A stretch of DNA of 64,000 nucleotides from Clostridia bacterium (GTDB lineage Bacteria > Bacillota > Clostridia > Oscillospirales > Acutalibacteraceae). The notes beneath the pieces were generated by a model. That model did no database searches, was not told the origin of the DNA, and saw only the letters and a list, made by a program, of their open reading frames with translations. The DNA is taken from NCBI GenBank assembly GCA_017437005.1, contig JAFSBZ010000017.1, positions 1 to 64,000 on the forward strand. The letters are read 5' to 3'. Shown piece after piece: positions 1 to 64,000 of the stretch (its first letter is position 1; each line of letters opens with the position of its first letter). The translations under genes and the position numbers were made by a program.

Positions 1-1
1 A

Positions 2-178
2 TACTGCGTGAAGGAAGAATTTATATGCTATATGGCATCACCGCAGAAGCTCTCCAACCCACGCACCGACAGATATAAAGAACTCATTCGAAAATTTAAA
101 TACATACAACGCAGAGAGCACGAAAACGAACAGCGCCGATGCAAAAGAAGAATGAAAAGAGGTGAAAACATTGATTAA
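2..178 (+). CDS. C-terminal end of an unknown basic protein (partial)
   Basis: An open frame enters from the left edge and stops with TAA at 176. The 58 visible residues are strongly charged, ending in a run rich in Arg, Lys and Glu (QRRCKRRMKRGENID). No domain is recognisable. It overlaps the start of the next small gene by 8 bases, which points to translational coupling and a shared mobile or plasmid-like origin. The start and function cannot be judged from this fragment. Confidence 0.45.
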   Translation, partial: YCVKEEFICYMASPQKLSNPRTDRYKELIRKFKYIQRREHENEQRRCKRRMKRGENID

Positions 179-497
179 GAAGAAAGTTCTGACACAGGAA
201 CAGATAGCTGAAAAACTTGATTATCTTCGCAAACAGCGTGACGGTCTCATAGTAGGTGAATACAGAAATTATTTATATAAACTGTATATGTACCTCAAAG
301 AACGTTGTTCCGAAACCGAGGACGGCAGTTGCAACCCATATCCGTGGCAAATGCTCGTCGCCCTTGGCAGAGATGACCTGCACAAATCCTACCTTGGATA
401 CACCTACTGTGATGATCTCGAAGCACTCGGATATATCAAGATGCAAGGATACGGCAAGGATAAAAAGATTTTTATCATAAAAGATATTGATTTTTAA
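171..497 (+). CDS. Small hypothetical protein, possibly winged-helix-like
   Basis: A 108-residue protein. TTG at 171 is chosen because GAGGTG at 160-165 sits about 6 bases upstream; the GTG at 162 lies inside that ribosome site. The N-terminal half (about residues 5-45) is helical and charged. The C-terminal part (LEALGYIKMQGYGKDKKIFI) reads like a helix followed by a beta-hairpin, as in a winged-helix wing, but I do not recognise a family. It overlaps the upstream gene and ends before a strong terminator, so the two form the tail of one transcript, probably from an integrated element. Confidence 0.55.
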   Translation: MIKKKVLTQEQIAEKLDYLRKQRDGLIVGEYRNYLYKLYMYLKERCSETEDGSCNPYPWQMLVALGRDDLHKSYLGYTYCDDLEALGYIKMQGYGKDKKIFIIKDIDF

Positions 498-516
498 TCC
501 ATTGCCGTAATAGAAT

Positions 517-550
517 GCCCCGCCGAAAAATCGGCGGGGCAGCTATTTTT
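517..550 (+). terminator. Rho-independent terminator
   Basis: A perfect 9-bp GC-rich stem (GCCCCGCCG, 517-525, with 532-540) and a 6-base loop, followed by a T-rich run. It ends the transcript of the two small left-edge genes. Confidence 0.85.
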
Positions 551-576
551 AGTTTTGTTGTAAATTGCGTTTAAGA

Positions 577-1686
577 TTATAATGTGTTTTCGCTGATTAT
601 ATTATTCATTTCTCGAAGTTCACTATCCCAGTCTCTATTATCCAATGAGAAAAAAGCAAATCTTTCATCCTCTAATTCTTCAGGGAAATGTACTGCCAAA
701 TGGGTAAGTTCATGTATTTTATCAGCACTAACTTTTTTGGCAAATGGATTAGCAATTATTTTATATTGCCTTGTGGCAAACAAATATCTAAAATCGTTAA
801 ATAACAAGCAACCTTCGGGAAGTATGTAAAAGAAAACAGCCGAAATTTTACTTAATGCTTCTTCGCTGATTCCCAATTTAAGAGCAACATCTTTATTGCG
901 GAACAATCCGTTCTTTGAATTGCATAAAAGGGTTGTAGGTTCGAACAATTCGGTTTCTGATAAATCGGTTGATGACCAGTTAATAATCAATAGATTAATA
1001 TGATTTTCAGATGAAATATCTGCAAATTTTTCGCCGGCATAGTTCATAAAATCCTTGATTTTTAATACCCGAGGCATGTGACAGTTGATATCGTTATTAT
1101 TACAAAAATCCGAAAGTTTTTTTCTGCCTTTATCATTAAGTAAATATGTTGGAATGATGAAGTTCTCTAAAAGGTCTCGTTCGGGGAAATTAGGGGTTTT
1201 TATTTCTATGTCTAATACAACATCATTTCCATATACAAACCGCGCTTCTGGATTTTTATCGGAATCAACCAAACGAGGTTCATATATTGCATCCGTTAAT
1301 TTTGCTGGACCAAAATTTGCGAAATATGCCAATAGATAAAATTCTGATAGCGCCTCAAAAAATTGGTTTTCATTGTAATTGTTTTTACCTGCAGCAAATT
1401 GGTTTCTAAAAAAATTCTCGATCACATCATTGCCAAAGTAGTGCATCAAATTAATGACTTTTACATTTAGATTAGCAATAAAATTCCAAGGAAACGAAGC
1501 TGGATTTATTTCCTTTATGTTTTTTCTGAGAAAAAGTTCTTTAAAATATGAAACATCATTATTAATTGCACGTATTATAAAATGCTGTTCAGAATAATCA
1601 TCGAAAATTCCTTTTTCCCAAAAAATTTTTATCGTTTCGAAAATTTCTAAATCAACGGTTGCGGGATAAGCTGTTTGACTTCTCAT
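577..1686 (-). CDS. PD-(D/E)XK nuclease-like hypothetical protein
   Basis: A 369-residue soluble protein starting at an ATG with GGAGG about 10 bases upstream. The middle contains Glu115 in a helix (SEFYLLAYFA) and then a strand pair around residues 151-163 reading GNDVVLDIEIK. An Asp about 6 residues before an E-x-K is the usual layout of the PD-(D/E)XK nuclease core; the family assignment is by motif only. The rest (FPWNF, LPEGCLLFNDFRYL) matches nothing I know. It sits alone between a tRNA-Ser gene and an element tail, a typical place for cargo or defence genes. Its function could be DNA cleavage in defence or an inactive nuclease fold. Confidence 0.55.
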   Translation of the reverse strand: MRSQTAYPATVDLEIFETIKIFWEKGIFDDYSEQHFIIRAINNDVSYFKELFLRKNIKEINPASFPWNFIANLNVKVINLMHYFGNDVIENFFRNQFAAGKNNYNENQFFEALSEFYLLAYFANFGPAKLTDAIYEPRLVDSDKNPEARFVYGNDVVLDIEIKTPNFPERDLLENFIIPTYLLNDKGRKKLSDFCNNNDINCHMPRVLKIKDFMNYAGEKFADISSENHINLLIINWSSTDLSETELFEPTTLLCNSKNGLFRNKDVALKLGISEEALSKISAVFFYILPEGCLLFNDFRYLFATRQYKIIANPFAKKVSADKIHELTHLAVHFPEELEDERFAFFSLDNRDWDSELREMNNIISENTL

Positions 1687-1708
1687 TTTAACAAATCCTC
1701 CATAATTA

Positions 1709-1750
1709 GAACAATAAATAAACGGCTGAAGTCATAATGATTTCAGCCGC
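1709..1750 (-). terminator. Terminator after tRNA-Ser
   Basis: On the minus strand an 8-bp stem CGGCTGAA / TTCAGCCG (1743-1750 with 1723-1730) is followed by TTTATTTATTGTT, directly downstream of the tRNA 3' end. Confidence 0.75.
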
Positions 1751-1753
1751 TTT

Positions 1754-1841
1754 GGCGGAGACGGCGAGATTCGAACTCGCGGGGGATTGCTCCCTAACTG
1801 ATTTCGAGTCAGCCCCGTTATGACCACTTCGATACGTCTCC
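1754..1841 (-). tRNA. tRNA-Ser (anticodon CGA)
   Basis: An 88-nt class II tRNA on the minus strand with 7-bp acceptor arms GGAGACG / CGTCTCC, an encoded CCA end, a TTCGAAT T-loop and a long variable arm. The anticodon loop is CT-CGA-AA, decoding UCG. The long variable arm plus the CGA anticodon fit serine only. A partial copy of its 5' end lies about 190 bases upstream. Confidence 0.95.
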
Positions 1842-1890
1842 GTGTATGTTAAACTCAATTTAGAGTATAACGAACTATTCAATTTTACCG

Positions 1891-2035
1891 AACGGGGCGC
1901 CCCGTTATGTCCTGTTGCGGTGCCCGAAATTTTTTTAACACTGCCGTGTGAAAATTTCGACCGCGGCCACTCCGTAGCCTTCGCTTCATCTGCCACCGGC
2001 AGCGCTCGGCAACTTCCCCACTTCGATACGTCTCC
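1891..2035 (-). repeat. Broken partial copy of the tRNA-Ser 5' half, split by a GC-rich insert
   Basis: The 18-base 5' end of the tRNA (1824-1841) is repeated exactly at 2018-2035. The next part of the tRNA (CATAACGGGGC on the minus strand) reappears at 1899-1909, so D-arm sequence is split by about 108 bases of GC-rich DNA unlike its surroundings. A perfect 16-bp palindrome AACGGGGCGCCCCGTT lies at 1891-1906. The copy lacks anticodon arm, T-arm and 3' end, so it is not a functional tRNA. It could be a scar of integration or a tRNA-associated repeat. Confidence 0.7.
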
Positions 2036-2042
2036 AAATATC

Positions 2043-2064
2043 AAGCCGCCAATTTGGGCGGCTT
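2043..2064 (-). terminator. Candidate hairpin after the GH3 gene
   Basis: An 8-bp stem AAGCCGCC / GGCGGCTT with a 6-base loop, 45 bases past the stop of the GH3 gene. The tail on the minus strand (GATATTTGG) is only weakly T-rich, so it may be an inefficient terminator or a structural repeat. Confidence 0.4.
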
Positions 2065-2108
2065 ATACATTATATTGTTTTTATAGTGCATTGTCAAGCG
2101 TTTTAAAC

Positions 2109-4796
2109 TTAAAGTTTATAAAGATTAAATTCTTCTATACCGTCTTGAAAATAAATTTTAGAATTTTTGTCAACGTAAATTCTAAAACGTTGTTTTTCAA
2201 GCTTTCCTGTTACAATGCCGACCATACGTATTCCCTGACAATCATCAACGTAAACGAATATATTTTTTTGTTCTAACATAGTGCCTTTGAAATTATATAA
2301 AATTTCTCCGCAATACATACCGCCTTCTTCTATTTGAAGTTGAATTCGTCTTCTTGGTTCACCTTGATATATCTTTAAATGGTCGGTACAAATTTTTAGT
2401 TCTACGTCGCGTAAATCTTTGTGATAAACCAACTCGTGCGCGTCGGAAAGTTCGTTAACGTTTGTCGTTTTGCCCATTCTAAAAGCATTGGTTTGCATTG
2501 TAAAGATTAAAAGATTTTTAGCGCATCGCTGTAGTTCGCCTATTGTCAGGTAACCGTTTTCAATGCTTTCCAGCTGGTCATCCTCGCAAAGCGCCGAATC
2601 GCCCTTAACCTTATAAATATCGTTTTGCGCCTTAACCATTGTAGCAAGATTGGCATTTGTGTCGGTGCCGTTGTTTGGGTCGTCCATCGTAGTACCCCAG
2701 TCGGTCATAACAAAACCGTCGTAGCCCCAATCGTCACGCAAAATGGTGGTGGTAAGGTCATAGCTGCCCGACGTGTGCATACCGTTAACGCGGTTATAAG
2801 AGGTCATTATTGATTTAACCGAACCGCCCTTTACCGCAATTTCAAACGCCTTTAAGTAAATCTCACGTAGTGCTCGTTCGCTTAAAACCTCATTGTCTTC
2901 TTTACGACTGATTTCCTGCGAATTAACGGCAAAGTGCTTAAGGGTTGCAAAAAATCCGTTCTTGGTAAAATAGCTTGACAACTTATCGGCATAAACGCCC
3001 GTAAGATATGGGTCTTCCGAAAAATATTCAAAGTTTCTGCCGCAAAGACCGCTGCGGTGAATGTTCATACCCGGTCCCAATAAAATGTCAATATCGTAAT
3101 GCTTCATTTCATCGGTAAGGCATTTATACATATCCTCAAAAAGCTCGGGCGCCCAAGCCGACGCCAAAAGCGCGCCTACGGGAATGCAAGTAGCCTGCGC
3201 ACTACTTTCCATACGAATACCGCTCGGTCCGTCGCAGGTGGTAACAACAGGCACACCCGCATCACTCCACGATTTTGTAATACCTGCAAAGCAACTTGCC
3301 GTTCCCTGATAGGTTGCCTTTGGACTTGCAAAGCCCTCACCGCGAACAATTTCGGTAAGCGCTTGCGCATCAAACTGCGCTACAAACTCGTCAAGAGTAT
3401 TCTTACCCTTTGCCACGTCTTGTAACGTTATACCTCTATCGCCTGTTATCTCAAGTGCTTGCGGTAGATTGTTTTTAATACGCTCGGCTAAATCATACTG
3501 TCTGAGCGTTGCTTTTTCAAAACCGACCTTGCCGCCCAAATTTATCATACGGTCAAATTCTTCTACGGGCGCTAATGCCTGAACACATTGCTTCACAAGA
3601 CGGGTTTCGTCTATAGAAAAGGCAAAGCACTGTTTTGCATCACGAACGTTTTGTCCAACACAAACGTTATATTCGCCGCTTTCCAACACCCAAGCAAACG
3701 GGTAACCGCTTTTACCACAGTCGTCGTAACACACCATATCACAAACGTTTATGGCAAGGTTTATTTCCTGTGACTCACCCGGCATTAAAGTATCGGTCTT
3801 TTTAAAGGCGATAAGCTCACGAGCCGCCTTACCAAGCGCACCCTGAGGCGCACTAAAATACACCTGCACTACGTCTTTACCGCTATAATTACCAACGTTT
3901 TCTACCACAACCGAAATGGTGATTGTGTCGCCGTCTTTTTGAACGCCTGTTACGGTTTGGTTAAACTCGGTATAATTCAGACCAAAACCAAACGGATACA
4001 AAACCCTGTCGGGCGCAAAGGTCTCAAAATAACGATAACCCACGTAAATATCTTCTTTATGTACGTTTTTGGTAAGATCACCAAAACAATCGTCACAAGG
4101 GTAATCCTCGGCGGAAATTGCGATAGTATCGGTAAGACGACCGCTTGGCGCTATGTCACCCATAAGCGCATCCACCGTACCGGCGCCGCCCTCTTGTCCG
4201 CCTTGCCAAACGTACGCAACGGTACCGATATTATATTTTTTAACCCAACTCATATCCATAATGTTACCGCTGTTTATAAGCACGATAACGTTTTTAAAAT
4301 ACTTGCTGAGTACCGCAAGAGCAGCATCCTCTTCGTGCGACAAATACCAGTTGCCCTCTACCTTTTCGTAGTCAAAGCTCTCGCCTACGTTACGGCAAAT
4401 AACGTATATTGCCTTGTCGTTACGAGTTGCGGCATCACGCACCAAGTCTTCACTCGGTACTGCGTCAATTTGGCAAAAACAGGGTTTCCAGCCGTCGCCC
4501 TCGTCAAATGGATTATTTACTATATAATCACGGTAAAACTGGGTTATGTTTTGGTCGAGTGTAACGCGTGATTTTATTTCGTCATAAATATTTGTAACGT
4601 ACGGACAGTTAACTCTACCGCCCGAGCCGCTGCCGCTTTTTAAATATTCAAACTGACTGCGACCGAAAAGGGCGATATTTTCGCCCGATGACAGTGGTAA
4701 GGAACCATTGTTTTCAAGCAAAACAATACCTTCGGGTATTGCCTTGCGACAATGCGCAGCAAATTCTTTTGTGGTAAAAGTTTTTTTGTTTGACAT
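2109..4796 (-). CDS. GH3 beta-glucosidase-type glycoside hydrolase with swapped domain order
   Basis: An 895-residue protein without signal peptide, so probably cytoplasmic. ATG at 4796 is preferred over an earlier in-frame ATG because GAGAGG lies 8 bases upstream and the longer form would overlap the previous gene. Domain order is unusual. The GH3 C-domain comes first (residues about 20-270, with VGESFDYEKVEGN, where the acid/base is expected), then a fibronectin-III-like domain (about 270-390), then the (beta/alpha)8 N-domain (about 480-740) with KHFA and MTDWG, whose Asp699 should be the nucleophile. This reversed order is known from ruminal beta-glucosidases of Ruminococcus and Butyrivibrio. 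About 100 C-terminal residues resemble an extra beta domain. It is last in an operon with acyltransferase genes. The substrate is not predictable. Confidence 0.88.
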   Translation of the reverse strand: MSNKKTFTTKEFAAHCRKAIPEGIVLLENNGSLPLSSGENIALFGRSQFEYLKSGSGSGGRVNCPYVTNIYDEIKSRVTLDQNITQFYRDYIVNNPFDEGDGWKPCFCQIDAVPSEDLVRDAATRNDKAIYVICRNVGESFDYEKVEGNWYLSHEEDAALAVLSKYFKNVIVLINSGNIMDMSWVKKYNIGTVAYVWQGGQEGGAGTVDALMGDIAPSGRLTDTIAISAEDYPCDDCFGDLTKNVHKEDIYVGYRYFETFAPDRVLYPFGFGLNYTEFNQTVTGVQKDGDTITISVVVENVGNYSGKDVVQVYFSAPQGALGKAARELIAFKKTDTLMPGESQEINLAINVCDMVCYDDCGKSGYPFAWVLESGEYNVCVGQNVRDAKQCFAFSIDETRLVKQCVQALAPVEEFDRMINLGGKVGFEKATLRQYDLAERIKNNLPQALEITGDRGITLQDVAKGKNTLDEFVAQFDAQALTEIVRGEGFASPKATYQGTASCFAGITKSWSDAGVPVVTTCDGPSGIRMESSAQATCIPVGALLASAWAPELFEDMYKCLTDEMKHYDIDILLGPGMNIHRSGLCGRNFEYFSEDPYLTGVYADKLSSYFTKNGFFATLKHFAVNSQEISRKEDNEVLSERALREIYLKAFEIAVKGGSVKSIMTSYNRVNGMHTSGSYDLTTTILRDDWGYDGFVMTDWGTTMDDPNNGTDTNANLATMVKAQNDIYKVKGDSALCEDDQLESIENGYLTIGELQRCAKNLLIFTMQTNAFRMGKTTNVNELSDAHELVYHKDLRDVELKICTDHLKIYQGEPRRRIQLQIEEGGMYCGEILYNFKGTMLEQKNIFVYVDDCQGIRMVGIVTGKLEKQRFRIYVDKNSKIYFQDGIEEFNLYKL

Positions 4797-4815
4797 AAAT
4801 CGAACCTCTCTTATT

Positions 4816-6219
4816 TTACTCACCCACAAACGCACTCATCGCATTAACGAGGGCAGGACTGCGAGTGGCCGACACATTGTTTATAAACATAACATCCTGA
4901 ATACCGCGTTCGTCTACAAACTGACTAAGCGTTCCCGGGAATACGCCGTTTATATAACGATAATCAACAACGTAAACGTTTTGGTAGTTTTGTGTTAAAT
5001 ATGCCACCATTGCGTTGCCGAAAGACTCTTTAATAACAAGACAGGACGAACCGTCAATAATGGTAGGATTGGTCATAATTCCGTATGGATGGTCACCGCA
5101 CACAAAGGTGAGATATTTGTTGGCAGCGCTAAGTTTGTTACCGTCGGATACTATGCTATAGTTAACCTCTCCAGCGGCAGTAAAGGTGTGTATTTTTTGC
5201 AGTTGCGTAGGCTCATAAGCCAAAACATAATCGGGTGTATTACCAAGGCTTGCCTTTTGACCTGATTCAGCATAAAAAGAGCCTAAAAATCCATCAAACT
5301 TATATTCATTAAAGGCACTAAGCTCAGCGGGAACTACACCCTTTACATTCATTAAATCACGATATGCATAATATGCACCGAGAGCCGTCCAGTGATGGTC
5401 TGTGCGGAAAAAAATATATTCATCCTTATGTGCAAAAAGGCTTGAGTAAACATCCACCTTGCTTACGTTTTGCGACATCAAAGAATACATATATTCAATG
5501 GCTTTTTGTTGGTCAGAAGAATTAGTATTTGCCTTATAATTTTCGGGTAGAGTAATCGCCATACTGGTAGGAACAATCATACTATACACCTGCGATCTGC
5601 CCTCAAGTATTGCGGCGGCGCGATTTACGGTGGCAGCGTAATTATCCGCTACAGCCTGATTAAAATTATAGTATTCGTATGCCGCATTATCCACAATAAG
5701 CATAGCACCCAACTGTTCAACCGCAGGTAATTGAGGTTCGGGCTGGATTGCTGTAGGTTGTGACTCTTCTTGAGTAGGACTTTCCACAGACACCTGTTCT
5801 GACTGTGTTATATCGGGTATTTCATCGCCTTGTGTGACGTCTCCATGAAGTTGAACGGTATTTATACCAAAAGCATTTGTAATTTGGGTGTTAAGTGATA
5901 CAAATCCATCCCTAAGAGGAAACGTATCAGAAAACCAAAGATTTATATCATCAAAATAATCGCCCGATACAAGCTTTGACCACGAAAACTTGGGGAATTT
6001 TTTTAGTTCGCGCTTTTCAACCTCGGAATAACTTTCACGAAAAATGGGAAAATTTGCCACCACGGCCGCCGCTAACCACAATGTTAAAACCACACGCATC
6101 ATACTTATATCAACAATATGCTGTGAACGTATATTACGTAGCAGTTTCATATTATCATCTAAATTACGCGATTCGTCATCTTGTTCTATAACTGTTTTTT
6201 CTTTTAAAGCCATGTGCAT
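4816..6219 (-). CDS. DHHW-family / AlgX-AlgJ-like SGNH protein for polysaccharide O-acylation
   Basis: A 467-residue protein with one N-terminal membrane segment (about residues 40-58, VVLTLWLAAAVVANFPIF) and an extracellular domain. The family signature RTDHHWTALGAYYAY is present, and KESFGNAMVAYL near the C-terminus fits the Ser block. A low-complexity Gln/Glu/Pro linker lies around residues 130-170. Such proteins work with MBOAT acyltransferases to O-acetylate surface polysaccharides, and an MBOAT gene is just upstream (26 bases). Two in-frame ATGs, 6 bases apart, lie 4 and 10 bases after AGGAGG, so the exact start is open. The GH3 gene follows after 19 bases, in the same operon. Confidence 0.82.
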   Translation of the reverse strand: MHMALKEKTVIEQDDESRNLDDNMKLLRNIRSQHIVDISMMRVVLTLWLAAAVVANFPIFRESYSEVEKRELKKFPKFSWSKLVSGDYFDDINLWFSDTFPLRDGFVSLNTQITNAFGINTVQLHGDVTQGDEIPDITQSEQVSVESPTQEESQPTAIQPEPQLPAVEQLGAMLIVDNAAYEYYNFNQAVADNYAATVNRAAAILEGRSQVYSMIVPTSMAITLPENYKANTNSSDQQKAIEYMYSLMSQNVSKVDVYSSLFAHKDEYIFFRTDHHWTALGAYYAYRDLMNVKGVVPAELSAFNEYKFDGFLGSFYAESGQKASLGNTPDYVLAYEPTQLQKIHTFTAAGEVNYSIVSDGNKLSAANKYLTFVCGDHPYGIMTNPTIIDGSSCLVIKESFGNAMVAYLTQNYQNVYVVDYRYINGVFPGTLSQFVDERGIQDVMFINNVSATRSPALVNAMSAFVGE

Positions 6220-6245
6220 TTCCCCTCCTTTCGTTTGCTTTATTT

Positions 6246-7676
6246 TTAAAATTGAAAATACAAAAACGGATTGTAGCTATCCCCTACCAATGCCGCGGTT
6301 GAAAGCAGTAACAGTATCAACGGAATCGCTATTCTACCAATATTATAAATCCACGATACTGCTTTTTTATCCATATATGTGTATCTGATAAGCCCACCTA
6401 TTTTACGAATTGCGGGTGTAGACACCACGATACAAAATATAAGAATAAAGATGTTAGAGCTCAAAATTGTTGTAGTCTCAAAGTTGGTAAATGCATTTCC
6501 ATTTAAACCAAACATACCGCCAAGAACGGTAAAAATATCCTTCATATTATCAAATTTAAAAAGTATCCATCCAAAATAGACGATAATAACCAAATATATA
6601 TGTGACACGATGCGATCCTTTGAAAGTATACGCTGTAAAAATAATTTTTCTAATAATATAAATACAAAGAAATAAAGACCCCATAGCACAAAATTCCACG
6701 ATGCGCCATGCCATAGACCTGTTAAAAACCAAACAACAAATAAATTAAAATATGTGCGTAATTTTCCTTTTCGATTACCACCCAGCGGTATATATACGTA
6801 ATCACGGAAAAAGCTACCAAGTGATATATGCCATCTGCGCCAAAACTCTGTTACCGAACGCGAAATATATGGATAGTCAAAATTTTCAAGATAATGAATA
6901 CCTATCATTCTGCCCATACCGATAGCCATATCAGAGTAAGCGGAAAAATCAAGATAAATTTGTAAGCTATATGCGAGCACACCTATCCACAGCGCCAAAA
7001 CCGCGCTTTCGCTTAAAGCATCGCCGCTTACCAACAGCTTATCGGCAATATTGCCGCAAGCATTGGCAAGAATAGCCTTTTTCGCAAGACCAAAACAAAA
7101 CCGCCATATACCGTCAGCAATATCCTGTGCTGTCACTCTACGCTCGGCAAGTTCAACACATACGTCCTTGTATCTTACGATAGGTCCCGCTATACATTGA
7201 TGAAATAGGCTAACGTACAAAAGGAGCATCCAAAACTTTTTTTGTGCGGGCACATCTCCACGATAAACGTCTATTACGTATGACATCAATTGAAACGTGT
7301 AAAAGGAAATTCCTATAGGTAATATAATGTTAAGCGTACCTAAATCTCGACCTGTAACAATACCAATATTATCAAGTAAAAACGCGCCGTATTTAAAAAA
7401 TCCCAGCAAACCGAGGTTTACCAGCACCATCAGCGCCAAGCCTAATTTTGCTTTAATGGTATGAGGCGCCTGCTTTTCTATGTAAAGTGATAAAAGCCAG
7501 TCACACAATGCCATAAAAAGAAGTAGCAGCACATAAATCGGCTCACCCCACGCATAAAACACCATAGAGAATGTAAGCATTACTATATTTTTGGCCTTGA
7601 TAGTCTTAGCAAAATAATACACAACAAGGTTTAGCGGTAAAAATAAATACAAGAAAAACAAGCTTGAAAATACCAT
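6246..7676 (-). CDS. MBOAT-family O-acyltransferase (AlgI-like)
   Basis: A 476-residue polytopic membrane protein with about ten hydrophobic segments. It carries the AlgI-type block FWRRWHISLGSFFRDYVYIP (about residues 285-305) and the catalytic-His segment GLWHGASWNFVLWG. Family members move acetyl groups across the membrane to extracellular glycans. The DHHW gene downstream is its usual partner, so the pair probably acetylates a cell-wall or capsular polymer. It is the first gene of a three-gene operon, with a promoter at 7714-7741. Confidence 0.9.
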   Translation of the reverse strand: MVFSSLFFLYLFLPLNLVVYYFAKTIKAKNIVMLTFSMVFYAWGEPIYVLLLLFMALCDWLLSLYIEKQAPHTIKAKLGLALMVLVNLGLLGFFKYGAFLLDNIGIVTGRDLGTLNIILPIGISFYTFQLMSYVIDVYRGDVPAQKKFWMLLLYVSLFHQCIAGPIVRYKDVCVELAERRVTAQDIADGIWRFCFGLAKKAILANACGNIADKLLVSGDALSESAVLALWIGVLAYSLQIYLDFSAYSDMAIGMGRMIGIHYLENFDYPYISRSVTEFWRRWHISLGSFFRDYVYIPLGGNRKGKLRTYFNLFVVWFLTGLWHGASWNFVLWGLYFFVFILLEKLFLQRILSKDRIVSHIYLVIIVYFGWILFKFDNMKDIFTVLGGMFGLNGNAFTNFETTTILSSNIFILIFCIVVSTPAIRKIGGLIRYTYMDKKAVSWIYNIGRIAIPLILLLLSTAALVGDSYNPFLYFQF

Positions 7677-7713
7677 TTATTCACCAACCTTCAGACAAAA
7701 TTATATCATTTTA

Positions 7714-7741
7714 ATTTTACTATTTATTTATATTTTGTCAA
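7714..7741 (-). promoter_or_regulatory. Promoter of the MBOAT operon
   Basis: On the minus strand TTGACA, a 16-base spacer and TAAAAT lie about 40 bases before the MBOAT start. Confidence 0.6.
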
Positions 7742-7764
7742 CATACAAAATATATTTTGGAGAA

Positions 7765-7817
7765 TATTTTTTATTTAAAAAGCATTGTTTACCGCGCTTT
7801 GCGACAAACAATGCTTT
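7765..7817 (-). terminator. Terminator after the amidase gene
   Basis: A 12-bp stem AAAGCATTGTTT / AAACAATGCTTT (7806-7817 with 7779-7790) with a 15-base loop, followed on the minus strand by TTTTAAATAAAA. Confidence 0.75.
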
Positions 7818-7828
7818 ATACCCTATAT

Positions 7829-8371
7829 TTAATTTGGTACTATAAACGGTATTCCGAAATAATCGGTAAGTGACACCACCACATTAGCGGCAATCGCCTC
7901 TATGTTGTCACGTATCCATACAGCATCTTCATAATTATCGTGATATGCAAATTCAATTAGTACGCTCGGTGCACGTGTTCGCCGCACCTCACCAAGCGAG
8001 GTTGTTGGTATAGCGCGTACATTTTGCGGTAACGGATAAATCAATTTTAGATTGTTAGCAATTATTTCTGCCGCTCTTCGTCCACTTTCGCTTGTCGGAT
8101 AATAATACACCTCGCTTCCGCGTCTACCACCGTCGCCACTACCTGTTGCGTTTGAATGAAGCGCCAAATGCAGATCGTAATTTCCCATATTTGATTGCGC
8201 AATAGATGTAGCCGCAGTCATATCGGGTGTATTACGCGTAAAACTGATACCGCTTGCGTACAAATACGGTTCCATTGCGTCAGCAATAAGATTCATATAG
8301 TATTCCTCATTGCCGCCTATTACGTATGGATTAAATTCTTGCGTAGACGGACTTAAATAAATACTTGGCAC
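7829..8371 (-). CDS. N-acetylmuramoyl-L-alanine amidase (Amidase_3) with altered metal motif
   Basis: A 180-residue protein. GTG at 8371 is preferred because AAGGGGGG lies 7 bases upstream; the earlier ATG has no such site. The fold markers of Amidase_3 are visible: GGNEEYYMN (zinc Glu region), LHLALHSNA (second zinc His) and VLIEFAYHDNYEDA (catalytic Glu region). The N-terminal DPGHGG motif that gives the first zinc His in typical members is replaced by IYLSPSTQ, so the metal site is changed or completed from elsewhere. No signal peptide is seen, which suggests a cytoplasmic, phage-like or mother-cell role. It is a single-gene transcript. Confidence 0.78.
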   Translation of the reverse strand: MPSIYLSPSTQEFNPYVIGGNEEYYMNLIADAMEPYLYASGISFTRNTPDMTAATSIAQSNMGNYDLHLALHSNATGSGDGGRRGSEVYYYPTSESGRRAAEIIANNLKLIYPLPQNVRAIPTTSLGEVRRTRAPSVLIEFAYHDNYEDAVWIRDNIEAIAANVVVSLTDYFGIPFIVPN

Positions 8372-8463
8372 AGTAAATCCCCCCTTGCACATCGTATGCT
8401 TGAAATTGTTTTTTTATGAAAAACAAAACATTTGAACGGCTTATTTAAGTATAGATTTTAATA

Positions 8464-8492
8464 TTGACGAAAGTTGCTAAAAAAGGTATAAT
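8464..8492 (+). promoter_or_regulatory. Promoter of the deo operon
   Basis: TTGACG, a 17-base spacer and TATAAT, with the deoC start 37 bases after the -10. AGAAAGGTTG upstream of the ATG gives a weak ribosome site. Confidence 0.75.
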
Positions 8493-8528
8493 AAAGTGTA
8501 ATAATATAATTAGAAAGGTTGTTTTTTT

Positions 8529-9218
8529 ATGGATATTAAAAAGATTCTTTCATACGTAGACCATACCCTATTATCACAAAGCGCTACATGGGATGAAATT
8601 AAGGCGCTTTTAGACGACGGTATAAAATACGGCTGTGCATCCTGCTGTATTCCTGCTTCATACGTAAAGCAAGCAAAGCAGTATGTTGGTGACCGCTTGG
8701 CAGTTTGTACCGTTATCGGTTTTCCAAACGGATATTCAACAACCGCTACAAAATGCTTTGAAACCGAAGATGCCGTAAAAAACGGTGCTGATGAAATTGA
8801 TATGGTTATCAATATAGGCTGGCTTAAAGATACAAAATACGATCTTTTGCTTGAAGAAATAAAAGCAATTAAAGCTTCTTGCAAGGGCAAGATATTAAAA
8901 GTTATTATAGAAACCTGTCTTCTTACCGATGAAGAAAAAATTAAAATGTGTGAAATTGTATCGGCTTCAGGCGCTGACTTTATAAAAACCTCAACAGGTT
9001 TTTCCACAGCGGGTGCTACACGTCACGACGTGCAAGTTTTTGCCGACAATGTGGCAAGTCATTTGCAAATTAAGGCGGCAGGCGGCATATCTTCGCTTGA
9101 AGATGCCGAAGACTTCATAAATATTGGTGCTACACGACTTGGTACCAGCAGAATTGTAAAAATAGTAAAGGCTATGGAAAAAGGTGAAGAAAATGACAAA
9201 CAAGACTCCTCATATTGA
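8529..9218 (+). CDS. deoC: Deoxyribose-phosphate aldolase
   Basis: A 229-residue class I aldolase that splits 2-deoxyribose 5-phosphate into glyceraldehyde 3-phosphate and acetaldehyde. The Schiff-base Lys is Lys153 in [16 protein letters not shown] at the N-terminus and KAAGGI near the C-terminus are family marks. Its length is normal for bacterial DeoC. It is the first gene of a seven-gene nucleoside and nucleotide degradation operon, and its last 26 bases overlap the next gene. Confidence 0.95.
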
Positions 9219-9942
9219 TTTAAAAAACGACATTGGCTTTGGCAAAACTATTCTTATGCCGGGCGATCCGCTACGTGCTAAATACATTGCCGATAATTTT
9301 TTAGAGGACGCTGTGCTTGTAAATGGTGTTCGTGGTGTAAATGGCTACACAGGCTATTACAAGGGCGTAAAGGTATCTGTTATGGCAAGCGGTATGGGTA
9401 TGCCATCAATCGGTATTTACTCTTACGAGCTTTATAAATTCTTTGGCGTACAAAACATCATTCGTGTAGGCTCTGCTGGTGCTATTAATGATAACGTAAA
9501 GGTTCGTGATATAGTTATGGGCATGGGTGCTTGCACCAACTCTAACTTTATATCACAGTACGGAATGAACGGCACTATTGCTCCTATATGCAGTTTTGAA
9601 ATGTTGGATATAGCCAACAAGATTGCAAAATCAAAAAATCTTAACGCACATATTGGTAATCTTTATTCATCCGACACGTTCTACGATGATACCTTTCCCT
9701 CAAGCAATTGGGGTAAAATTGGTTGTCTTGCTGTAGAGATGGAAGCTGCGGCTCTTTATACAACAGCTATGCGCCTTGGTATGCGTGCAATGGCTATATG
9801 CACCATTTCGGATATACTTTATCCGCCGTTTACTGCACTTCCTGCTGACGACCGCGAAAAAACCTTCACACAAATGATGGAGCTTGCACTCGACTGCGCT
9901 GTAGAATATGAAAACCTTCCCTTATTAGAGGTTAAAGACTAA
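9193..9942 (+). CDS. deoD: Purine-nucleoside phosphorylase (DeoD type)
   Basis: A 249-residue hexameric-type PNP that converts purine (deoxy)nucleosides and phosphate to base and (deoxy)ribose 1-phosphate. Visible marks are [12 protein letters not shown], the GSAGAIN loop and [10 protein letters not shown], with the Asp of TISDI expected to act on the base. ATG at 9193 is used because AAGGTG lies 6 bases upstream. It overlaps deoC and stops one base before deoB, so expression is coupled. Confidence 0.95.
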
Positions 9943-9943
9943 T

Positions 9944-11110
9944 ATGAAGAGAGTTTTTTTAATTGTTCTTGATAGTTTTGGTATAGGCGCAATGCCCGAT
10001 AGCGAAAATTATGGTGACATTGGCGTTAATACCCTTGCTTCTATATCAAAATCAAAAAAATTTAAAATTAAAAATTTACAAAAACTTGGTCTTTTTAATA
10101 TTGACGGTGTTACTTGTGGCGAAAAGATTGAAAATCCGTCTGCCGCTATATGCCGCCTTGCAGAACTGTCTCGTGGCAAGGACACTACCATAGGTCATTG
10201 GGAAATAGCGGGTATTGTATCTGACAAACCGCTTCCTACCTATCCAAACGGTTTTCCGGCCGAAGTTTTGGATGAATTTTCTCGTCGCACAGGTAGAGCG
10301 GTTATATGCAATAAACCATATTCGGGCACCGAGGTTATAAAAGACTACGGTGACGAGCACGTAAAATCGGGCGCTTTAATAGTTTACACGTCGGCTGACA
10401 GCGTATTTCAAATAGCGGCTCACGAAGAAGTTGTTCCGCTTGAAGAGCTTTATAACTACTGTCGCATCGCGCGTGAAATTCTTGTAGGCGAGCACGGTGT
10501 GGGCCGTGTTATTGCCCGCCCATTTGTGGGCGAAAGCGGTAATTACAAGCGCACATCCAACCGTCACGATTTTTCACTACAACCTCCTCGCAAAACTATG
10601 CTTGACAGCATTAAAGAAGGTGGTCTTGACACAATATCTGTGGGCAAAATCTACGATATATTTGCAGGCGCAGGTATCAGCGAATATGTATATACCACAG
10701 GCAACTCTGACGGTATGACAAAAACTACTGAATATGCAAAGCGTGATTTTAACGGAATTTGTTTTACAAATCTTGTAGATTTTGATATGCTTTACGGTCA
10801 CCGCAATGATGTAGATGGATATGCCGCTGCTATAAGCGAGTTTGATAAGTGGCTTACAGAATTTTTACCACTGCTTCGCGATGAAGATATGCTTATTATT
10901 ACTGCCGATCACGGTTGTGACCCTGCATACACCGTAAGCACCGACCATTCACGTGAGTATGTGCCGCTTATAATTTACGGCAAAAATATTAAAGCCCAAA
11001 ATCTTGGTACACGCGAAGGCTTTTGTAATATTGGTAAAACCGTGTGCGACTATTTGTCGGTTGATGCTGATATTAAAGGCGAAAGCTTTATAAACGAAAT
11101 TTTAAATTAA
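9944..11110 (+). CDS. deoB: Phosphopentomutase
   Basis: A 388-residue alkaline-phosphatase-superfamily mutase that interconverts (deoxy)ribose 1-phosphate and 5-phosphate. The metal motif LDSFGIGAMPD is at residues 9-19, the phospho-acceptor Thr lies in KDTTIGHWE, and the C-terminal metal set TADHGCDP and STDHSREY is complete. It links the phosphorylases on both sides to DeoC. Confidence 0.96.
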   Translation: MKRVFLIVLDSFGIGAMPDSENYGDIGVNTLASISKSKKFKIKNLQKLGLFNIDGVTCGEKIENPSAAICRLAELSRGKDTTIGHWEIAGIVSDKPLPTYPNGFPAEVLDEFSRRTGRAVICNKPYSGTEVIKDYGDEHVKSGALIVYTSADSVFQIAAHEEVVPLEELYNYCRIAREILVGEHGVGRVIARPFVGESGNYKRTSNRHDFSLQPPRKTMLDSIKEGGLDTISVGKIYDIFAGAGISEYVYTTGNSDGMTKTTEYAKRDFNGICFTNLVDFDMLYGHRNDVDGYAAAISEFDKWLTEFLPLLRDEDMLIITADHGCDPAYTVSTDHSREYVPLIIYGKNIKAQNLGTREGFCNIGKTVCDYLSVDADIKGESFINEILN

Positions 11111-11121
11111 GAGGTGTAAAT

Positions 11122-11877
11122 ATGAAACAATATCATATCGCCCTTTCGGAAGAGCATAGCGCAAAGTACGCTATTATTCCCGGTGACCCCGGCAGAGTAG
11201 AAAAAATTGCCGCTTTTTTAGACGATGCTAAACAGGTAGGCAACAATCGCGAATACAACTCATATTTAGGTTATCTCGACGGTGAAAAGGTGCTTGTAGT
11301 ATCTACCGGTATTGGCGGACCTTCTTGCGCAATTTGTGTAGAAGAACTCGCTAAAATTGGTGTTGACACTTTTATACGCGTAGGCACCTGCGGTGGTATG
11401 CAACCCGAAGTAAAGCCAGGTGATGTTGTCATTTCTACAGGCGCTATACGTCAAGACGGTACAAGCCGCGAATATATGCCTATTGAATTCCCTGCCGTTG
11501 CTGATTTTCACGTTACAAGCGCTCTTTACAAAGCAGCCAATGCTCTTGGTTATGATAACCATATTGGTGTTGTTCAGGCAAAGGACAGCTTTTACGGTCA
11601 ACATTCACCCGAAAGTATGCCAACTTCACCCGAGCTTCTTGCTAAATGGGACGCCTGGAAACGCGGCGGTTGTTTGGCAAGCGAAATGGAAGGTGCAACC
11701 CTATTTATAGTAAGCGCCGCGCGCCGACTGCGTTCGGGTGGTGTGTTTCACTGTGTTTGGAATCAGGAGATATCAAAAAAAGCAATGCCTGAGGACCGCA
11801 AAGAAGACACCTCTTGCGCTATAAAAACCGCAATCGAAGCAATTCGCATTTTAATTAAACAAGATAAGGAAAAATAA
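11122..11877 (+). CDS. udp: Uridine phosphorylase
   Basis: A 251-residue nucleoside phosphorylase. It has AIIPGDPGRVEKI and GTCGGMQ of the NP-I family, and the QDGTSREY and SEMEGATLF segments typical of the uridine-specific branch. It yields uracil (or thymine) and pentose 1-phosphate, which feeds DeoB. GAGGTG lies 7 bases before the ATG, so it follows deoB with its own ribosome site. Confidence 0.92.
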   Translation: MKQYHIALSEEHSAKYAIIPGDPGRVEKIAAFLDDAKQVGNNREYNSYLGYLDGEKVLVVSTGIGGPSCAICVEELAKIGVDTFIRVGTCGGMQPEVKPGDVVISTGAIRQDGTSREYMPIEFPAVADFHVTSALYKAANALGYDNHIGVVQAKDSFYGQHSPESMPTSPELLAKWDAWKRGGCLASEMEGATLFIVSAARRLRSGGVFHCVWNQEISKKAMPEDRKEDTSCAIKTAIEAIRILIKQDKEK

Positions 11878-11880
11878 TTT

Positions 11881-12834
11881 ATGTTTGAAGCAGTACTTGA
11901 CTGTATAAAAAATTACGATACCATTATAATTCATAGACATTCTCGCCCAGATGGTGATGCTATGGGAAGTCAAATTGGTATGAAGCATCTTATCCTTGAA
12001 AACTTTGAGGACAAAACCGTTTATATGGTTGGCGACACCACAAATTATTTAAGCTTTATGCCCGATAGCGTTATGGATGAAATTGATGACAGCGTATATA
12101 GCGGTGCGTTGGCAATCCTTTTGGACTTTGCGTCCCCACATCTTGCAAGTGACGACCGATATACTAAAGCTGACAAAACCGTAAGGCTCGACCATCACAT
12201 ATATTGCGAAACCTTTACTGATGTAGAGGTTGTTGATAGCAGTTTTGAAAGCTGTTGTGGACTTGTAACCGCATTTGCAGTTGAATGTGGTCTTAAAATA
12301 AACGCTACTGCGGGCGAAGCGCTTTATACAGGTATGCTTACCGACTCAGGCCGTTTTCGTTACGATAGCACATCATCACGTACATTTAAATTAGCATCTG
12401 AGCTTATTGATACAGGCTTTGATACAAACGAGCTTTATCGCAATCTTTATTCAGATAATTTTGATAGTAAATTGCTAAAAGCAAAGTTTACTTTAAAAAT
12501 ACAGTTTACAAAAAACAATGTCGCATATATATATACCACAAAAGATGAACTGCAACAGCTTGGTAGTAGCGAATTTTCTATCTCTCGCGGTATGGTTGCT
12601 ACTATGGCAGATATTAAGGGTGTTGACATTTGGGTAAACTTTACCGAAAGTGATGAGGGCGTGTTGTGCGAACTCAGGTCAAGCCGTTTTAACATTAACC
12701 CAATAGCTGTAAAATACGGTGGCGGCGGTCACCAAAAAGCAAGTGGCGCGTGCGTTCCCGACCGCGAGACCGCGTTTTCTATGCTTAATGATTTGGACGC
12801 TATTCAAGGAGAATATAATGAACAAAGAAATTAA
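11881..12834 (+). CDS. DHH-family phosphoesterase, NrnA-like (first copy)
   Basis: A 317-residue DHH/DHHA1 protein. The metal motifs run in order: HRHSRPDGDAMGS, LLDFASP, RLDHH, and the DHHA1 block YGGGGHQKASG at the C-terminus. NrnA-type enzymes degrade short oligoribonucleotides and can dephosphorylate 3'-phosphoadenosine 5'-phosphate. Inside a nucleoside-degradation operon, the likely job is to turn nanoRNA or dinucleotides into mononucleotides. It is followed, with a 17-base overlap, by a diverged second copy. Confidence 0.85.
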   Translation: MFEAVLDCIKNYDTIIIHRHSRPDGDAMGSQIGMKHLILENFEDKTVYMVGDTTNYLSFMPDSVMDEIDDSVYSGALAILLDFASPHLASDDRYTKADKTVRLDHHIYCETFTDVEVVDSSFESCCGLVTAFAVECGLKINATAGEALYTGMLTDSGRFRYDSTSSRTFKLASELIDTGFDTNELYRNLYSDNFDSKLLKAKFTLKIQFTKNNVAYIYTTKDELQQLGSSEFSISRGMVATMADIKGVDIWVNFTESDEGVLCELRSSRFNINPIAVKYGGGGHQKASGACVPDRETAFSMLNDLDAIQGEYNEQRN

Positions 12835-13804
12835 ACAACAAATACTCCAAAAAATTAAAGAATATGACAAAATCTTTTTGTTTCGTCATATTCGTAATGA
12901 CGGTGACTGTGTAGGCGCTACAAAGGGTTTAAAGCGCATATTACAGCTCACCTTCCCCGAAAAACAAGTATTTCTTATTGATGATGACCGCGCCGAATAT
13001 CTTGAATTTTTAGGCCCCGATGACGAGCCTGTAGAAGACGCCGAATACACCGACGCTTTAGGCATAGTAATAGATACCGCAAGCGAAAAAAGAATATCTA
13101 ATAAAAAATACACCCTTTGTCGTGAGCTTATAAAAATTGATCATCATATTCCGCTTGAAAATTACGGCAATATTATGTGGGTTGAAGAAAACCGTTCTTC
13201 TGCTTGCGAAATGATTGCTGATTTTTATATTACATTTAGCGACGAATTAAAGATTGATAAAGCTGCCGCAACCTATATTTATACCGGTATGGTGACCGAT
13301 TCGGGCCGTTTTAAATACGAGGGTGTAAATGGTGAAACGCTACGTTGCGCGGCTGTATTATTAGATCAAGGCATAGACACCGAAACGCTTTATGCCCACC
13401 TTTATCTCGAGGCATTTGGCTACCTTAAATTCAAGGCAGAAATTTATCGCCGTATGCAAATTACCGAAAACGGTGTGGCATATATTTACGTTGACAAGGC
13501 TATGCAAGAAGAATTTAATCTAACACTCGAGCAAGCAAGCGCTTGTGTTGGTACACTTGATTCCATACGTGGTGCAATTGCCTGGATGGTATTTATTGAA
13601 AACGGAGACGATGAAGGCTCTATCCGTGTGCGTTTGCGTTCTCGGTTTGTAGCAATAAATCCCATTGCCGAAAAATATAACGGCGGCGGTCACGCTATGG
13701 CAAGCGGTGCTACGGTATATAGTTGGGACGAGGCCCAGCAGTTACTACGTGATGCCGATGCGCATATAAAAGAATACAAAGACACACACGAGGGTTGGCT
13801 ATGA
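12818..13804 (+). CDS. DHH-family phosphoesterase, NrnA-like (second copy)
   Basis: A 328-residue paralogue of the gene before it. The start is ATG 12818, with AAGGAG just upstream; longer in-frame extensions lie inside the neighbour. Motifs are FRHIRNDGDCVGA, VIDTAS, KIDHH and YNGGGHAMASG. The first motif has N-D-G-D where the first copy has P-D-G-D, and the linker regions differ, so the two copies may differ in substrate (for example oligonucleotide length, pApA or PAP). Its stop overlaps the surE start as ATGA. Confidence 0.85.
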   Translation: MNKEIKQQILQKIKEYDKIFLFRHIRNDGDCVGATKGLKRILQLTFPEKQVFLIDDDRAEYLEFLGPDDEPVEDAEYTDALGIVIDTASEKRISNKKYTLCRELIKIDHHIPLENYGNIMWVEENRSSACEMIADFYITFSDELKIDKAAATYIYTGMVTDSGRFKYEGVNGETLRCAAVLLDQGIDTETLYAHLYLEAFGYLKFKAEIYRRMQITENGVAYIYVDKAMQEEFNLTLEQASACVGTLDSIRGAIAWMVFIENGDDEGSIRVRLRSRFVAINPIAEKYNGGGHAMASGATVYSWDEAQQLLRDADAHIKEYKDTHEGWL

Positions 13805-14517
13805 GAATACTTATAACAAATGACGATAGCATTTCTGCTGAACAACTACTTCCTCTTGTAAAATATTGCCGTAAATTTGGTGAAGTTACAGTTGCTGTAC
13901 CCGAGGTTGAGCAAAGCGCTAAAAGTCACGGCATAGAGCTTCATAAGGCATTTAGGGTAGAAAAACGTTTTCTTGACGGCGATGTTGTAACCTATGTTGT
14001 TGACTCTACGCCTGCTGACTGTATGCGATATGTAATACTTGGGCTTGAGCAACGATTTGACCTTGTTATATCTGGAGTTAATCGCGGTCTTAATATGGGT
14101 AGCGATATACTGTATTCGGGTACGGTTTCTGCTGTACGCGAAGCAGTACTTCAGGGTATCCCTGCTATAGCGCTTTCTACCACACCCGAGAATTACCAAA
14201 ACGCTACTGCCCATCTTGACTTGGTTTTTGATTATATTAATGAACATAAGTTGCTTGAAATACATAACGCATATAATATAAATATACCACCAAACCCCAA
14301 GGGTATAAAAATAACCCGTCAGGGTGGAATGTATTTCTCTGACGGATTTATAAACGTAGAAGGCGATTTATATCGAGCCGACGGTAAATGTGTTTACAAA
14401 CCAAGTAATGACCTTACGCTTGATACCGATGCTACAATATCGGGATACATTTCTATTATGCCACTTAGTATGAATGTAACTGATATGGATGTATTTAAGT
14501 GTTTGACAAACAAATAA
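13801..14517 (+). CDS. surE: 5'/3'-nucleotidase SurE
   Basis: A 238-residue SurE-type phosphatase that releases nucleosides from nucleoside monophosphates. ATG 13801 follows GAGGG by 6 bases; an upstream TTG has no fitting site. The metal motif ITNDDS is at residues 4-9, SGVNRGLNMGSDILYSGT forms the active-site loop, and DSTPADC is conserved. It is the last gene of the operon and would supply the substrates for DeoD and Udp. Confidence 0.94.
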   Translation: MRILITNDDSISAEQLLPLVKYCRKFGEVTVAVPEVEQSAKSHGIELHKAFRVEKRFLDGDVVTYVVDSTPADCMRYVILGLEQRFDLVISGVNRGLNMGSDILYSGTVSAVREAVLQGIPAIALSTTPENYQNATAHLDLVFDYINEHKLLEIHNAYNINIPPNPKGIKITRQGGMYFSDGFINVEGDLYRADGKCVYKPSNDLTLDTDATISGYISIMPLSMNVTDMDVFKCLTNK

Positions 14518-14535
14518 GGATTATTTACACAACAA

Positions 14536-14561
14536 AAAAAGACTCCCGAAGGAGTCTTTTT
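14536..14561. terminator. Bidirectional terminator between surE and the surface-protein gene
   Basis: A 10-bp stem AAAAGACTCC / GGAGTCTTTT (14537-14546 with 14551-14560) with loop CGAA. A-runs and T-runs on both sides let it serve both converging transcripts. Confidence 0.88.
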
Positions 14562-14574
14562 TATTTGCTTTTAA

Positions 14575-16242
14575 TTAGCGCTTTTTGCTGGTGTAAAGAA
14601 CTACTGCGCCTGCTGCGATAGCCATTGCTACAACTGCGCCAATGCTGTCGCTTGTTGCAGGGCTGGTATTGTTAGAGTCAACAACTGTCAAACCATAGAA
14701 CTGGCAGAAGAAATTGTCAACGTATTCTGTTGATGAAGGACTTATTGTTGTGTACTGCTTGTCATTACGTGTACCAAAACCATATTCTTTTTCGCCAACT
14801 TTGGTAACATAAGTTTTTACTGTTGTATTGTATGAATAAACAGAAATTGCTGTGTCACCAAATACAGCATTAATATGATTTTTACCGTCTGTACCTACAG
14901 CATCAACTATATTCATATATTTCTTTGCACCATTTACCATTGCGTACATATAGTAACCGCCGGTTGTTTCTTCAAGATATACGTCAGCTGCTTTGTCCTT
15001 ATCGTCGGTAGTAGCCATATAGAAACCATCCATCTCACCTGTGAGGTAGAGAGTTTTCTTGAGGTTGCCCTGTACCATACCAAACTTGTATGCGGTATCT
15101 TTTACAGGGTTAGCAACAACGCCAAATCCCATTTGTGGTGCCTGCTCTTCTTTGTCCTCTTTATCTTCCTTCTCCTCTTCCTTATCGTCTGTAGAAGGAG
15201 GTGTTACGTCTTCACCTTCATCATCACCTGCAGGAGGTGTTACTTCTTCAACTGTTACAGCATAAAGCTGACAATAGAAACCATTGTACTCTGTCTTAAC
15301 AGGACCTACTGTTGTAAATGTCTTGTCATTACGGGTACCCATCCAATATGGAGCATCATTAACAATTGAAATCAAAGTTTTAGCTTCTGCATCAAAGGTA
15401 TAAACAGTAGTTGCGGCATCCTCAAACATACCGTTTACATAAGTACCGCTAACAACCATATTGATGTACTTTTTAGCGCCGTCAACCATTGCATAAAGGT
15501 TGTAGCCGCCTTCAACTTCTTCAAGATATACGTCAACTGCTGCAGCAACATCAGTTACAGTATTCATATAATATTTGTCCATTTCGCCATCGATATAATA
15601 AATATCAGTTTCGCTTACGTTAGACTGAATCATACCGAACTTATATGCTGTTTCAACAACAGGAGTTTCAACCAAAGTAATAACTGTTTCTGTTTCTTCC
15701 TCAACTGGTGGTGTTACTTCGCCACCTTCAGAGCCGCCTGCTAATACGATTGTGATAGAATCCCAATACATTGTATAGTTAAGGTCATGTTCAAAATGCA
15801 AGTATGTATAAGTTTCGGCATCTGGTGTAATAGTATACTCTTTTGTGCCGGCTGTTGTTGACAATTTTGTTGAATAAGTATATGAACCAACCTCATTACC
15901 AAATGAGAAAATTTCTGCATCAGGATTATCGTATGTCTTTTTGCCAGCGTTAAAAACCAACTTAATTTCCTTAATTGGTGAGCTGAATGCTGTAGTGTTC
16001 CAGAAAGAAGATGTTTTGCCATCCTTATCTCTTACCTGGATACCAGCATCATAGTTGCCGAGTTGTATCCACTCAAAGTCTACACCGTCAACAGTTGCTG
16101 TGCTAGCTGTATAACTTTGTGAAGGAAGTCCTAATGAGTCAACTGTTAAAACGATTTCTGTGCTGTCTGCTGCGGATGCGGTAAATACCATTGCTGATAA
16201 AAGCACGCATACGCAAACAAGAATTGAAAGAATTTTTTTCAT
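14575..16242 (-). CDS. Secreted repeat protein with a sortase-like C-terminal anchor
   Basis: A 555-residue protein with signal peptide (residues 1-24, cleavage near ASA). A beta-rich N-terminal domain (about 27-170) resembles a carbohydrate- or nucleic-acid-binding sandwich. Two related blocks of about 140 residues follow (about 205-340 and 380-525), each with YKFGM, a YLEE segment, GAKKY and TRNDK. An acidic Lys/Glu/Asp linker separates them. The C-terminus is SPATSDS, a hydrophobic stretch and KKR: the layout of a sortase signal, with PATSD where LPxTG is usual. It is transcribed in the same direction as the OB-fold and nuclease lipoprotein genes, and may be a wall-bound capture protein. 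Confidence 0.7.
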   Translation of the reverse strand: MKKILSILVCVCVLLSAMVFTASAADSTEIVLTVDSLGLPSQSYTASTATVDGVDFEWIQLGNYDAGIQVRDKDGKTSSFWNTTAFSSPIKEIKLVFNAGKKTYDNPDAEIFSFGNEVGSYTYSTKLSTTAGTKEYTITPDAETYTYLHFEHDLNYTMYWDSITIVLAGGSEGGEVTPPVEEETETVITLVETPVVETAYKFGMIQSNVSETDIYYIDGEMDKYYMNTVTDVAAAVDVYLEEVEGGYNLYAMVDGAKKYINMVVSGTYVNGMFEDAATTVYTFDAEAKTLISIVNDAPYWMGTRNDKTFTTVGPVKTEYNGFYCQLYAVTVEEVTPPAGDDEGEDVTPPSTDDKEEEKEDKEDKEEQAPQMGFGVVANPVKDTAYKFGMVQGNLKKTLYLTGEMDGFYMATTDDKDKAADVYLEETTGGYYMYAMVNGAKKYMNIVDAVGTDGKNHINAVFGDTAISVYSYNTTVKTYVTKVGEKEYGFGTRNDKQYTTISPSSTEYVDNFFCQFYGLTVVDSNNTSPATSDSIGAVVAMAIAAGAVVLYTSKKR

Positions 16243-16402
16243 TGCGATTTACTCCTTTTTGTTTATTTTTTTGAGGGGTTGTCCCCTTCATCGCATTGAT
16301 AATTATACCTTTTATTTTTAAATGTGTCAATAGTGAAAAGCAATTTTTACTACATATTGACAACTTTTTTAAGTCATTAACAACAATTAGTTATTATGTA
16401 AA

Positions 16403-16437
16403 CAAAAAGCAGCAACGACTTGCGTTACTGCTTTTTA
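16403..16437 (-). terminator. Terminator after the OB-fold lipoprotein gene
   Basis: A 14-bp stem with one mismatch (16423-16436 with 16404-16417) and a 5-base loop; on the minus strand the 3' arm ends in CTTTTTG. It ends the ABC-transporter/nuclease operon and leaves the wall-protein gene on its own transcript. Confidence 0.75.
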
Positions 16438-16452
16438 TTTCAAACTATTTGT

Positions 16453-17895
16453 TTATTTTGTAAATGTACAACTTGCATCAAATTCTACTTCGCAATCTCC
16501 AGAAGAATGCTTATAGTTTTTGATAATACCTGTAACACTAATTACGTCGCCTTCCACTAAGTTCTCTGCACCATCACCCTTCATACGATAGCACTTAAGC
16601 TCCTTAACACCACTGGTGCCTTCTACCTCAATAATAACAGTAAGGTTCTTGTATCCAGCATCATATGGAGTAGCAATTTTTGTAATTTTGCCTGTAAGTG
16701 TTGTGAAATATGGAAGTGATTCGGTAGGCTGTAGTGCAAATGCGGCATCAACAATTGCCTTAGGATCTGTAGGAACTACAACACCGCAAGAAGTATGACT
16801 ACGCAATGCGCAACCTGCATCAAATTCGATTGTACCATTGTAGTTTTTAATTGTACCGGTAACGGTGATTGTATCACCAACGCACATACGATTACCAACA
16901 CTTTCAGCCTGCATACGATAACATTCAATAGGCTTATCTTCTTTTCCCTCAACAACCATTACAACTGTCATGTTTTTGAAATTTGCGTCATAAGGGGTCT
17001 TTAGCTTGCTAACCTTACCTGTAAGAGTAGCCTCTATAGTGTTGCTACCTGTAAGTTTGTAAGCCTCGTCAACTATTTGAGCCATTGTTTGGGGTGGTGC
17101 TTCAGTACTACTTGTATCTTCCGGAGTTTTTTCGTCATCATCAACGTCATCATCCTTAGGAGCCTCTGATACCTTAACAATTTCTTTTACTACGCAACCT
17201 GCATCAAACTCAATAGTTCCCTGATAGTTTACAATAGTACCGGTTACGGTAATTTTATCGCCCTCGGTCAATGTGTCAGCGCCTTCGCCTGAAAGACGGA
17301 AACACTTGATAGGCTTGTCATCATGACCTTCAACAACGATTGTTACGGTAACGTTTTTGTACTGATCGCTGTAAGGAGTGTCAATAGATTTGATTGTACC
17401 GGTTAGGGTTTGTTCGCCGTCTAATTTTGCACCCTCTGCCAAAGCATAAGCGTTAGTTAGAATGGTTGCTACATCATCACCTGTAGAAACAGTAACACCT
17501 GTTACTTTATAACTAAATTCTGCAGTAGCGGTGTTATCTTTTTCATCCTTAACCGTAGCAGTGGCTGTAAAAAGAATATCACTTTCAGTCATTTCCGGAA
17601 CATCAATCTTTATGCAATTTTCAGTATCTGATTCAGCAATTTTAACTGCATCAGAAGCACCTTCGGTAACTGTAACCGCCCACTCAACTGCATAGCTTAC
17701 ACCGTCGATAGTAACAACATTTAAAAAGTCTTTGTCCACAAGCATTTCCATTGGCTTGCCTTTTTCGCCTGTTTGATACATATTTTCAAGATATGCAACA
17801 GCATTTGCAAGATTATCATTTGCCTTGTCTTTACAACCAACAAAGCAGGTAAAAATCATAAGCACACTAAGTGCTAATGCAATAAGTCTTTTCAT
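16453..17895 (-). CDS. Lipoprotein with three OB-fold-like repeats
   Basis: A 480-residue lipoprotein: the signal ends in CFVGC, with lipid-anchored Cys21. After an Ig-like domain (about 45-145) come three repeats of about 80-90 residues, each with a T(L/K)TGxI opening, TPY, KN(V/M/L)TV, an ECxR-type centre and GDxIxVTGxIxNY, then EFDA(G/S)C. The strand pattern fits the OB-fold modules found in secreted nucleases such as YhcR. An acidic linker lies near residue 255. It begins 22 bases after the SNase-like lipoprotein gene, so the two probably act together on nucleic acid at the cell surface. No catalytic motif is seen, so a binding role is inferred. Confidence 0.75.
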   Translation of the reverse strand: MKRLIALALSVLMIFTCFVGCKDKANDNLANAVAYLENMYQTGEKGKPMEMLVDKDFLNVVTIDGVSYAVEWAVTVTEGASDAVKIAESDTENCIKIDVPEMTESDILFTATATVKDEKDNTATAEFSYKVTGVTVSTGDDVATILTNAYALAEGAKLDGEQTLTGTIKSIDTPYSDQYKNVTVTIVVEGHDDKPIKCFRLSGEGADTLTEGDKITVTGTIVNYQGTIEFDAGCVVKEIVKVSEAPKDDDVDDDEKTPEDTSSTEAPPQTMAQIVDEAYKLTGSNTIEATLTGKVSKLKTPYDANFKNMTVVMVVEGKEDKPIECYRMQAESVGNRMCVGDTITVTGTIKNYNGTIEFDAGCALRSHTSCGVVVPTDPKAIVDAAFALQPTESLPYFTTLTGKITKIATPYDAGYKNLTVIIEVEGTSGVKELKCYRMKGDGAENLVEGDVISVTGIIKNYKHSSGDCEVEFDASCTFTK

Positions 17896-17917
17896 TTTAC
17901 TTTTCCTCTTTCCTTAA

Positions 17918-19267
17918 TTAATGTACAGTTATATCATTTGCTGTAAACACCTTAATCTGATAAGCGCCGCTAAAGTAATCTACAATACCCTTAACGTCAA
18001 TAGTTTTGTTAAGATAGGCTGATTCAGTAATTAAATTGCCTGACTCATCGTAAAGAACTATTGTACGAACATCGATATATGTATCGCCAATCTTACAGGT
18101 AAGTGTCATAGCACCGTCTGAATTACCTCCGTTATTGGTGGTATATGCATCAACAACGGTAAGATTTTTCATAGATATTGAAGTGCTCATAGCAAGTTCT
18201 GCGTACTTAAAGGTTTTAACCGAAGTCTCTTCGCTGTCGAGTGATGACATAACGTCAAGATCTAACTCAGCAGTCGCAAAGGTTTCGGCAGATGTTTCAA
18301 GGTGAGCCGGAGCATTACCCTCGCTAATCATAATGGTATTGCTTGGATCATCTGGCTTCATCTCACGATACTTAAGGCCCGATACCTGCCACGTGCCGCC
18401 TGTTTCATAATATGTAACAGTACCAACAACACGAACACGATTGCCAACCTTTAATATGTTAAGCAACGCGCCTGTTTCATAACCGTAGTAAACCGACATA
18501 CCGTAGTACATATCGGTTTCGGCATCGTATTCCTCAACGTAAACCGAGTTGTTATTGTTATATGTAATAACGCCTTCAAACGCAACCTTAGCGTTATCGT
18601 AAAGAGCTATGTTGCTACGAAGATGCTTAAGGTCTACCTCGTAAGCATCACCATAGAAAAAGTCAGGATCCTTTTCACCCGAGAATACATTAAGCTTTTG
18701 CGCCTTGGCCTGCTGGAACGCATTGGTCATAGCATCGCCATAACGATCGGCTGTAGTACCACAAGAAATTGACAAACCATTTTGAACAAGCTCAAGATTT
18801 AAGCAACGGTATTCTGCATCACTTGACGGTTTGTACCAAACCCAAACCAAGTGTCTGCCACCGGTTGAGTCAACATTCCATTTATCGTTATCGGACTCTA
18901 CATAAATAGATACAGCCGATGAAAGCTTTTCTTTTGTGAAGTTAGAGGCCTTTTTGCCCCACTCTTCAATTTTACCGGTGGATTCGGGGGTATTTATACC
19001 CATATAACGAGCCTTTAAAGTACCATCATCACTAATATCGGTTGGTACAATAAAATGAGTTGTATCACCATCAATAAAGCTTTTAACAGTAACTTCTTGC
19101 TTTTTGGTGTTTGAATCCATCTTTAATTTTGTGTTGTCAACATAATCGACAACCTTTGCATTTGTTCCACCCTGAGTAGCGGAATTGTCCTTGCAGCCTG
19201 CAAAACAGGCTACAAGGATACAAATGACTAATAAAAGGGATAAAAGTTTGTTAAATGTTTTCATCAT
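17918..19267 (-). CDS. Staphylococcal-nuclease-like lipoprotein (thermonuclease domain plus OB folds)
   Basis: A 449-residue lipoprotein with lipobox CFAGC (Cys25). The SNase domain (about 58-205) keeps the core residues: IDGDT (calcium Asp pair and Thr), the Arg in ARYMGI, NTPES (the calcium Asp is Asn here, the Thr and catalytic Glu are kept) and the second Arg in GGRHLVW. Two further OB-like beta domains follow (about 215-310 and 350-449). The likely activity is calcium-dependent cleavage of DNA and RNA outside the cell. It starts 2 bases after the solute-binding protein gene without a clear ribosome site of its own, so it is translationally coupled to a transporter, an unusual pairing. 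Confidence 0.88.
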   Translation of the reverse strand: MMKTFNKLLSLLLVICILVACFAGCKDNSATQGGTNAKVVDYVDNTKLKMDSNTKKQEVTVKSFIDGDTTHFIVPTDISDDGTLKARYMGINTPESTGKIEEWGKKASNFTKEKLSSAVSIYVESDNDKWNVDSTGGRHLVWVWYKPSSDAEYRCLNLELVQNGLSISCGTTADRYGDAMTNAFQQAKAQKLNVFSGEKDPDFFYGDAYEVDLKHLRSNIALYDNAKVAFEGVITYNNNNSVYVEEYDAETDMYYGMSVYYGYETGALLNILKVGNRVRVVGTVTYYETGGTWQVSGLKYREMKPDDPSNTIMISEGNAPAHLETSAETFATAELDLDVMSSLDSEETSVKTFKYAELAMSTSISMKNLTVVDAYTTNNGGNSDGAMTLTCKIGDTYIDVRTIVLYDESGNLITESAYLNKTIDVKGIVDYFSGAYQIKVFTANDITVH

Positions 19268-19269
19268 AA

Positions 19270-20691
19270 TTAATATTCACACTCGTCAAGAGCTTCTTGG
19301 AATGCATCGTTGATAAGCTTATCAACTGCGGCATCATCTGCAGCATCGCCGCTCAAGCACTTAAGTAGCAATGCGCCTGCCTGCTCACGAGCCTTAGAAG
19401 AACCGTTAAATGCAGGTGAAACGAAGTAATCGTCACGGCCATCAATACCTACCTGTACGCACTTAGCAACAAGATATTCATATCCGTTACCCTTTTCAAG
19501 CCATGCCTTGTAGTTTTCGTTTTCTGTAACTGACTTAATAACAGGCATATAACCTGATGTCATTGAGAATTCAGCCTGGAATTCAATGTTTGTGCAAAGG
19601 AATTTTACAAACAACCAAGAAGCAAGTACCTGCTGATCGGTTGTGTTAGCGCCCTTTAAGATACAAAGGCTTGGACCCTGAGAGATAACTCTGCGATGCT
19701 CTTGATTGTACTGAGGAATTGTAGCAACACCTACTTCAAAAGCGTATGAACCGTCGGTAGTATCGTTGTTAGACATCTGGTAAGAAGCACCACCTGATGA
19801 GCCTACACACATATAGCAACGTGTATCGGTCTGCTCTACGAAAAGGTTAGATGTGTAAGAACCGTAAAGTTCCTGTGTGGTAAAGTAACCTTTTTTGTAC
19901 ATTTCACGAAGCTCTTTTACAAAAGCTTTGTTTTCGTCATTGTTAAAGAGGTATTGTCCGCCATTTTCAGCGCTTGTAAAGTCGGTTTCCATCTGCTCGC
20001 AAAGAGTGATGAACCAGTTGTCTTCAGCGTCATAGCCGAGCGGATAACATTCAGGATCAATTTCCTTTATCTTTGCGCATACATCCCAAAGCTCATCCCA
20101 AGAGGTAGGAACCTTAAGACCGTTTTCATCAAAGAATGTTTTGTCGTAGTAAAGAACCTCTGTAGATTTGTTAAGAGGCATGGTGTACATTTGATTGTCA
20201 CCATAAACAAGACCTTCGTTGTAATAGCTTTCAATAAAGTCATTCTTCTGAGCATCGGTAAGACCTATAATTTCTTCACCGTCACCAATTTTGATATCGC
20301 TGTTAATGAGGTTATCAAGAGTAACAACCGATTTTGCAATATTGTACATAGCAACGTGGTCAGGATAGCAATAAGCAATGTTTGGCTGTGTACCACCGGC
20401 GATTTCGGTGTTTATCTGACCGTTAATATCGCCCCAACCACCTGCTGACTGGTGTGTGATGTTGATGTTTGGATAAATTTTGTTAAACTCCTCAATGTAG
20501 GTGTTAAGAACTTCTTGAAGCTTTGCACCCATTGTGTGAGTAAAGGTAATGTCAACTGTTTCTTCTGTGTTGAAGCCCTCGGTTGGTACAACAAAAGCGT
20601 TGTTAGCATTGTTGCCGCCGCAGCCTGCAAGCGAAAACATACCAAGTGTCATAATAACAGTCAACATTATTGCTATAATCTTTTTAACCAT
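19270..20691 (-). CDS. ABC transporter solute-binding lipoprotein (CUT1 / UgpB-like)
   Basis: A 473-residue substrate-binding protein with lipobox LAGC (Cys about 24). It has the family 1 layout: EEFNKIYPNI near residue 65, NKSTEVLYYDKTFFDENGL (about 170-190), WDELWDVCAKIKE, and a GYMPV segment near the C-terminus. This class normally binds oligosaccharides or glycerol phosphate compounds. Because a nuclease gene is joined to it by a 2-base gap, the ligand here may be a nucleic-acid product; that is inference. Confidence 0.88.
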   Translation of the reverse strand: MVKKIIAIMLTVIMTLGMFSLAGCGGNNANNAFVVPTEGFNTEETVDITFTHTMGAKLQEVLNTYIEEFNKIYPNINITHQSAGGWGDINGQINTEIAGGTQPNIAYCYPDHVAMYNIAKSVVTLDNLINSDIKIGDGEEIIGLTDAQKNDFIESYYNEGLVYGDNQMYTMPLNKSTEVLYYDKTFFDENGLKVPTSWDELWDVCAKIKEIDPECYPLGYDAEDNWFITLCEQMETDFTSAENGGQYLFNNDENKAFVKELREMYKKGYFTTQELYGSYTSNLFVEQTDTRCYMCVGSSGGASYQMSNNDTTDGSYAFEVGVATIPQYNQEHRRVISQGPSLCILKGANTTDQQVLASWLFVKFLCTNIEFQAEFSMTSGYMPVIKSVTENENYKAWLEKGNGYEYLVAKCVQVGIDGRDDYFVSPAFNGSSKAREQAGALLLKCLSGDAADDAAVDKLINDAFQEALDECEY

Positions 20692-20743
20692 AGCGTTTTC
20701 AATCCTTTCTGTTTTTAAAATATAATAAACACTTTCGTGTTAA

Positions 20744-21631
20744 TTAACCCTTAATACCGCTTCGGCTAACACCCTGCATAATGTACTTACGCAAGAACAA
20801 GAATACAAGGAACAATGGTGCCGAAACAATTGCAACCGCTGCCATTTGTACAGGGTAATTTGCCTGACCTGTGGTATCGGTAAATGCGTTACGCAAGCCG
20901 TTGGTAATCATCTGGTGAGCCGGGTCGTTTGCAACAAGCTTTGGCCAGATATATGAGTTCCAAGCACCCATCATCTTAAGAATTGTAATAGATATAAGTG
21001 TTGGAAGTGCCAGCGGTATCATTACTTTCCAAAGGTATTTCAAATCACTTGTACCGTCAACCTTTGCAGCCAAGTAAAGCTCGTTTGGTATTTGCATAAA
21101 GTTTTGACGGAGAAGATAAATATAAAACACACTAACAAGGAACGGTACAATAAGCGCTGTAAAGGTGTGCATCCAGTTAAGCTGATTAACTGTGATGTAG
21201 TTTGTAATTGTGAACAATTCGCCCGGAATCATCATTGTAGCAAGCAATGCGCCAAACAATGTTTCCTTACCTTTAAATTCAAGACGAGCAAATGCAAATG
21301 CCGAAAGCACGGTAATTACAAGGCTTACTAATGTGGATACAACACCTACGTAGAGTGTATTCATAAACAAATCGCCTAAGTTTGCCGTCTTGAACGCTTC
21401 TGAGTAGTTGCCCCACATAATTTCACGAGGCCAGAAGGTTGGTATTGCCTGACGGTATTCAGGCAAGGTTTTAAGAGAAGAAATAATCATCCAATAAAAT
21501 GGGAACAGGATGATTAACGCCATTATAAGCAAGAAGGCGTAGGTACCGGTCTTGCCCAAAGCCTTAAATACATTTTGTATGAAAGTTCTTTGTTTTATAT
21601 CTCTTTCCTGCATAACAGTTGTTGTAGACAT
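20744..21631 (-). CDS. ABC transporter permease (UgpE/MalG-like)
   Basis: A 295-residue protein with six membrane segments. The cytoplasmic coupling loop EAA motif is visible as ELYLAAKVDGTSDLKYLWK (about 195-215). It ends with the CUT1 C-terminal pattern FLFLRKYIMQGVSRSGIKG. It pairs with the permease directly upstream (12-base gap) and with the binding protein downstream. Confidence 0.92.
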   Translation of the reverse strand: MSTTTVMQERDIKQRTFIQNVFKALGKTGTYAFLLIMALIILFPFYWMIISSLKTLPEYRQAIPTFWPREIMWGNYSEAFKTANLGDLFMNTLYVGVVSTLVSLVITVLSAFAFARLEFKGKETLFGALLATMMIPGELFTITNYITVNQLNWMHTFTALIVPFLVSVFYIYLLRQNFMQIPNELYLAAKVDGTSDLKYLWKVMIPLALPTLISITILKMMGAWNSYIWPKLVANDPAHQMITNGLRNAFTDTTGQANYPVQMAAVAIVSAPLFLVFLFLRKYIMQGVSRSGIKG

Positions 21632-21643
21632 ATCGGCACCCCC

Positions 21644-22582
21644 TTAATAATGAACGTGCTTCTTAATAACTCTATTGTTAAATATCGTTACAAGAAGAAT
21701 GATTACGAACAGTATCAAGGCACCCGCACTCGCAAGACCCTGACGGTCCTTTTCGAGAGCATCGTAAACGAAACCAACCATTGTGTTAAGACGGCCTGCG
21801 TCGTCAGGTGGTCCCATCTTTTCGCCAAAAATACCAATAATACTTGAGTATTCCTTAAATCCACCGATAAAGCCTGTAATAATTACGTAGGCAAGCATTG
21901 GTGAAAGTAGCGGAATAGTAATGCGTGTAAGCACACGTGCCTTTGGTGTGCCGTCAACCTTAGCAGCATCATAATACTGCTTGTTTATACTTTGTAAGCC
22001 GCCAAGAAGAATCAAAATCTTAAATGGCAATGCATTCCATACAATGTATACTATCATAACCGCTATGTTTGCGGTATAGGTAGAACCCTGGTTAATCCAG
22101 CTTATCGGCTGGCCGCCAAAGAATTCTATAACATTGTTTATAATACCCCATGTATCTGCAATACCCTCGGCTGGGTTGTAGCCTACTATGTTAAACATTG
22201 TAGCAAACACCATACCAATAGCGATAGAGTTGGTAACGTAGGGTAAAAAGAATATCGTCTGCAAGGTTTTTTGCAGCGGCTTAATCGAATTAAGAGCAAC
22301 CGCTATAAGCAAAGCAAGTGTGGTAGAAATTGGAACTGTGGCTACGCAAAGGATAGCAGTAGTCTTAAGACAGTCTAAAAATTTCTTGTACTCTATTACC
22401 TTGAGAAAGTTGTCAATACCAAATTGGAATGTCGCGCCGCCCATAGCAGCCATATTACCGTAGCCGTTTAAAAACGCCATACGTAAGGTATTAAAGATAG
22501 GCCATACGGTAAATACAAGCAACAACAAAATGGCAGGTGACAAATAAAGCCATGCTTTCCATTGTTGTTTATTCTCAACCAT
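21644..22582 (-). CDS. ABC transporter permease (UgpA/MalF-like)
   Basis: A 312-residue protein with six membrane segments and an EAA loop (QYYDAAKVDGTPKARVLTRI, about 215-235). FLPYVTNSIAIGMV marks the core TMD. Its start overlaps the ATPase gene end by 8 bases, so the two are translated together. Confidence 0.92.
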   Translation of the reverse strand: MVENKQQWKAWLYLSPAILLLLVFTVWPIFNTLRMAFLNGYGNMAAMGGATFQFGIDNFLKVIEYKKFLDCLKTTAILCVATVPISTTLALLIAVALNSIKPLQKTLQTIFFLPYVTNSIAIGMVFATMFNIVGYNPAEGIADTWGIINNVIEFFGGQPISWINQGSTYTANIAVMIVYIVWNALPFKILILLGGLQSINKQYYDAAKVDGTPKARVLTRITIPLLSPMLAYVIITGFIGGFKEYSSIIGIFGEKMGPPDDAGRLNTMVGFVYDALEKDRQGLASAGALILFVIILLVTIFNNRVIKKHVHY

Positions 22583-23687
22583 TGTTCTTCACCTCAAAAT
22601 AAATGCGCTTTTCGGTCTCTTTATTAAAGAGGAAGAACTTATGAGGCTTAATATTGTACTTAACGGTAGCGACGGTAGTATCAACCTTGATATCCGAACT
22701 AATAATAGCGCGAACAACAGGGTTAACAGAGTTTTTGTGGCTTGATACAACGCTTGCATCACGACCCATAACCTCTACGTTGTTAAGATTACAGGTAAAC
22801 ACACCGTTTGTTGCAGGCTCTAAAGCCTCAGGACGAATACCTATGTAAACATTTTGATCTTCAACACCGTCAACACTCATCACAGCTTCGTCGCCTATGT
22901 AAACCTTACCGTCTAATACTTTACCCTCAAGCACGTTGATAGGTGGAGTACCAAGGAAGGTTGCAACAAACAAATTCTTTGGATCATCATATACATCCTG
23001 TGGTTTGCCAATCTGCTGAACAACGCCAAGCTTCATTACAACGATAACGTCAGAGATAGACATAGCTTCTTCCTGGTCGTGAGTAACGAAGATGGTTGTA
23101 ATGCCTGTTTCTTTTTGAATACGGCGAATCTCTTCACGGGTCTGCAAACGAAGGCGTGCGTCAAGGTTTGAAAGAGGCTCGTCAAGAAGCAATACTCTTG
23201 GCATTTTTACAAGTGCACGAGCAATTGCAACACGCTGCTGCTGACCGCCCGAAAGCTCGCTGGGCTTGCGGTCCATAAGCTCGTCAATCTGCACAAGCTT
23301 TGCGGCGTTTATAGCGCGCTCAAGCATTTCTTCTTTAGAAAGCTTATCCTTTCCTTTAAGGTTTTGCAGCGGGAACAAAATGTTCTGCTGAACCGTCATA
23401 TGTGGATAAAGAGCATAGTTTTGGAAAACGAGTCCTATACCGCGGTTTTCGGTTGAAAGCTCGGTTACGTCATCGTCACCAAAATAGATTTTACCGCTTG
23501 ACGGCTTCTGAAGACCACTTATCATATATAAAGTGGTGCTCTTTCCGCAGCCGGAAGGTCCAAGCAGGCCTACGAGCTGACCGTCTGGAATTTCAAATGT
23601 GAAATCGTTAACGGCAACTACTTCTTTACCCGCCTTTTTATCACGGCTTGGGAAAATTTTTGTCAGGTTTTCTAATACAACTTTCAT
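22575..23687 (-). CDS. ABC transporter ATP-binding protein (MsmK/UgpC/MalK type)
   Basis: A 370-residue ATPase with Walker A GPSGCGKST (about 41-49), Q-loop FQNYALYPHMT, signature LSGGQQQR, Walker B LLLDEPLSNLD and the switch His in THDQEEAM. The C-terminal TOBE-type regulatory domain (about 240-370) is typical of CUT1 ATPases. Such ATPases often serve several importers, but here the gene lies in an operon with its own permeases and binding protein. Confidence 0.95.
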   Translation of the reverse strand: MKVVLENLTKIFPSRDKKAGKEVVAVNDFTFEIPDGQLVGLLGPSGCGKSTTLYMISGLQKPSSGKIYFGDDDVTELSTENRGIGLVFQNYALYPHMTVQQNILFPLQNLKGKDKLSKEEMLERAINAAKLVQIDELMDRKPSELSGGQQQRVAIARALVKMPRVLLLDEPLSNLDARLRLQTREEIRRIQKETGITTIFVTHDQEEAMSISDVIVVMKLGVVQQIGKPQDVYDDPKNLFVATFLGTPPINVLEGKVLDGKVYIGDEAVMSVDGVEDQNVYIGIRPEALEPATNGVFTCNLNNVEVMGRDASVVSSHKNSVNPVVRAIISSDIKVDTTVATVKYNIKPHKFFLFNKETEKRIYFEVKNNG

Positions 23688-23744
23688 ATTGATTCCCTTT
23701 CATTATGAAAAATAATATATTAAATATGTAATTTAATAAACAAT

Positions 23745-24509
23745 TTAAAAGGTTGGCTTTTGAGCCTCGGAGGCATGTAGCTTTTTGGTGTATTCAACAA
23801 GTGCCTCACGGCTGTCAAATATTCTTTGACTTGCCATATCAACAGCCACCGTGCCCGCCATTACATCGTGAAGTAACGAATTTGTACGAGTGGTTGCAAG
23901 ACATATAATATGTGCTGCTAAAATAACCAATAATACAACAACGCTTATAACACCTATAGAATTAAAATAAACCATCATAAGTATATAAATCGGTATCATA
24001 AGCTCAATAGCAAATTTGCCAAGCACCGCGCGAATAAACAGTTGCAGGTTACTTACCTTAATTGACTCTTTATGCATAAGTGCTATACCAAAAACCTTTT
24101 TGCCAAGTGTTTGACCGTTGCCAAAAAATAGCGGTACCACAAACTCAACCAACACAACGCCAATTAAAACACCCAAGGTAATTATAAGAAGTGATAGATT
24201 TATAAACATATTATACGCATACACGGCGTCCATATCGGCAGCAAAGGCTTCTTCGGCCTGTAGCGCTCTGTCGTTATATTCCTTTCTTTCCGACTCGGTT
24301 AAGGCATTGTATTCCTCAAGCGTTAAATTAACCTCGTACTCGGTAGAATATTTGGTGTACGCCTGCTGATATGTGTTAAGATGTTTGTCGGTGTTAAATG
24401 CTACCGAAAGCAACGCTATTAAGCCTACTGCGATAATACTTACTATTATACCGTCAAAGATAGCGGCGATTATTCTTTTAGAAATGCTTGCTTTTTGTAA
24501 ACTAACCAT
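23745..24509 (-). CDS. RDD-family membrane protein
   Basis: A 254-residue protein with hydrophobic segments at about 14-34, 105-127, 165-190 and 190-210. KRIIAAIFDGIIVSI at the start and GQTLGKKVFGIALMH in the middle are RDD-type blocks, with a hydrophilic loop between. RDD proteins have no single known function; some affect ion transport. It is encoded between the nucleotidase-kinase fusion (16-base gap) and the ABC ATPase, and may be an accessory of the import operon. Confidence 0.8.
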   Translation of the reverse strand: MVSLQKASISKRIIAAIFDGIIVSIIAVGLIALLSVAFNTDKHLNTYQQAYTKYSTEYEVNLTLEEYNALTESERKEYNDRALQAEEAFAADMDAVYAYNMFINLSLLIITLGVLIGVVLVEFVVPLFFGNGQTLGKKVFGIALMHKESIKVSNLQLFIRAVLGKFAIELMIPIYILMMVYFNSIGVISVVVLLVILAAHIICLATTRTNSLLHDVMAGTVAVDMASQRIFDSREALVEYTKKLHASEAQKPTF

Positions 24510-24525
24510 TCTGCTACCTCCGCCG

Positions 24526-25638
24526 TCAAATCTTTAACCTGTCGCGGATTTCTTTTACGGCCTGCTCGGCACTTTCAAACTTAACGGTGTAATCACATAC
24601 CTGTGCGTTACGGGTTTCGACAGATATTGACAAAAGACGATTAGCCTTATCCTCGGTGCTGCAATCTTTTTCAAGTATAGCAGTAATAAGCTCTTTTCGG
24701 TCACGCTTAACATATATTGTTATTACGTGCGGAAACAGTGTTTTAAGTGCCATAGCGCCACATATGTCCATAACGGTAAGAACATTTTTGCCCGAATTTA
24801 ATATTTTTTCTACATCGTCCTTACGGCAACCGTAAAAATGGCCTGCATATGTGGTTGATTCACACAACCTACCGTCATCTACCATATTTTGAAAATCGCG
24901 CTCGGTAACATACTTATACCATCCGTCAGGATCATTTTCAGAACCCGGATTTGTACTGTAGCTTATAAGCTTCTCAAAAACATCGGTACCATTCATCAAT
25001 TCACGGGCAATATCATTTTTGCCGCTACCCGAAGGGCCAACCAAAACCACAATGCTTGGACTCTCGAGCGATATCTGCTCGGGCGCTGTGCTATAACTAT
25101 TGGCAATAATCTCAACAAATTTTAAAAATTCATCGTAGTTGTTTACCGCCATAATACCTGTAGCCGCTTGATTCCAAGGCCTACGCATAAGTATGGGGTA
25201 TGCTGCGTTTGAATTGAGTATGTTATGCAGCCCGTCATCAAACAAAATATCTACGTCAATTTTATCCTTACGTGAACCGATAAGTATATGGTCGCGTGGT
25301 ATTTCAGGGAAAACCTCTAAAATACGTTGATAACGTTGGCTCATATACTCGGGCCAAACGGCAGTAGAAATAAAAATCTCTGTAATTTGAGAAAGTTTTC
25401 TAACAAATTCCTGCGCGCCCTTTATTGGTGGCTGCGATGAAATAAAATCAGGATTGTCCATAAACTCAAATATAACGTCCGCGCGAGTGCCCGTACGACC
25501 CCAACGATCCACCTCATGTATTGTAAGCGGCGGGTCAAATTTATATTTTTCATTCGCCATACGAATAGCGTATGGTACACATTCAAGCAGAAGATCATCT
25601 ACATCAAGCGCTGTAGAAAGCCGAAAACTTCTGTTCAT
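24526..25638 (-). CDS. Fusion of 5'(3')-deoxyribonucleotidase (NT5C-like) and guanylate-kinase-like domain
   Basis: A 370-residue two-domain protein. The N-terminal part (about 1-180) is a HAD phosphatase with ALDVDDLL (Asp12/Asp14), ISTAVWP as motif II and DVDILFDDGLHNI as the acidic motif, as in NT5C deoxyribonucleotidases. The C-terminal part (about 195-370) follows guanylate kinase: P-loop GPSGSGKN at 201-208, HFYGCRKDDVEKIL and VLTVMDICGA. The Arg-rich STRxPRxGE loop that binds the GMP phosphate reads STNPGSENDPDG, and the residue after the P-loop Lys is Asn, so this half may be altered or only a binding domain. It is the first gene of the import operon, behind a promoter with a palindrome. 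Confidence 0.78.
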   Translation of the reverse strand: MNRSFRLSTALDVDDLLLECVPYAIRMANEKYKFDPPLTIHEVDRWGRTGTRADVIFEFMDNPDFISSQPPIKGAQEFVRKLSQITEIFISTAVWPEYMSQRYQRILEVFPEIPRDHILIGSRKDKIDVDILFDDGLHNILNSNAAYPILMRRPWNQAATGIMAVNNYDEFLKFVEIIANSYSTAPEQISLESPSIVVLVGPSGSGKNDIARELMNGTDVFEKLISYSTNPGSENDPDGWYKYVTERDFQNMVDDGRLCESTTYAGHFYGCRKDDVEKILNSGKNVLTVMDICGAMALKTLFPHVITIYVKRDRKELITAILEKDCSTEDKANRLLSISVETRNAQVCDYTVKFESAEQAVKEIRDRLKI

Positions 25639-25674
25639 ATATCAATCTCTTCCAATCTTAAAGTTTGCACTTTC

Positions 25675-25698
25675 ATACAATATACATTCATATTGTAT
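25675..25698. promoter_or_regulatory. Palindromic operator candidate at the import-operon promoter
   Basis: Nine-base perfect arms ATACAATAT and ATATTGTAT around the 6-base centre ACATTC. It overlaps the -10 and the expected transcription start of the minus-strand operon, the usual place for a repressor. No regulator gene lies beside it. Confidence 0.65.
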
Positions 25699-25725
25699 AA
25701 TATCATATTCGCTATTTATTAGCAA
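25697..25725 (-). promoter_or_regulatory. Promoter of the import operon
   Basis: On the minus strand TTGCTA, a 17-base spacer and TATTAT, about 60 bases before the fusion gene. Confidence 0.65.
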
Positions 25726-25773
25726 GTAATTTTTTGTGATTTTGCAAAAAACTATCGATTTTTGACAAAAGTC

Positions 25774-25802
25774 TTGTTATTATGCGACTTAGGCAGTATA
25801 AT
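25774..25802 (+). promoter_or_regulatory. Promoter of the secreted 5'-nucleotidase gene
   Basis: TTGTTA, a 17-base spacer and TATAAT, 47 bases before the gene start, back to back with the import-operon promoter. Confidence 0.65.
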
Positions 25803-25848
25803 ATCTTTGATTTTATTTTTATTATACAGCTTAACAAGGTGATTATAA

Positions 25849-27369
25849 TTGAAAAATTTTACTAAAAGATGTCTTGCTATTGTTTTAATTGTATGTGTGT
25901 TAATTTGTACAGCAGGTTGTAAGGGTGATATTTGCTCGCCACACAAAGATGATAACAGCAACGGCGTTTGTGACAAATGTCATCAGTCTGTGATGGAATA
26001 TGTTGACTTTTATAATATAAACGATTTGCACGGAAAATTAGATGATGGTCAAAATCATATCGGTGTGGATGAGCTTACCACATTTCTTAAAGCCGCCAGA
26101 CAAAGCGATCAAAACGCTGTATTTTTATCAAGCGGTGATATGTGGCAAGGTCAAGCTGAATCAAATATGACCAAGGGTTTTATTATGACCGATTGGATGA
26201 ACGAGCTTGACTTTACTGCTATGACTCTTGGCAACCACGAATTTGACTGGGGCGAAGAATACGTTAAGCAAAACAGTGATTTGGCAGAATTTCCGTTTTT
26301 GGCAATTAACATATACGATCGCGCCACAAATAAAATTGTTGATTACTGTAAACCGTCGGTTATGATAGACGCAGGTGCCGCACAAATTGGTATTATAGGC
26401 GCTATTGGAGATTGCTATTCCTCTATCGCGGTGGACAAATGCGACGAGGTTTATTTTAAAGTAGGTAACGATCTTACTGCTCTTGTTTTACACGAAGCTA
26501 ACAGTCTACGGCAAAAAGGCGCCGATTTTATCGTGTACATAATACACGACGGGCACGGACGTTCAAGTTCGGGCACTGCGCAACAAATAAGCTCTTCGCA
26601 AATATCCTCTTACTATGATACCGCGCTTTCGGACGGATATGTTGACCTTGTATTTGAAGGTCATACACACCAAGGTTATCTATTAAAAGATGAATACGGT
26701 GTTTACCATATGCAAAATCGCGGCGATAACAAGGGTGGTATATCACATGCCGAGATTTCAATAAACACCGTCACCGGCAAAACAAACGTATCGGTTGCGG
26801 AATTAATTTCTACAAGCCATTATCAAAGCCTTGATGACGACCCGATTGTTGACCAACTTTTAGATAAATATTCCGACCAAATTGAACCTGCTAATGAAAT
26901 TTTAGGCACTAACAGTACTCGCCGTAACAGTGGTGAATTACAACAACTTATAGCGCAGCTTTATTTTGAGACAGGCTTTAAAGAATGGGGCGACGAATAC
27001 GATATAGTTCTCGGTGGTGGCTTTATGTCTATCAGAAGTCCGTATTATCTTCCATACGGCGATGTCACCTATGCCGATTTGCAATCACTCTTCCCATTTG
27101 ATAACCAGCTTACTCTTTGTTCGGTTAAAGGAAGCGAATTAAAATCAAAGTTCATAAGCACAAGTAATGACCGCTATTATATTCACTACGGCGATTATGG
27201 AAACAGTATTAAAGAAAATATTGACCCAACCAAAACCTATTACATAATTGTAGATACCTATACCGCCGACTATAAATACAACAATCTGAAGATAGTTAAA
27301 CGATATGACGAAAATATATTTGCCCGTGATTTACTGGCAAATTTCATAAAAAGCGGCGGTTTATCGTAA
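25849..27369 (+). CDS. Secreted 5'-nucleotidase lipoprotein (UshA-like)
   Basis: A 506-residue lipoprotein starting at TTG after AAGGTGATTATAA; lipobox CTAGC-type with Cys24. The calcineurin-like metallophosphatase domain (about 45-300) shows the full metal set: NDLHGKL, SSGDMWQG, GNHEFDWG and FEGHTHQG. The C-terminal 5'-nucleotidase domain (about 330-506) binds the nucleoside, with LPYGDVTYADLQSLFPFDN as its block. The family hydrolyses extracellular nucleotides to nucleosides and phosphate. It is divergent from the ABC-importer operon whose SNase would provide its substrates. A Cys/His-containing stretch (about 24-48) may bind a metal. Confidence 0.9.
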   Translation: MKNFTKRCLAIVLIVCVLICTAGCKGDICSPHKDDNSNGVCDKCHQSVMEYVDFYNINDLHGKLDDGQNHIGVDELTTFLKAARQSDQNAVFLSSGDMWQGQAESNMTKGFIMTDWMNELDFTAMTLGNHEFDWGEEYVKQNSDLAEFPFLAINIYDRATNKIVDYCKPSVMIDAGAAQIGIIGAIGDCYSSIAVDKCDEVYFKVGNDLTALVLHEANSLRQKGADFIVYIIHDGHGRSSSGTAQQISSSQISSYYDTALSDGYVDLVFEGHTHQGYLLKDEYGVYHMQNRGDNKGGISHAEISINTVTGKTNVSVAELISTSHYQSLDDDPIVDQLLDKYSDQIEPANEILGTNSTRRNSGELQQLIAQLYFETGFKEWGDEYDIVLGGGFMSIRSPYYLPYGDVTYADLQSLFPFDNQLTLCSVKGSELKSKFISTSNDRYYIHYGDYGNSIKENIDPTKTYYIIVDTYTADYKYNNLKIVKRYDENIFARDLLANFIKSGGLS

Positions 27370-27370
27370 T

Positions 27371-27405
27371 AAATAAGGAGCCTGTATTCAACAGGCTCCT
27401 TATTT
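27371..27405. terminator. Bidirectional terminator
   Basis: A perfect 15-bp stem (27371-27385 with 27391-27405) with loop ATTCA, between the converging 5'-nucleotidase and HAD genes. T-rich tails are present on both strands. Confidence 0.9.
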
Positions 27406-27406
27406 G

Positions 27407-28117
27407 TTATGTATTTTTAGCTATGTATTCTACAAGCTCATCAAAACTTCCGTTAGGGTAATTGCTTACATCCTCGTGTTTTGAGTTTATAAGGCAGTCG
27501 GTAAGCAAAAACACCTGCATACCTACATTTTTTGCAACCATATCGTCACTAATATCGTTGCCAACCATCAAACATTCCTCAGGTGACACGCCAATTCGAG
27601 CGGCAACCTCTATGTAATAAGCGGGATTTGGTTTACAATAATTTATGTTTTCATAGGTGGTATAAAATTCAAAATCCGTAGGCTCAAGCCCTGCCCAAGC
27701 TATACGCCAGCGTGTAGCGCGCTCGGGAAAAATGGGGTTAGTGGCAAGGGCTATCTTATACCCCATTTCTTTTAATTTATATACCGTTTCCCTTGCCTGT
27801 GGATTAAACCCACAAACCGCTTTAACCTTGTCAAATTCTGACTCATAAAATTCGTCAAACAAGGGCTTATCAGCAAGAATTTTCTTGCCGTAAACAGAAC
27901 AAGCGTAATCCCAAAAAACCTCTTCATTGCACTTTTCACTATTGTTTTTTATCATAGCGTAGGTGCCCTTCCAGATAGTTTCTATAAACTTGTTAGGCTC
28001 ATAACCATATGGTGCAAGCTTGGTAGAAATACGTTTAAAATAATCTTTTACAAATACATCCTGATCCATCGGCACCAATGTACCGTCAAGATCAAATAAA
28101 ACTGCTTTAATACTCAT
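27407..28117 (-). CDS. HAD-family phosphatase (subfamily IA)
   Basis: A 236-residue HAD hydrolase with DLDGTLVPMD at 9-18, ALATNP as motif II, the Lys in YCKPNPAYY and GNDISDDMVAKN as motif IV. The cap is all-helical (about 18-95). The substrate cannot be told; phosphoglycolate-like or sugar phosphate substrates are usual. It is the last of three genes with capA and the HPr-kinase-like gene (12-base gap). Confidence 0.85.
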   Translation of the reverse strand: MSIKAVLFDLDGTLVPMDQDVFVKDYFKRISTKLAPYGYEPNKFIETIWKGTYAMIKNNSEKCNEEVFWDYACSVYGKKILADKPLFDEFYESEFDKVKAVCGFNPQARETVYKLKEMGYKIALATNPIFPERATRWRIAWAGLEPTDFEFYTTYENINYCKPNPAYYIEVAARIGVSPEECLMVGNDISDDMVAKNVGMQVFLLTDCLINSKHEDVSNYPNGSFDELVEYIAKNT

Positions 28118-28129
28118 TTTTTCCTCTAA

Positions 28130-28831
28130 TTACTTTGTCAATTCTTCATATGATGTTCTAAATGCCTCTTCGGATATGTCACATTCGAGCATATATACGG
28201 GTATATTTTCTATTATTTTTCCAATAAGAGCAAGTGTTTTAGAAAGTGCTTGGACGTTATGCGGCATATAAACCTGTCGCATAATATGATTCAGCGCATC
28301 GGCAGATTTAAGACGGGTGATATTGTTTGTTTTACCCTGTTTTAAAATACAAATAGCCTTAAGCGGCGCGCTTACATTGCGCTGATACCCTTCCTTCCCT
28401 GCCCATGGAGTACCGTAAACTTTAGTATTATTTGCCACATTAATTATTGGCTTGTCACCATTGATGATATTAACGTTATTACCTAAATATTTTTTCCACA
28501 AATTAATGTGTGTTGTCTTTCCCGTACCGCTTGGCGCTGTAAAAAGGTAGGCATTTCCACCGTGCTCTATTGCAGCACCGTGAAAAACAAAACGGTCAAA
28601 TTGTGGTAGCTGCTCGGCAATAGCGCGATAAATACACAAGCTTTCGCACGTCTCAATAGGTGCTGCAGGCACCATTTCCTTTTCTTTTAAAACTGCATTG
28701 TCGTCCGCCGCGGCAGTTATATCGGATTTTTCAAAATCTGCTATATAGTCCTTACACAAGCGTAGCATATAATCATATTTATGTTTTACTTGTATTTTCA
28801 AATCAGACAGAATAATTTTTAATTCCAACAT
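28130..28831 (-). CDS. HPr-kinase-like P-loop protein
   Basis: A 233-residue protein. VFHGAAIEHGGNAYLFTAPS followed by GTGKTTHI gives a P-loop at about 99-106; NGDKP may be the second acidic site, and VYGTPWAGKEGY is the downstream block of HprK/PEPCK-like kinases. This is the short HprK-like group often found with PqqD-like and peptide-maturation genes, not the HPr kinase of carbon control, whose N-terminal domain is missing. A PqqD-like gene is 16 kb away, not adjacent. Its stop side joins a HAD gene and its start overlaps the capA end by one base. Confidence 0.75.
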   Translation of the reverse strand: MLELKIILSDLKIQVKHKYDYMLRLCKDYIADFEKSDITAAADDNAVLKEKEMVPAAPIETCESLCIYRAIAEQLPQFDRFVFHGAAIEHGGNAYLFTAPSGTGKTTHINLWKKYLGNNVNIINGDKPIINVANNTKVYGTPWAGKEGYQRNVSAPLKAICILKQGKTNNITRLKSADALNHIMRQVYMPHNVQALSKTLALIGKIIENIPVYMLECDISEEAFRTSYEELTK

Positions 28832-30195
28832 TATTCTGCCTCCTCCACATCAAAACGAACTTCACAACCCAAATACTGCTGACACTCGACAAGACCGTCT
28901 TGTACCAATGCCTTAGTACGCTCAAACGATTTTTTAGCCTTGTTAAGCGCTGTTGAATCAAATGAATAATTATTGGCCATATCTACCGTTTCTAACGGAT
29001 ACATTGTGTATTGGTATCCACTACCACCACGATATTTATTTACCCAAACGGGTATTATATCTACACCGGTAAGCTTTACTGTGCCGTCACCATATTTTGA
29101 GAAGGTATAGTAAAACAACATACCGTCTTCGGTGTGACCTGATGGGCAGGAATCCATAAGCTCTTGACGTTGATTTGAAATGGCGTTACCCATAGAATAA
29201 ATACAAACTGTTGTGTTTTCGCTATCTTCAGAATGTATAAGCTCTATTGGCTGAACAACGTGTGGATGCCCTCCAACAATTACGTCAACACCCATATTTG
29301 ATAATTTTTGCGCTATAGACTTTTGCCACGTGTTAGGTGACAATTTATATTCTTCACCCCAATGCATATAAAAAACAATTGCATCTGCGCCCGATTTTTT
29401 CATATCATCTACTATAGACTGCGCATCAACGTAAAAATCGTTTATACGGTCATAGCTAAATGAATTTATAAGTTCATTGGCTTCGGGCTTTACTATATTA
29501 CCATTAATGGATTTTCTACCCTCGGGCGCTGTGTTTTCATAAGTAAAGGTTGTTATACCTACTTTTATACCATTTAGCTCTTTTATAACATAAGTAGGAT
29601 CATCGGTGGTTTCTTTTGTACCTATAAAATCAATGCCCTTAAGTTTTAACTGCCCAACTGTACGTTTAAGGCCAAAAAGTCCTGTGTCGTAGCAATGATT
29701 ATTTGCTGTGGTTAAAAGGCCTATACCCGCTTCATTTATTACATCAAGCAAGCTGTCAGGCGCATTAAAGGCAGGATACCCCGAAAACGCTCCCGATTCG
29801 GTACCGCCCAAGGTCACCTCTAAATTTGCGGTCGCTAAATCAGCCGATTTAAAATAGTCGTCAATTTCGGTAAAAAATGCCGAAAAGTCATACCCACCGT
29901 CTGATGTCTTTGCACCGTCAAGCACAGTACTGTGCAAGATTATATCGCCCGTATTTACAACAGTAGCTTCAGCCACAACGGCATTTGGATCAACCTTTGG
30001 CGTGCTTTCAACACCCTCGTTCCCCGATATACTTGAATTTATATCGCCCAAATTACCGCCCATAGTTGAAAAACTATGAATCTTTCCAACCACTAAAGAA
30101 AGCGCTACTATTGCAACAACTAAGACTATAGATAAAATCGCTATTAAAAACTCTTTTCGGACTCTTTTACCCCTTTTTTTATTTTCTTGACTCAT
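28831..30195 (-). CDS. CapA-family metallophosphatase-fold protein
   Basis: A 454-residue protein with a basic N-terminus, a single membrane segment (about 15-37) and an extracellular PGA_cap domain (about 75-400). Marks are NTGDIILHS, DLATANLEVTL, TTANNHCYDTG, YMHWGEEY and VIVGGHPHVVQP. CapA is linked to poly-gamma-glutamate capsule, but stand-alone copies without capBC, as here, have no settled role in the cell envelope. It is the first gene of a three-gene transcript with promoter 30252-30280. Confidence 0.88.
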   Translation of the reverse strand: MSQENKKRGKRVRKEFLIAILSIVLVVAIVALSLVVGKIHSFSTMGGNLGDINSSISGNEGVESTPKVDPNAVVAEATVVNTGDIILHSTVLDGAKTSDGGYDFSAFFTEIDDYFKSADLATANLEVTLGGTESGAFSGYPAFNAPDSLLDVINEAGIGLLTTANNHCYDTGLFGLKRTVGQLKLKGIDFIGTKETTDDPTYVIKELNGIKVGITTFTYENTAPEGRKSINGNIVKPEANELINSFSYDRINDFYVDAQSIVDDMKKSGADAIVFYMHWGEEYKLSPNTWQKSIAQKLSNMGVDVIVGGHPHVVQPIELIHSEDSENTTVCIYSMGNAISNQRQELMDSCPSGHTEDGMLFYYTFSKYGDGTVKLTGVDIIPVWVNKYRGGSGYQYTMYPLETVDMANNYSFDSTALNKAKKSFERTKALVQDGLVECQQYLGCEVRFDVEEAE

Positions 30196-30210
30196 TTTTA
30201 TATCCCCTTA

Positions 30211-30228
30211 TTTTGAATGCTTTCAAAA
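30211..30228. promoter_or_regulatory. 18-bp palindrome upstream of capA
   Basis: TTTTGAA-TGCT-TTCAAAA lies between the capA promoter and its ribosome site, so it would sit in the 5' untranslated region. It could be an operator or a short RNA hairpin. Confidence 0.4.
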
Positions 30229-30251
30229 TACATTAATTCTTCACAAATAAC

Positions 30252-30280
30252 ATAATACAATAAATTTGTAAAAAAATCAA
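30252..30280 (-). promoter_or_regulatory. Promoter of the capA operon
   Basis: On the minus strand TTGATT, a 17-base spacer and TATTAT. Confidence 0.6.
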
Positions 30281-30294
30281 TAATTCACTTGTAT

Positions 30295-30322
30295 TTGTAA
30301 AGTAATTATTGTAAAATATAAT
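30295..30322 (+). promoter_or_regulatory. Promoter of the PRTase-rhamnose isomerase pair
   Basis: TTGTAA, a 16-base spacer and TATAAT, 25 bases before the start, followed by a strong AGGAGG. Confidence 0.55.
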
Positions 30323-30347
30323 ATATATAAATTAGGAGGACTAAATA

Positions 30348-30989
30348 ATGCCAACTTCTAACACAATGAAAATTGAAACCAAGCGTAAAGATTTGTTTTT
30401 ACGTGTATCAAAAGGTCACTTTGCTACAAGCAACAGCCACAGCAACTATTATATAGACGTTACTTTGCAAAAAGCACGTCTTTCAGAGGCTCGCGCCGTT
30501 GCCGAAGAACTTTGCAGCCACTACCGTACCAATACAATAGTTGATACTATTTTATGTCTTGACGGTATGGAGGTTGTGGGTGCGTGCCTTGCATCTCGCC
30601 TTACCGAAGCTAACTATGCTAATATGAATGCCCACCAGACCATCTACGTTGTAACACCCGAAGCTACAAATTCAAGCCAGCTTATGTTCCGTGACAATAT
30701 TGTTCCTATGATTCAGGGCAAACACGTGCTTATTTTGGCAGTATCGGTAGCTACAGGCCGTACCGTTGAAACCGCTGTTGACGCTATTAAATACTATGGT
30801 GGTAATGTTGCGGGCATTTGTTCTATCTTTGCCACAAAAAAAGAGCGCGCAGGAATACCTGTAAACTCTATATTTAATCCCGAGGATCTTCCTGACTACC
30901 AAAACTACAAGCCACACGAATGCCCGCTTTGTAAAGCAGGCCAAAAGATTGACGCGCTTGTAAACTGTCACGGTTGTTCAAAACTTTAA
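30348..30989 (+). CDS. Orotate-phosphoribosyltransferase-like protein with C-terminal zinc-type Cys cluster
   Basis: A 213-residue protein of the PRTase fold: substrate residues GHFATSNSHSNYYIDV at the N-terminus resemble orotate PRTases, and VLILAVSVATGRTVETAVDA stands where the PRPP loop is expected. In the loop, the acidic pair of a standard PRPP motif (DD or ED before xxxTG) is replaced by AV, so PRPP binding is doubtful. CPLCKAGQK with NCHGC at the end looks like a metal knuckle. It lies 18 bases before the rhamnose isomerase gene. It may be a sugar or nucleotide sensor rather than UMP synthesis. Confidence 0.7.
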   Translation: MPTSNTMKIETKRKDLFLRVSKGHFATSNSHSNYYIDVTLQKARLSEARAVAEELCSHYRTNTIVDTILCLDGMEVVGACLASRLTEANYANMNAHQTIYVVTPEATNSSQLMFRDNIVPMIQGKHVLILAVSVATGRTVETAVDAIKYYGGNVAGICSIFATKKERAGIPVNSIFNPEDLPDYQNYKPHECPLCKAGQKIDALVNCHGCSKL

Positions 30990-31007
30990 TAAAAGAGGTA
31001 TAAAAAT

Positions 31008-32255
31008 ATGAGTAGATTAGAAGAAGCTAAAAAACAATACGCGGCGCTTGGCATTGATGTTGACGCTGTAATCGAAACACTAAAAAAACAGCCTGTATCA
31101 CTTCACTGCTGGCAGGGTGATGACGTTATTGGTTTTGACCACGACGGCCCACTTACCGGTGGTATACAGACCACAGGTAACTACCCCGGTAAAGCACGCA
31201 CACCCGAAGAGCTTATGGCAGATATGGATATGGTTATCTCGCTTTGCCCAGGTATGAAAAAAATTAACGTTCACGCGTGCTACGCAATTTTCGAGGACGG
31301 CTTTGTTGACCGTGATAAGTTAGAACCAAAGCACTTTGAAAAGTGGGTCCAATTTGCAAAGAAGCACGGTATGGGTCTTGACTTTAACCCAACCTTCTTC
31401 TCGCATCCAATGGCAGACAGCGGTCTTACCCTTTCAAGCCCTGACGAGAATATCCGTAATTTCTGGATTGAGCACGGTAAGGCTTGTGTAAGAATTTCTG
31501 AGTATTTTGCAAAAGAAACAGGCGTACCCTGTGTTATGAATATTTGGACAGGCGACGGTCTTAAGGATATTCCTGCTGACAGAATGGGACCACGCGTTAG
31601 ATATAAGGAATCTATCGAGGCTATTTTATCAGAGCCATTTGACAAAAATCTTGTTAAGCCTTGCGTAGAATCAAAGGTATTTGGTATCGGTGTAGAGGCT
31701 TATACCGTAGGCTCGGCTGAATTTTCACTAACCTTTGCCGCAACACACGACGGCTGCTTACCGCTTATGGACAACGGTCACTATCATCCAACCGAGGTTG
31801 TATCTGACAAGATTCCGGCTCTTCTTGCCTTCTTCCCAGAAATCGCACTACATATTACACGTCCAATTCGTTGGGACTCTGACCACGTAGTGCTTTTTGA
31901 TGATGAAACACGCGAGATGGCAAAGGAAATCGTTCGTTGTGATGCATTTGACCGCGTATATATGGCGCTTGACTACTTTGATGCAAGCATTAACCGTATT
32001 GCTGCATGGACTGTTGGTCTTCGTAGCTGGCAAAAGGCTTTACTTATGGCAATGCTTACACCAAACGCCCAACTTAAAGAATTACAAGACAAGGGCAATT
32101 ACACCGAGCTTATGGTAAGAAGTGAAGAGGTTAAGACCTTACCTTTCGGTGATATCTGGAACTACTACTGCGAGTGCTGTGGCGCACCTGTAGACGGCGA
32201 GTGGTTTGCACAAGTACAGGCATACGAAAAGGATGTTCTTTCAAAGAGAGCATAA
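31008..32255 (+). CDS. rhaA: L-rhamnose isomerase
   Basis: A 415-residue TIM-barrel isomerase that converts L-rhamnose to L-rhamnulose. The metal-binding segments are visible: NIWTGDGLKDIPADR, VESKVFGIGVEAY (metal Glu), DNGHYHPTE and RWDSDHVVLFDDE. Its length fits the family. No kinase, aldolase or rhamnose regulator gene is nearby, so it is either a stray member of a split pathway or acts on a related sugar. It shares a transcript with the PRTase-like gene. Confidence 0.93.
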   Translation: MSRLEEAKKQYAALGIDVDAVIETLKKQPVSLHCWQGDDVIGFDHDGPLTGGIQTTGNYPGKARTPEELMADMDMVISLCPGMKKINVHACYAIFEDGFVDRDKLEPKHFEKWVQFAKKHGMGLDFNPTFFSHPMADSGLTLSSPDENIRNFWIEHGKACVRISEYFAKETGVPCVMNIWTGDGLKDIPADRMGPRVRYKESIEAILSEPFDKNLVKPCVESKVFGIGVEAYTVGSAEFSLTFAATHDGCLPLMDNGHYHPTEVVSDKIPALLAFFPEIALHITRPIRWDSDHVVLFDDETREMAKEIVRCDAFDRVYMALDYFDASINRIAAWTVGLRSWQKALLMAMLTPNAQLKELQDKGNYTELMVRSEEVKTLPFGDIWNYYCECCGAPVDGEWFAQVQAYEKDVLSKRA

Positions 32256-32269
32256 TTAAACACAAAGAT

Positions 32270-32300
32270 AAAAGGGATGGCTGTTGCCATCCCTTTTTCC
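32270..32300 (+). terminator. Terminator after rhaA
   Basis: An 11-bp stem AAAAGGGATGG / CCATCCCTTTT with a 6-base loop and a T-run. Confidence 0.88.
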
Positions 32301-32385
32301 ATATATATTATATCACAAAAATCACCTTTTTACAAGTCTTGTAATCTTCCAACTATAACTGTAAAATTGTTATACAAATAATTTA

Positions 32386-33192
32386 ATGATGGTGATTGAT
32401 ATAAACAGTCAAATTAATTCACAATTTCTTAAACTATATAATGATAAATTGTTGCTGATAGATTATTTAAATTCTTTAATAAACAATAAAAAAGTTATCG
32501 CTTTTGAAGATATTGGTTTTTGCTATTGGAATATATCTGATAGTTACGCGTTGCTTAAAGATGGACATCAACTCTTTGATAACCATAAAATATTTTATGA
32601 TTATATAAAAAATTACAATAAGAATTATTTGCTATGGTTGGTTTGCGATGCAACACAAAAATTAACCCTTGAGCATAACGGCTACAGTGATTTTTGGTGG
32701 CAAATTTATAAAGAAGCCGTGACAAAAAATCAAAACAGCATAAATCATTTTGCACTATTTTGTGCTCATCGCGCCGCTCTATACACAAATAAAACTGTAG
32801 TGTATCAAAAACAAAATTTTGATTTTGCAATAGACTGCTTTCAAGATTTTCTCAAAGCCACAAGGAATACTGATGAATATATGTTTTACAAAACAGTCTA
32901 TCAATCACTAACTACTAATTTTATGCCATTTGATAAAAACAAATTAAAGACTTTATGCAAAAATTGGTTTTGTTATTTATCACAACCAAAATCCGAAAGT
33001 CGGTTTTTAATCGGCGAATGGCAAAGTTTGGTCACACCGTTTAATAAGCGCAAACAAGCAGAAATTGCCGTAAATTCGGTAATAAACGCGTTTATTTATA
33101 ACAACGAATTAAAACTTGCAAAAGATTTATATAAGACTGCCAGAAATTTCGGATTAAATAAAAACTCGTATATTGAAAAAAGATTAAATTGA
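32386..33192 (+). CDS. Hypothetical helical protein, AT-rich
   Basis: A 268-residue protein rich in Asn, Lys, Tyr and Phe and almost wholly helical by composition. No signal peptide, membrane segment or catalytic motif is seen. Repeating helix pairs (about 95-240, such as FDFAIDCFQDFLKAT and AEIAVNSVINAFIYNNEL) suggest an alpha-solenoid like TPR. Base and codon use are more AT-rich than the neighbours, as in acquired genes. The ribosome site is weak. It stands alone between two terminators. Confidence 0.55.
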   Translation: MMVIDINSQINSQFLKLYNDKLLLIDYLNSLINNKKVIAFEDIGFCYWNISDSYALLKDGHQLFDNHKIFYDYIKNYNKNYLLWLVCDATQKLTLEHNGYSDFWWQIYKEAVTKNQNSINHFALFCAHRAALYTNKTVVYQKQNFDFAIDCFQDFLKATRNTDEYMFYKTVYQSLTTNFMPFDKNKLKTLCKNWFCYLSQPKSESRFLIGEWQSLVTPFNKRKQAEIAVNSVINAFIYNNELKLAKDLYKTARNFGLNKNSYIEKRLN

Positions 33193-33203
33193 ATATTCAC
33201 TCC

Positions 33204-33278
33204 GTAGGGACCGACATCCTTGGCGGTCCGCACATTTAACTAAAAGTCTAACGGACTGTCGAGGACGCCAGTCCCTAC
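33204..33278. repeat. Miniature inverted-repeat unit
   Basis: Two 27-base arms (33204-33230 and 33252-33278) form an imperfect inverted repeat, each starting GTAGGGAC at the outer end and differing mostly by transitions, around a 21-base centre. A single arm, with 2 differences, recurs at 35543-35569. Confidence 0.75.
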
Positions 33279-33284
33279 AATAAA

Positions 33285-33325
33285 AAATTCTCTGCTTAAA
33301 TCAAAAGCAGAGAATTTGTTTTTTT
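33285..33325. terminator. Bidirectional terminator
   Basis: A 13-bp stem AAATTCTCTGCTT / AAGCAGAGAATTT (33285-33297 with 33305-33317) with T-runs on both strands, between the unknown plus-strand gene and the minus-strand esterase. Confidence 0.85.
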
Positions 33326-34412
33326 ATAATTTAGCTTTTAAAAACTTAATATAATGATTCCAATCTTCGCGTGATAAGAAATGTCTGCCGGCACGAAGGT
33401 GGTAGCCTATATTACCCTCAGTCAAGTGGTCGTTTACTTCGGGCATTTTATCGGGAGTAATAAGTCCCTTTTCTCCCAAAAGCTCCCAAGCACTGCTTGC
33501 GTGAAGCGTGGTCAAAAACTCTGACACGGGGTCAGCGCCATAGTCCTCTACAGCCGAGCCAACACACACAAGTCGCGGTGCGATTGCTGCTATAACATAA
33601 GCCTGATCGTAAGGTTTATCGTCTTCAGCGTCTACGAAATCCTTAAAATATTCGCAAAACCAATCCCAGCTGCCCCATCTAAAAAAGTCGGTAATTCGCT
33701 CGCCTGTACCGTGCTTTGAAGTTGCGGCGCCGCCGTAACCCGAATCATTTGATATTGCACACCAAAAACGTTCATCCTGCGCGGCGGTCCAAAGCGCAGT
33801 TTTACCAAGACGTGAATGACCAACAACCGCAGTGTGTGTAGCATCAATATCGTCGCGAGTAAGCAGGTAGTCAAGTGCACGTGATGCGGCATACGACCAC
33901 ATACCAATCTTACCCCATTCGCTTTTATCTTGACGGGGGTGTGTTACACCAAACATTTTACCCATTCCGTCTGAAAAATCGCCGCCCAAATTGTCGTTTA
34001 CAACATCGGTATAAACCATTATAAACAACGCAAAGCCTTGGTCGGTTATTTCTTCAATAGGCAAATAACGGTCGGGGGCGCGACGAAAAGCGTGGTTTAA
34101 AAACACGGGTGGTTTTTCTACGCCGTTTGGAATATAAAGTTCACTATAAAATGTAAACGGTCCGCTTGGTGTATTAAAGGTAATGTTTATGTGCTGTTCA
34201 GTCACCTTACCGGCATAGGCAAGCTTATCTTCAAAAATCACTTCACCTTTGCCGCACCCCAAACACTCGGGAGTGTAGCCATAAGAATATTTTTGCAAAT
34301 CGTCAAGCATTTCGGCTCGGCGCTCCCGCCAATTTTCTACTGTAACTACGCTGCCGTCGTTCATCTTTAAAATAGGTAGCAAGTCGCGTTCTTTAAGTAT
34401 TTCTTTTAACAT
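33324..34412 (-). CDS. CE15-like alpha/beta hydrolase (glucuronoyl-esterase-type)
   Basis: A 362-residue hydrolase with the nucleophile elbow GHSRLGKTALW (Ser200) and downstream SNDSGYGGAATSKH, both typical of the CE15 and related acyl-esterase group. The C-terminal HLRAGRHFLSREDW holds the likely catalytic His. CE15 enzymes cut the ester between glucuronic acid and lignin alcohols in plant cell walls. No signal peptide is present, so the protein is probably cytoplasmic and may deacylate imported glycan pieces. It is the last gene of the alaS operon and starts 2 bases after the PAP2 gene. Confidence 0.75.
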   Translation of the reverse strand: MLKEILKERDLLPILKMNDGSVVTVENWRERRAEMLDDLQKYSYGYTPECLGCGKGEVIFEDKLAYAGKVTEQHINITFNTPSGPFTFYSELYIPNGVEKPPVFLNHAFRRAPDRYLPIEEITDQGFALFIMVYTDVVNDNLGGDFSDGMGKMFGVTHPRQDKSEWGKIGMWSYAASRALDYLLTRDDIDATHTAVVGHSRLGKTALWTAAQDERFWCAISNDSGYGGAATSKHGTGERITDFFRWGSWDWFCEYFKDFVDAEDDKPYDQAYVIAAIAPRLVCVGSAVEDYGADPVSEFLTTLHASSAWELLGEKGLITPDKMPEVNDHLTEGNIGYHLRAGRHFLSREDWNHYIKFLKAKL

Positions 34413-34413
34413 T

Positions 34414-34971
34414 TTATTTCACCAACTTAGACTTTTTGTTGTCAATAGCTTTGTATATTTTATCAACTATTATAAATGCGATAAATCCGTTAAGCAGTCC
34501 TAATAACGCGCCTGCAATAACGTCTGTTGGGTAGTGCATATAAAGGTAAATTCTTGAAAAGCCTATAAAGCCACCCAACACAAAAGCAACCTTACCCCAT
34601 CTTTTATCACATAGGTACATTGCCATACCACTTTCAAAGCAACAGCGTGTGTGACCTGATGGAAAAGAATAGTCACTTAGTCTTTCAATAAGCATATTAG
34701 GTACTATTTCGGGATTAACGGTGTATGGACGCGGCCGTGCAAAAAGGTTTTTAAGCCCCAAATTACCTACAATAAGACCAAGCAGTAATGCAAGACCAAG
34801 CGTTATGCCCATTTTTCGTGACGGCTTAAAGCAGATAAGTGCTATTGCCAAAACAATCCACACTATACCGTCATCGGCAAGTCGGGTAAGCAGCACCATC
34901 ATATCATCTAAAAAACCAAAACGAAGATGTTCTTGAATAAAATCAAGAATTTTTAGTTCAAATTCATTCAT
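34414..34971 (-). CDS. PAP2-family membrane phosphatase
   Basis: A 185-residue protein with five to six membrane segments and the three-part acid phosphatase motif: KNLFARPRP (about 88-96), PSGHT (about 123) and SRIYLYMHYPTDV (about 150). Family members dephosphorylate lipids such as undecaprenyl pyrophosphate or phosphatidate on the outer face. It lies 12 bases after the PRTase gene. Confidence 0.9.
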   Translation of the reverse strand: MNEFELKILDFIQEHLRFGFLDDMMVLLTRLADDGIVWIVLAIALICFKPSRKMGITLGLALLLGLIVGNLGLKNLFARPRPYTVNPEIVPNMLIERLSDYSFPSGHTRCCFESGMAMYLCDKRWGKVAFVLGGFIGFSRIYLYMHYPTDVIAGALLGLLNGFIAFIIVDKIYKAIDNKKSKLVK

Positions 34972-34982
34972 AAAATTTCACC

Positions 34983-35522
34983 TTATTTAAAAAATAAAGG
35001 TAATTTTTCCAAAAAGATAATATCGTCACGGTCTGCAGCATCGCCTTCGGCTAAAAATGCGCACGCGGCGGCCTCAACGGCTCCTGCCTGTTTTAAAAGC
35101 TCACGAACAGCGGCAAGTGATTCACCTGTGCTGATAACATCGTCAATAACAAGCACTCTCTTACCCTTTATTTGCTCTACTTCGGTTTCACCAAGGTAAA
35201 GATGCTGTTCATTTTGTGTTGTAATGGAACGCACCGAAACGTCAAGCGGATTTCGCATATAAACCTTTACACCCTTACGAGCGATTATGTAAGGCTTGCC
35301 GCTTTGCCTTGCCATTTCATAAGCCATAGGAATACTCTTTGCCTCGGGGGTAAGAATTACATCAAACTCGGGAACCTTTTTAAGAAGTTCAGCACAGCCT
35401 GCAATAGTAAGCTCAACATCACCAAAGATTATAAAAGCGGCAATATCGAGCTTGTCGCTTACGGGAAATTTTTCGAGCTTGCGCTCAAGACCCGCAATTT
35501 TTAAAGTATAAAATTCAGACAT
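34983..35522 (-). CDS. Adenine-phosphoribosyltransferase-like PRTase
   Basis: A 179-residue type I PRTase. The PRPP motif VLVIDDVISTGES (about 130-142) is intact; TPEAKSIPMAYEMARQSGKP and ARKGVKVY fit the APT/xanthine PRT group. The purine base used cannot be settled. A 79-base gap with a repeat arm lies between it and the HIT gene. Confidence 0.82.
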   Translation of the reverse strand: MSEFYTLKIAGLERKLEKFPVSDKLDIAAFIIFGDVELTIAGCAELLKKVPEFDVILTPEAKSIPMAYEMARQSGKPYIIARKGVKVYMRNPLDVSVRSITTQNEQHLYLGETEVEQIKGKRVLVIDDVISTGESLAAVRELLKQAGAVEAAACAFLAEGDAADRDDIIFLEKLPLFFK

Positions 35523-35542
35523 ATTTATTTCTCCTTACAATA

Positions 35543-35569
35543 CGGACCGTCAAGGATGCCGGTCCCTAC
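35543..35569. repeat. Single arm of the 33.2-kb inverted repeat
   Basis: The reverse complement matches the left arm at 33204-33230 in 25 of 27 bases. It lies between two genes of one operon. Confidence 0.75.
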
Positions 35570-35600
35570 AATATAATGCTAATTTAATTGTGCATTAATT

Positions 35601-35942
35601 TTAACCTGGAGGCCATTGTAGGTAGCGGCGTGCCAAAAGATGAAAATGAATATGACCCACCGTTTGACCACCGTCTTTACCACAGTTATTTACCACACGG
35701 AAACCATCTTCAAGTTTTTCTTGCGCCGCAATTTTAGCCACAGCTTCAAAAATTTTTGAAATGTAATGACTGTTTTCTGCATTTATTTCAGCCGCCGATG
35801 CAATGTGTATCTTTGGCACTATAACTGCGTGAAAAGGCGCTTGTGGATCAATGTCTAAAAAAGCGTAAACCCACTCGTCTTCATAAACCTTGGTAGAGGG
35901 TATCTCCCCTGCGATTATTTTACAAAACAAACAATCAGACAT
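35601..35942 (-). CDS. HIT-family nucleotide-binding protein (HINT-like)
   Basis: A 113-residue protein with CLFCKIIAGEIPSTKVYED at the start and the histidine triad HIHFHLL near the C-terminus. Family members hydrolyse nucleoside phosphoramidates such as acyl-AMP made by aminoacyl-tRNA synthetases, which fits an operon led by alaS. The terminal YLQWPPG is typical of HinT proteins. Confidence 0.93.
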   Translation of the reverse strand: MSDCLFCKIIAGEIPSTKVYEDEWVYAFLDIDPQAPFHAVIVPKIHIASAAEINAENSHYISKIFEAVAKIAAQEKLEDGFRVVNNCGKDGGQTVGHIHFHLLARRYLQWPPG

Positions 35943-35953
35943 ATTTAATTCTC

Positions 35954-36778
35954 CTATATTTCTATTTCTAAGCCTTCATAAGAAGTGATAAAACCGTTTT
36001 CTTTTGCAATGGGTACAAAATCATCATACACGGCATCTCCGCCATTGTGCGAAAAATGATTGAGTATAAATTTAGTGTTGCCGTCAACAAGTCCACACGC
36101 AAGCATCTCGTCACGGGTTTTAATATTGCGCGGCAAGCCCATATGTGCTGAATAACCGATATCGGTAGTGCCCGCGGTACAATCCATAACAACCGCATCA
36201 AAATAAAGACCGCTGTTTTTTAAATATTCCCAAGTTTCTTCGGGCAGCAAGCCTGTATCTTGCGCGTAAAGTAGCGTTTTGTTTTCCTTAACGATTATGT
36301 ATATGTACGGATTTTCGGTACCGTGAGTAGCTTTAAGGGCAGTTACGGCATAATCACCAATATTAAAAGGCTTGAACGCGGGGTGTGATTCACACTTTAA
36401 AAACCCGCGCGAATTTGCCACTATTTCAGAAAGAGGTGCTTTTATATCCACACTACCGTGAACCGTAATACCGTGCCAATCCTCAGGAGGACAAGAAAAA
36501 CCTCTTGCCATCCAGTTTAAATCATTAGAATAAAAATGGTCGTCGTGTATATGGGTAATAAGAATATTTTTAATATCTAAAAGATTTATATTGTGCGTTA
36601 TTGCGTGATAATAGGTGTCACACGGATAATCTATAAACAAATCGTTATCTATGAGTGTTTGTGACCGTGTGCGAATATTTTTACCGCCAAGAGCTTTTGC
36701 CTTTTTACAATTTTCGCAGTCGCAAAACATTGCGGGGAACGCCTCGGCCGCCGCAGTACCTAAAAATTTAATTTTCAT
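35954..36778 (-). CDS. MBL-fold metallohydrolase (PhnP-like)
   Basis: A 274-residue protein with the metal motif THIHDDHFYS (about 74-83), ATHGTENP, YAQDTG and LNHFSHNG. The Cys pair in MFCDCENCKKA (about 18-28) matches the structural zinc site of PhnP-type cyclic phosphodiesterases. The substrate is probably a small phosphodiester. It lies 6 bases after alaS. Confidence 0.8.
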   Translation of the reverse strand: MKIKFLGTAAAEAFPAMFCDCENCKKAKALGGKNIRTRSQTLIDNDLFIDYPCDTYYHAITHNINLLDIKNILITHIHDDHFYSNDLNWMARGFSCPPEDWHGITVHGSVDIKAPLSEIVANSRGFLKCESHPAFKPFNIGDYAVTALKATHGTENPYIYIIVKENKTLLYAQDTGLLPEETWEYLKNSGLYFDAVVMDCTAGTTDIGYSAHMGLPRNIKTRDEMLACGLVDGNTKFILNHFSHNGGDAVYDDFVPIAKENGFITSYEGLEIEI

Positions 36779-36783
36779 AATAC

Positions 36784-39411
36784 TTATTTCAACTGACCTT
36801 CAACGATAGAGTTTACAGCAGCCAAAGCTTCGTCAACCTTTGCAATTTCTTTACCGCCTGCCATAGCGCTGTCAGGCTTGCCGCCACCGTTACCTCCGGC
36901 AATTTGAGCCACTGCACGAACAATGTTACCTGCGTGTGCGCCCTTTGTAAGCGCCACTTTACCAACACCTGCGCAAAATGTTAGCTTTTCACCGTTAACA
37001 GCCGCCAAAACTGCAACGGCATCATCATTTTCGGCTTTTATAGTATCAATCATTTTACGAAGCTCGTCGGGTGCTGTGCCGTCAAATTTAGCGGTTGCTA
37101 CCTTAACACCGCTTATATCGGTAGCGTTTGCCATAAGGTCATTAAGCTTGCCTGAAGCAAGCTTTGCTTCGAGTGATTCAATTTTCTTTGAATCCTCTTT
37201 CATTTGCTTTACAGTAGCCGCAGCCTTAACCGCTACATCCTCGATATTACCGATTTTAAGGGTAGCCGCAGTGTCTGCAAGCAATGATTTATAATGATTT
37301 ATAAGATTTACAACATTAAAGCCTGTGTATGCCTCAATACGACGTGTGCCTGCCGCAATACCGCTTTCGCTTATAATTCTGAACAAACCGATTTTGCCCG
37401 TATTGTCAACGTGGGTACCGCCGCAAAGTTCGGTAGAAAAGTCACCTGCTTTTACAACGCGAACGATATCACCGTACTTTTCGCCAAAGAGTGCCATAGC
37501 GCCAAGAGCACGAGCCTCGTCAATAGGCATTTCACGATTATCAACCACAATGCCGTCGAGAATAGCCGTATTAACAAGTGTTTCAACCTTTTCGATTTCT
37601 TCGGCAGTTAAAGCTGAAAAATGGGTAAAGTCAAAACGAACTGCCTTTTCATTTACAAGCTGACCTGCCTGCTCAACATGTGTACCAAGAACCTGACGCA
37701 AAGCCGCCTGTAAAAGATGAGCCGCAGTATGATTACGGCGAATAGCCTCACGACGCTCAACAGCAATTTTTACGTTTACTTTATCGCCAACAGAAAGCGT
37801 GCCGTTTACAATAACCGCTTGGTGAGTAAATACACCACCCGTGGTCTTTTTGGTATCTTCGATAATAAATACAGTATCAGAATTTTTTGTACATAAAGTT
37901 CCTCTATCGCCTACCTGACCGCCGCTTTCAGCATAGCATACGGTTTTATCAAGCACAACTATTGCCTTGCAGTTTTCAGCGTTTGATACGTGCTCGCCCT
38001 CAACAACTATATCAAGAACGGTGGCATCACATTCATTTTGTGTATAACCTAAAAATTCGGTAGCGGCAATATCGTCAAAGTTAATGCCGTCACTGCTCCA
38101 GCTTTCACCGTCAGATGCCTTGCGCGCATTACGAGCCTTTTCGCGCTGCTGTTGCATCAAATTGTTAAATCCTTCCTCGTCAACGGTCATACCCTTTTCG
38201 GCCAAAATATCACGTGTTAGGTCAAGCGGGAAGCCATAAGTATCGTAAAGACGGAATGCATCCTCACCAGAGAGTGTGCCGCCGTTTGCGGTAAGGTCAG
38301 CAAGTATTGTAAGGCCTTGGTCAATAGTCTTTGAAAAGCTTGCTTCTTCGTTTGCGATAACCTTTTTTATAAGCTCTTGTTTTTCTATAAGTTCGGGGTA
38401 ACCCGAAGCGTTTTCTTTAATTACTGCTTCAACCATTTCTACAAGGAACGGACGGTCAATACCTATAAGACGACCGTGACGGGCAGCACGACGAATAAGA
38501 CGGCGAAGCACGTATCCACGGCCCTCATTTGAAGGAATAATACCGTCGCTGATCATAAATGTAGATGCACGTGCGTGGTCGGTAATAGCACGGATAGAAA
38601 TGTCAACCTTGTTATCCTTGCCATACTCTTTTCCCGATATTTCGCAAACCTTGTCAAGTATATTGCGGATGGTATCCACCTCAAACATATTGTCAACACC
38701 CTGCATAACGCAAGCAAGACGCTCAAGACCCATACCTGTGTCAATATTTTTGTGTTCAAGCTCGGTGTAGGTGCCATCACCCATATTGTTAAACTGGGTG
38801 AATACGTTGTTCCAGATTTCCATATATCTGTCACATTCACAGCCTGGCTTACAATCAGGACTGCCACAGCCGTACTTTTCACCGCGGTCAAAGTAAATCT
38901 CGCTGCAAGGACCGCAGGGACCTGTACCGTGCTCCCAGAAGTTGTCTGCCTTGCCAAGCTTTACAATTCTTTCTTCGGGCACGCCGATAACGTCACGCCA
39001 GAGTGCATATGCCTCGTCATCCTCTTCATAAACAGATGGCCAAAGCAGCTCTGCAGGAATTTCCAAATCCTTTGTCAAGAATTCCCACGCCCACGGAATA
39101 GCCTCGTTTTTAAAGTAATCACCGAAAGAGAAGTTACCGAGCATTTCAAAATATGTACCGTGACGCGCAGTAATACCAACACGCTCAAGGTCGGGTGTGC
39201 GAATACACTTCTGACAAGTGGTAACGCGACTTCTTGGTGGGATTACCTCGCCTGTGAAATACTTTTTCATAGGCGCCATACCCGAGTTTATAAGCAGTAA
39301 TGATTTATCATTATTTGGTACCAAAGAGAAGCTGCCAAGACGCAGGTGACCCTTTGATTCAAAAAATGATAAATACCTTTCTCTAAGTTCGTTAAGTGAC
39401 ATCCATTTCAT
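36784..39411 (-). CDS. alaS: Alanyl-tRNA synthetase
   Basis: An 875-residue class II synthetase. ATG 39411 is used since AAGGAAG lies 9 bases upstream and the next residues (MKWMSLNELRERYLSFFESK) fit the family; a longer frame reads into the promoter. The order is catalytic domain (1-240), tRNA-recognition domain, editing domain with HTAAHLL and CGGTH (about 570-670), and C-Ala domain ending near residue 875. A Cys-rich insert follows GPCGPCSEIYFD (about 160-185). It is the first gene of a six-gene operon. Confidence 0.97.
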   Translation of the reverse strand: MKWMSLNELRERYLSFFESKGHLRLGSFSLVPNNDKSLLLINSGMAPMKKYFTGEVIPPRSRVTTCQKCIRTPDLERVGITARHGTYFEMLGNFSFGDYFKNEAIPWAWEFLTKDLEIPAELLWPSVYEEDDEAYALWRDVIGVPEERIVKLGKADNFWEHGTGPCGPCSEIYFDRGEKYGCGSPDCKPGCECDRYMEIWNNVFTQFNNMGDGTYTELEHKNIDTGMGLERLACVMQGVDNMFEVDTIRNILDKVCEISGKEYGKDNKVDISIRAITDHARASTFMISDGIIPSNEGRGYVLRRLIRRAARHGRLIGIDRPFLVEMVEAVIKENASGYPELIEKQELIKKVIANEEASFSKTIDQGLTILADLTANGGTLSGEDAFRLYDTYGFPLDLTRDILAEKGMTVDEEGFNNLMQQQREKARNARKASDGESWSSDGINFDDIAATEFLGYTQNECDATVLDIVVEGEHVSNAENCKAIVVLDKTVCYAESGGQVGDRGTLCTKNSDTVFIIEDTKKTTGGVFTHQAVIVNGTLSVGDKVNVKIAVERREAIRRNHTAAHLLQAALRQVLGTHVEQAGQLVNEKAVRFDFTHFSALTAEEIEKVETLVNTAILDGIVVDNREMPIDEARALGAMALFGEKYGDIVRVVKAGDFSTELCGGTHVDNTGKIGLFRIISESGIAAGTRRIEAYTGFNVVNLINHYKSLLADTAATLKIGNIEDVAVKAAATVKQMKEDSKKIESLEAKLASGKLNDLMANATDISGVKVATAKFDGTAPDELRKMIDTIKAENDDAVAVLAAVNGEKLTFCAGVGKVALTKGAHAGNIVRAVAQIAGGNGGGKPDSAMAGGKEIAKVDEALAAVNSIVEGQLK

Positions 39412-39451
39412 AATTATTACTTCCTTAAAATAAAGATAAACATACACAATG

Positions 39452-39480
39452 ATTATATACCGCAAGCGGTAATTTGTCAA
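39452..39480 (-). promoter_or_regulatory. alaS promoter with palindrome in the spacer
   Basis: On the minus strand a consensus TTGACA, exactly 17 bases, and TATAAT. The spacer contains TACCGCTTGCGGTA (39458-39471, 6-base arms), a likely operator. A looser TACC-N9-GGTA sequence lies just upstream at 39490-39506. Confidence 0.85.
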
Positions 39481-39571
39481 TGGATACTATACCGTAAAAG
39501 GTGGTATTTTTAAAAAACTTTTTAGTGACTTTTTTGTCGAAATGTGTTAGTATGTTTTCGAGGTGAGAATT

Positions 39572-40324
39572 ATGTTTTTTACTCCTGAGACTAACATCCC
39601 CGAAGGCTTGGGATTTAGGCTATATGATTTAACACATCTTATGTGGCTGGGTATTTTTGTAATACTTTGTGCTGTAAGCGTTATTATTTACAAAAAGCTT
39701 AATACAAAACACCGCAACATAATGCGAATTGGAATTGCCGTGACGGTTATAACACTTGAAACCGCAAAAAATATAGTGGCATTTGCTGTAGGCGACTTTG
39801 GTATAGGCCATATGCCGTTTCATTTGTGCGGCATAAATGTTTTACTTATTACATTTTGCATTTTTAAACGTACTAAAACAGTTGAAAATTTCTTGTATTA
39901 CATAGGCATACCGGGCGCAATGTTAGCCCTTCTTACTCCCGACTGGACCAATATGCCATGCCTTAACTATTTTCATATGCATAGCTTTATAATACATATG
40001 TTTTTGGTGCTTTATCCGTTTGTTTTGGTAGCAAGCGGCGACCTTAAACCCGATTTTAAATCGATGCCCAAGTGCATACTTTTACTCATTGGCTTTGCAA
40101 TACCTGCGCTTATATTAAACTTGATATTTGACCAAAATTTTATGTTTTTAATGAACACGGCAGGCATTGGATTTTTACAAATGTTCGAAGATATATTCGG
40201 CGCGCATCAATGGGCATTCCCGATTTTATTGCCAATAATTATGCTTATTATGTCAATACCGATACTTATTGCAAATAAAATAAAAAAATCAAAAACAAAA
40301 CAAAAAGAATTTGCAAACGCATAA
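39572..40324 (+). CDS. YwaF-type (TIGR02206) integral membrane protein, copy 1
   Basis: A 250-residue protein with about six membrane segments; the start ATG 39572 follows GAGGTG. Marks shared with copy 2 are the N-terminal GLGF-L-THL-W, the MPFHLCGINV segment, IGIPGAMLALLTP, FHMHSFIIHMFL and the near-identical C-terminal FGAHQWAFPILLPIIML. The family has no known function; the conserved His residues in membrane segments are notable. It is a single gene with its own terminator. Confidence 0.85.
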   Translation: MFFTPETNIPEGLGFRLYDLTHLMWLGIFVILCAVSVIIYKKLNTKHRNIMRIGIAVTVITLETAKNIVAFAVGDFGIGHMPFHLCGINVLLITFCIFKRTKTVENFLYYIGIPGAMLALLTPDWTNMPCLNYFHMHSFIIHMFLVLYPFVLVASGDLKPDFKSMPKCILLLIGFAIPALILNLIFDQNFMFLMNTAGIGFLQMFEDIFGAHQWAFPILLPIIMLIMSIPILIANKIKKSKTKQKEFANA

Positions 40325-40328
40325 AATT

Positions 40329-40363
40329 ACTCGGTGCTGTTTTAGCACCGAGTTTATTTTTTT
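40329..40363. terminator. Bidirectional terminator
   Basis: A 10-bp stem ACTCGGTGCT / AGCACCGAGT with a 5-base loop and a T-run, between converging genes. Confidence 0.85.
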
Positions 40364-40886
40364 ATATCACATTTATCTGACAGCAACGCATAGTATCAAG
40401 CGCGGCATTGTGTGTTTGCGGCGTAACACCCGCACAGCAAGCTGCATCAACATAAATTTCGGCATCTAACAAATTAGCCTTTAAAAGCAGCGCATTAGAC
40501 ACAACGCATATATCGGTACAAAGACCAATAAGTGTAATTTTGGCTTTATCTTCACCGATTTTTTGTTCAATTAATTTTGGCAATTCGACCGAACCAAACG
40601 TTAATTTTTCTACCGTTTTATAGTCTTTATCCTTTAATGCTTCGGCGATTTTACAATTTAATTCCCAACCCTTTGTCCCCTTTATACAGTGCGGCACAGG
40701 TAGCTTTTTGCCCTCTTGCGTTTCCATATAATTATCAAAATGAGTGTCATAGGTTACAAAGATATCACCATTAAATTTTTTAATTTTTTCTGCGGCATTA
40801 TCTACAATTGCTTGTGCCTCGGCGGTGCCTAAAGCGCCGTCAATAAAATCGTTTTGCATATCTACTACAACTAAAATATTTTTCAT
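40362..40886 (-). CDS. Isochorismatase-family cysteine hydrolase (nicotinamidase-like)
   Basis: A 174-residue protein; ATG 40886 follows AAGGAAG, and the ORF has an upstream extension without a site. The catalytic triad is visible: Asp9 in VVDMQNDF, Lys in the KLTFGS region, and Cys in LCTDICVVSNAL. HFDNYMETQEGKKLP and HCIKGTKGWE fit nicotinamidase-type members. Nicotinamide deamidation for NAD salvage is the likely role, though related amides are possible. It sits between the two YwaF-type genes. Confidence 0.85.
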   Translation of the reverse strand: MKNILVVVDMQNDFIDGALGTAEAQAIVDNAAEKIKKFNGDIFVTYDTHFDNYMETQEGKKLPVPHCIKGTKGWELNCKIAEALKDKDYKTVEKLTFGSVELPKLIEQKIGEDKAKITLIGLCTDICVVSNALLLKANLLDAEIYVDAACCAGVTPQTHNAALDTMRCCQINVI

Positions 40887-40994
40887 AAAAACACTTCCTT
40901 TTAAAATATTATACACCTTTTAAAAATACATAGCAACGATTTTTTTCGTGACATTTGTCGTGTTTTGTGTTATTATGAATTTGAGGTGGGATTT

Positions 40995-41726
40995 ATGTTT
41001 TTAGATACCGTAGAAACCATACAAGAAGGTGCCGGTTTTAATCTTTTTGGCAAAACGCATTTGATATGGCTTTGCTCGTTTGTTATTGCCGTAATATTGC
41101 TGTCATTCGTGTATAAAAGGCTATCACCCAAGGCACGAAACATTATGCGCATTACTGTCGCCTGTCTTATAATACTTGACGAAATATGGAAATGGGTATT
41201 TCTTATTATAGGCAACCGATACGAACACAGTTATTTGCCACTACATCTGTGTAGTATAAACGTGTTTTTAGTAGCGTTTCACATTTTTAAACAACCAAAG
41301 GTTATTAACAACTTTTTATATGCTATTTGTATTCCTGCTGGAATAATCGCATTGCTTACGCCATCATGGACGGCATTACCACCCGGCAATTTTATGCACA
41401 TACATAGTTTCAGCATACACATGCTTTTAGCACTTTATCCTCTTATGTTAACCGTTGGCGGAGATATAAAGCCCGATGTTAAAATGGCGCCGAAATGCCT
41501 TTTGCTGTTGCTTGGATTGGCAGTCATTGTATTAGGCGTTAACCTGCTTACAGGTACTACAAATTTTATGTTTCTGATGAGAACCGATGACATAAGTTTT
41601 TTAGTTCTTTTTGAAAACATATTTGGCGCTCACCAATGGGCATTCCCAATATTGTTACCAATTATAATGCTTGTAATGTATTTGCCAATAATCATTATAA
41701 ACAAGATAAAACAAAGCGAAATTTAA
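40995..41726 (+). CDS. YwaF-type (TIGR02206) integral membrane protein, copy 2
   Basis: A 243-residue paralogue of the gene 1.4 kb upstream, with the same six-segment layout: LPLHLCSINVFLVAF, ICIPAGIIALLTP, FMHIHSFSIHMLLALYP and the shared FGAHQWAFPILLPIIML. ATG 40995 follows GAGGTG by 6 bases. The upstream DNA also resembles that of copy 1, so the duplication included the promoter. The acyltransferase gene begins 10 bases downstream. Confidence 0.85.
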   Translation: MFLDTVETIQEGAGFNLFGKTHLIWLCSFVIAVILLSFVYKRLSPKARNIMRITVACLIILDEIWKWVFLIIGNRYEHSYLPLHLCSINVFLVAFHIFKQPKVINNFLYAICIPAGIIALLTPSWTALPPGNFMHIHSFSIHMLLALYPLMLTVGGDIKPDVKMAPKCLLLLLGLAVIVLGVNLLTGTTNFMFLMRTDDISFLVLFENIFGAHQWAFPILLPIIMLVMYLPIIIINKIKQSEI

Positions 41727-41735
41727 GGGGATTTT

Positions 41736-43007
41736 ATGGAAGTAAATTACAAAAATAAAAAAAGCTACAACACAGCGAAATACCCTATCCGACAACCGCT
41801 CATTATAACCTGGCTTATCTGGGTTTTGAGCAAAATTGTGCTGATAGGTCAAAAATATAAAATTGAAAAAGTTAACACCGAAAATTTAAAACCACCATAC
41901 ATACTTCTTAGCAATCATCAATATTTTGTTGATTTTGAATTAGCGGCACTTGCAACATTTCCACACAGAATAAACAACGTAGTATCTATTGACGGTTACT
42001 ACCGCCGCCCTTGGCTTATGGAGCTTATTGGCGCTATTTGCAAACGTAAATTCACAAACGATTTGCACCTTGTAAAATCTATCCGCCGAGTATTACAAAG
42101 AGGCGACGTTTTTTGTATGTACCCCGAAGCTCGTTACAGCCCTGACGGCACAACTGCCATATTACCCGAAGCCATAGGAAAGCTTATAAAAATGAACAAA
42201 GTGCCTGTAGCCTGTATAGTACACCACGGAAATCACCTTCGTACTCCGTTTTGGAATTTTAGAAAAGCACGCAAGGTACCGCTACACACCACTTTTACAC
42301 ATATTCTTACCGCCGAAGATGTTGAAAAAATGTCGGTGGAAGAAATTAATGACGTAGTACGCAAATCATTAGAGTATGATGAATACCGTTATCAAAAAGA
42401 AAATGGTATAAAAATTACCGAACCCTTTAGAGCGGAAGGATTGCATAAAATACTCTATGAGTGCCCCTCGTGTAAAACCGAGCATAAAATGAATTCCAAA
42501 GGCACCGAAATCTTTTGCGAAGAGTGCGGCAAGCGTTGGACTCTACTCGAAGACGGCAACCTACAAGCCACCGAGGGTGAAACCGAGTTTAACCACATAC
42601 CAGACTGGTTTGCGTGGGAACGCAGTGAGGTTCGCAAGCAAATAGAAGACGGTACATATCGTTTTGAAGATAAGGTTGACGTGTATTCCCTACCTCGCTG
42701 TTGGCGCTTTTTACATTTAGGCGATGCCACACTTACCCACGATATAAATGATGGTTTTACCCTTACAGGTCACTATCGTGGTAAGGATTATAAAATTGAA
42801 CGCAAACCCTTAGGTCAAATAGGATTACATATCGAATACGACTATTGTTATATAAAACCGTTTGACTGTGTAGATATTTCAACCGATAAAGACTCGTTTT
42901 ATTGCTACCCAACAAAACAAAATGTAATAACAAAGCTTAGCTTTGCAACCGAGGAAATATACCGTATAAAACAAGAAGAAGCCAAAAAATTAAAAACTAA
43001 AGCATAA
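41736..43007 (+). CDS. PlsC-type acyltransferase with C-terminal zinc ribbon and beta domain
   Basis: A 423-residue protein. The N-terminal 220 residues are a 1-acylglycerol-3-phosphate acyltransferase domain: NHQYFVDF (His61-x4-Asp66), the YRRPW region and MYPEARYSPDG in place of the usual EGTRS block. A zinc-ribbon follows (about 248-275) with CPSCKTEH and CEECGKRW, and then about 140 residues of beta-rich sequence of unknown type. Such an extension is unusual for the family and could recognise a nucleic acid, protein or carrier. It is cotranscribed with YwaF copy 2. Confidence 0.82.
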   Translation: MEVNYKNKKSYNTAKYPIRQPLIITWLIWVLSKIVLIGQKYKIEKVNTENLKPPYILLSNHQYFVDFELAALATFPHRINNVVSIDGYYRRPWLMELIGAICKRKFTNDLHLVKSIRRVLQRGDVFCMYPEARYSPDGTTAILPEAIGKLIKMNKVPVACIVHHGNHLRTPFWNFRKARKVPLHTTFTHILTAEDVEKMSVEEINDVVRKSLEYDEYRYQKENGIKITEPFRAEGLHKILYECPSCKTEHKMNSKGTEIFCEECGKRWTLLEDGNLQATEGETEFNHIPDWFAWERSEVRKQIEDGTYRFEDKVDVYSLPRCWRFLHLGDATLTHDINDGFTLTGHYRGKDYKIERKPLGQIGLHIEYDYCYIKPFDCVDISTDKDSFYCYPTKQNVITKLSFATEEIYRIKQEEAKKLKTKA

Positions 43008-43011
43008 GGCA

Positions 43012-43030
43012 AAACTCCCTGCAGTCCAAA
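43012..43030 (+). terminator. Left half of a terminator split by the IS element
   Basis: AAAACTCCCTGCAGT (43014 region to 43025) lacks its partner here. The partner ACTGCAAGGAGTTTT lies at about 44385-44399, on the far side of the IS. Confidence 0.7.
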
Positions 43031-43093
43031 TGGACTGCCCCAATTTGTGCGGACAGTACAAAAAAAGCCCCCTATGGTAGTTGAAATTAAATT

Positions 43094-43948
43094 TTAAGCA
43101 ACATACTGACATCGCTTTTCGAGTGGTGTCAGTTTTGTTTTTAGTTGTATTCGTTGGTTGTTGTAGAAATGTATGTACTCACCTATGAGGAGGCGAGCCT
43201 CCTCATAGGTCTGAAGTTTTACGCGGTAGATACATTCGGTTTTGAGTATTGAAAAGAAATTTTCGGCTAAAGCATTATCGTATGGATTACCACGTCTTGA
43301 CATCGATGGCGTAATGTTGTATTCTTGAGTTAGCTTAAAATACCCGTGTGAAGTGTATTGAAAGCCTTGGTCACTGTGGAGTTGCAGCTCTGCGGTGACC
43401 TTTTCTTTTTTCTTAGCTTCTTTGATAGTACTCAAAACAAGATTTATGTTTTGTTCAGTGCCAGTTTTGTAAGCAACAATACTGTTGTCGTACAAATCTC
43501 TAATTACCGAAAGATACATAACACCTTGTTTGGTATGGATATATGAAATGTCTGTAACCCATTTTTGATTTGGTCTTTCGGCAGAGAAATCTCTGTTAAG
43601 CAAATTTGGATATCTGTGTAAATAGTCTCCGTAGTTACGATATTTCTTTCTTCTTATTACCGAGAGTAAACCATATTTCTGCATAACTCTAAGTATTGTC
43701 TTTTGATTTCGATAAATACCATTCCTCTCAAGCCATATATGTACTCTGCGATAACCATATGTTTTACCGCACTGTTCCTGACATTCCTTGATTTTCTCTG
43801 CTAACGGTAAATCCCTAGCAGGTATATCCATTCTTTTAACATAGTCATAATATCCACTTCGTGACACTTTAAAGAACAGACACATTTCACTAATGGAATA
43901 TTTATCTTTGTGTCGATAGATTACCATAAATTTTACGCTTGTCCTCAC
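43094..43948 (-). CDS. IS3-family transposase OrfB (DDE integrase domain)
   Basis: A 284-residue product in the reading used, with an N-terminal HTH_21-type region (YRRVHIWLERNGI) and an rve integrase core. The catalytic residues are Asp in WVTDISYI, Asp in LHSDQGFQY and Glu in NALAENFFSILK, spaced as usual. It overlaps orfA by 4 bases (GTGA), and could be started at GTG 43948 or reached by frameshift. No stop or deletion breaks it, so the element may be active. Confidence 0.93.
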   Translation of the reverse strand: MRTSVKFMVIYRHKDKYSISEMCLFFKVSRSGYYDYVKRMDIPARDLPLAEKIKECQEQCGKTYGYRRVHIWLERNGIYRNQKTILRVMQKYGLLSVIRRKKYRNYGDYLHRYPNLLNRDFSAERPNQKWVTDISYIHTKQGVMYLSVIRDLYDNSIVAYKTGTEQNINLVLSTIKEAKKKEKVTAELQLHSDQGFQYTSHGYFKLTQEYNITPSMSRRGNPYDNALAENFFSILKTECIYRVKLQTYEEARLLIGEYIHFYNNQRIQLKTKLTPLEKRCQYVA

Positions 43949-44295
43949 TTCCTTTCTGTGAGCGAGAGAAAATCCCGCATCAGTTCATTTTCCATTTCTA
44001 AGCGTTTGATATATCTATCCTTGCTTGCCAGCTCGTATTGTAGTTGAGTGAGTTTGCTTAATTGTTGAATTGACGGTGGTAATGCGTTTTCACCTTTTTT
44101 AGGTCTTCCTTTTGGCTTTATTTTTATTCCTGATGCAAGCTTCCTTTGGTTTCTGTTGTATCGATTAAAAAATTGTTTTATATGTTCTTTTGTTAATCCA
44201 TATTTTTCCGCTATTTCTCTGTGAGTTAATCCGTTTTCTTTTAACTCAAGTATTTCTTTTTCATAATCCTTTATGTGTCTATAACTTCTGGGCAT
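43945..44295 (-). CDS. IS3-family OrfA (helix-turn-helix)
   Basis: A 116-residue protein; ATG 44295 follows AGGAGG, while a longer frame has no site. LKENGLTHREIAEKYGLTKE is the HTH, and a C-terminal leucine-zipper-like helix (about 80-112) fits the OrfA dimer region. It binds the terminal repeats during transposition. Confidence 0.9.
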   Translation of the reverse strand: MPRSYRHIKDYEKEILELKENGLTHREIAEKYGLTKEHIKQFFNRYNRNQRKLASGIKIKPKGRPKKGENALPPSIQQLSKLTQLQYELASKDRYIKRLEMENELMRDFLSLTERK

Positions 44296-44384
44296 AAAAA
44301 TTCCTCCTATAGTAGATATTTTTAATTCTACCATAGGAGGGGGATTTTTTCTATTGTCCGTTTTTACTGGACCTGTTCAAAAAA

Positions 44385-44400
44385 ACTGCAAGGAGTTTTT
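44385..44400. terminator. Right half of the split terminator
   Basis: ACTGCAAGGAGTTTTTT pairs with the arm left of the IS with one mismatch. Joined at the AAA duplicate, the two give a stem of about 15 bp with a short A-rich loop. Confidence 0.7.
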
Positions 44401-44858
44401 TATTTTACAATTTTTCTTTTTATTTTACTCAATACTGCGTGAATTTTTGTTTTCCATATATATCTTATAGGATAGAAAAATTTATTCATTTTTACATAAA
44501 ACATATATCGCTTTGACGTATTACAATCAATGTATTTTCCTCCGCGATAAATTGACGTCATAACCCCTATAACATCACTTGGCAAAACATATTCTTTATG
44601 ATAGGTATTATCCCCTCGCGTAATATATGTACCGTCATCACATATATCAATTATACGATGCAAAATAAGTTTTTGTACGCCTGTCTTTTTGTAAAGCGGT
44701 ACCTGCCCTATTTGTAGTGGATGCGCAGCCTTTTTTATTACAACAATATCCTTATGCGTGCGAAGTAGCGGTTGCATACTTGCACCACTTGTTAAAAATG
44801 CCGCGGTATCTTGCGTATTCAGTATTTTCTCAACGTCATTTATATCGTGTGTTTTCAT
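44400..44858 (-). CDS. S24/S26-type signal-peptidase-like protein
   Basis: A 152-residue protein. The Ser box TSGASMQPLL (about 24-33) and LILHRIIDI (about 63-71) match a Ser-His type of signal peptidase, as in SipW, rather than Ser-Lys. DGTYITRGDNTYH is the conserved RGDN block. The N-terminal transmembrane anchor is missing; only a basic, hydrophobic C-terminal part (about 110-150) could touch the membrane. It overlaps the PqqD-like gene by 4 bases, so the two are likely linked in peptide maturation. Confidence 0.78.
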   Translation of the reverse strand: MKTHDINDVEKILNTQDTAAFLTSGASMQPLLRTHKDIVVIKKAAHPLQIGQVPLYKKTGVQKLILHRIIDICDDGTYITRGDNTYHKEYVLPSDVIGVMTSIYRGGKYIDCNTSKRYMFYVKMNKFFYPIRYIWKTKIHAVLSKIKRKIVK

Positions 44859-45121
44859 GCCAAAAGCTCTGCCTTAGTAAGTTTTTCAATCAATTCGTCA
44901 ACACTTTCTGTCGCATCTTTTTCACTGGCATCGGGATATTCCTCAAGCAGTTTTTTTATGATTTCTTCACGGGTTGTATCGTCTTTTAGCATATCAAAAA
45001 TAAATGCACCCGTTTTATTAAGCTTTATATAGCCGTTGAATGCGCCCGCTACATTGCCAACCGATACTGCAACCGTTTCGCCCGCTACATCATTTACTAC
45101 AAAATTATATTTAAGCTTCAT
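44855..45121 (-). CDS. PqqD-family peptide-chaperone-like protein
   Basis: An 88-residue protein; ATG 45121 follows GAGGAG by 7 bases. IKLNKTGAFIFDMLKDD and the helix EEIIKKLLEEY are the PqqD fold. PqqD-like domains present precursor peptides to radical-SAM or other modifying enzymes, but no such enzyme or precursor gene is here. An HPr-kinase-like gene of the sort often found with PqqD genes is at 28 kb. It lies 4 bases after the YfhO gene. Confidence 0.83.
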   Translation of the reverse strand: MKLKYNFVVNDVAGETVAVSVGNVAGAFNGYIKLNKTGAFIFDMLKDDTTREEIIKKLLEEYPDASEKDATESVDELIEKLTKAELLA

Positions 45122-45125
45122 ATTT

Positions 45126-47732
45126 TTACTCCTCATCGAATACGTTTGGATCAACTACAAATCCCCCAGGAAATTCACTTTTAGAAATGTGATTATTTTC
45201 TTCCTGCAACTGTTCAAGCACACTTTTAAGCGGTATGCTTGAGCCTTCGGTGTTTTCCGATTTTAATACTTCATCTGCCAACCAACTATTAAGCAGCTCG
45301 TCCCCCTCGGGATAATCGGTATTGCTTATGTGATTTTTAAGATATATCGCGCTAATAAAAACATAAATTATAAATACCAAGCTTGCGCCTAATGTTACAG
45401 TTAAGCCAAGAGCAAGTCCCGTGTTTTTATAATCAAAGCGTATTTGTGACACACCTTTGTCTACAGGAACTGCCATAAAGCCTTCGTTTACCTTTTCTAC
45501 CAAAACGGCTTTACCGTTAACCGTAGCGGTCCAACCCTCGTTAAACGGAACCGAAAAGAAAACAAGTGATTTTTTATCTCGCTTTACTTTGGCTGTAAAG
45601 CCGTTGTTATCAATTTTAAATTCATCGGCCGAAGTTTCACGCAAAGCGGCGGCATCGGTCGCCATTGCACTATCAGAAAGGCTAAGGCTAATATTACCGC
45701 TTGTATATAAACCGCCTGATTTAAGCGTAGAAATATCGGTCATATACTCGCCGTATTTTTTAATTTGTTCGTCGGTGAGCAGCATTGCCTTTAACATAAG
45801 GCGAGAACGACTACCCTTACCATAGTTGTCACAAAAATCATAGCTCATATAATAATCATACGAAAATCCATACGGTACGTAATTTTGATTTTTATAAACG
45901 TAATAATTACCGCTGGTTTTAATGTACTCATAACCCGACATAAGCGTTTCGCCATCTTCGCCTACAAAGCTATCACCATCAGTGCGATTAAGTAAATATT
46001 TTACCGAAAGTAGTGAGCGAATGGCAGGAACATTGGTATCGGGTCTACTTGCAACGCTACGCTCAACACCTATATAATCATAAAATTCCATTATAGACGG
46101 TGACACCACCGAATGAAATGCATTAATAGTAGGTAACCCTAAATACATACCTGTATTATCAACGCCGTCGTATATGTCTATTCTGTAGTTGCTGTCATCG
46201 TCAAGATAAACCTCACCTTCAATAAGTGAATCTATCATAACACTTTTTACATCATAAGAATGTGTGCGTCCAAGAGCGATAAACACATTTCCGTAAAGGA
46301 TTGATATTAAACAAACACAAGCAATAGCCGCCTTGTAAAACCTAATGCGATTGCCCTTTAATGTTTCAAACAACAACTTTTGTATAGGAAGGCAAATAAC
46401 AGCAATAAGTGCCGTTATCCAAAAACGAGCTATATACATACCGTTTTCACTTTGCGTATAAAGGCCAAATACAATCTTCTCTTCTTCCCCGCTTTTAACA
46501 GTTTGAGGGAAAAAGCCTATTACAAGCACAAAAGCAAGCGTAATAACCGCAGTCCAACGAAGTCCGCTTGACAAATCAACATTTTTATCCTCGGTAAGCA
46601 TTACTGTAACCAGCGCGATTATAAGAATAGGCATATAAAACCAGCGCGCATAGTAAGAACTATTAAAAGCATAAAACGCGCTATTAAGCACCGGCACCAT
46701 GGCGCAAAGAACACATACTGCCAAAAGACGTTTTTGCCACGATTTTTCACGAAGCTTAAACCAAGCAAAAAATCCAGTCATACTAAACACGGGTAACCAC
46801 CCTGCGACCGACGACCATTTAACATTAGCTTCGGGGAAAAATACCGGACGAGCTGGTAAATCGGGTGGAAAAAAGAAGCTTTGTATAACATAAAGGTATA
46901 TTTGCTCTTTGCCATAGGTAATACCGTTCCAACCCATAAGTATGTTAGAAATTCTTTCATTACCCATAATCGCATTAAGTGCAGGAACAAGCAAAGCCGC
47001 CGATAAGCATAATCCTAATACAGCCTCAAAAACAAAAACAATAAATCGCGAAACTTTTACCTTTATCGCATTTGAAAAAAGTCGCACAAAGAAATATATT
47101 ACGCAAAATACAACCATTCCAAAAAAGAAGAAATAGTTTGTAATCGCGCAAAATGCTACAGCTAATGCAAATACACCACGGCGGTTTTCGGTGATGAGCA
47201 ATTCAATTGCAAGAAGTAAAAGCGGAAATGCGATTATTGCTTCGTGAAAATGATTAAAGAAGATATTGTAAATTGAAAATCCCGAAAAGGCATACAAAAG
47301 ACCGCCAAGACTTGCGGCGTAGGAAGTCTTAGTAAACCTGCGTATATACATATAACCTGTAAGGGCTGCACAAGCAAATTTTAAAATTAAAAGCGGTCCC
47401 ATTAAATATGGTACAAAGCTGTTTGGAAAAACAAGCGTTATCCAAAAGAAAGGACTACCAAGCAAATAAAAAGCGTACGAGCCTACAAAATCGGAGCCTA
47501 AATCGGTAAGCCAGTTCCAGTTGATGTTACCATCTCTTATAGCACCGTGGCACATCTGGTAAAAAGGAATTTGCTGAACGTTAAAATCACCGTAAAAGGT
47601 AAAATAACCCTCACCCATTATCATATATGGCACAAAAAGACAAGCGGCTGTAACAAGTGCCACCAAAAATGTAGATAATCTTTTTTCTTTTTGTGGTTGC
47701 AAAAGTGTTTTTTTACTTTCGGTAAAGGTCAT
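45126..47732 (-). CDS. YfhO-family polytopic membrane protein (GT-C-like)
   Basis: An 868-residue protein with about 12 membrane segments in the first 500 residues, an extracellular domain (about 505-770), a last membrane segment (about 785-805) and a cytoplasmic tail. FYGDFNVQQIPFYQ at the first loop and NWLTDLGSDF are typical, with an acidic residue in the position of GT-C catalytic sites. YfhO is linked to glycosylation of wall teichoic or lipoteichoic acids. It is the first gene of a three-gene operon. Confidence 0.88.
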   Translation of the reverse strand: MTFTESKKTLLQPQKEKRLSTFLVALVTAACLFVPYMIMGEGYFTFYGDFNVQQIPFYQMCHGAIRDGNINWNWLTDLGSDFVGSYAFYLLGSPFFWITLVFPNSFVPYLMGPLLILKFACAALTGYMYIRRFTKTSYAASLGGLLYAFSGFSIYNIFFNHFHEAIIAFPLLLLAIELLITENRRGVFALAVAFCAITNYFFFFGMVVFCVIYFFVRLFSNAIKVKVSRFIVFVFEAVLGLCLSAALLVPALNAIMGNERISNILMGWNGITYGKEQIYLYVIQSFFFPPDLPARPVFFPEANVKWSSVAGWLPVFSMTGFFAWFKLREKSWQKRLLAVCVLCAMVPVLNSAFYAFNSSYYARWFYMPILIIALVTVMLTEDKNVDLSSGLRWTAVITLAFVLVIGFFPQTVKSGEEEKIVFGLYTQSENGMYIARFWITALIAVICLPIQKLLFETLKGNRIRFYKAAIACVCLISILYGNVFIALGRTHSYDVKSVMIDSLIEGEVYLDDDSNYRIDIYDGVDNTGMYLGLPTINAFHSVVSPSIMEFYDYIGVERSVASRPDTNVPAIRSLLSVKYLLNRTDGDSFVGEDGETLMSGYEYIKTSGNYYVYKNQNYVPYGFSYDYYMSYDFCDNYGKGSRSRLMLKAMLLTDEQIKKYGEYMTDISTLKSGGLYTSGNISLSLSDSAMATDAAALRETSADEFKIDNNGFTAKVKRDKKSLVFFSVPFNEGWTATVNGKAVLVEKVNEGFMAVPVDKGVSQIRFDYKNTGLALGLTVTLGASLVFIIYVFISAIYLKNHISNTDYPEGDELLNSWLADEVLKSENTEGSSIPLKSVLEQLQEENNHISKSEFPGGFVVDPNVFDEE

Positions 47733-47814
47733 TTCATCTCACCTCGATGTTAAAAATATTATTCATAATTATTATATCAAACAGACGCCAGATATTCAAG
47801 AAAAAATAGACACC

Positions 47815-48000
47815 AAAAGCTAAATTCGCTGTCGCGAGTTAAATGCACCTTGTGATGCGCTAAATTACTTCATAGCTAAATGTGTCTCCCACACGCTATG
47901 CGCGAATTTTATTTAGCTGCTCTATAAGAGCTATTTAACTATTAAGCACAGCTTAATAATTTAGCTTTGCACACAAGTGCAAAATTTAGCCATAAATAAA
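47815..48000. repeat. Array of short hairpins separated by TAAAT words
   Basis: Non-coding. At least six small stem-loops follow each other, among them TCGC-TGTC-GCGA (47826-47837), GCTCT-ATA-AGAGC (about 47919-47931), TATTAAGC-ACA-GCTTAATA (47940-47958) and TTTGCAC-ACAA-GTGCAAA (47966-47983). TAAAT, TTAAAT or ATTTAGC separates neighbours. Outer GCTAAATTCGC and GCGAATTTTATTTAGC form a larger inverted repeat. No frame is open across it. Confidence 0.65.
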
Positions 48001-48028
48001 GGCTCTGCTTCGTATCAAAAGCAAAGCC
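48001..48028 (-). terminator. Terminator of the HTH gene
   Basis: On the minus strand GGCTTTGCTT and AAGCAGAGCC form a stem with one mismatch and an 8-base loop, followed by TTTATTTAT. Confidence 0.6.
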
Positions 48029-48035
48029 GTAAAAT

Positions 48036-48257
48036 TTATCTCTTTGGATATTGCAAATTTTTAGGTAAACCTAAAACATAATCTGCTGATAAACCCAAAT
48101 ATTCACAAACCTTCTTTAAATGGGTTATCGGCATTAAATTTATACCTTTTTCGTATCTTGCATATTGTTGCTGTTTAATTCCTAAATATTCCGCAACTTG
48201 TTTTTGAGTTTTGTTTTGTGTTTCTCGCTCAAATTGAATAATTTCATTATAATACAT
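48036..48257 (-). CDS. Cro/CI-type (XRE) HTH regulator
   Basis: A 73-residue single-domain HTH_3 protein; ATG 48257 follows GGTG. TQKQVAEYLGIKQQQYARYEKG is the helix-turn-helix. No effector domain is present. A strong inverted repeat in the upstream DNA suggests self-control. No partner toxin or peptidase gene is nearby. Confidence 0.85.
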   Translation of the reverse strand: MYYNEIIQFERETQNKTQKQVAEYLGIKQQQYARYEKGINLMPITHLKKVCEYLGLSADYVLGLPKNLQYPKR

Positions 48258-48283
48258 AAAATCACCAATACAACGATAACATC

Positions 48284-48327
48284 TTTTACAACAAAAGTGT
48301 TGACTTTTGAACACAAGTGTTGTAAAA
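48284..48327. promoter_or_regulatory. Operator candidate upstream of the HTH gene
   Basis: TTTTACAACA (48284-48293) and TGTTGTAAAA (48318-48327) are perfect 10-base arms 24 bases apart; inner CAACA/TGTTG and ACAC words add symmetry. A plus-strand TTGACT-N17-TAAAAT promoter-like pair also falls here (48300-48328), but no plus gene follows it. Confidence 0.6.
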
Positions 48328-48392
48328 TATGGTCATAACTCCGCCGGTCGCCACACAAGTTAAATTACTGAGACGTGATATATTCTAAAGAA

Positions 48393-48427
48393 AAAACAAA
48401 ACAGCGATGTCATCGCTGTTTTGTTTT
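48393..48427 (-). terminator. Terminator after trpB
   Basis: A long stem AAAACAAAACAGCGATG / CATCGCTGTTTTGTTTT with T-runs at the end on the minus strand. Confidence 0.85.
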
Positions 48428-48450
48428 TATATCGAATTATGAATTGTGAA

Positions 48451-49671
48451 TTATCTTATTCCGTAATTTTCAATTACGTAGTCCATATCCTTGTCGCCGC
48501 GACCTGAAAGGTTAATAAGCACAGAGCCGTGATCCATAGTTTTTGCAAGCTTCATACCGTAAGCTACCGCATGGGATGACTCAATCGCAGGGATTATACC
48601 CTCTAATCGAGCAAGCTTAAAGAACGCGTCAATGGTTTCTTCATCATCAATAACGTCATATTTAACACGTCCAATATCCTGCAAAAATGCGTGTTCAGGA
48701 CCGCTTGACGGGTAGTCAAGACCGCTTGCTACCGAGTAAACGGGCGCAGGCTCACCGTTTTCGTCTTTAAGCATTATACTGTTAAAGCCGTGCATAATGC
48801 CTTCGGTACCGTATTTTAAGCTTGCCGCGTGGTCGCCAAGCTTAGGGCCACGACCTAATGGCTCAATACCGTAAATATCAACAGGGTCGTTTAAAAAGCC
48901 CGAGAAAAGACCTGCCGCATTAGAGCCACCACCAACACACGCCACAATGGCTGATGGCAAATGACCTGTCATTTCAATAAACTGTTCGCGAGCCTCAATG
49001 CCCACAACGCTTTGAAAATCACGTACCATCATTGGAAATGGGTGTGGGCCCAAAACCGAGCCTATGCAGTAAATACAGTCCTTGTATTCCTTGCTGTAAG
49101 CATCAAAGGCAGCGTCAACAGCCTCTTTAAGAGTAGCAAGGCCGTGTGTTACCTCGATAACATTGGCGCCCAAAATCTTCATTCTTGCTACGTTTGGAGC
49201 CTGTTTTTTTATATCAACACTGCCCATATATATATCGCACTCAAGTCCAAAGTAAGCCGCTGCTGTGGCAAGCGCCACACCGTGCTGACCGGCGCCCGTT
49301 TCGGCAATAATTTTTTTCTTGCCCATATATTTTGCCAAAAGCGCCTCACCCATACAGTGATTAAGCTTGTGCGCGCCCGAATGGTTTAAATCCTCACGCT
49401 TTGCGTAAAGCTGAACCTTACCGCCCAAAGCATCAGACAGACGCTCAAGGTGTGACACAGGTGTAGGTCTACCCTGAAATTCTTTTCTGATTCTACGAAG
49501 CTCGGCAATAAACTTACGTGACTGACAAATTGAATAGTAAGCCTCGGTAATTTCGGCCATAGCGTTTTTTAGCTTATCCTCTATATAACAACCACCGTAT
49601 TTGCCGAAATAACCGTCTTTGTCGGGGTAATTGTTAAAATAAGTATCAAAATCTACATTGTTAAGTTTCAT
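48451..49671 (-). CDS. trpB: Tryptophan synthase beta chain
   Basis: A 406-residue TrpB1-type enzyme that joins indole and serine, using PLP. The Schiff-base Lys102 is in [17 protein letters not shown] carries the catalytic Glu, and VGGGSNA is the phosphate loop. ATG 49671 has AAGGAGA upstream. No trpA or other trp gene is nearby, so it may use indole from outside or a distant TrpA. A T-box leader with a UGG specifier controls it. Confidence 0.96.
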
Positions 49672-49754
49672 AATTGTTTCTCCTTTTTAAAAATACATTT
49701 TATTGTGATGAAAAACAAATTCGCCATCGTTTTGTAAGCAATATCATAGGTATA

Positions 49755-49800
49755 TCCCTCCACCGCTATCGCGGTCCCCCTCCCTTTAGGCAAGGGAGGC
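49755..49800. repeat. GC-rich double-hairpin repeat
   Basis: Two adjacent hairpins, ACCGCTATCGCGGT and CCTCCCTTTAGGCAAGGGAGG-type, lie between the T-box terminator and trpB. The GC content differs sharply from the flanks. It resembles a dispersed intergenic repeat; other copies are not in this window. Confidence 0.6.
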
Positions 49801-49804
49801 AAAA

Positions 49805-50075
49805 ATAAAAAAAATCCCATCCCTAAAAGTCTAGGGACAAGATATAATCCTGCGGTGCCACCCTGATTGATGAAAAATATCATCCGCTCACGCTTATACC
49901 AACATATAAGCCGCACTGTAACGGGTGCTACCGTCGATTACTACTCGGGCCACTGCCCTTTTGATCGCCCTCATAAGTCCATTCACCAAAATCTCTGCTA
50001 CGGCATTTACACCATCGGCCGCTCTCTGAAAGTTTAAATTTTGGTTACTACTCTTAATCATAGGTTTTTTCTATG
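49805..50075 (-). promoter_or_regulatory. Tryptophan T-box leader
   Basis: On the minus strand the leader has the T-box bulge AGGGTGGCACCGC (about 49853-49865), then a terminator stem TCCCTA / TAGGGA followed by GGGATTTTTTTT (about 49805-49838). Stem I begins near AGAGAGCGG. A UGG codon in GGTGAATGGAC (about 49978-49987) is the likely specifier, which fits tRNA-Trp and trpB. Uncharged tRNA-Trp would allow readthrough. Confidence 0.88.
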
Positions 50076-50081
50076 TAAAAC

Positions 50082-50110
50082 ATACTATCACTTTAGCATA
50101 TAAAAGTCAA
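50082..50110 (-). promoter_or_regulatory. Promoter of the trpB leader
   Basis: On the minus strand TTGACT, 17 bases, TAGTAT. Confidence 0.65.
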
Positions 50111-50127
50111 GTGTTTTTATTTGGTAC

Positions 50128-50156
50128 TTGAAAATTTTAAAAAAATATATTATATT
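50128..50156 (+). promoter_or_regulatory. Promoter of the aminotransferase gene
   Basis: TTGAAA, 17 bases, TATATT, 48 bases before the start codon. Confidence 0.6.
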
Positions 50157-50203
50157 ATATATTTAGTATGCATTTTTGCTATTTTCCCTTGGAGGTATTT
50201 TAT

Positions 50204-51484
50204 ATGTCTGATTATTTTAAGATGACTAAAGACGAATTAAACGCTGAATATAAATCGGCTAAAGCCGAATATGAGGCACTTCGTGCTTTGCATTTAACGC
50301 TTGATATGTCACGCGGTAAGCCGGGTGGCGACAATATGGATCTAAGCGGAAAAATGTTTGATATGGTTGGTAACGAAACAGGCTTTAAAAACATTGACGG
50401 TATTGACTGCCGTAACTATGGCGGTCTTGACGGCCTTTGCGAGCTTAAAAATCTTTTTGGTAAGGTTTTGGGCTTAGAACCCGACCAGATTATTGTTGGC
50501 GGCAATTCTTCGCTTAATATGATGTTTGACACCATTGCTCAGGCTATGACACACGGCTTGGGCGGCAAGCCATGGGGACAAGAGGAAGGCATCAAGTTTT
50601 TATGCCCTGCCCCAGGTTATGACCGTCACTTTGCAATAACCGAATATTTTGGTTTTGAGCTTATTCCTGTAAAGCTAAACAGCGACGGTCCTGATATGGA
50701 CGAGGTTGAGCAGCTTATAAAGGACGAAAAGGTTAAGGGTATTTGGTGTGTACCAAAATACGCTAATCCAGAAGGCATTACCTATAGTGACGAGGTTGTT
50801 CGCCGCTTTGCCGCGTTAAAACCTGCCGCAAAGGATTTTAAAATCTTTTGGGATAACGCTTACTGCATTCACGACCTTTATGATGAAGGTGACAAACTGC
50901 TCAACATTTATGATGAATGCGTAAAAGCAGGCAACCCGGATTTGCCAATTATTTTTGCTTCTACTTCAAAAATCACCTTCCCTGGTGCCGGTGTTGCGGT
51001 AGCGGCAGGTAGCCACAACAACGTGGCAATTTTAAAAAGCCGTATGAAGTTTCAGACCATCGGCCCCGATAAGCTTAATCAATTGCGCCACGCACGTATG
51101 TTTAAATCGGTAGACGACCTATACGCTCATATGAAAAAGCATGCCGCAAGCATAAGGCCAAAGTTTGAAAGCGTGCTTACCGAGCTTGACGCTCGTATAA
51201 AAGGTACAGGTATTGCCCATTGGACAAATCCAAAAGGCGGATATTTTATAAGCCTTTATGTGCTACCGGGTTGCGCTAAACGCGTTGAACAGCTTTGCGC
51301 AAACGCAGGTCTTATACTCACCCCTGCGGGCGCTGCATACCCTTATGGCATTGACCCTGAAGATTCTAATCTTCGTATAGCGCCGACATATCCAAGCGCC
51401 GAAGAAATTAAAACCGCGGCAGTAATTTTGTGCGCGGCGGTTAAGGTTGCGGCACTTGAAAAATTAATGGCTGATGAGGTTTAA
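50204..51484 (+). CDS. PLP-dependent aminotransferase, probably aspartate type (PF12897-like)
   Basis: A 426-residue fold-type I aminotransferase. ATG 50204 follows TTGGAGG by 8 bases; an upstream ATG lacks a site. LDMSRGKPGGDNMDLS at the start is the hallmark of the AspAT group covered by PF12897. FASTSKITFPGAGVA carries the PLP Lys, with NAYCIHDLY as the Asp/Tyr region. The likely role is transfer of the amino group between glutamate and oxaloacetate or a related keto acid. It is transcribed alone. Confidence 0.85.
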   Translation: MSDYFKMTKDELNAEYKSAKAEYEALRALHLTLDMSRGKPGGDNMDLSGKMFDMVGNETGFKNIDGIDCRNYGGLDGLCELKNLFGKVLGLEPDQIIVGGNSSLNMMFDTIAQAMTHGLGGKPWGQEEGIKFLCPAPGYDRHFAITEYFGFELIPVKLNSDGPDMDEVEQLIKDEKVKGIWCVPKYANPEGITYSDEVVRRFAALKPAAKDFKIFWDNAYCIHDLYDEGDKLLNIYDECVKAGNPDLPIIFASTSKITFPGAGVAVAAGSHNNVAILKSRMKFQTIGPDKLNQLRHARMFKSVDDLYAHMKKHAASIRPKFESVLTELDARIKGTGIAHWTNPKGGYFISLYVLPGCAKRVEQLCANAGLILTPAGAAYPYGIDPEDSNLRIAPTYPSAEEIKTAAVILCAAVKVAALEKLMADEV

Positions 51485-51489
51485 TTTAA

Positions 51490-51518
51490 TTGACATTGTA
51501 TGTCGATTTTAGTATAAT
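51490..51518 (+). promoter_or_regulatory. Promoter of secDF
   Basis: A consensus pair TTGACA, 17 bases, TATAAT, 39 bases before secD; it starts 6 bases after the aminotransferase stop. Confidence 0.85.
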
Positions 51519-51556
51519 AGTAAAATAATATTTTAAAAATATTGGAGGATACAAAA

Positions 51557-52939
51557 ATGAAGTCAAAAACTTCACGCAAGTCGACCTTTTTTGTAATCCT
51601 GGCACTAATTTTAGCGCTTACATATTTTGCTTTTTTTGGTGCTGAGAATTACTACGGCGACATAAGACAGGTTTACGTTAAGGGTGCTAATGACATCCGT
51701 TGGGGTATTGATATCCGCGGCGGTGTTGAAGCAGTATTTAGCCCCGACAAAGAGGATGTTGAAATTACAAGCGAGGATATGGACTCGGCAAAAGCAATTA
51801 TTGAAACTCGTCTTGTAAACAACAACATCACCGACTATGAGGTTTATACCGATTCTTTCAATCATCAGATTATCGTTCGTTTCCCTTGGGCCGCAGACGA
51901 AAGCGACTTTGACGCTCAAAAAGCAGTTCAAGAATTGGGTGAGACCGCAATGCTTACATTCTGCGGTAATCAGACCCAAGACGACGTTATTCTAAAGGGT
52001 GCTGATGACATTAAATCAGCGCAAGCGGGTGTTAACCCCGAAAATCCAACAGAACCACTCGTAGTCCTTGAACTTACCGATATAGGTAGAGCTAAGTTTG
52101 CAGCAGGAACACAAAAGTATCACGGTCAACAAATTTCTATCTGGATGGACGATACTATGATTTCGGCTCCTACTGTTGATTCGGTTATTACCGAAGGCAT
52201 TGCAACCATTTCGGGTATTGGTTCTGCCGACGAGGCAAAAGACCTTGCCGACAAAATTAACGCAGGTTCACTTCCATTTGCGCTTACCGTTGACGAAAGC
52301 AAGCTTCAGATAATCTCTCCTTCCCTTGGTTCTGATGCGCTTAAAGTAATGGTTATTGCTGGCGCTATTGCATTTGGTATTGTTTGTCTTATTATGATAA
52401 CTCGTTACCGTATAAACGGTTTAGTAGCAGCTATCGCGCTTCTTGGTCAGCTCGCAGGCTCTATTGCTTGCATCTCGGGATTCTTCCCTAATGCTTCAAG
52501 CTTTACGCTTACTATTCCTGGTATTGCAGGTATTATACTTTCAATCGGTGTTGGTGTTGACTGTAACGTTATTGCAGCAGAACGTATACGTGACGAGTTT
52601 AAACGCGGCAAACCGCTTGATGCTGCTATTAACTCAGGCTTTAAAAACAGTCTTTCAGCAATTATTGACGGTAACGTTACCATCGTTATCGTAGCAATCG
52701 TGCTTATGGGCGCGTTTGGTTCACCTGACAGCTTCCTTTCAAAAGTGTTCTCACCTGTTATGTCACTCTTTGGCACATCAATAACAGGTTCTATCTACTC
52801 ATTTGGTTATACATTGCTTATCGGTGTTATATTCAATCTTATTATGGGCGTTCTTGCTTCTAAGTTAATGGTTAAGAGCATCTCTCAATTTAAATGCATG
52901 AGAAATCCTGCCCTTTACGGAGGTAAGAAAAATGGCTAA
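51557..52939 (+). CDS. secD: Protein translocase subunit SecD
   Basis: A 460-residue RND-type membrane protein; ATG 51557 follows GGAGG. One N-terminal membrane segment, the WGIDIRGGVEAVF block, the P1 extracellular domain (about 60-265) and five further segments are visible. TM4 has GVGVDCNVIAAERIRDE. With SecF it uses the ion gradient to help export. It overlaps secF by 8 bases. Confidence 0.95.
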   Translation: MKSKTSRKSTFFVILALILALTYFAFFGAENYYGDIRQVYVKGANDIRWGIDIRGGVEAVFSPDKEDVEITSEDMDSAKAIIETRLVNNNITDYEVYTDSFNHQIIVRFPWAADESDFDAQKAVQELGETAMLTFCGNQTQDDVILKGADDIKSAQAGVNPENPTEPLVVLELTDIGRAKFAAGTQKYHGQQISIWMDDTMISAPTVDSVITEGIATISGIGSADEAKDLADKINAGSLPFALTVDESKLQIISPSLGSDALKVMVIAGAIAFGIVCLIMITRYRINGLVAAIALLGQLAGSIACISGFFPNASSFTLTIPGIAGIILSIGVGVDCNVIAAERIRDEFKRGKPLDAAINSGFKNSLSAIIDGNVTIVIVAIVLMGAFGSPDSFLSKVFSPVMSLFGTSITGSIYSFGYTLLIGVIFNLIMGVLASKLMVKSISQFKCMRNPALYGGKKNG

Positions 52940-53849
52940 TAAAATAATTAACACTAAAAAGTGGTTTAAAATATCTATCATTGCCTATGCAATTTTAATT
53001 GTTGCAGGTATTGTAATGACCGTAGTTTTTGGACCTAAGCTTGATATCAACTTTAGCGGCGGTACACAAATTTCTTACGAATTTGAAGGTGAAATTGCCG
53101 AAGACAAGTTTAAAGCAACCGTTAGCGGTTCGCTTGATAAGGATTTTACCGTCAGCAAAAGCACATCTCTTACAGGCGATGCTAATTACATTGTAATAAC
53201 TCTTGCAGGCAAGAATTCTATCTCGGCCGAAACTCAAGAAAACATTACAAAAGCTTTAGAAAAGGATTTTGCCGACAACAAAATCTCGCTTCGCGATTCT
53301 AACTCTGTAAGCCCAACTGTTGCAGGTACTTTCTTCTTAAAAAGCTTGGTTGCCGTACTTATAACCGCAGTTCTTGTTGTAATTTATGTTGGTATTCGTT
53401 TCAAAAAAATCGGCGGTGTATCGGCATCTCTCACAGCGTTTTGCGCGCTTATTCTTGACTTGCTTACTGCATTCTTTATTTGCGTAATCTTTAGATTACC
53501 AATTGATATGAACTTTATGGCTGTAGTGCTTACAATTCTTGGTTACTCGCTTAACGACACAATAGTTATTTATGACCGTGTTCGCGAAAACAAGAGTATG
53601 TACCCCGAGATGCCTCTTTCGGAAAATGTGGACAAAAGCGTATCCAACACACTTGTACGTAACATTGTTACAACCGTTACAACCGTATGCGCAGTGCTTA
53701 CAATAGTTGTAGTATCGGAACTTTTTGGTCTTACCACGCTACGTTCATTTGCAATTCCTATGGCATTTGGTTTGGTATCCGGCTGCTTCTCTTCACTGTT
53801 TATATCCGGTCCGTTATGGGTTATGTACAAAGAAAGAAAAGCAAAATAA
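52932..53849 (+). CDS. secF: Protein translocase subunit SecF
   Basis: A 305-residue partner of SecD with six membrane segments. LDINFSGGTQISYEF is the first periplasmic block, and LGYSLNDTIVIYDRVREN the conserved TM4 region. The start is ATG 52932, with GGAGG inside the secD end. Confidence 0.95.
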   Translation: MANKIINTKKWFKISIIAYAILIVAGIVMTVVFGPKLDINFSGGTQISYEFEGEIAEDKFKATVSGSLDKDFTVSKSTSLTGDANYIVITLAGKNSISAETQENITKALEKDFADNKISLRDSNSVSPTVAGTFFLKSLVAVLITAVLVVIYVGIRFKKIGGVSASLTAFCALILDLLTAFFICVIFRLPIDMNFMAVVLTILGYSLNDTIVIYDRVRENKSMYPEMPLSENVDKSVSNTLVRNIVTTVTTVCAVLTIVVVSELFGLTTLRSFAIPMAFGLVSGCFSSLFISGPLWVMYKERKAK

Positions 53850-53862
53850 TTTACGTATATTT

Positions 53863-53895
53863 AATCCCCCGTGTAAAGCGGGGGATTTTTTATTT
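53863..53895. terminator. Terminator after secF
   Basis: A 9-bp stem AATCCCCCG / CGGGGGATT with a 7-base loop and a T-run. Confidence 0.88.
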
Positions 53896-54957
53896 GGGGG
53901 ATGTTCCGTCGCTTAATATATACGGTTGATCTTGATCGGTTTTAAGCGCAGATAACCAACAAGTTGTAAATTCTTTAGGGTTTTGCTGATTAAATTTTAT
54001 TAACCTTCCGCCGCGACAAGTATTGTCACTATAGCACCCTGTAGACAATTTTCCCGCAAAACCCAACAACACACCTTTATAAGAGCCAATAAAATTGTTG
54101 CGATGATTGTGTCCAAAAATAACCGCTTTAATATCGCCCTGTTGCAAGATTGTTTCAAATATATTATTATCGAGTTCTTTTGACGAGGTGTGAATATTAA
54201 TTTTATCTATTTTCTTTCCACTTTGTGTGATATATCCGTTGTTGTTAAAATTTATCTCGTTTGCAATACCATAAATTGTGCTTTCACCACCGTAATACAT
54301 TTCAAGTATTTGCGGCAAGGGTATATGCATACACAAAACCGATGTTACAGCCATTCCACTGTTAATCTTTTTAAAAGCATTGGATTGTTCTTTATACCAC
54401 TCTATCTGCTTTAGACTAAGTCCTTCATAACCACCGTCTCCTGCAGTACCGCTGTCCATACCGTATATTGCAAACACAATTTTGCTACCGTCATTTGAAT
54501 ACACGGGCAACACATAGTTCATAGGTCGCGTAGAATCATATCCTATATCATTTGCGCTTACAATATTATTCATACAAAGCTCATAACTCTTATACATTTT
54601 ATAATACTTGTATTTAAATGGGTCGTGATTGCCGTTGGTGGTTGCCCAATATATGTTTCTTTTGCTTAGCGGAGATATAAACAAATCCCACATATCCATA
54701 GGTATCACATTTTTAGAATTCATATCACCATTTATCATAACAAAATCAGGATTTGACCTTTTAACAAGCGTTTCAAGCTCATTACGTGCCTCGCGCCATT
54801 GAGTTACAGTATCACATTGCGGATCAGAAACTATAAGGATTGTAAAATCTCCATTTTCATCGCATATAAGCATTTTATTGTTAGAACCTTGTGCAACGGT
54901 TGCCACCGCAAACACCAAAAAAATTGTAATAAATGTAAACAGTAGTATTTTTTTCAT
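53890..54957 (-). CDS. Secreted calcineurin-like metallophosphoesterase
   Basis: A 355-residue protein with signal peptide (about 1-22, VAQGS). Metal motifs are SDPQCD (where D-x-H is usual, Gln stands at the His position), MINGDMN, TTNGNHDPF, CMHIPLP and IFGHNHRN. The first motif variation is common in the DevT-like/ Ser-Thr PPase-like group. A phosphoester or phosphodiester outside the cell is the likely substrate. It is transcribed alone. Confidence 0.85.
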   Translation of the reverse strand: MKKILLFTFITIFLVFAVATVAQGSNNKMLICDENGDFTILIVSDPQCDTVTQWREARNELETLVKRSNPDFVMINGDMNSKNVIPMDMWDLFISPLSKRNIYWATTNGNHDPFKYKYYKMYKSYELCMNNIVSANDIGYDSTRPMNYVLPVYSNDGSKIVFAIYGMDSGTAGDGGYEGLSLKQIEWYKEQSNAFKKINSGMAVTSVLCMHIPLPQILEMYYGGESTIYGIANEINFNNNGYITQSGKKIDKINIHTSSKELDNNIFETILQQGDIKAVIFGHNHRNNFIGSYKGVLLGFAGKLSTGCYSDNTCRGGRLIKFNQQNPKEFTTCWLSALKTDQDQPYILSDGTSPK

Positions 54958-55023
54958 TTTTTCACCATATCCCTATTTATAAATTAACATCTCCATTTTT
55001 TTAATTTACATAACAAGAAAATA

Positions 55024-55052
55024 TTGAAAAAATAATTATAATGCGATATAAT
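55024..55052 (+). promoter_or_regulatory. Promoter of ychF
   Basis: TTGAAA, 17 bases, TATAAT, 39 bases before the start; AAGGAGA follows. Confidence 0.7.
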
Positions 55053-55091
55053 AAATTGATAATTACCAAATTTAAGGAGAATTAAAAAATT

Positions 55092-56192
55092 ATGAAGCTT
55101 GGTATGGTTGGACTTCCAAATGTTGGTAAGTCAACTCTTTTTAACGCAATAACAAATGCAGGCGCACAGTCGGCAAACTATCCATTTTGCACCATTGAGC
55201 CAAATGTTGGTATGGTAAGCGTGCCTGATGAACGACTTGAAAAATTGGCTGAAATATATAATCCTGACAAATTCACTCCTGCTGTAATTGAGTTTGTTGA
55301 TATTGCAGGTCTTGTAAAGGGCGCATCAAAGGGTGAAGGTCTTGGCAATAAGTTTTTAAGTAACATTCGTGAGGTTGATGCGGTTGTTCACGTTGTTCGC
55401 TGTTTTGAAAGCACTGATATTATTCACGTAGAAGGCTCGGTTAATCCGCTTCGCGATATAGAAACTATAAATCTTGAACTTATATTCTCTGATATTGAAA
55501 TCACACAGCGTCGTCTTGACAAAGCTACAAAGGCACTAAAAGGCGATAAATCTATGCAGGCCGAGGTTGACTTTTTAAAACGTCTTATTACACATCTTGA
55601 AGACGGTCTTCCCGCTCGTTCGGTAGAGATTACAAGCGATACCGAAGCAGAGGTTTTGGCTACAACGTCATTGCTTTCGGCAAAGCCTGTAATTTACGCT
55701 TGCAATATGAGTGAAGATGATTTTAAAAACGGCATTGATTCTAACGCAGGTTATAATGCAGTAAAAGAGGCCGCCGCAAAAGAAAATGCCGAAATTTTAC
55801 CTATTTGCGCAGCGCTTGAAGCCGAACTTGCAGGTCTTGACGACGAGGAAAAATCAATGTTTTTAGAAGATTTGGGCCTTGAGCGTTCGGGTCTTGACCG
55901 TATGATTCAAAAATGCTATAGCCTTTTAGGTCTTATTTCTTATCTTACCGCAGGCAAACCTGAAGTTCGCGCTTGGACTATTGAGCGCGGCACAAAGGCT
56001 CCGCAGGCGGCGGGTAAAATTCACACCGATTTTGAGCGTGGATTTATTCGCGCCGAAGTAATTGCTTATGATGACTTTATGGCTTGCGGCGGCAATATGG
56101 TTACCGCAAAAGAAAAGGGCCTTGTAAGAAGCGAAGGCAAGGAATACGTTATGAACGACGGAGATATTGTTCTTTTTAGATTTAATGTATAA
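55092..56192 (+). CDS. ychF: Redox-regulated ATPase/GTPase YchF (Obg family)
   Basis: A 366-residue P-loop protein with GLPNVGKST (about 7-15), [18 protein letters not shown] (G3 area) and the TGS domain at the C-terminus (about 280-366), with [10 protein letters not shown] and [15 protein letters not shown]. The G4 motif NKxD is replaced by CNMSEDD, which in this family shifts preference to ATP. It binds ribosomes. Confidence 0.96.
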
Positions 56193-56197
56193 CAAAT

Positions 56198-56233
56198 AAA
56201 TAATCACCCAAAATAGTCTTGGGTGATTATTTT
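56198..56233 (+). terminator. Terminator after ychF that overlaps the next start
   Basis: A 14-bp stem AAATAATCACCCAA / TTGGGTGATTATTT. The 3' arm contains the GGGTG ribosome site of the next gene. Confidence 0.8.
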
Positions 56234-56615
56234 GAAAAAGCACAAATGCAGCCTAACTCTTTTTGGTTTGGGCGCTATTGGTTATGGGCTTATAGAAATA
56301 TTATGGCGCGGAAGAACACACCCGTCGATGCTGCTTGCGGGCGGAATATCGTTCTTAGGATTATCAAAAATATCCGAAAAGCTTAAAAATTCAAGCCTTA
56401 TTAAAAAGGCGCTTACAGCGTGCATTTTTATTACGGCTATTGAGTATTTTTTTGGAATACTCTTTAATGTAATTTTAAAACGCAAGGTTTGGGATTACAG
56501 TAAAATGCCGCTTAATATTGGCGGTCAGGTTTGCGCGCTATATTCTTTTTTTTGGTTTATACTAAGTTTGTTATTCATACCACTATCCGATAAAATACGA
56601 CATAAAATGAGGTAA
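56232..56615 (+). CDS. Small membrane protein, CmpB/PF06541-like
   Basis: A 127-residue protein with four hydrophobic segments (about 8-22, 33-45, 58-80, 95-118). TTG 56232 follows GGGTG by 6 bases; GTG 56223 is another choice. YGLIEILWRGRTHPSM, EYFFGIL and VWDYSKMPLNIGGQVC match a family annotated as putative ABC transporter permease, whose function is unproven. It is read through from ychF or coupled with alr (6-base gap). Confidence 0.75.
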   Translation: MKKHKCSLTLFGLGAIGYGLIEILWRGRTHPSMLLAGGISFLGLSKISEKLKNSSLIKKALTACIFITAIEYFFGILFNVILKRKVWDYSKMPLNIGGQVCALYSFFWFILSLLFIPLSDKIRHKMR

Positions 56616-56621
56616 TACATT

Positions 56622-57752
56622 GTGGCAAAGTTTTTACGTAGGACCTGGGCAGAAATAGATGTAAATGCCCTTATACATAATTTTAATATTATTAAATCCA
56701 CGGCAAAAGTTCCCATTTGCGCAGTAGTTAAAGCCAATGCTTATGGTCATAATGTTGATATTGTAGTACCTGTTTTAGAAAAAGCAGGCGCTGACTTTTT
56801 TGCGGTATCAAATATAGAAGAAGCTATCGAACTTCGAGAGCTCGGCATTACTAAACCAATTTTAATTTTGGGGTATACCCCGTGCGAATATGTAACCGAA
56901 CTTAATAAATACGACATTTCACAATGCGTATATTCTCTTGACTATGCCAGGGAGCTTTCTTTTGAAGCTATCAAAAATAACATAAAAATCAAAATACACA
57001 TTAAGCTTGATACCGGTATGTCTCGTATTGGTTTTGACTGCCGTAGCAATGCGTTAAACGGCATAAACGATGCCATAGTCTCGGCAAAGCTTGAAGGCTT
57101 TATTTTAGAGGGGGTATTTACCCACTTTGCCGTTTCTGACAGAAATAAGATGCAAGAAGACGGATTTACAGATGAACAATATAATCGTTTTGATAATGCA
57201 GTAGTCTTATTAAAACAAAGCGGATTAAATCCACAACTTTGTCACTGCTGTAATTCGGCGGCTTTGTGCCTTGATAATAATAAGCACTTTGATATGTGTC
57301 GCGCCGGTATTATTCTTTATGGGCTTACACCGTCATCAGACCTTAAACTGCCTCAAGATTTTATACCTGCTATGAATTTCAAATCAGTAGTATCTTTGGT
57401 TAAAACAATAAGCAAGGGTGATACCGTAAGCTATGGAAGAACCTTTAAAGCGCAAAAAGATATGACTATAGCAACCGTTAGTTGCGGTTATGCCGACGGC
57501 TATCCCCGCTTACTGTCAAGCAAGGGTTATGTTTTAATTAATGGCAAACGCGCAAATATATTAGGTCGCGTTTGTATGGACCAGTTTTGTGTTGACATTA
57601 CCAATATACCCAATATTAAGCGTGGCGACGAGGTTTTGCTTTGGGGACGTGATTTACCCGTAGAGCAGTTTGCCGATATGATCGGCACCATAAATTACGA
57701 GCTTGTATGTGGTGTGTCAGAACGCGTTAAAAAAATAAAAAAAGAGCAATAA
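56622..57752 (+). CDS. alr: Alanine racemase
   Basis: A 376-residue fold-type III PLP enzyme that makes D-alanine for the cell wall. The PLP Lys37 is in AVVKANAYGH; KLDTGMSRIGF and the catalytic Tyr in TVSYGRTFKA are conserved. The start is GTG 56622. It could be either a biosynthetic or a spore-linked copy. Confidence 0.95.
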   Translation: MAKFLRRTWAEIDVNALIHNFNIIKSTAKVPICAVVKANAYGHNVDIVVPVLEKAGADFFAVSNIEEAIELRELGITKPILILGYTPCEYVTELNKYDISQCVYSLDYARELSFEAIKNNIKIKIHIKLDTGMSRIGFDCRSNALNGINDAIVSAKLEGFILEGVFTHFAVSDRNKMQEDGFTDEQYNRFDNAVVLLKQSGLNPQLCHCCNSAALCLDNNKHFDMCRAGIILYGLTPSSDLKLPQDFIPAMNFKSVVSLVKTISKGDTVSYGRTFKAQKDMTIATVSCGYADGYPRLLSSKGYVLINGKRANILGRVCMDQFCVDITNIPNIKRGDEVLLWGRDLPVEQFADMIGTINYELVCGVSERVKKIKKEQ

Positions 57753-57779
57753 TACCAAGGGGTATTATTGCCTTTTTTT
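57746..57779 (+). terminator. Terminator after alr
   Basis: An 11-bp stem GCAATAATACC / GGTATTATTGC with loop AAGG and a T7 run. Confidence 0.9.
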
Positions 57780-57801
57780 GATTTACGAAAGGATTTTTGC
57801 C

Positions 57802-59283
57802 GTGAAAAAATATATTCTCACTTTAGATGAAGGTACAACAAGCGCCAGAGCGATTATTTTTGATGAGTGCGGTAATGTGGTTTCTATTGCTCAAAACGAA
57901 TTTACACAAATCTATCCACAACCAGGTTTTGTGGAGCACGACCCGATTGAAATACTATCGGCGCAATATTCCGCAATAACAGAATGTATTATTAAATCAG
58001 GGCTTAGCGCAAGCGATATTTCCTGTGTCGGTATTACAAATCAGCGCGAAACAGTTGTGGTATGGGATAAAAATACCGGTGCGCCAATTTGCAATGCTAT
58101 TGTATGGCAATGCCGCCGGACAGCGCCAATTTGTGAAGAATTAAAATCGCAAGGTCTTGAAGAATACATAAAAAACACAACAGGGCTTAAAATCGATGCA
58201 TACTTTTCCGCTACAAAAATCAAATGGATACTGGATAATATTGACGGTGCGAAAGAGTCAGCGCGGCGCGGCGAATTGCTTTTTGGCACAATAGATACCT
58301 GGCTTATGTGGAAACTCTCGGGCGGTAAAATACACGCGACCGATGAGACAAATGCCTCTCGCACAATGCTTTATGATATAAACAATTTGTGTTGGGATAA
58401 AAAACTGCTCGAAATATTTGAGATTCCAACGAGTATGCTTCCCACAGTGCAAAAAAGCGGTAGTGTGTACGGCAACATAGATATAATGGGTACATCACTT
58501 GCAGTATGCGGTGTGGCAGGCGACCAACAATCCGCTCTTTTTGGCCAAAACTGTATAAACATAGGTGACGTTAAAAACACCTATGGCACTGGTTGCTTTT
58601 TGTTGATGAATACGGGCAAAAACGCTATTTTAAGTCATAACGGTATGCTTACAACCATTGCCGCCACAGTAGAGAACACACCCACTCAATATGCGCTTGA
58701 AGGCAGTGTTTTTATTGGTGGTGCCGTAATACAATGGCTCAGAGATGAATTGAAGCTTATTGAAAATGCTGCGCAAAGCGAAGAGCTTGCTTTATCGATA
58801 CCCGATAGCGCAGGAGTATATATCGTCCCCGCCTTTGCAGGACTGGGTGCTCCTTATTGGGATATGTATGCCCGTGGAACAATTTGCGGGCTAACTCGAG
58901 GAGCTGGTCGCAATCATATTGTTAGAGCCGCGCTCGAATCAATTGCATATCAAACAAACGACCTTATAATTGCTATGCAAAACGATGCTAACATTGCCGT
59001 TACTTCCCTTAAAGCCGACGGCGGTGCGGCGAGAAATAAATTTTTAATGCAATTTCAAGCTAATATATCAAACGTAGATGTAATTTGTCCCCAAAACGCA
59101 GAAGCCACCGCGTTAGGTGCCGCGCTACTTGCAGGCAAAACAGCAGGTATAATCAACAATATTGATAACATAAATTCTACTGCTGATGTTTTTAAATCAA
59201 ATATGGAAGATACAACAAGAAAAAATAATTTGAGTGGTTGGCATCGGGCGGTAAACAGCACAATCTCATTTGCAAAGGAATGA
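57802..59283 (+). CDS. glpK: Glycerol kinase
   Basis: A 493-residue FGGY kinase that phosphorylates glycerol. GTG 57802 follows GAAAGGA by 8 bases. Marks are LDEGTTSARAI, TNQRETVVVWD, GDQQSALFGQ, and the ATP site GTGCFLLMNTG with DGGAARNKF. It overlaps or nearly meets the lipase gene (4-base gap), so glycerol released by the lipase may be used directly. No glpF or glpD is near. Confidence 0.95.
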   Translation: MKKYILTLDEGTTSARAIIFDECGNVVSIAQNEFTQIYPQPGFVEHDPIEILSAQYSAITECIIKSGLSASDISCVGITNQRETVVVWDKNTGAPICNAIVWQCRRTAPICEELKSQGLEEYIKNTTGLKIDAYFSATKIKWILDNIDGAKESARRGELLFGTIDTWLMWKLSGGKIHATDETNASRTMLYDINNLCWDKKLLEIFEIPTSMLPTVQKSGSVYGNIDIMGTSLAVCGVAGDQQSALFGQNCINIGDVKNTYGTGCFLLMNTGKNAILSHNGMLTTIAATVENTPTQYALEGSVFIGGAVIQWLRDELKLIENAAQSEELALSIPDSAGVYIVPAFAGLGAPYWDMYARGTICGLTRGAGRNHIVRAALESIAYQTNDLIIAMQNDANIAVTSLKADGGAARNKFLMQFQANISNVDVICPQNAEATALGAALLAGKTAGIINNIDNINSTADVFKSNMEDTTRKNNLSGWHRAVNSTISFAKE

Positions 59284-59287
59284 TAAT

Positions 59288-60205
59288 ATGAAATTTACAG
59301 TAAGCGAAAAGCAAGTCTTATCAAGCGATCAAAAAAACACCCTTGCAGGTGTTATGTACATTCCTGATGGTGAAATTAAGGGAATATTTCATTTGGTACA
59401 CGGTATGACCGAATATATTGGCAGATACGCTCCGCTTTTTGAAAGTCTTGCAAGCGTAGGATATTTATGTGTGGGTTTTGATAATTTAGGACACGGTTAT
59501 ACTGCACGCGAAGAAGATTTAGGCTTTATAGCGTCTAAAAACGGCTGGAGCTATATGGTAGATGACGTCAAGCTGTTTGCTGACAACATAAAGGCAGATT
59601 ACCCCGACCTGCCTTATATTTTAATGGGACACAGTATGGGCTCGTTTATAACTCGTGTAGCAGTTGCAAGATACCACGAACTTGCCGATAAATATATTTG
59701 CTGTGGCACAGCAGGTAAAAACCCTGCCGCTTCAGCAGGAATTGCGCTGTGTAATATTGTAAAGGTCTTTAAAGGCGAACGGGCAATATCTCCTTTTTTA
59801 GAAAATATGGCATTTGGTGCCTATAACAAGCGCTTTGAGGGTAATACAAAATACGAATGGCTTACAAAAGACCGTAATATAATTGAAAAATATGCTAAAG
59901 ATAAGTATTGCACATTTCACTTTACCGTATCGGCTATGCGCGACCTTATGACGCTTTTAAAAAATTGTAACAGCGAAAAATGTTTTAATAATACACAAAA
60001 CGATTTACCAATATTACTTATCGCCGGCGATATGGACCCCGTAGGTAATTACGGTGAAGGTGTAAAAGAGGTATATCGCAACTACAAAGCGACGGGCAAA
60101 AAAGATGTATCAATGTTTCTTTATAAAAACTGCCGTCACGAAATACATAACGACAGTTGTAAAGAGCAAATGACCAATGATATTTTAAAATTCATCGCAA
60201 AATAA
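59288..60205 (+). CDS. Alpha/beta hydrolase, monoacylglycerol-lipase-like (S33/Hydrolase_4)
   Basis: A 305-residue hydrolase; ATG 59288 follows AAGGAA. HLVHGMTEYIGRY is the oxyanion region, GHSMGSF the nucleophile elbow (Ser about 118), AGDMDPVG the Asp, and NCRHEIHND the His. This layout fits lysophospholipase/monoacylglycerol lipases, and the glpK neighbour supports a lipid substrate. No signal peptide is present. Confidence 0.83.
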   Translation: MKFTVSEKQVLSSDQKNTLAGVMYIPDGEIKGIFHLVHGMTEYIGRYAPLFESLASVGYLCVGFDNLGHGYTAREEDLGFIASKNGWSYMVDDVKLFADNIKADYPDLPYILMGHSMGSFITRVAVARYHELADKYICCGTAGKNPAASAGIALCNIVKVFKGERAISPFLENMAFGAYNKRFEGNTKYEWLTKDRNIIEKYAKDKYCTFHFTVSAMRDLMTLLKNCNSEKCFNNTQNDLPILLIAGDMDPVGNYGEGVKEVYRNYKATGKKDVSMFLYKNCRHEIHNDSCKEQMTNDILKFIAK

Positions 60206-60210
60206 AAACC

Positions 60211-60247
60211 AAAAATACCAACGCTGAAATTCAACGTTGGTATTTTT
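60211..60247 (+). terminator. Terminator after the lipase gene
   Basis: A 13-bp stem AAAAATACCAACG / CGTTGGTATTTTT with an 11-base loop. Confidence 0.85.
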
Positions 60248-60285
60248 CATAATTATTTTATATTAAAAAAGTTCCCCAAGTGCAT

Positions 60286-60498
60286 TTATTCCTCGTTATC
60301 TTTTTGTATGTTATTTTTATGCAAATTTTTTTGAATTTTATGTTCATCATACTTTTCGCATAGAGTTCGTGCCAACCAAAACATACCGCCAGCCAATATA
60401 AGTGTAGGTATGCCACCTAAAACAACACCAAATTGCTTAATAAGTGTGGTAATTAAACCAAACGCAAAACAGCAACCTACCCAAATTAACGCTTTCAT
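60286..60498 (-). CDS. Small hypothetical membrane protein
   Basis: A 70-residue protein with two hydrophobic segments (about 4-20 and 25-45) and a charged tail (KYDEHKIQKNLHKN). GGGAGG lies 7 bases before the ATG, and a TTGACA-N17-TAAAAT promoter is upstream. It is divergent from a ribbon-helix-helix gene and shares control DNA with it. Confidence 0.7.
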   Translation of the reverse strand: MKALIWVGCCFAFGLITTLIKQFGVVLGGIPTLILAGGMFWLARTLCEKYDEHKIQKNLHKNNIQKDNEE

Positions 60499-60527
60499 AT
60501 CTAAACCTCCCTTGTTTTATAAGTATT

Positions 60528-60556
60528 ATTTTATATTACTAAATATTATTTGTCAA
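60528..60556 (-). promoter_or_regulatory. Promoter of the small membrane protein gene
   Basis: On the minus strand TTGACA, 17 bases, TAAAAT. Confidence 0.75.
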
Positions 60557-60587
60557 CACTAAATAATAGAAAAGCATATAATTTAGT
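60538..60587. promoter_or_regulatory. Three ACTAAAT sites between divergent genes
   Basis: ACTAAAT at 60538-60544 and 60558-60564 (20 bases apart, two helix turns) and inverted ATTTAGT at 60581-60587. They overlap the leftward promoter and a rightward TATAAT, as expected for a ribbon-helix-helix regulator. Confidence 0.6.
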
Positions 60588-60604
60588 GTGTGAGGTGGTA
60601 GATA

Positions 60605-60757
60605 ATGAAACCTTTAAAGGAAAGAATAAGTATAACAATAGATGCAGACTTATTAGAGAAAATCCGCTTTCAAGCCGAGTATGATGACCGTTCAGTTTCA
60701 CAATATATAAACATCGTCCTAAAAGAACATATTAAAAATTTAGAAAACTCAAAATAA
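60605..60757 (+). CDS. Ribbon-helix-helix regulator (Arc/CopG type), 50 residues
   Basis: A 50-residue protein with GAGGTGG before the ATG. RISITIDADLLEKI is the N-terminal beta ribbon and first helix; the second helix follows DDRSVSQYINIVLKEHI. The pattern (alternating strand, DxxLxxKI, SxSxYI) is that of RHH repressors. No toxin gene lies downstream, where a terminator comes instead; the divergent membrane protein is the likely target. Confidence 0.85.
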   Translation: MKPLKERISITIDADLLEKIRFQAEYDDRSVSQYINIVLKEHIKNLENSK

Positions 60758-60809
60758 GTATTTTGTAAAAACTCATTTTAATAAACGAAAATTTTCAATT
60801 CCTGATTAA

Positions 60810-60838
60810 AAAGCACTCATCATTTGATGAGTGCTTTC
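60810..60838. terminator. Bidirectional terminator
   Basis: A 13-bp stem AAAGCACTCATCA / TGATGAGTGCTTT between the converging RHH and gdhA genes. Confidence 0.85.
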
Positions 60839-60862
60839 TCTTAGTCTAATTGTATTTTTGAA

Positions 60863-62215
60863 TTAGTATGCAATACCTTGTGCGATCATAGCCTCTGCAA
60901 CCTTTTCAAAGCCGGCAATGTTTGCGCCTGCAATAAGGTCGCCTTCCATACCGTACTTTTTAGCGGCATCCCAAGAATTCTTGTAAATGTCAGCCATAAT
61001 CTGATGAAGCTTAGCATCAACCTCTTCAGCGGTCCAACTGTAACGCATTGAGTTTTGGCTCATTTCAAGACCGGATACCGCGACACCGCCGGCATTTACT
61101 GCCTTAGATGGAGCAATAACTACGCCTGCAGCCTTAAGCACCTTGATAGCCTCGTCGGTAGAAGGCATATTAGCAACCTCGGCATAATACTTAACACCGT
61201 TAGCAACAATGTTTTTAGCATCTTCTTCGCCAACCTCGTTTTGAGTAGCGCAAGGCATAACAACGTCAACCTTTTGCTCCCAAGGACGCTTGCCTGCAAA
61301 GAAAGGAACACCGAATTTATTGGCATAATCTTCAACCTTATCGCGACCCGAAGCGCGCATTTCAAGCATAAAGTTAAGCTTTTCTTCGGTTACAACACCG
61401 TCAGCGTCATAAACGTAACCGTCAGGACCCGAAATGGTAACAACCTTACCGCCAAGCTCTGCAACCTTCATTGCGGTACCCCAAGCAACGTTACCGAAGC
61501 CTGAGATTGCAAAGGTTTTGCCCTTTACTTCTTCACCAAAGGTCTTAAGCATTTCCTGTACATAGTAAACAGCGCCAAAGCCTGTAGCTTCAGGACGGAT
61601 AAGTGAACCGCCAAATGAACGGCCCTTACCTGTAAGAACACCTGTAAACTCGTTACGAAGACGCTTGTACTGACCATAAAGATAGCCTACCTCACGGGCA
61701 CCTACGCCGATATCTCCTGCAGGAACGTCGGTATCAGCACCGATATGTTTAGCAAGCTCGGTCATAAAGCTCTGACAAAATCTCATTATTTCACCGTCTG
61801 AACGGCCGCGTGGGTCAAAGTCTGAACCACCCTTACCGCCGCCCATAGGAAGACCTGTAAGGCTGTTTTTAAATGTTTGCTCAAAGCCTAAGAACTTCAT
61901 AATAGAAGCGTTTACAGATGGGTGGAAACGAAGACCGCCCTTGTATGGACCAATAGCAGAATTAAACTGAACACGGAAACCACGATTAACCTGAACGGTG
62001 CCGTTATCGTCTACCCAAGATACGCGGAATGTAATCATACGCTCGGGCTCTACCATACGCTCAATAACACCATGCTTTTCAAATTTTGAATCCTGTGCTA
62101 CTACGGGTTCAAGAGATTCAAGAACATCACGTACTGCCTGTAAAAATTCAGGCTCGTTGCCGTTACGCTTTTCGGTATCGGCATAAACTTTGTTTAAATA
62201 TTCTGACTTAAACAT
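60863..62215 (-). CDS. gdhA: Glutamate dehydrogenase (hexameric, probably NADP type)
   Basis: A 450-residue enzyme; ATG 62215 follows GGAGG by 8 bases, and the ORF extends 5 codons upstream without a site. PYKGGLRFHPSVN (substrate Lys), GGGKGGSDFDPRGRSD (catalytic Lys area) and the GFGNVAWGTA Rossmann loop are present. It makes glutamate from 2-oxoglutarate and ammonia or the reverse. It is transcribed alone. Confidence 0.96.
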   Translation of the reverse strand: MFKSEYLNKVYADTEKRNGNEPEFLQAVRDVLESLEPVVAQDSKFEKHGVIERMVEPERMITFRVSWVDDNGTVQVNRGFRVQFNSAIGPYKGGLRFHPSVNASIMKFLGFEQTFKNSLTGLPMGGGKGGSDFDPRGRSDGEIMRFCQSFMTELAKHIGADTDVPAGDIGVGAREVGYLYGQYKRLRNEFTGVLTGKGRSFGGSLIRPEATGFGAVYYVQEMLKTFGEEVKGKTFAISGFGNVAWGTAMKVAELGGKVVTISGPDGYVYDADGVVTEEKLNFMLEMRASGRDKVEDYANKFGVPFFAGKRPWEQKVDVVMPCATQNEVGEEDAKNIVANGVKYYAEVANMPSTDEAIKVLKAAGVVIAPSKAVNAGGVAVSGLEMSQNSMRYSWTAEEVDAKLHQIMADIYKNSWDAAKKYGMEGDLIAGANIAGFEKVAEAMIAQGIAY

Positions 62216-62228
62216 AATATGTACCTCC

Positions 62229-62242
62229 ACACTTTAAAGTGT
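62229..62242. promoter_or_regulatory. 14-bp palindrome in the gdhA leader
   Basis: ACACTTTAAAGTGT lies directly before the gdhA ribosome site. It may be an operator or a small hairpin that hides the site. Confidence 0.45.
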
Positions 62243-62337
62243 TAAAATAATATACTATATACTACTACTATTTTTTTTTACAGTCAATAAAAAATTTAAA
62301 AATTTTTTTATTTTTTTGCAATTTAACCGCATTTTGC

Positions 62338-62366
62338 TTGACAAAACATTAAAAATTCGTTATTAT
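62338..62366 (+). promoter_or_regulatory. Promoter of the thrS leader
   Basis: TTGACA, 17 bases, TATTAT. Confidence 0.8.
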
Positions 62367-62372
62367 GTATTA

Positions 62373-62624
62373 TTGTAAAGCGTTGATAAGGACAGTAACT
62401 TTATAAATTACATCTTTTAAGAGAGTGACTTCATCGGCTGTAAGGGTCACAGGATGTTGTAAGGCGAACACCACCTTTGAGCGCTGTGGGGTAACAACCG
62501 CAGACGTAGCCGCTGCGTTAAAGCGTTAAAAGTGCCGTAAATTAGTTTGCGGAATGTGGGTGGAACCACGGAGAGTATATTACACTTCGTCCCTGTTTTT
62601 TTACAGGCGACGAAGTTTTTTATT
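62373..62624 (+). promoter_or_regulatory. Threonine T-box leader
   Basis: The T-box bulge GGGTGGAACCACGG is at about 62558-62571, followed by a terminator (stem ACTTCGTC / GACGAAGT, 62584-62615) with a T-run to 62624. Stem I is near AGAGAGTGAC, and an ACC codon in GAACACCACC (about 62467-62476) is the likely specifier, which fits tRNA-Thr and the gene downstream. Confidence 0.9.
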
Positions 62625-62692
62625 TATAGGAAACGCGCCTATGTGCCGTTCCGTTCAATATTAAAAAATATTATGCGAAAGGATAAAATAAT

Positions 62693-64000
62693 ATGAAAAT
62701 CATTTACAAAGATGGTACTGTTGCGGAAGCCGAGGCTTCCCAGGAGCTTGAAGTACTACGTCACTCTGCCGCGCATATTATGGCTCAGGCTGTAAAGCGC
62801 CTTTATCCCCATGCCGATTTTGGCTATGGTCCTGCAACCGAAAAAGGCTTTTACTATGATATTGACCTTGGTGATACCAAGCTTTCTGACGAGGATTTGG
62901 CTGCTATTGAGGCAGAAATGAAAAAAATCACAAAAGAAAATTTGCCTATTCGCCCTTACGTTATGTCACGTGAAGAGGCAATTGCACATATGCAAGAGCT
63001 TGGCGAAAAGTATAAGGTTGAGCATATTGGTGATTTGCCCGAAGATGCCCAAATCAGCTTCTTTAAGCAAGGCGATTACGTAGATATGTGTACAGGCCCT
63101 CACCTTTGCTACACAAAGGCACTTAAGGCATTTAAAATCACAGGTCAGTCGGGCGCTTACTGGAAAAACGACAAAAATAACAAGATGCTTACCCGTATTT
63201 ACGGTACCGCGTTCAAAACTCAGGAAGAGCTTGACGCATACTTAAAAATGGTTGAAGAAGCAGAACGCCGCGACCACAATAAGCTTGGCCGTGAGCTTGG
63301 TTTCTTTACTACAGTTGACTCAATCGGTCAAGGCTTACCAATCCTTTTACCAAAGGGCTCACGCGTAATTCAGCTATTACAGCGCTGGGTTGAAGACGTT
63401 GAGCAAGAGCACGGATATCTGCTTACAAAAACTCCTCTTATGGCAAAGCGTGACCTTTACCGCATCTCTGGTCACTGGGATCACTACCTTGACGGTATGT
63501 TTGTGTTGGGTGACCCACATGACGAAGAAAAAGAATGCTTGGCAATGAGACCTATGACCTGCCCGTTCCAGTATCAAGTATTTCTTAATGCTGCTCGCAG
63601 CTATCGTGATTTGCCAATGCGTTTGGGCGAAACCTCTACCCTCTTTAGAAACGAAGATTCGGGCGAAATGCACGGTCTTATCCGTGTGCGCCAGTTCACA
63701 ATTTCCGAAGGTCACTTGGTGCTTCGCCCCGACCAATTAGAGCAGGAATTTGCCGACTGCTTAAGCCTTTGCAAATATTTCCTTGGTACTGTAGGTCTAC
63801 TCGAAGACTGTACCTTCCGTTTCTCACAATGGGATCCTAACAATACCGACAAGTACGAGGGTACCGCAGAACAATGGAACACCGCACAGGCTACTATGGA
63901 AAAGATACTTGAGCATTTGGGTGTTAAATATGAAATTGGTATTGACGAAGCTGCATTCTACGGACCAAAGCTTGATATTCAGTACAAGAATGTATTTGGT
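62693..64000 (+). CDS. thrS: Threonyl-tRNA synthetase, no TGS domain (3' cut by the window)
   Basis: The first 436 codons of thrS are in frame to the last base. GAAAGGA precedes the ATG. The usual N-terminal TGS domain (about 60 residues) is missing: after about 20 residues the sequence enters the editing domain, at EVLRHSAAHIMAQAVKRLYP, with the HxxxH metal motif. GAYWKNDKNNKML ends the linker. The class II core carries RPMTCPFQ (zinc Cys), LFRNEDSGEMHGLIRVRQFT (motif 2 area) and WDPNNTDKY. The anticodon domain lies outside the window. Confidence 0.95.
   Translation, partial: MKIIYKDGTVAEAEASQELEVLRHSAAHIMAQAVKRLYPHADFGYGPATEKGFYYDIDLGDTKLSDEDLAAIEAEMKKITKENLPIRPYVMSREEAIAHMQELGEKYKVEHIGDLPEDAQISFFKQGDYVDMCTGPHLCYTKALKAFKITGQSGAYWKNDKNNKMLTRIYGTAFKTQEELDAYLKMVEEAERRDHNKLGRELGFFTTVDSIGQGLPILLPKGSRVIQLLQRWVEDVEQEHGYLLTKTPLMAKRDLYRISGHWDHYLDGMFVLGDPHDEEKECLAMRPMTCPFQYQVFLNAARSYRDLPMRLGETSTLFRNEDSGEMHGLIRVRQFTISEGHLVLRPDQLEQEFADCLSLCKYFLGTVGLLEDCTFRFSQWDPNNTDKYEGTAEQWNTAQATMEKILEHLGVKYEIGIDEAAFYGPKLDIQYKNVFG

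Follow-up and report, generated by a model that had tools for sequence, protein, structure and literature searches.

A co-inherited nuclease, ABC importer and NrnA-like gene set of gut Clostridia predicted to feed on nucleic acids

In the usual view, nucleic acids are broken down outside the cell to nucleosides or bases before uptake (PMC8289736). In Mycoplasma agalactiae, an SNase lipoprotein, a sugar-type ABC importer and a binding lipoprotein are encoded by co-transcribed genes (MAG_5030-MAG_5070); the operon is conserved in the M. hominis group, and its importer was proposed to carry nucleic-acid precursors (PMC3585158). The "DNA-degradation loci" of Ca. Izemoplasmatales have been likened to polysaccharide-utilisation loci (PMC8289736; PMC8397711); thermonuclease is listed among the extracellular nucleases of Xianfuyuplasma, where DNA up-regulates genes of the cluster (PMC8289736; PMC8397711), and Wasmund et al. 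assume that nucleosides or bases are transported (PMC8289736). A dinucleotide-binding ABC transporter protein has also been solved (PDB 7c0f-7c1b; Chandravanshi et al. 2021, FEBS J, cited in PMC12718374). As these sources describe them, the SNase and sugar-type ABC operons of Mycoplasma and the Izemoplasmatales loci already contain the general idea, and both precede the layout for which the first-pass annotation knew of no described system. What is new here is that an NrnA-like pair and SurE are co-inherited with the rest, and that the set extends across gut Clostridia, some copies carrying the label Spirochaetes.

The locus lies in the window, that is, the whole 64,000-nt stretch of DNA analysed, from a bacterium whose nearest relatives are animal-gut dwellers (Table 1). 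It shares with the M. agalactiae operon an SNase lipoprotein, a binding lipoprotein, an ATPase and two permeases encoded together, although the order is SBP-SNase-ATPase-permeases in Mycoplasma and RDD-ATPase-permease-permease-SBP-SNase-OB here, and the two are likened by gene content. The NrnA-like pair, SurE, the RDD protein and the OB lipoprotein are present here, whereas the operon description in PMC3585158 names none of them. With the Izemoplasmatales and Xianfuyuplasma loci the common elements are a clustered extracellular nuclease, phosphohydrolases and an ABC transporter; those loci, however, are described with EddB (1,049 aa, lamin-tail domain) and phosphate transporters, and their descriptions do not name an NrnA-like pair or SurE. 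No Pfam match to a phosphate ABC transporter was found among the 30 window proteins scanned. Bacillus subtilis YhcR is a further likeness, being a surface protein with the functions of OB fold, SNase and 5'-nucleotidase; here, such functions are split over separate proteins and accompanied by an importer.

Table 1 Predicted genes and transcription signals of the locus (positions in the window)
Feature	Position	Strand	Evidence
Promoter-like site before deoC	8464..8492	+	11/12, consensus match only
deoC, deoxyribose-phosphate aldolase (accessory, lineage-specific neighbour)	8529..9218	+	TIGR00126 237.2 bits, cut-off 117.3
deoD, purine-nucleoside phosphorylase (accessory)	9184..9942	+	TIGR00107 262.4 bits, cut-off 232.25
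deoB, phosphopentomutase (accessory)	9944..11110	+	TIGR01696 484.8 bits, cut-off 341.2
udp, uridine phosphorylase (accessory)	11122..11877	+	TIGR01718 305.9 bits, cut-off 280.3
dhh1, NrnA-like DHH-DHHA1 protein 1	11881..12834	+	PDB best match NrnA 5j21, E 1.1e-56
dhh2, NrnA-like DHH-DHHA1 protein 2	12815..13804	+	PDB best match NrnA 5j21, E 4.3e-69
surE, predicted 5'/3'-nucleotidase	13795..14517	+	TIGR00087 147.7 bits, cut-off 135.1
Terminator-like two-way hairpin between surE and wall gene	14535..14562	.	z -6.2, either strand
Surface repeat protein (wall gene), irregular sortase-type C-terminus	14575..16242	-	C-terminus SPATSD, hydrophobic stretch, KKR
Promoter-like site before wall gene	16302..16330	-	12/12, consensus match only
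Hairpin 3' of OB lipoprotein gene	16395..16445	-	z -6.3
OB-fold lipoprotein	16453..17895	-	PF01336 38.4 bits, cut-off 27
SNase lipoprotein, 449 aa	17918..19267	-	PF00565 44.3 bits, cut-off 21
Substrate-binding lipoprotein (SBP), SBP_bac_8	19270..20691	-	PF13416 119.7 bits
Importer permease, UgpE/MalG type	20744..21631	-	PF00528
Importer permease, UgpA/MalF type	21644..22582	-	PF00528
Importer ATPase, UgpC/MalK type	22575..23687	-	PF00005
RDD-family membrane protein	23745..24509	-	PF06271 42.4 bits
Fusion of NT5C-type deoxynucleotidase and guanylate-kinase-like domain (NT5C-GMK)	24526..25638	-	PF06941, PF00625
5'-nucleotidase-type secreted lipoprotein (NT5; accessory)	25849..27369	+	PF00149 (Metallophos), PF02872 (5_nucleotid_C)

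All genes listed between 8529 and 27369 are open, and each falls in its named Pfam family, with deoC, deoD, deoB, udp and surE each above an NCBIfam cut-off. The exception is the wall protein, which gave no match in Pfam or NCBIfam. The gene list of the first-pass annotation is borne out, although it had omitted the RDD gene. In the SNase lipoprotein, a signal peptide with a lipobox is followed by the SNase domain and, judged by eye, an OB-like C-terminal half. Residues 55-198 align with staphylococcal nuclease, and D68, R87, E95 and R138, the equivalents of its residues D21, R35, E43 and R87, are invariant in 30 relatives. Together with the Pfam score, the presence of these equivalents places the protein in the staphylococcal-nuclease family; the Asp40 equivalent is Asn (N92), as it is in 83/90 SNase copies. 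The genome holds a single SNase match (assembly 85% complete). The OB-fold lipoprotein shows three similar repeats by eye, and in 62 of 70 loci drawn from the best 80 of 196, a gene related to it is found downstream of SNase.

Whether the clustering could arise by chance was examined in the best 80 of 196 SNase loci, with linkage counts limited to loci whose contig reaches the gene concerned. On the same strand beside SNase lie the binding protein (74/74), the UgpE/MalG-type permease (71/71), the UgpA/MalF-type permease (69/69) and the ATPase (66/66). The RDD gene is present at the locus in all 64 near relatives with a sufficiently long contig and was not found by tblastn in the deep branches L108, L118 and L145; the NT5C-GMK fusion occurs in 23/80 loci and adjoins dhh1 in the divergent loci L108, L120, L124 and L125. 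Among 61 genomes of the genus (thresholds E<1e-160 for SNase, E<1e-60 for the binding protein and E<1e-20 for surE), SNase, the binding protein, the tandem NrnA-like DHH pair and surE occur in an identical set of nine, in each of which the binding protein adjoins SNase, and close forms of these genes were found in none of the other 52, three of which carry a distant DHH protein (E 7e-21 to 8e-21). The Fisher probability of this co-occurrence is 5.8e-11, uncorrected for kinship; the nine SNases fall into two clades (46-51% identity), which also stand apart in the SBP tree. By these counts, chance does not account for the block. Conservation of SNase without the importer had been named beforehand as the observation that would refute a nucleic-acid scavenging locus, and this idea is instead supported by the appearance of the locus and by the SNase/importer linkage.

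The association extends to the DHH genes when they are sought beyond the locus. The dhh2 gene or a close form was detected in 76 of the 80 SNase-locus genomes, in 38 within the locus and in 38 of the other 42 genome-wide (E<1e-40). Among the 30 loci flanked by 9 kb to the left and to the right, nine lack the DHH-surE trio; all nine genomes without DHH genes in the locus carry a DHH gene elsewhere, and in L077 surE is visible at the edge. In the family sample, three of 120 genomes have the DHH gene, two of them with SNase. In the class sample (n=391), SNase (A3, E<1e-20) was found in five genomes, all with the tandem DHH pair (E<1e-90), which was also found in two of the 386 without an SNase match, on contigs L119 and L120, with surE and the OB gene there too, at or near a contig end. 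Copies of the SNase locus occur through gut Clostridia, some being labelled Spirochaetes, and deep branches (G100, 30-67% identity, and G573) retain the set. In G517, an importer of the same class is directly followed by an NrnA-like DHH gene, with no SNase within the 20 kb.

The strict core does not include the wall protein, the 5'-nucleotidase or the deo genes. It is quite unlikely that the whole of 8529-27369 is a single purpose-built feeding locus with the deo genes and the 5'-nucleotidase as integral parts, as the first-pass annotation had it. Close relatives (e.g. L008, L011, L019) do keep the same order from NT5 through deoD, and deoD is present in 9/9 SNase genomes of the genus; however, it is also present in 18 of the 52 without SNase (27/61 in total), and in other SNase genomes (L110, L112, L113) the deo genes lie upstream of the importer operon. 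Nor are the 19 kb conserved as one unit. NT5 and the wall gene vary among loci: NT5 is near in 17 of the best 80 of 196 loci, and deoC, deoD, deoB and udp are near in 5 to 9, an undercount, as flanks reach at most 10 kb.

Another important question is what the importer carries. Its contiguous SBP_bac_8 protein, two BPD_transp_1 permeases and MalK/UgpC-type ATPase place it in the CUT1 class; UgpC/GlcV models top the NCBIfam ranking for the ATPase, whose MalK OB domain (PF17912) scores slightly below the cut-off (25 vs 27 bits). The Ugp glycerol-3-phosphate importer was rejected as an assignment, all four components scoring below the NCBIfam cut-off (UgpB 63.9/411, UgpA 67.8/335, UgpE 104.5/297, UgpC 350.2/432 bits). 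By sequence profile, the binding protein matches the dinucleotide-binding protein best of all PDB entries (7c0x/7c0f, E 7.5e-23; 83.7 bits vs 61.8 for UgpB), while by structure (AF2 model, pLDDT 87) this protein and UgpB tie. The 7c0f-7c1b protein is thus the closest solved relative by sequence and has the same CUT1-type fold, although identity is about 20% and the binding-site residues are only partly kept, one being lost. From these similarities, the binding protein is predicted to bind di- or oligonucleotides. An ordinary sugar or glycerol-phosphate importer, with a nuclease serving biofilm, competition or defence against traps, would agree with the CUT1 class, with the nearest NCBIfam names (UgpB, UgpA, UgpE and UgpC, all under cut-off) and with the fold tie to UgpB, but strict linkage to SNase, the DHH pair and SurE across several lineages, and a core that retains no glycosidase or sugar enzyme among its genes, make it highly improbable.

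The enzymes that accompany the importer bear on the form in which its substrate arrives. Both DHH proteins have DHH and DHHA1 domains and nearly full-length similarity to NrnA (nanoRNase/pAp phosphatase), their best solved relative; the start of dhh2 is most likely 12815 rather than 12719, as suggested by the alignment. In contrast to NrnA, they form a tandem pair followed by SurE, and they score 231.7 (dhh1) and 242.7 bits (dhh2), under the NCBIfam NrnA equivalog cut-off of 350. Within the genus, the NrnA-like pair and SurE strictly accompany SNase and the importer, in keeping with import of unfinished oligonucleotides. The earlier proposal that phosphate is stripped before import probably has the order wrong, the strict companions within the genus being cytosolic-type NrnA-like proteins and SurE.

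An alternative is unlikely in which SNase and surface nucleotidases yield nucleosides (or bases) outside the cell for import, and the DHH pair and SurE serve only to recycle nanoRNA or signal nucleotides of the cell itself. In M. bovis, a UgpE-like permease reportedly takes part in nucleoside uptake (PMC12838404), transport of nucleosides or bases is assumed for Izemoplasmatales (Wasmund et al., PMC8289736), and the window encodes a secreted 5'-nucleotidase. Such a nucleotidase, however, is near in only 17/80 loci, the binding protein is by sequence most similar to a dinucleotide binder, and housekeeping enzymes would not track SNase, as this DHH pair and SurE do: their close forms are absent from 52/52 SNase-less genomes of the genus. 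Improbable, too, is an importer of 3'- or 5'-mononucleotides finished by SurE and the NT5C-GMK fusion, the DHH pair removing 3'-phosphates (pNp) only. SurE is annotated as a 5'/3'-nucleotidase, UgpB-type proteins bind phosphate esters (UgpB with glycerophosphocholine is among the structural matches), and B. subtilis YtqI (NrnA) is also a pAp-phosphatase according to a title cited in PMC8492067; yet a near-universal pair of diesterase fold (dhh2 in 76/80) seems excessive for a phosphatase task.

We consider it likely, at a probability of roughly 0.6, that the core is a co-inherited set that feeds on nucleic acids by importing oligonucleotides, rather than single nucleosides, and finishing them inside. 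Once secreted, the SNase lipoprotein would cleave DNA or RNA to short fragments. Micrococcal nuclease yields 3'-phosphorylated mono- to oligonucleotides, and the same products are expected here. The OB lipoproteins may hold nucleic acid at the cell surface, and the CUT1-type importer would likely take up di- and oligonucleotides, its binding protein accepting dimers to short oligomers. In the cytosol, the two NrnA-like enzymes and SurE would finish them: an NrnA-like enzyme could split NpNp into N and pNp and, by an activity of the pAp-phosphatase type, convert pNp to pN, and mononucleotides would pass to SurE and the NT5C-GMK fusion. In this genome, the neighbouring deoD, udp, deoB and deoC would then degrade nucleosides, yielding bases, acetaldehyde and glyceraldehyde 3-phosphate.

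Should di- or oligonucleotides be the ligands of the binding protein, the rule of complete breakdown before uptake would be broken and a nutritional oligonucleotide importer named. Such a route would be a natural way for short nucleic acids to enter gut bacteria, would explain the extra, non-housekeeping NrnA-like enzymes, and would make a class of "sugar" importers with unassigned substrates testable. More tentatively, at a little under even odds, the core may be a dedicated oligonucleotide-eating system, a counterpart of oligosaccharide uptake that imports di- and oligonucleotides intact and has moved as a whole among animal-gut members of Oscillospiraceae, Lachnospiraceae, Spirochaetota and Mycoplasmatota; fragments released by others may sustain a sister group of importers that have secreted tandem-OB lipoproteins but lack a nuclease.

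The hairpin 3' of the OB lipoprotein gene is the probable end of the importer operon. Since this hairpin and a promoter-like site lie between the operon and the wall gene, the latter is probably transcribed on its own. A wall-anchored repeat protein had been proposed for it; the C-terminus is of sortase type, and the sorting motif SPATSD is judged irregular, because a downstream protein has a regular end such as SPDTGD or SPVTGD in 8/80 loci.

The locus at window positions 8529..27369 contains a real, co-inherited module predicted to serve nucleic-acid feeding, which is probably mobile; the observation of the first-pass annotation stands. The source genome is represented by 49 contigs (1.97 Mb, 85% complete), with the window on contig C14, and the locus probably comprises four transcription units, which are listed below together with flanking features. 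A promoter-like site lies 5' of deoC and a two-way hairpin 3' of surE. In the minus-strand operon, genes overlap or are separated by 2-57 bases, and a hairpin closes the operon; the wall protein gene that comes next has a separate promoter-like site. A shared operator was sought in two intergenic regions, revealing one common 10-mer only, which overlaps a promoter box. The flanking GH3, MBOAT/DHHW, RhaA and glucuronyl-esterase-like genes look unrelated to the locus.

Features of the locus, with its four probable transcription units, and of its surroundings in the window
Feature	Position	Strand	Unit or remark
DHHW protein adjoining MBOAT acyltransferase	4816-7676		perhaps an AlgX/AlgI-like O-acetylation pair
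deoC, deoD, deoB, udp		+	plus-strand unit
dhh1 (NrnA-like, DHH-DHHA1)	11881..12834	+	plus-strand unit
dhh2 (NrnA-like, DHH-DHHA1)	12815..13804	+	plus-strand unit
surE	13795..14517	+	plus-strand unit
Wall protein	14575..16242	-	own unit, next after the minus-strand operon
OB lipoprotein	16453..17895	-	minus-strand operon
SNase lipoprotein	17918..19267	-	minus-strand operon
Binding lipoprotein (SBP)	19270..20691	-	minus-strand operon
Two permeases		-	minus-strand operon
UgpC-type ATPase		-	minus-strand operon
RDD protein	23745-24509	-	minus-strand operon, between ATPase and fusion
NT5C-GMK fusion		-	minus-strand operon, first gene
Secreted 5'-nucleotidase	25849..27369	+	own unit, at operon head, opposite direction
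Glucuronyl-esterase family match	33324-34412		PF22244, fungal name, 69.4 bits
T-box leader	49830-50070	-	
T-box leader	62374-62597	+	

The conservation of the importer was assessed by comparing an SNase protein alignment, with two peptide patterns, against one genome per species (84,980 species). The scan yielded 196 loci, of which the best 80 (50-85% identity) were kept; the two patterns and this selection bias the scan towards near relatives. Some of these genomes are apparently identical to genomes of the genus sample described below (G179/G128 and G182/G123 share identical DHH coordinates). The sources of these best 80 loci, where named, are mostly ruminant gut and some horse, and their taxonomy is mostly Clostridia, with three labelled Spirochaetes and one Mollicutes; the Spirochaetes, Mollicutes and Agathobacter labels call for caution because bins may be mixed. 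Among the best 80 of 196 loci, the order RDD-ATPase-permease-permease-binding protein-SNase is kept wherever the contig reaches: RDD in 64/64, the ATPase in 66/66, the permeases in 69/69 and 71/71, and the binding protein, beside the SNase, in 74/74. These counts are based on tblastn, which finds in place nine genes missed at the ORF level, eight for the ATPase and one for the binding protein. Thus, the first reading survived its own refutation test, a search for relatives in which SNase and importer are not conserved together.

An OB lipoprotein relative lies 3' of the SNase in 62 of 70 loci among the same best 80. Neither this protein nor RDD was found by tblastn in the deep branches L108, L118 and L145, and only in near relatives do both regularly accompany the other genes. 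We know of no role for RDD-family membrane proteins in import or nucleic-acid use. Compared with the related locus L011, the binding protein of the window is 96% identical and the SNase only 76%, an inequality suggesting, at the sequence level, a mosaic locus. Searches of plasmids and phages gave distant matches only.

The strict core of the locus extends beyond the importer. In the genus sample (61 genomes, a subset of a larger group), the SNase was detected at E<1e-160 in nine genomes, and the binding protein (E<1e-60, always adjoining the SNase), the DHH pair and surE were each present in the same nine. At the thresholds used, the 52 SNase-less genomes contained no SNase, binding protein, DHH pair or surE, and three of them harbored a distant DHH protein (E 7e-21 to 8e-21); a housekeeping role for the DHH pair and surE, as genes that happen to lie nearby, was rejected because close forms are absent from 52/52. 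DHH and SNase genes lie on separate contigs in four of the nine SNase-bearing genomes. Broken assembly may account for this separation in G123, G128 and G145, whose SNase contigs stop within about 4 kb; in G135, 8 kb of contig beyond the SNase carries no DHH genes. The nine SNases fall into two clades that share 46-51% identity, and in the binding-protein tree the second clade stands apart, next to a long-branched copy from another family, so the gene set would have been acquired at least twice in the genus or lost often.

Among the best 80 of 196 loci, dhh2 lies within the locus in 38 and elsewhere in the genome in 38 of the other 42 (76/80 in total); no DHH match was found in the four remaining genomes (those of L018, L027, L057 and L064). 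Of 30 loci with 9 kb on both sides, 21 contain the trio of DHH pair and surE, and the genomes of the other nine have a DHH gene elsewhere (9/9), the second ground for rejecting the housekeeping reading of the DHH pair and surE; in L077, the gene probably lies just beyond the locus edge. In the family sample, the DHH pair occurred at E<1e-40 in 3/120 genomes: the window genome, G100, which also has a divergent copy of the cluster, and G010 (69% complete), with a contig ordered wall-surE-dhh2-dhh1-udp-deoB-deoD. In the class sample (391 genomes), five genomes had an SNase at E<1e-20, all with a tandem DHH pair (5/5); two further genomes have the tandem pair on contigs carrying surE and the OB gene, where no SNase was seen. 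G315 is a counter-example, in which a distant SNase adjoins a distant binding protein and no DHH match exists at E<1e-30. deoD, on the other hand, occurs in 27/61 genus genomes, and a 5'-nucleotidase lies nearby in 17 of the best 80 of 196 loci. Therefore, the strict core consists of SNase, importer, DHH pair and SurE, and the 19 kb as a single conserved unit was rejected.

The equivalent of Asp40 of staphylococcal nuclease, a metal-ligand position, is Asn in the window protein and in 83 of 90 SNase copies. It is Asp in seven, of which six are deep copies (L108, L115, L117, L118, L145 and L148). This replacement possibly alters the metal or the rate; a dead enzyme appears improbable and was rejected, since Asn occurs in most copies and the other checked residues are kept.

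The kind of system is already known from published precedents. In Mycoplasma agalactiae, SNase, sugar-type ABC and binding lipoprotein genes are co-transcribed, and precursor import was proposed (PMC3585158); mycoplasma nuclease and ABC genes are organised as operons (PMC12115388). DNA-degradation loci of Izemoplasmatales were compared to polysaccharide-utilisation loci (PMC8289736), and a DNA-responsive locus with thermonuclease and ABC transporters was described in Xianfuyuplasma (PMC8397711). The earlier claim that no system with this layout had been described is thus contradicted by the Mycoplasma operon and the Izemoplasmatales loci. In the titles and abstract openings of open PMC papers, we found no description tying NrnA and SurE to an SNase-type locus, and no named oligonucleotide importer for feeding.

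The sequence of steps in the first-pass annotation, with phosphate stripped before import, probably does not hold. In the most likely reading, to which we assign a probability of roughly 60%, short oligonucleotides would be imported and finished inside the cell. The main rival is that the importer takes up nucleosides or nucleotides instead. A UgpE-like permease of M. bovis is reported to be active in nucleoside uptake (PMC12838404), and P48 of mycoplasmas is a PnrA-type nucleoside binder, belonging to a different binding-protein class (PMC12892991).

In sister importers, a Pfam-less lipoprotein lies right behind the binding protein (L126, L131-L133, L136, L137, L140, L142-L144). A tandem OB fold is predicted for it, and profile comparison with the C-terminal half of the SNase gave no significant match. 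At L121:5201-10504, in another family, a same-class importer is directly followed by an NrnA-like DHH gene, with no SNase within 20 kb. In seven large proteins encoded 3' of the SNase in relatives, no nuclease domain was visible; aBig_2 domains pass the cut-off in four, two show sub-cut-off OB matches only (one with Pirin_C_2 in addition) and one has no match. Giant SNase-downstream proteins of 1270-2201 aa occur in L052, L076 and L108 (aBig_2) and in L044 and L047 (OB below the Pfam cut-off).
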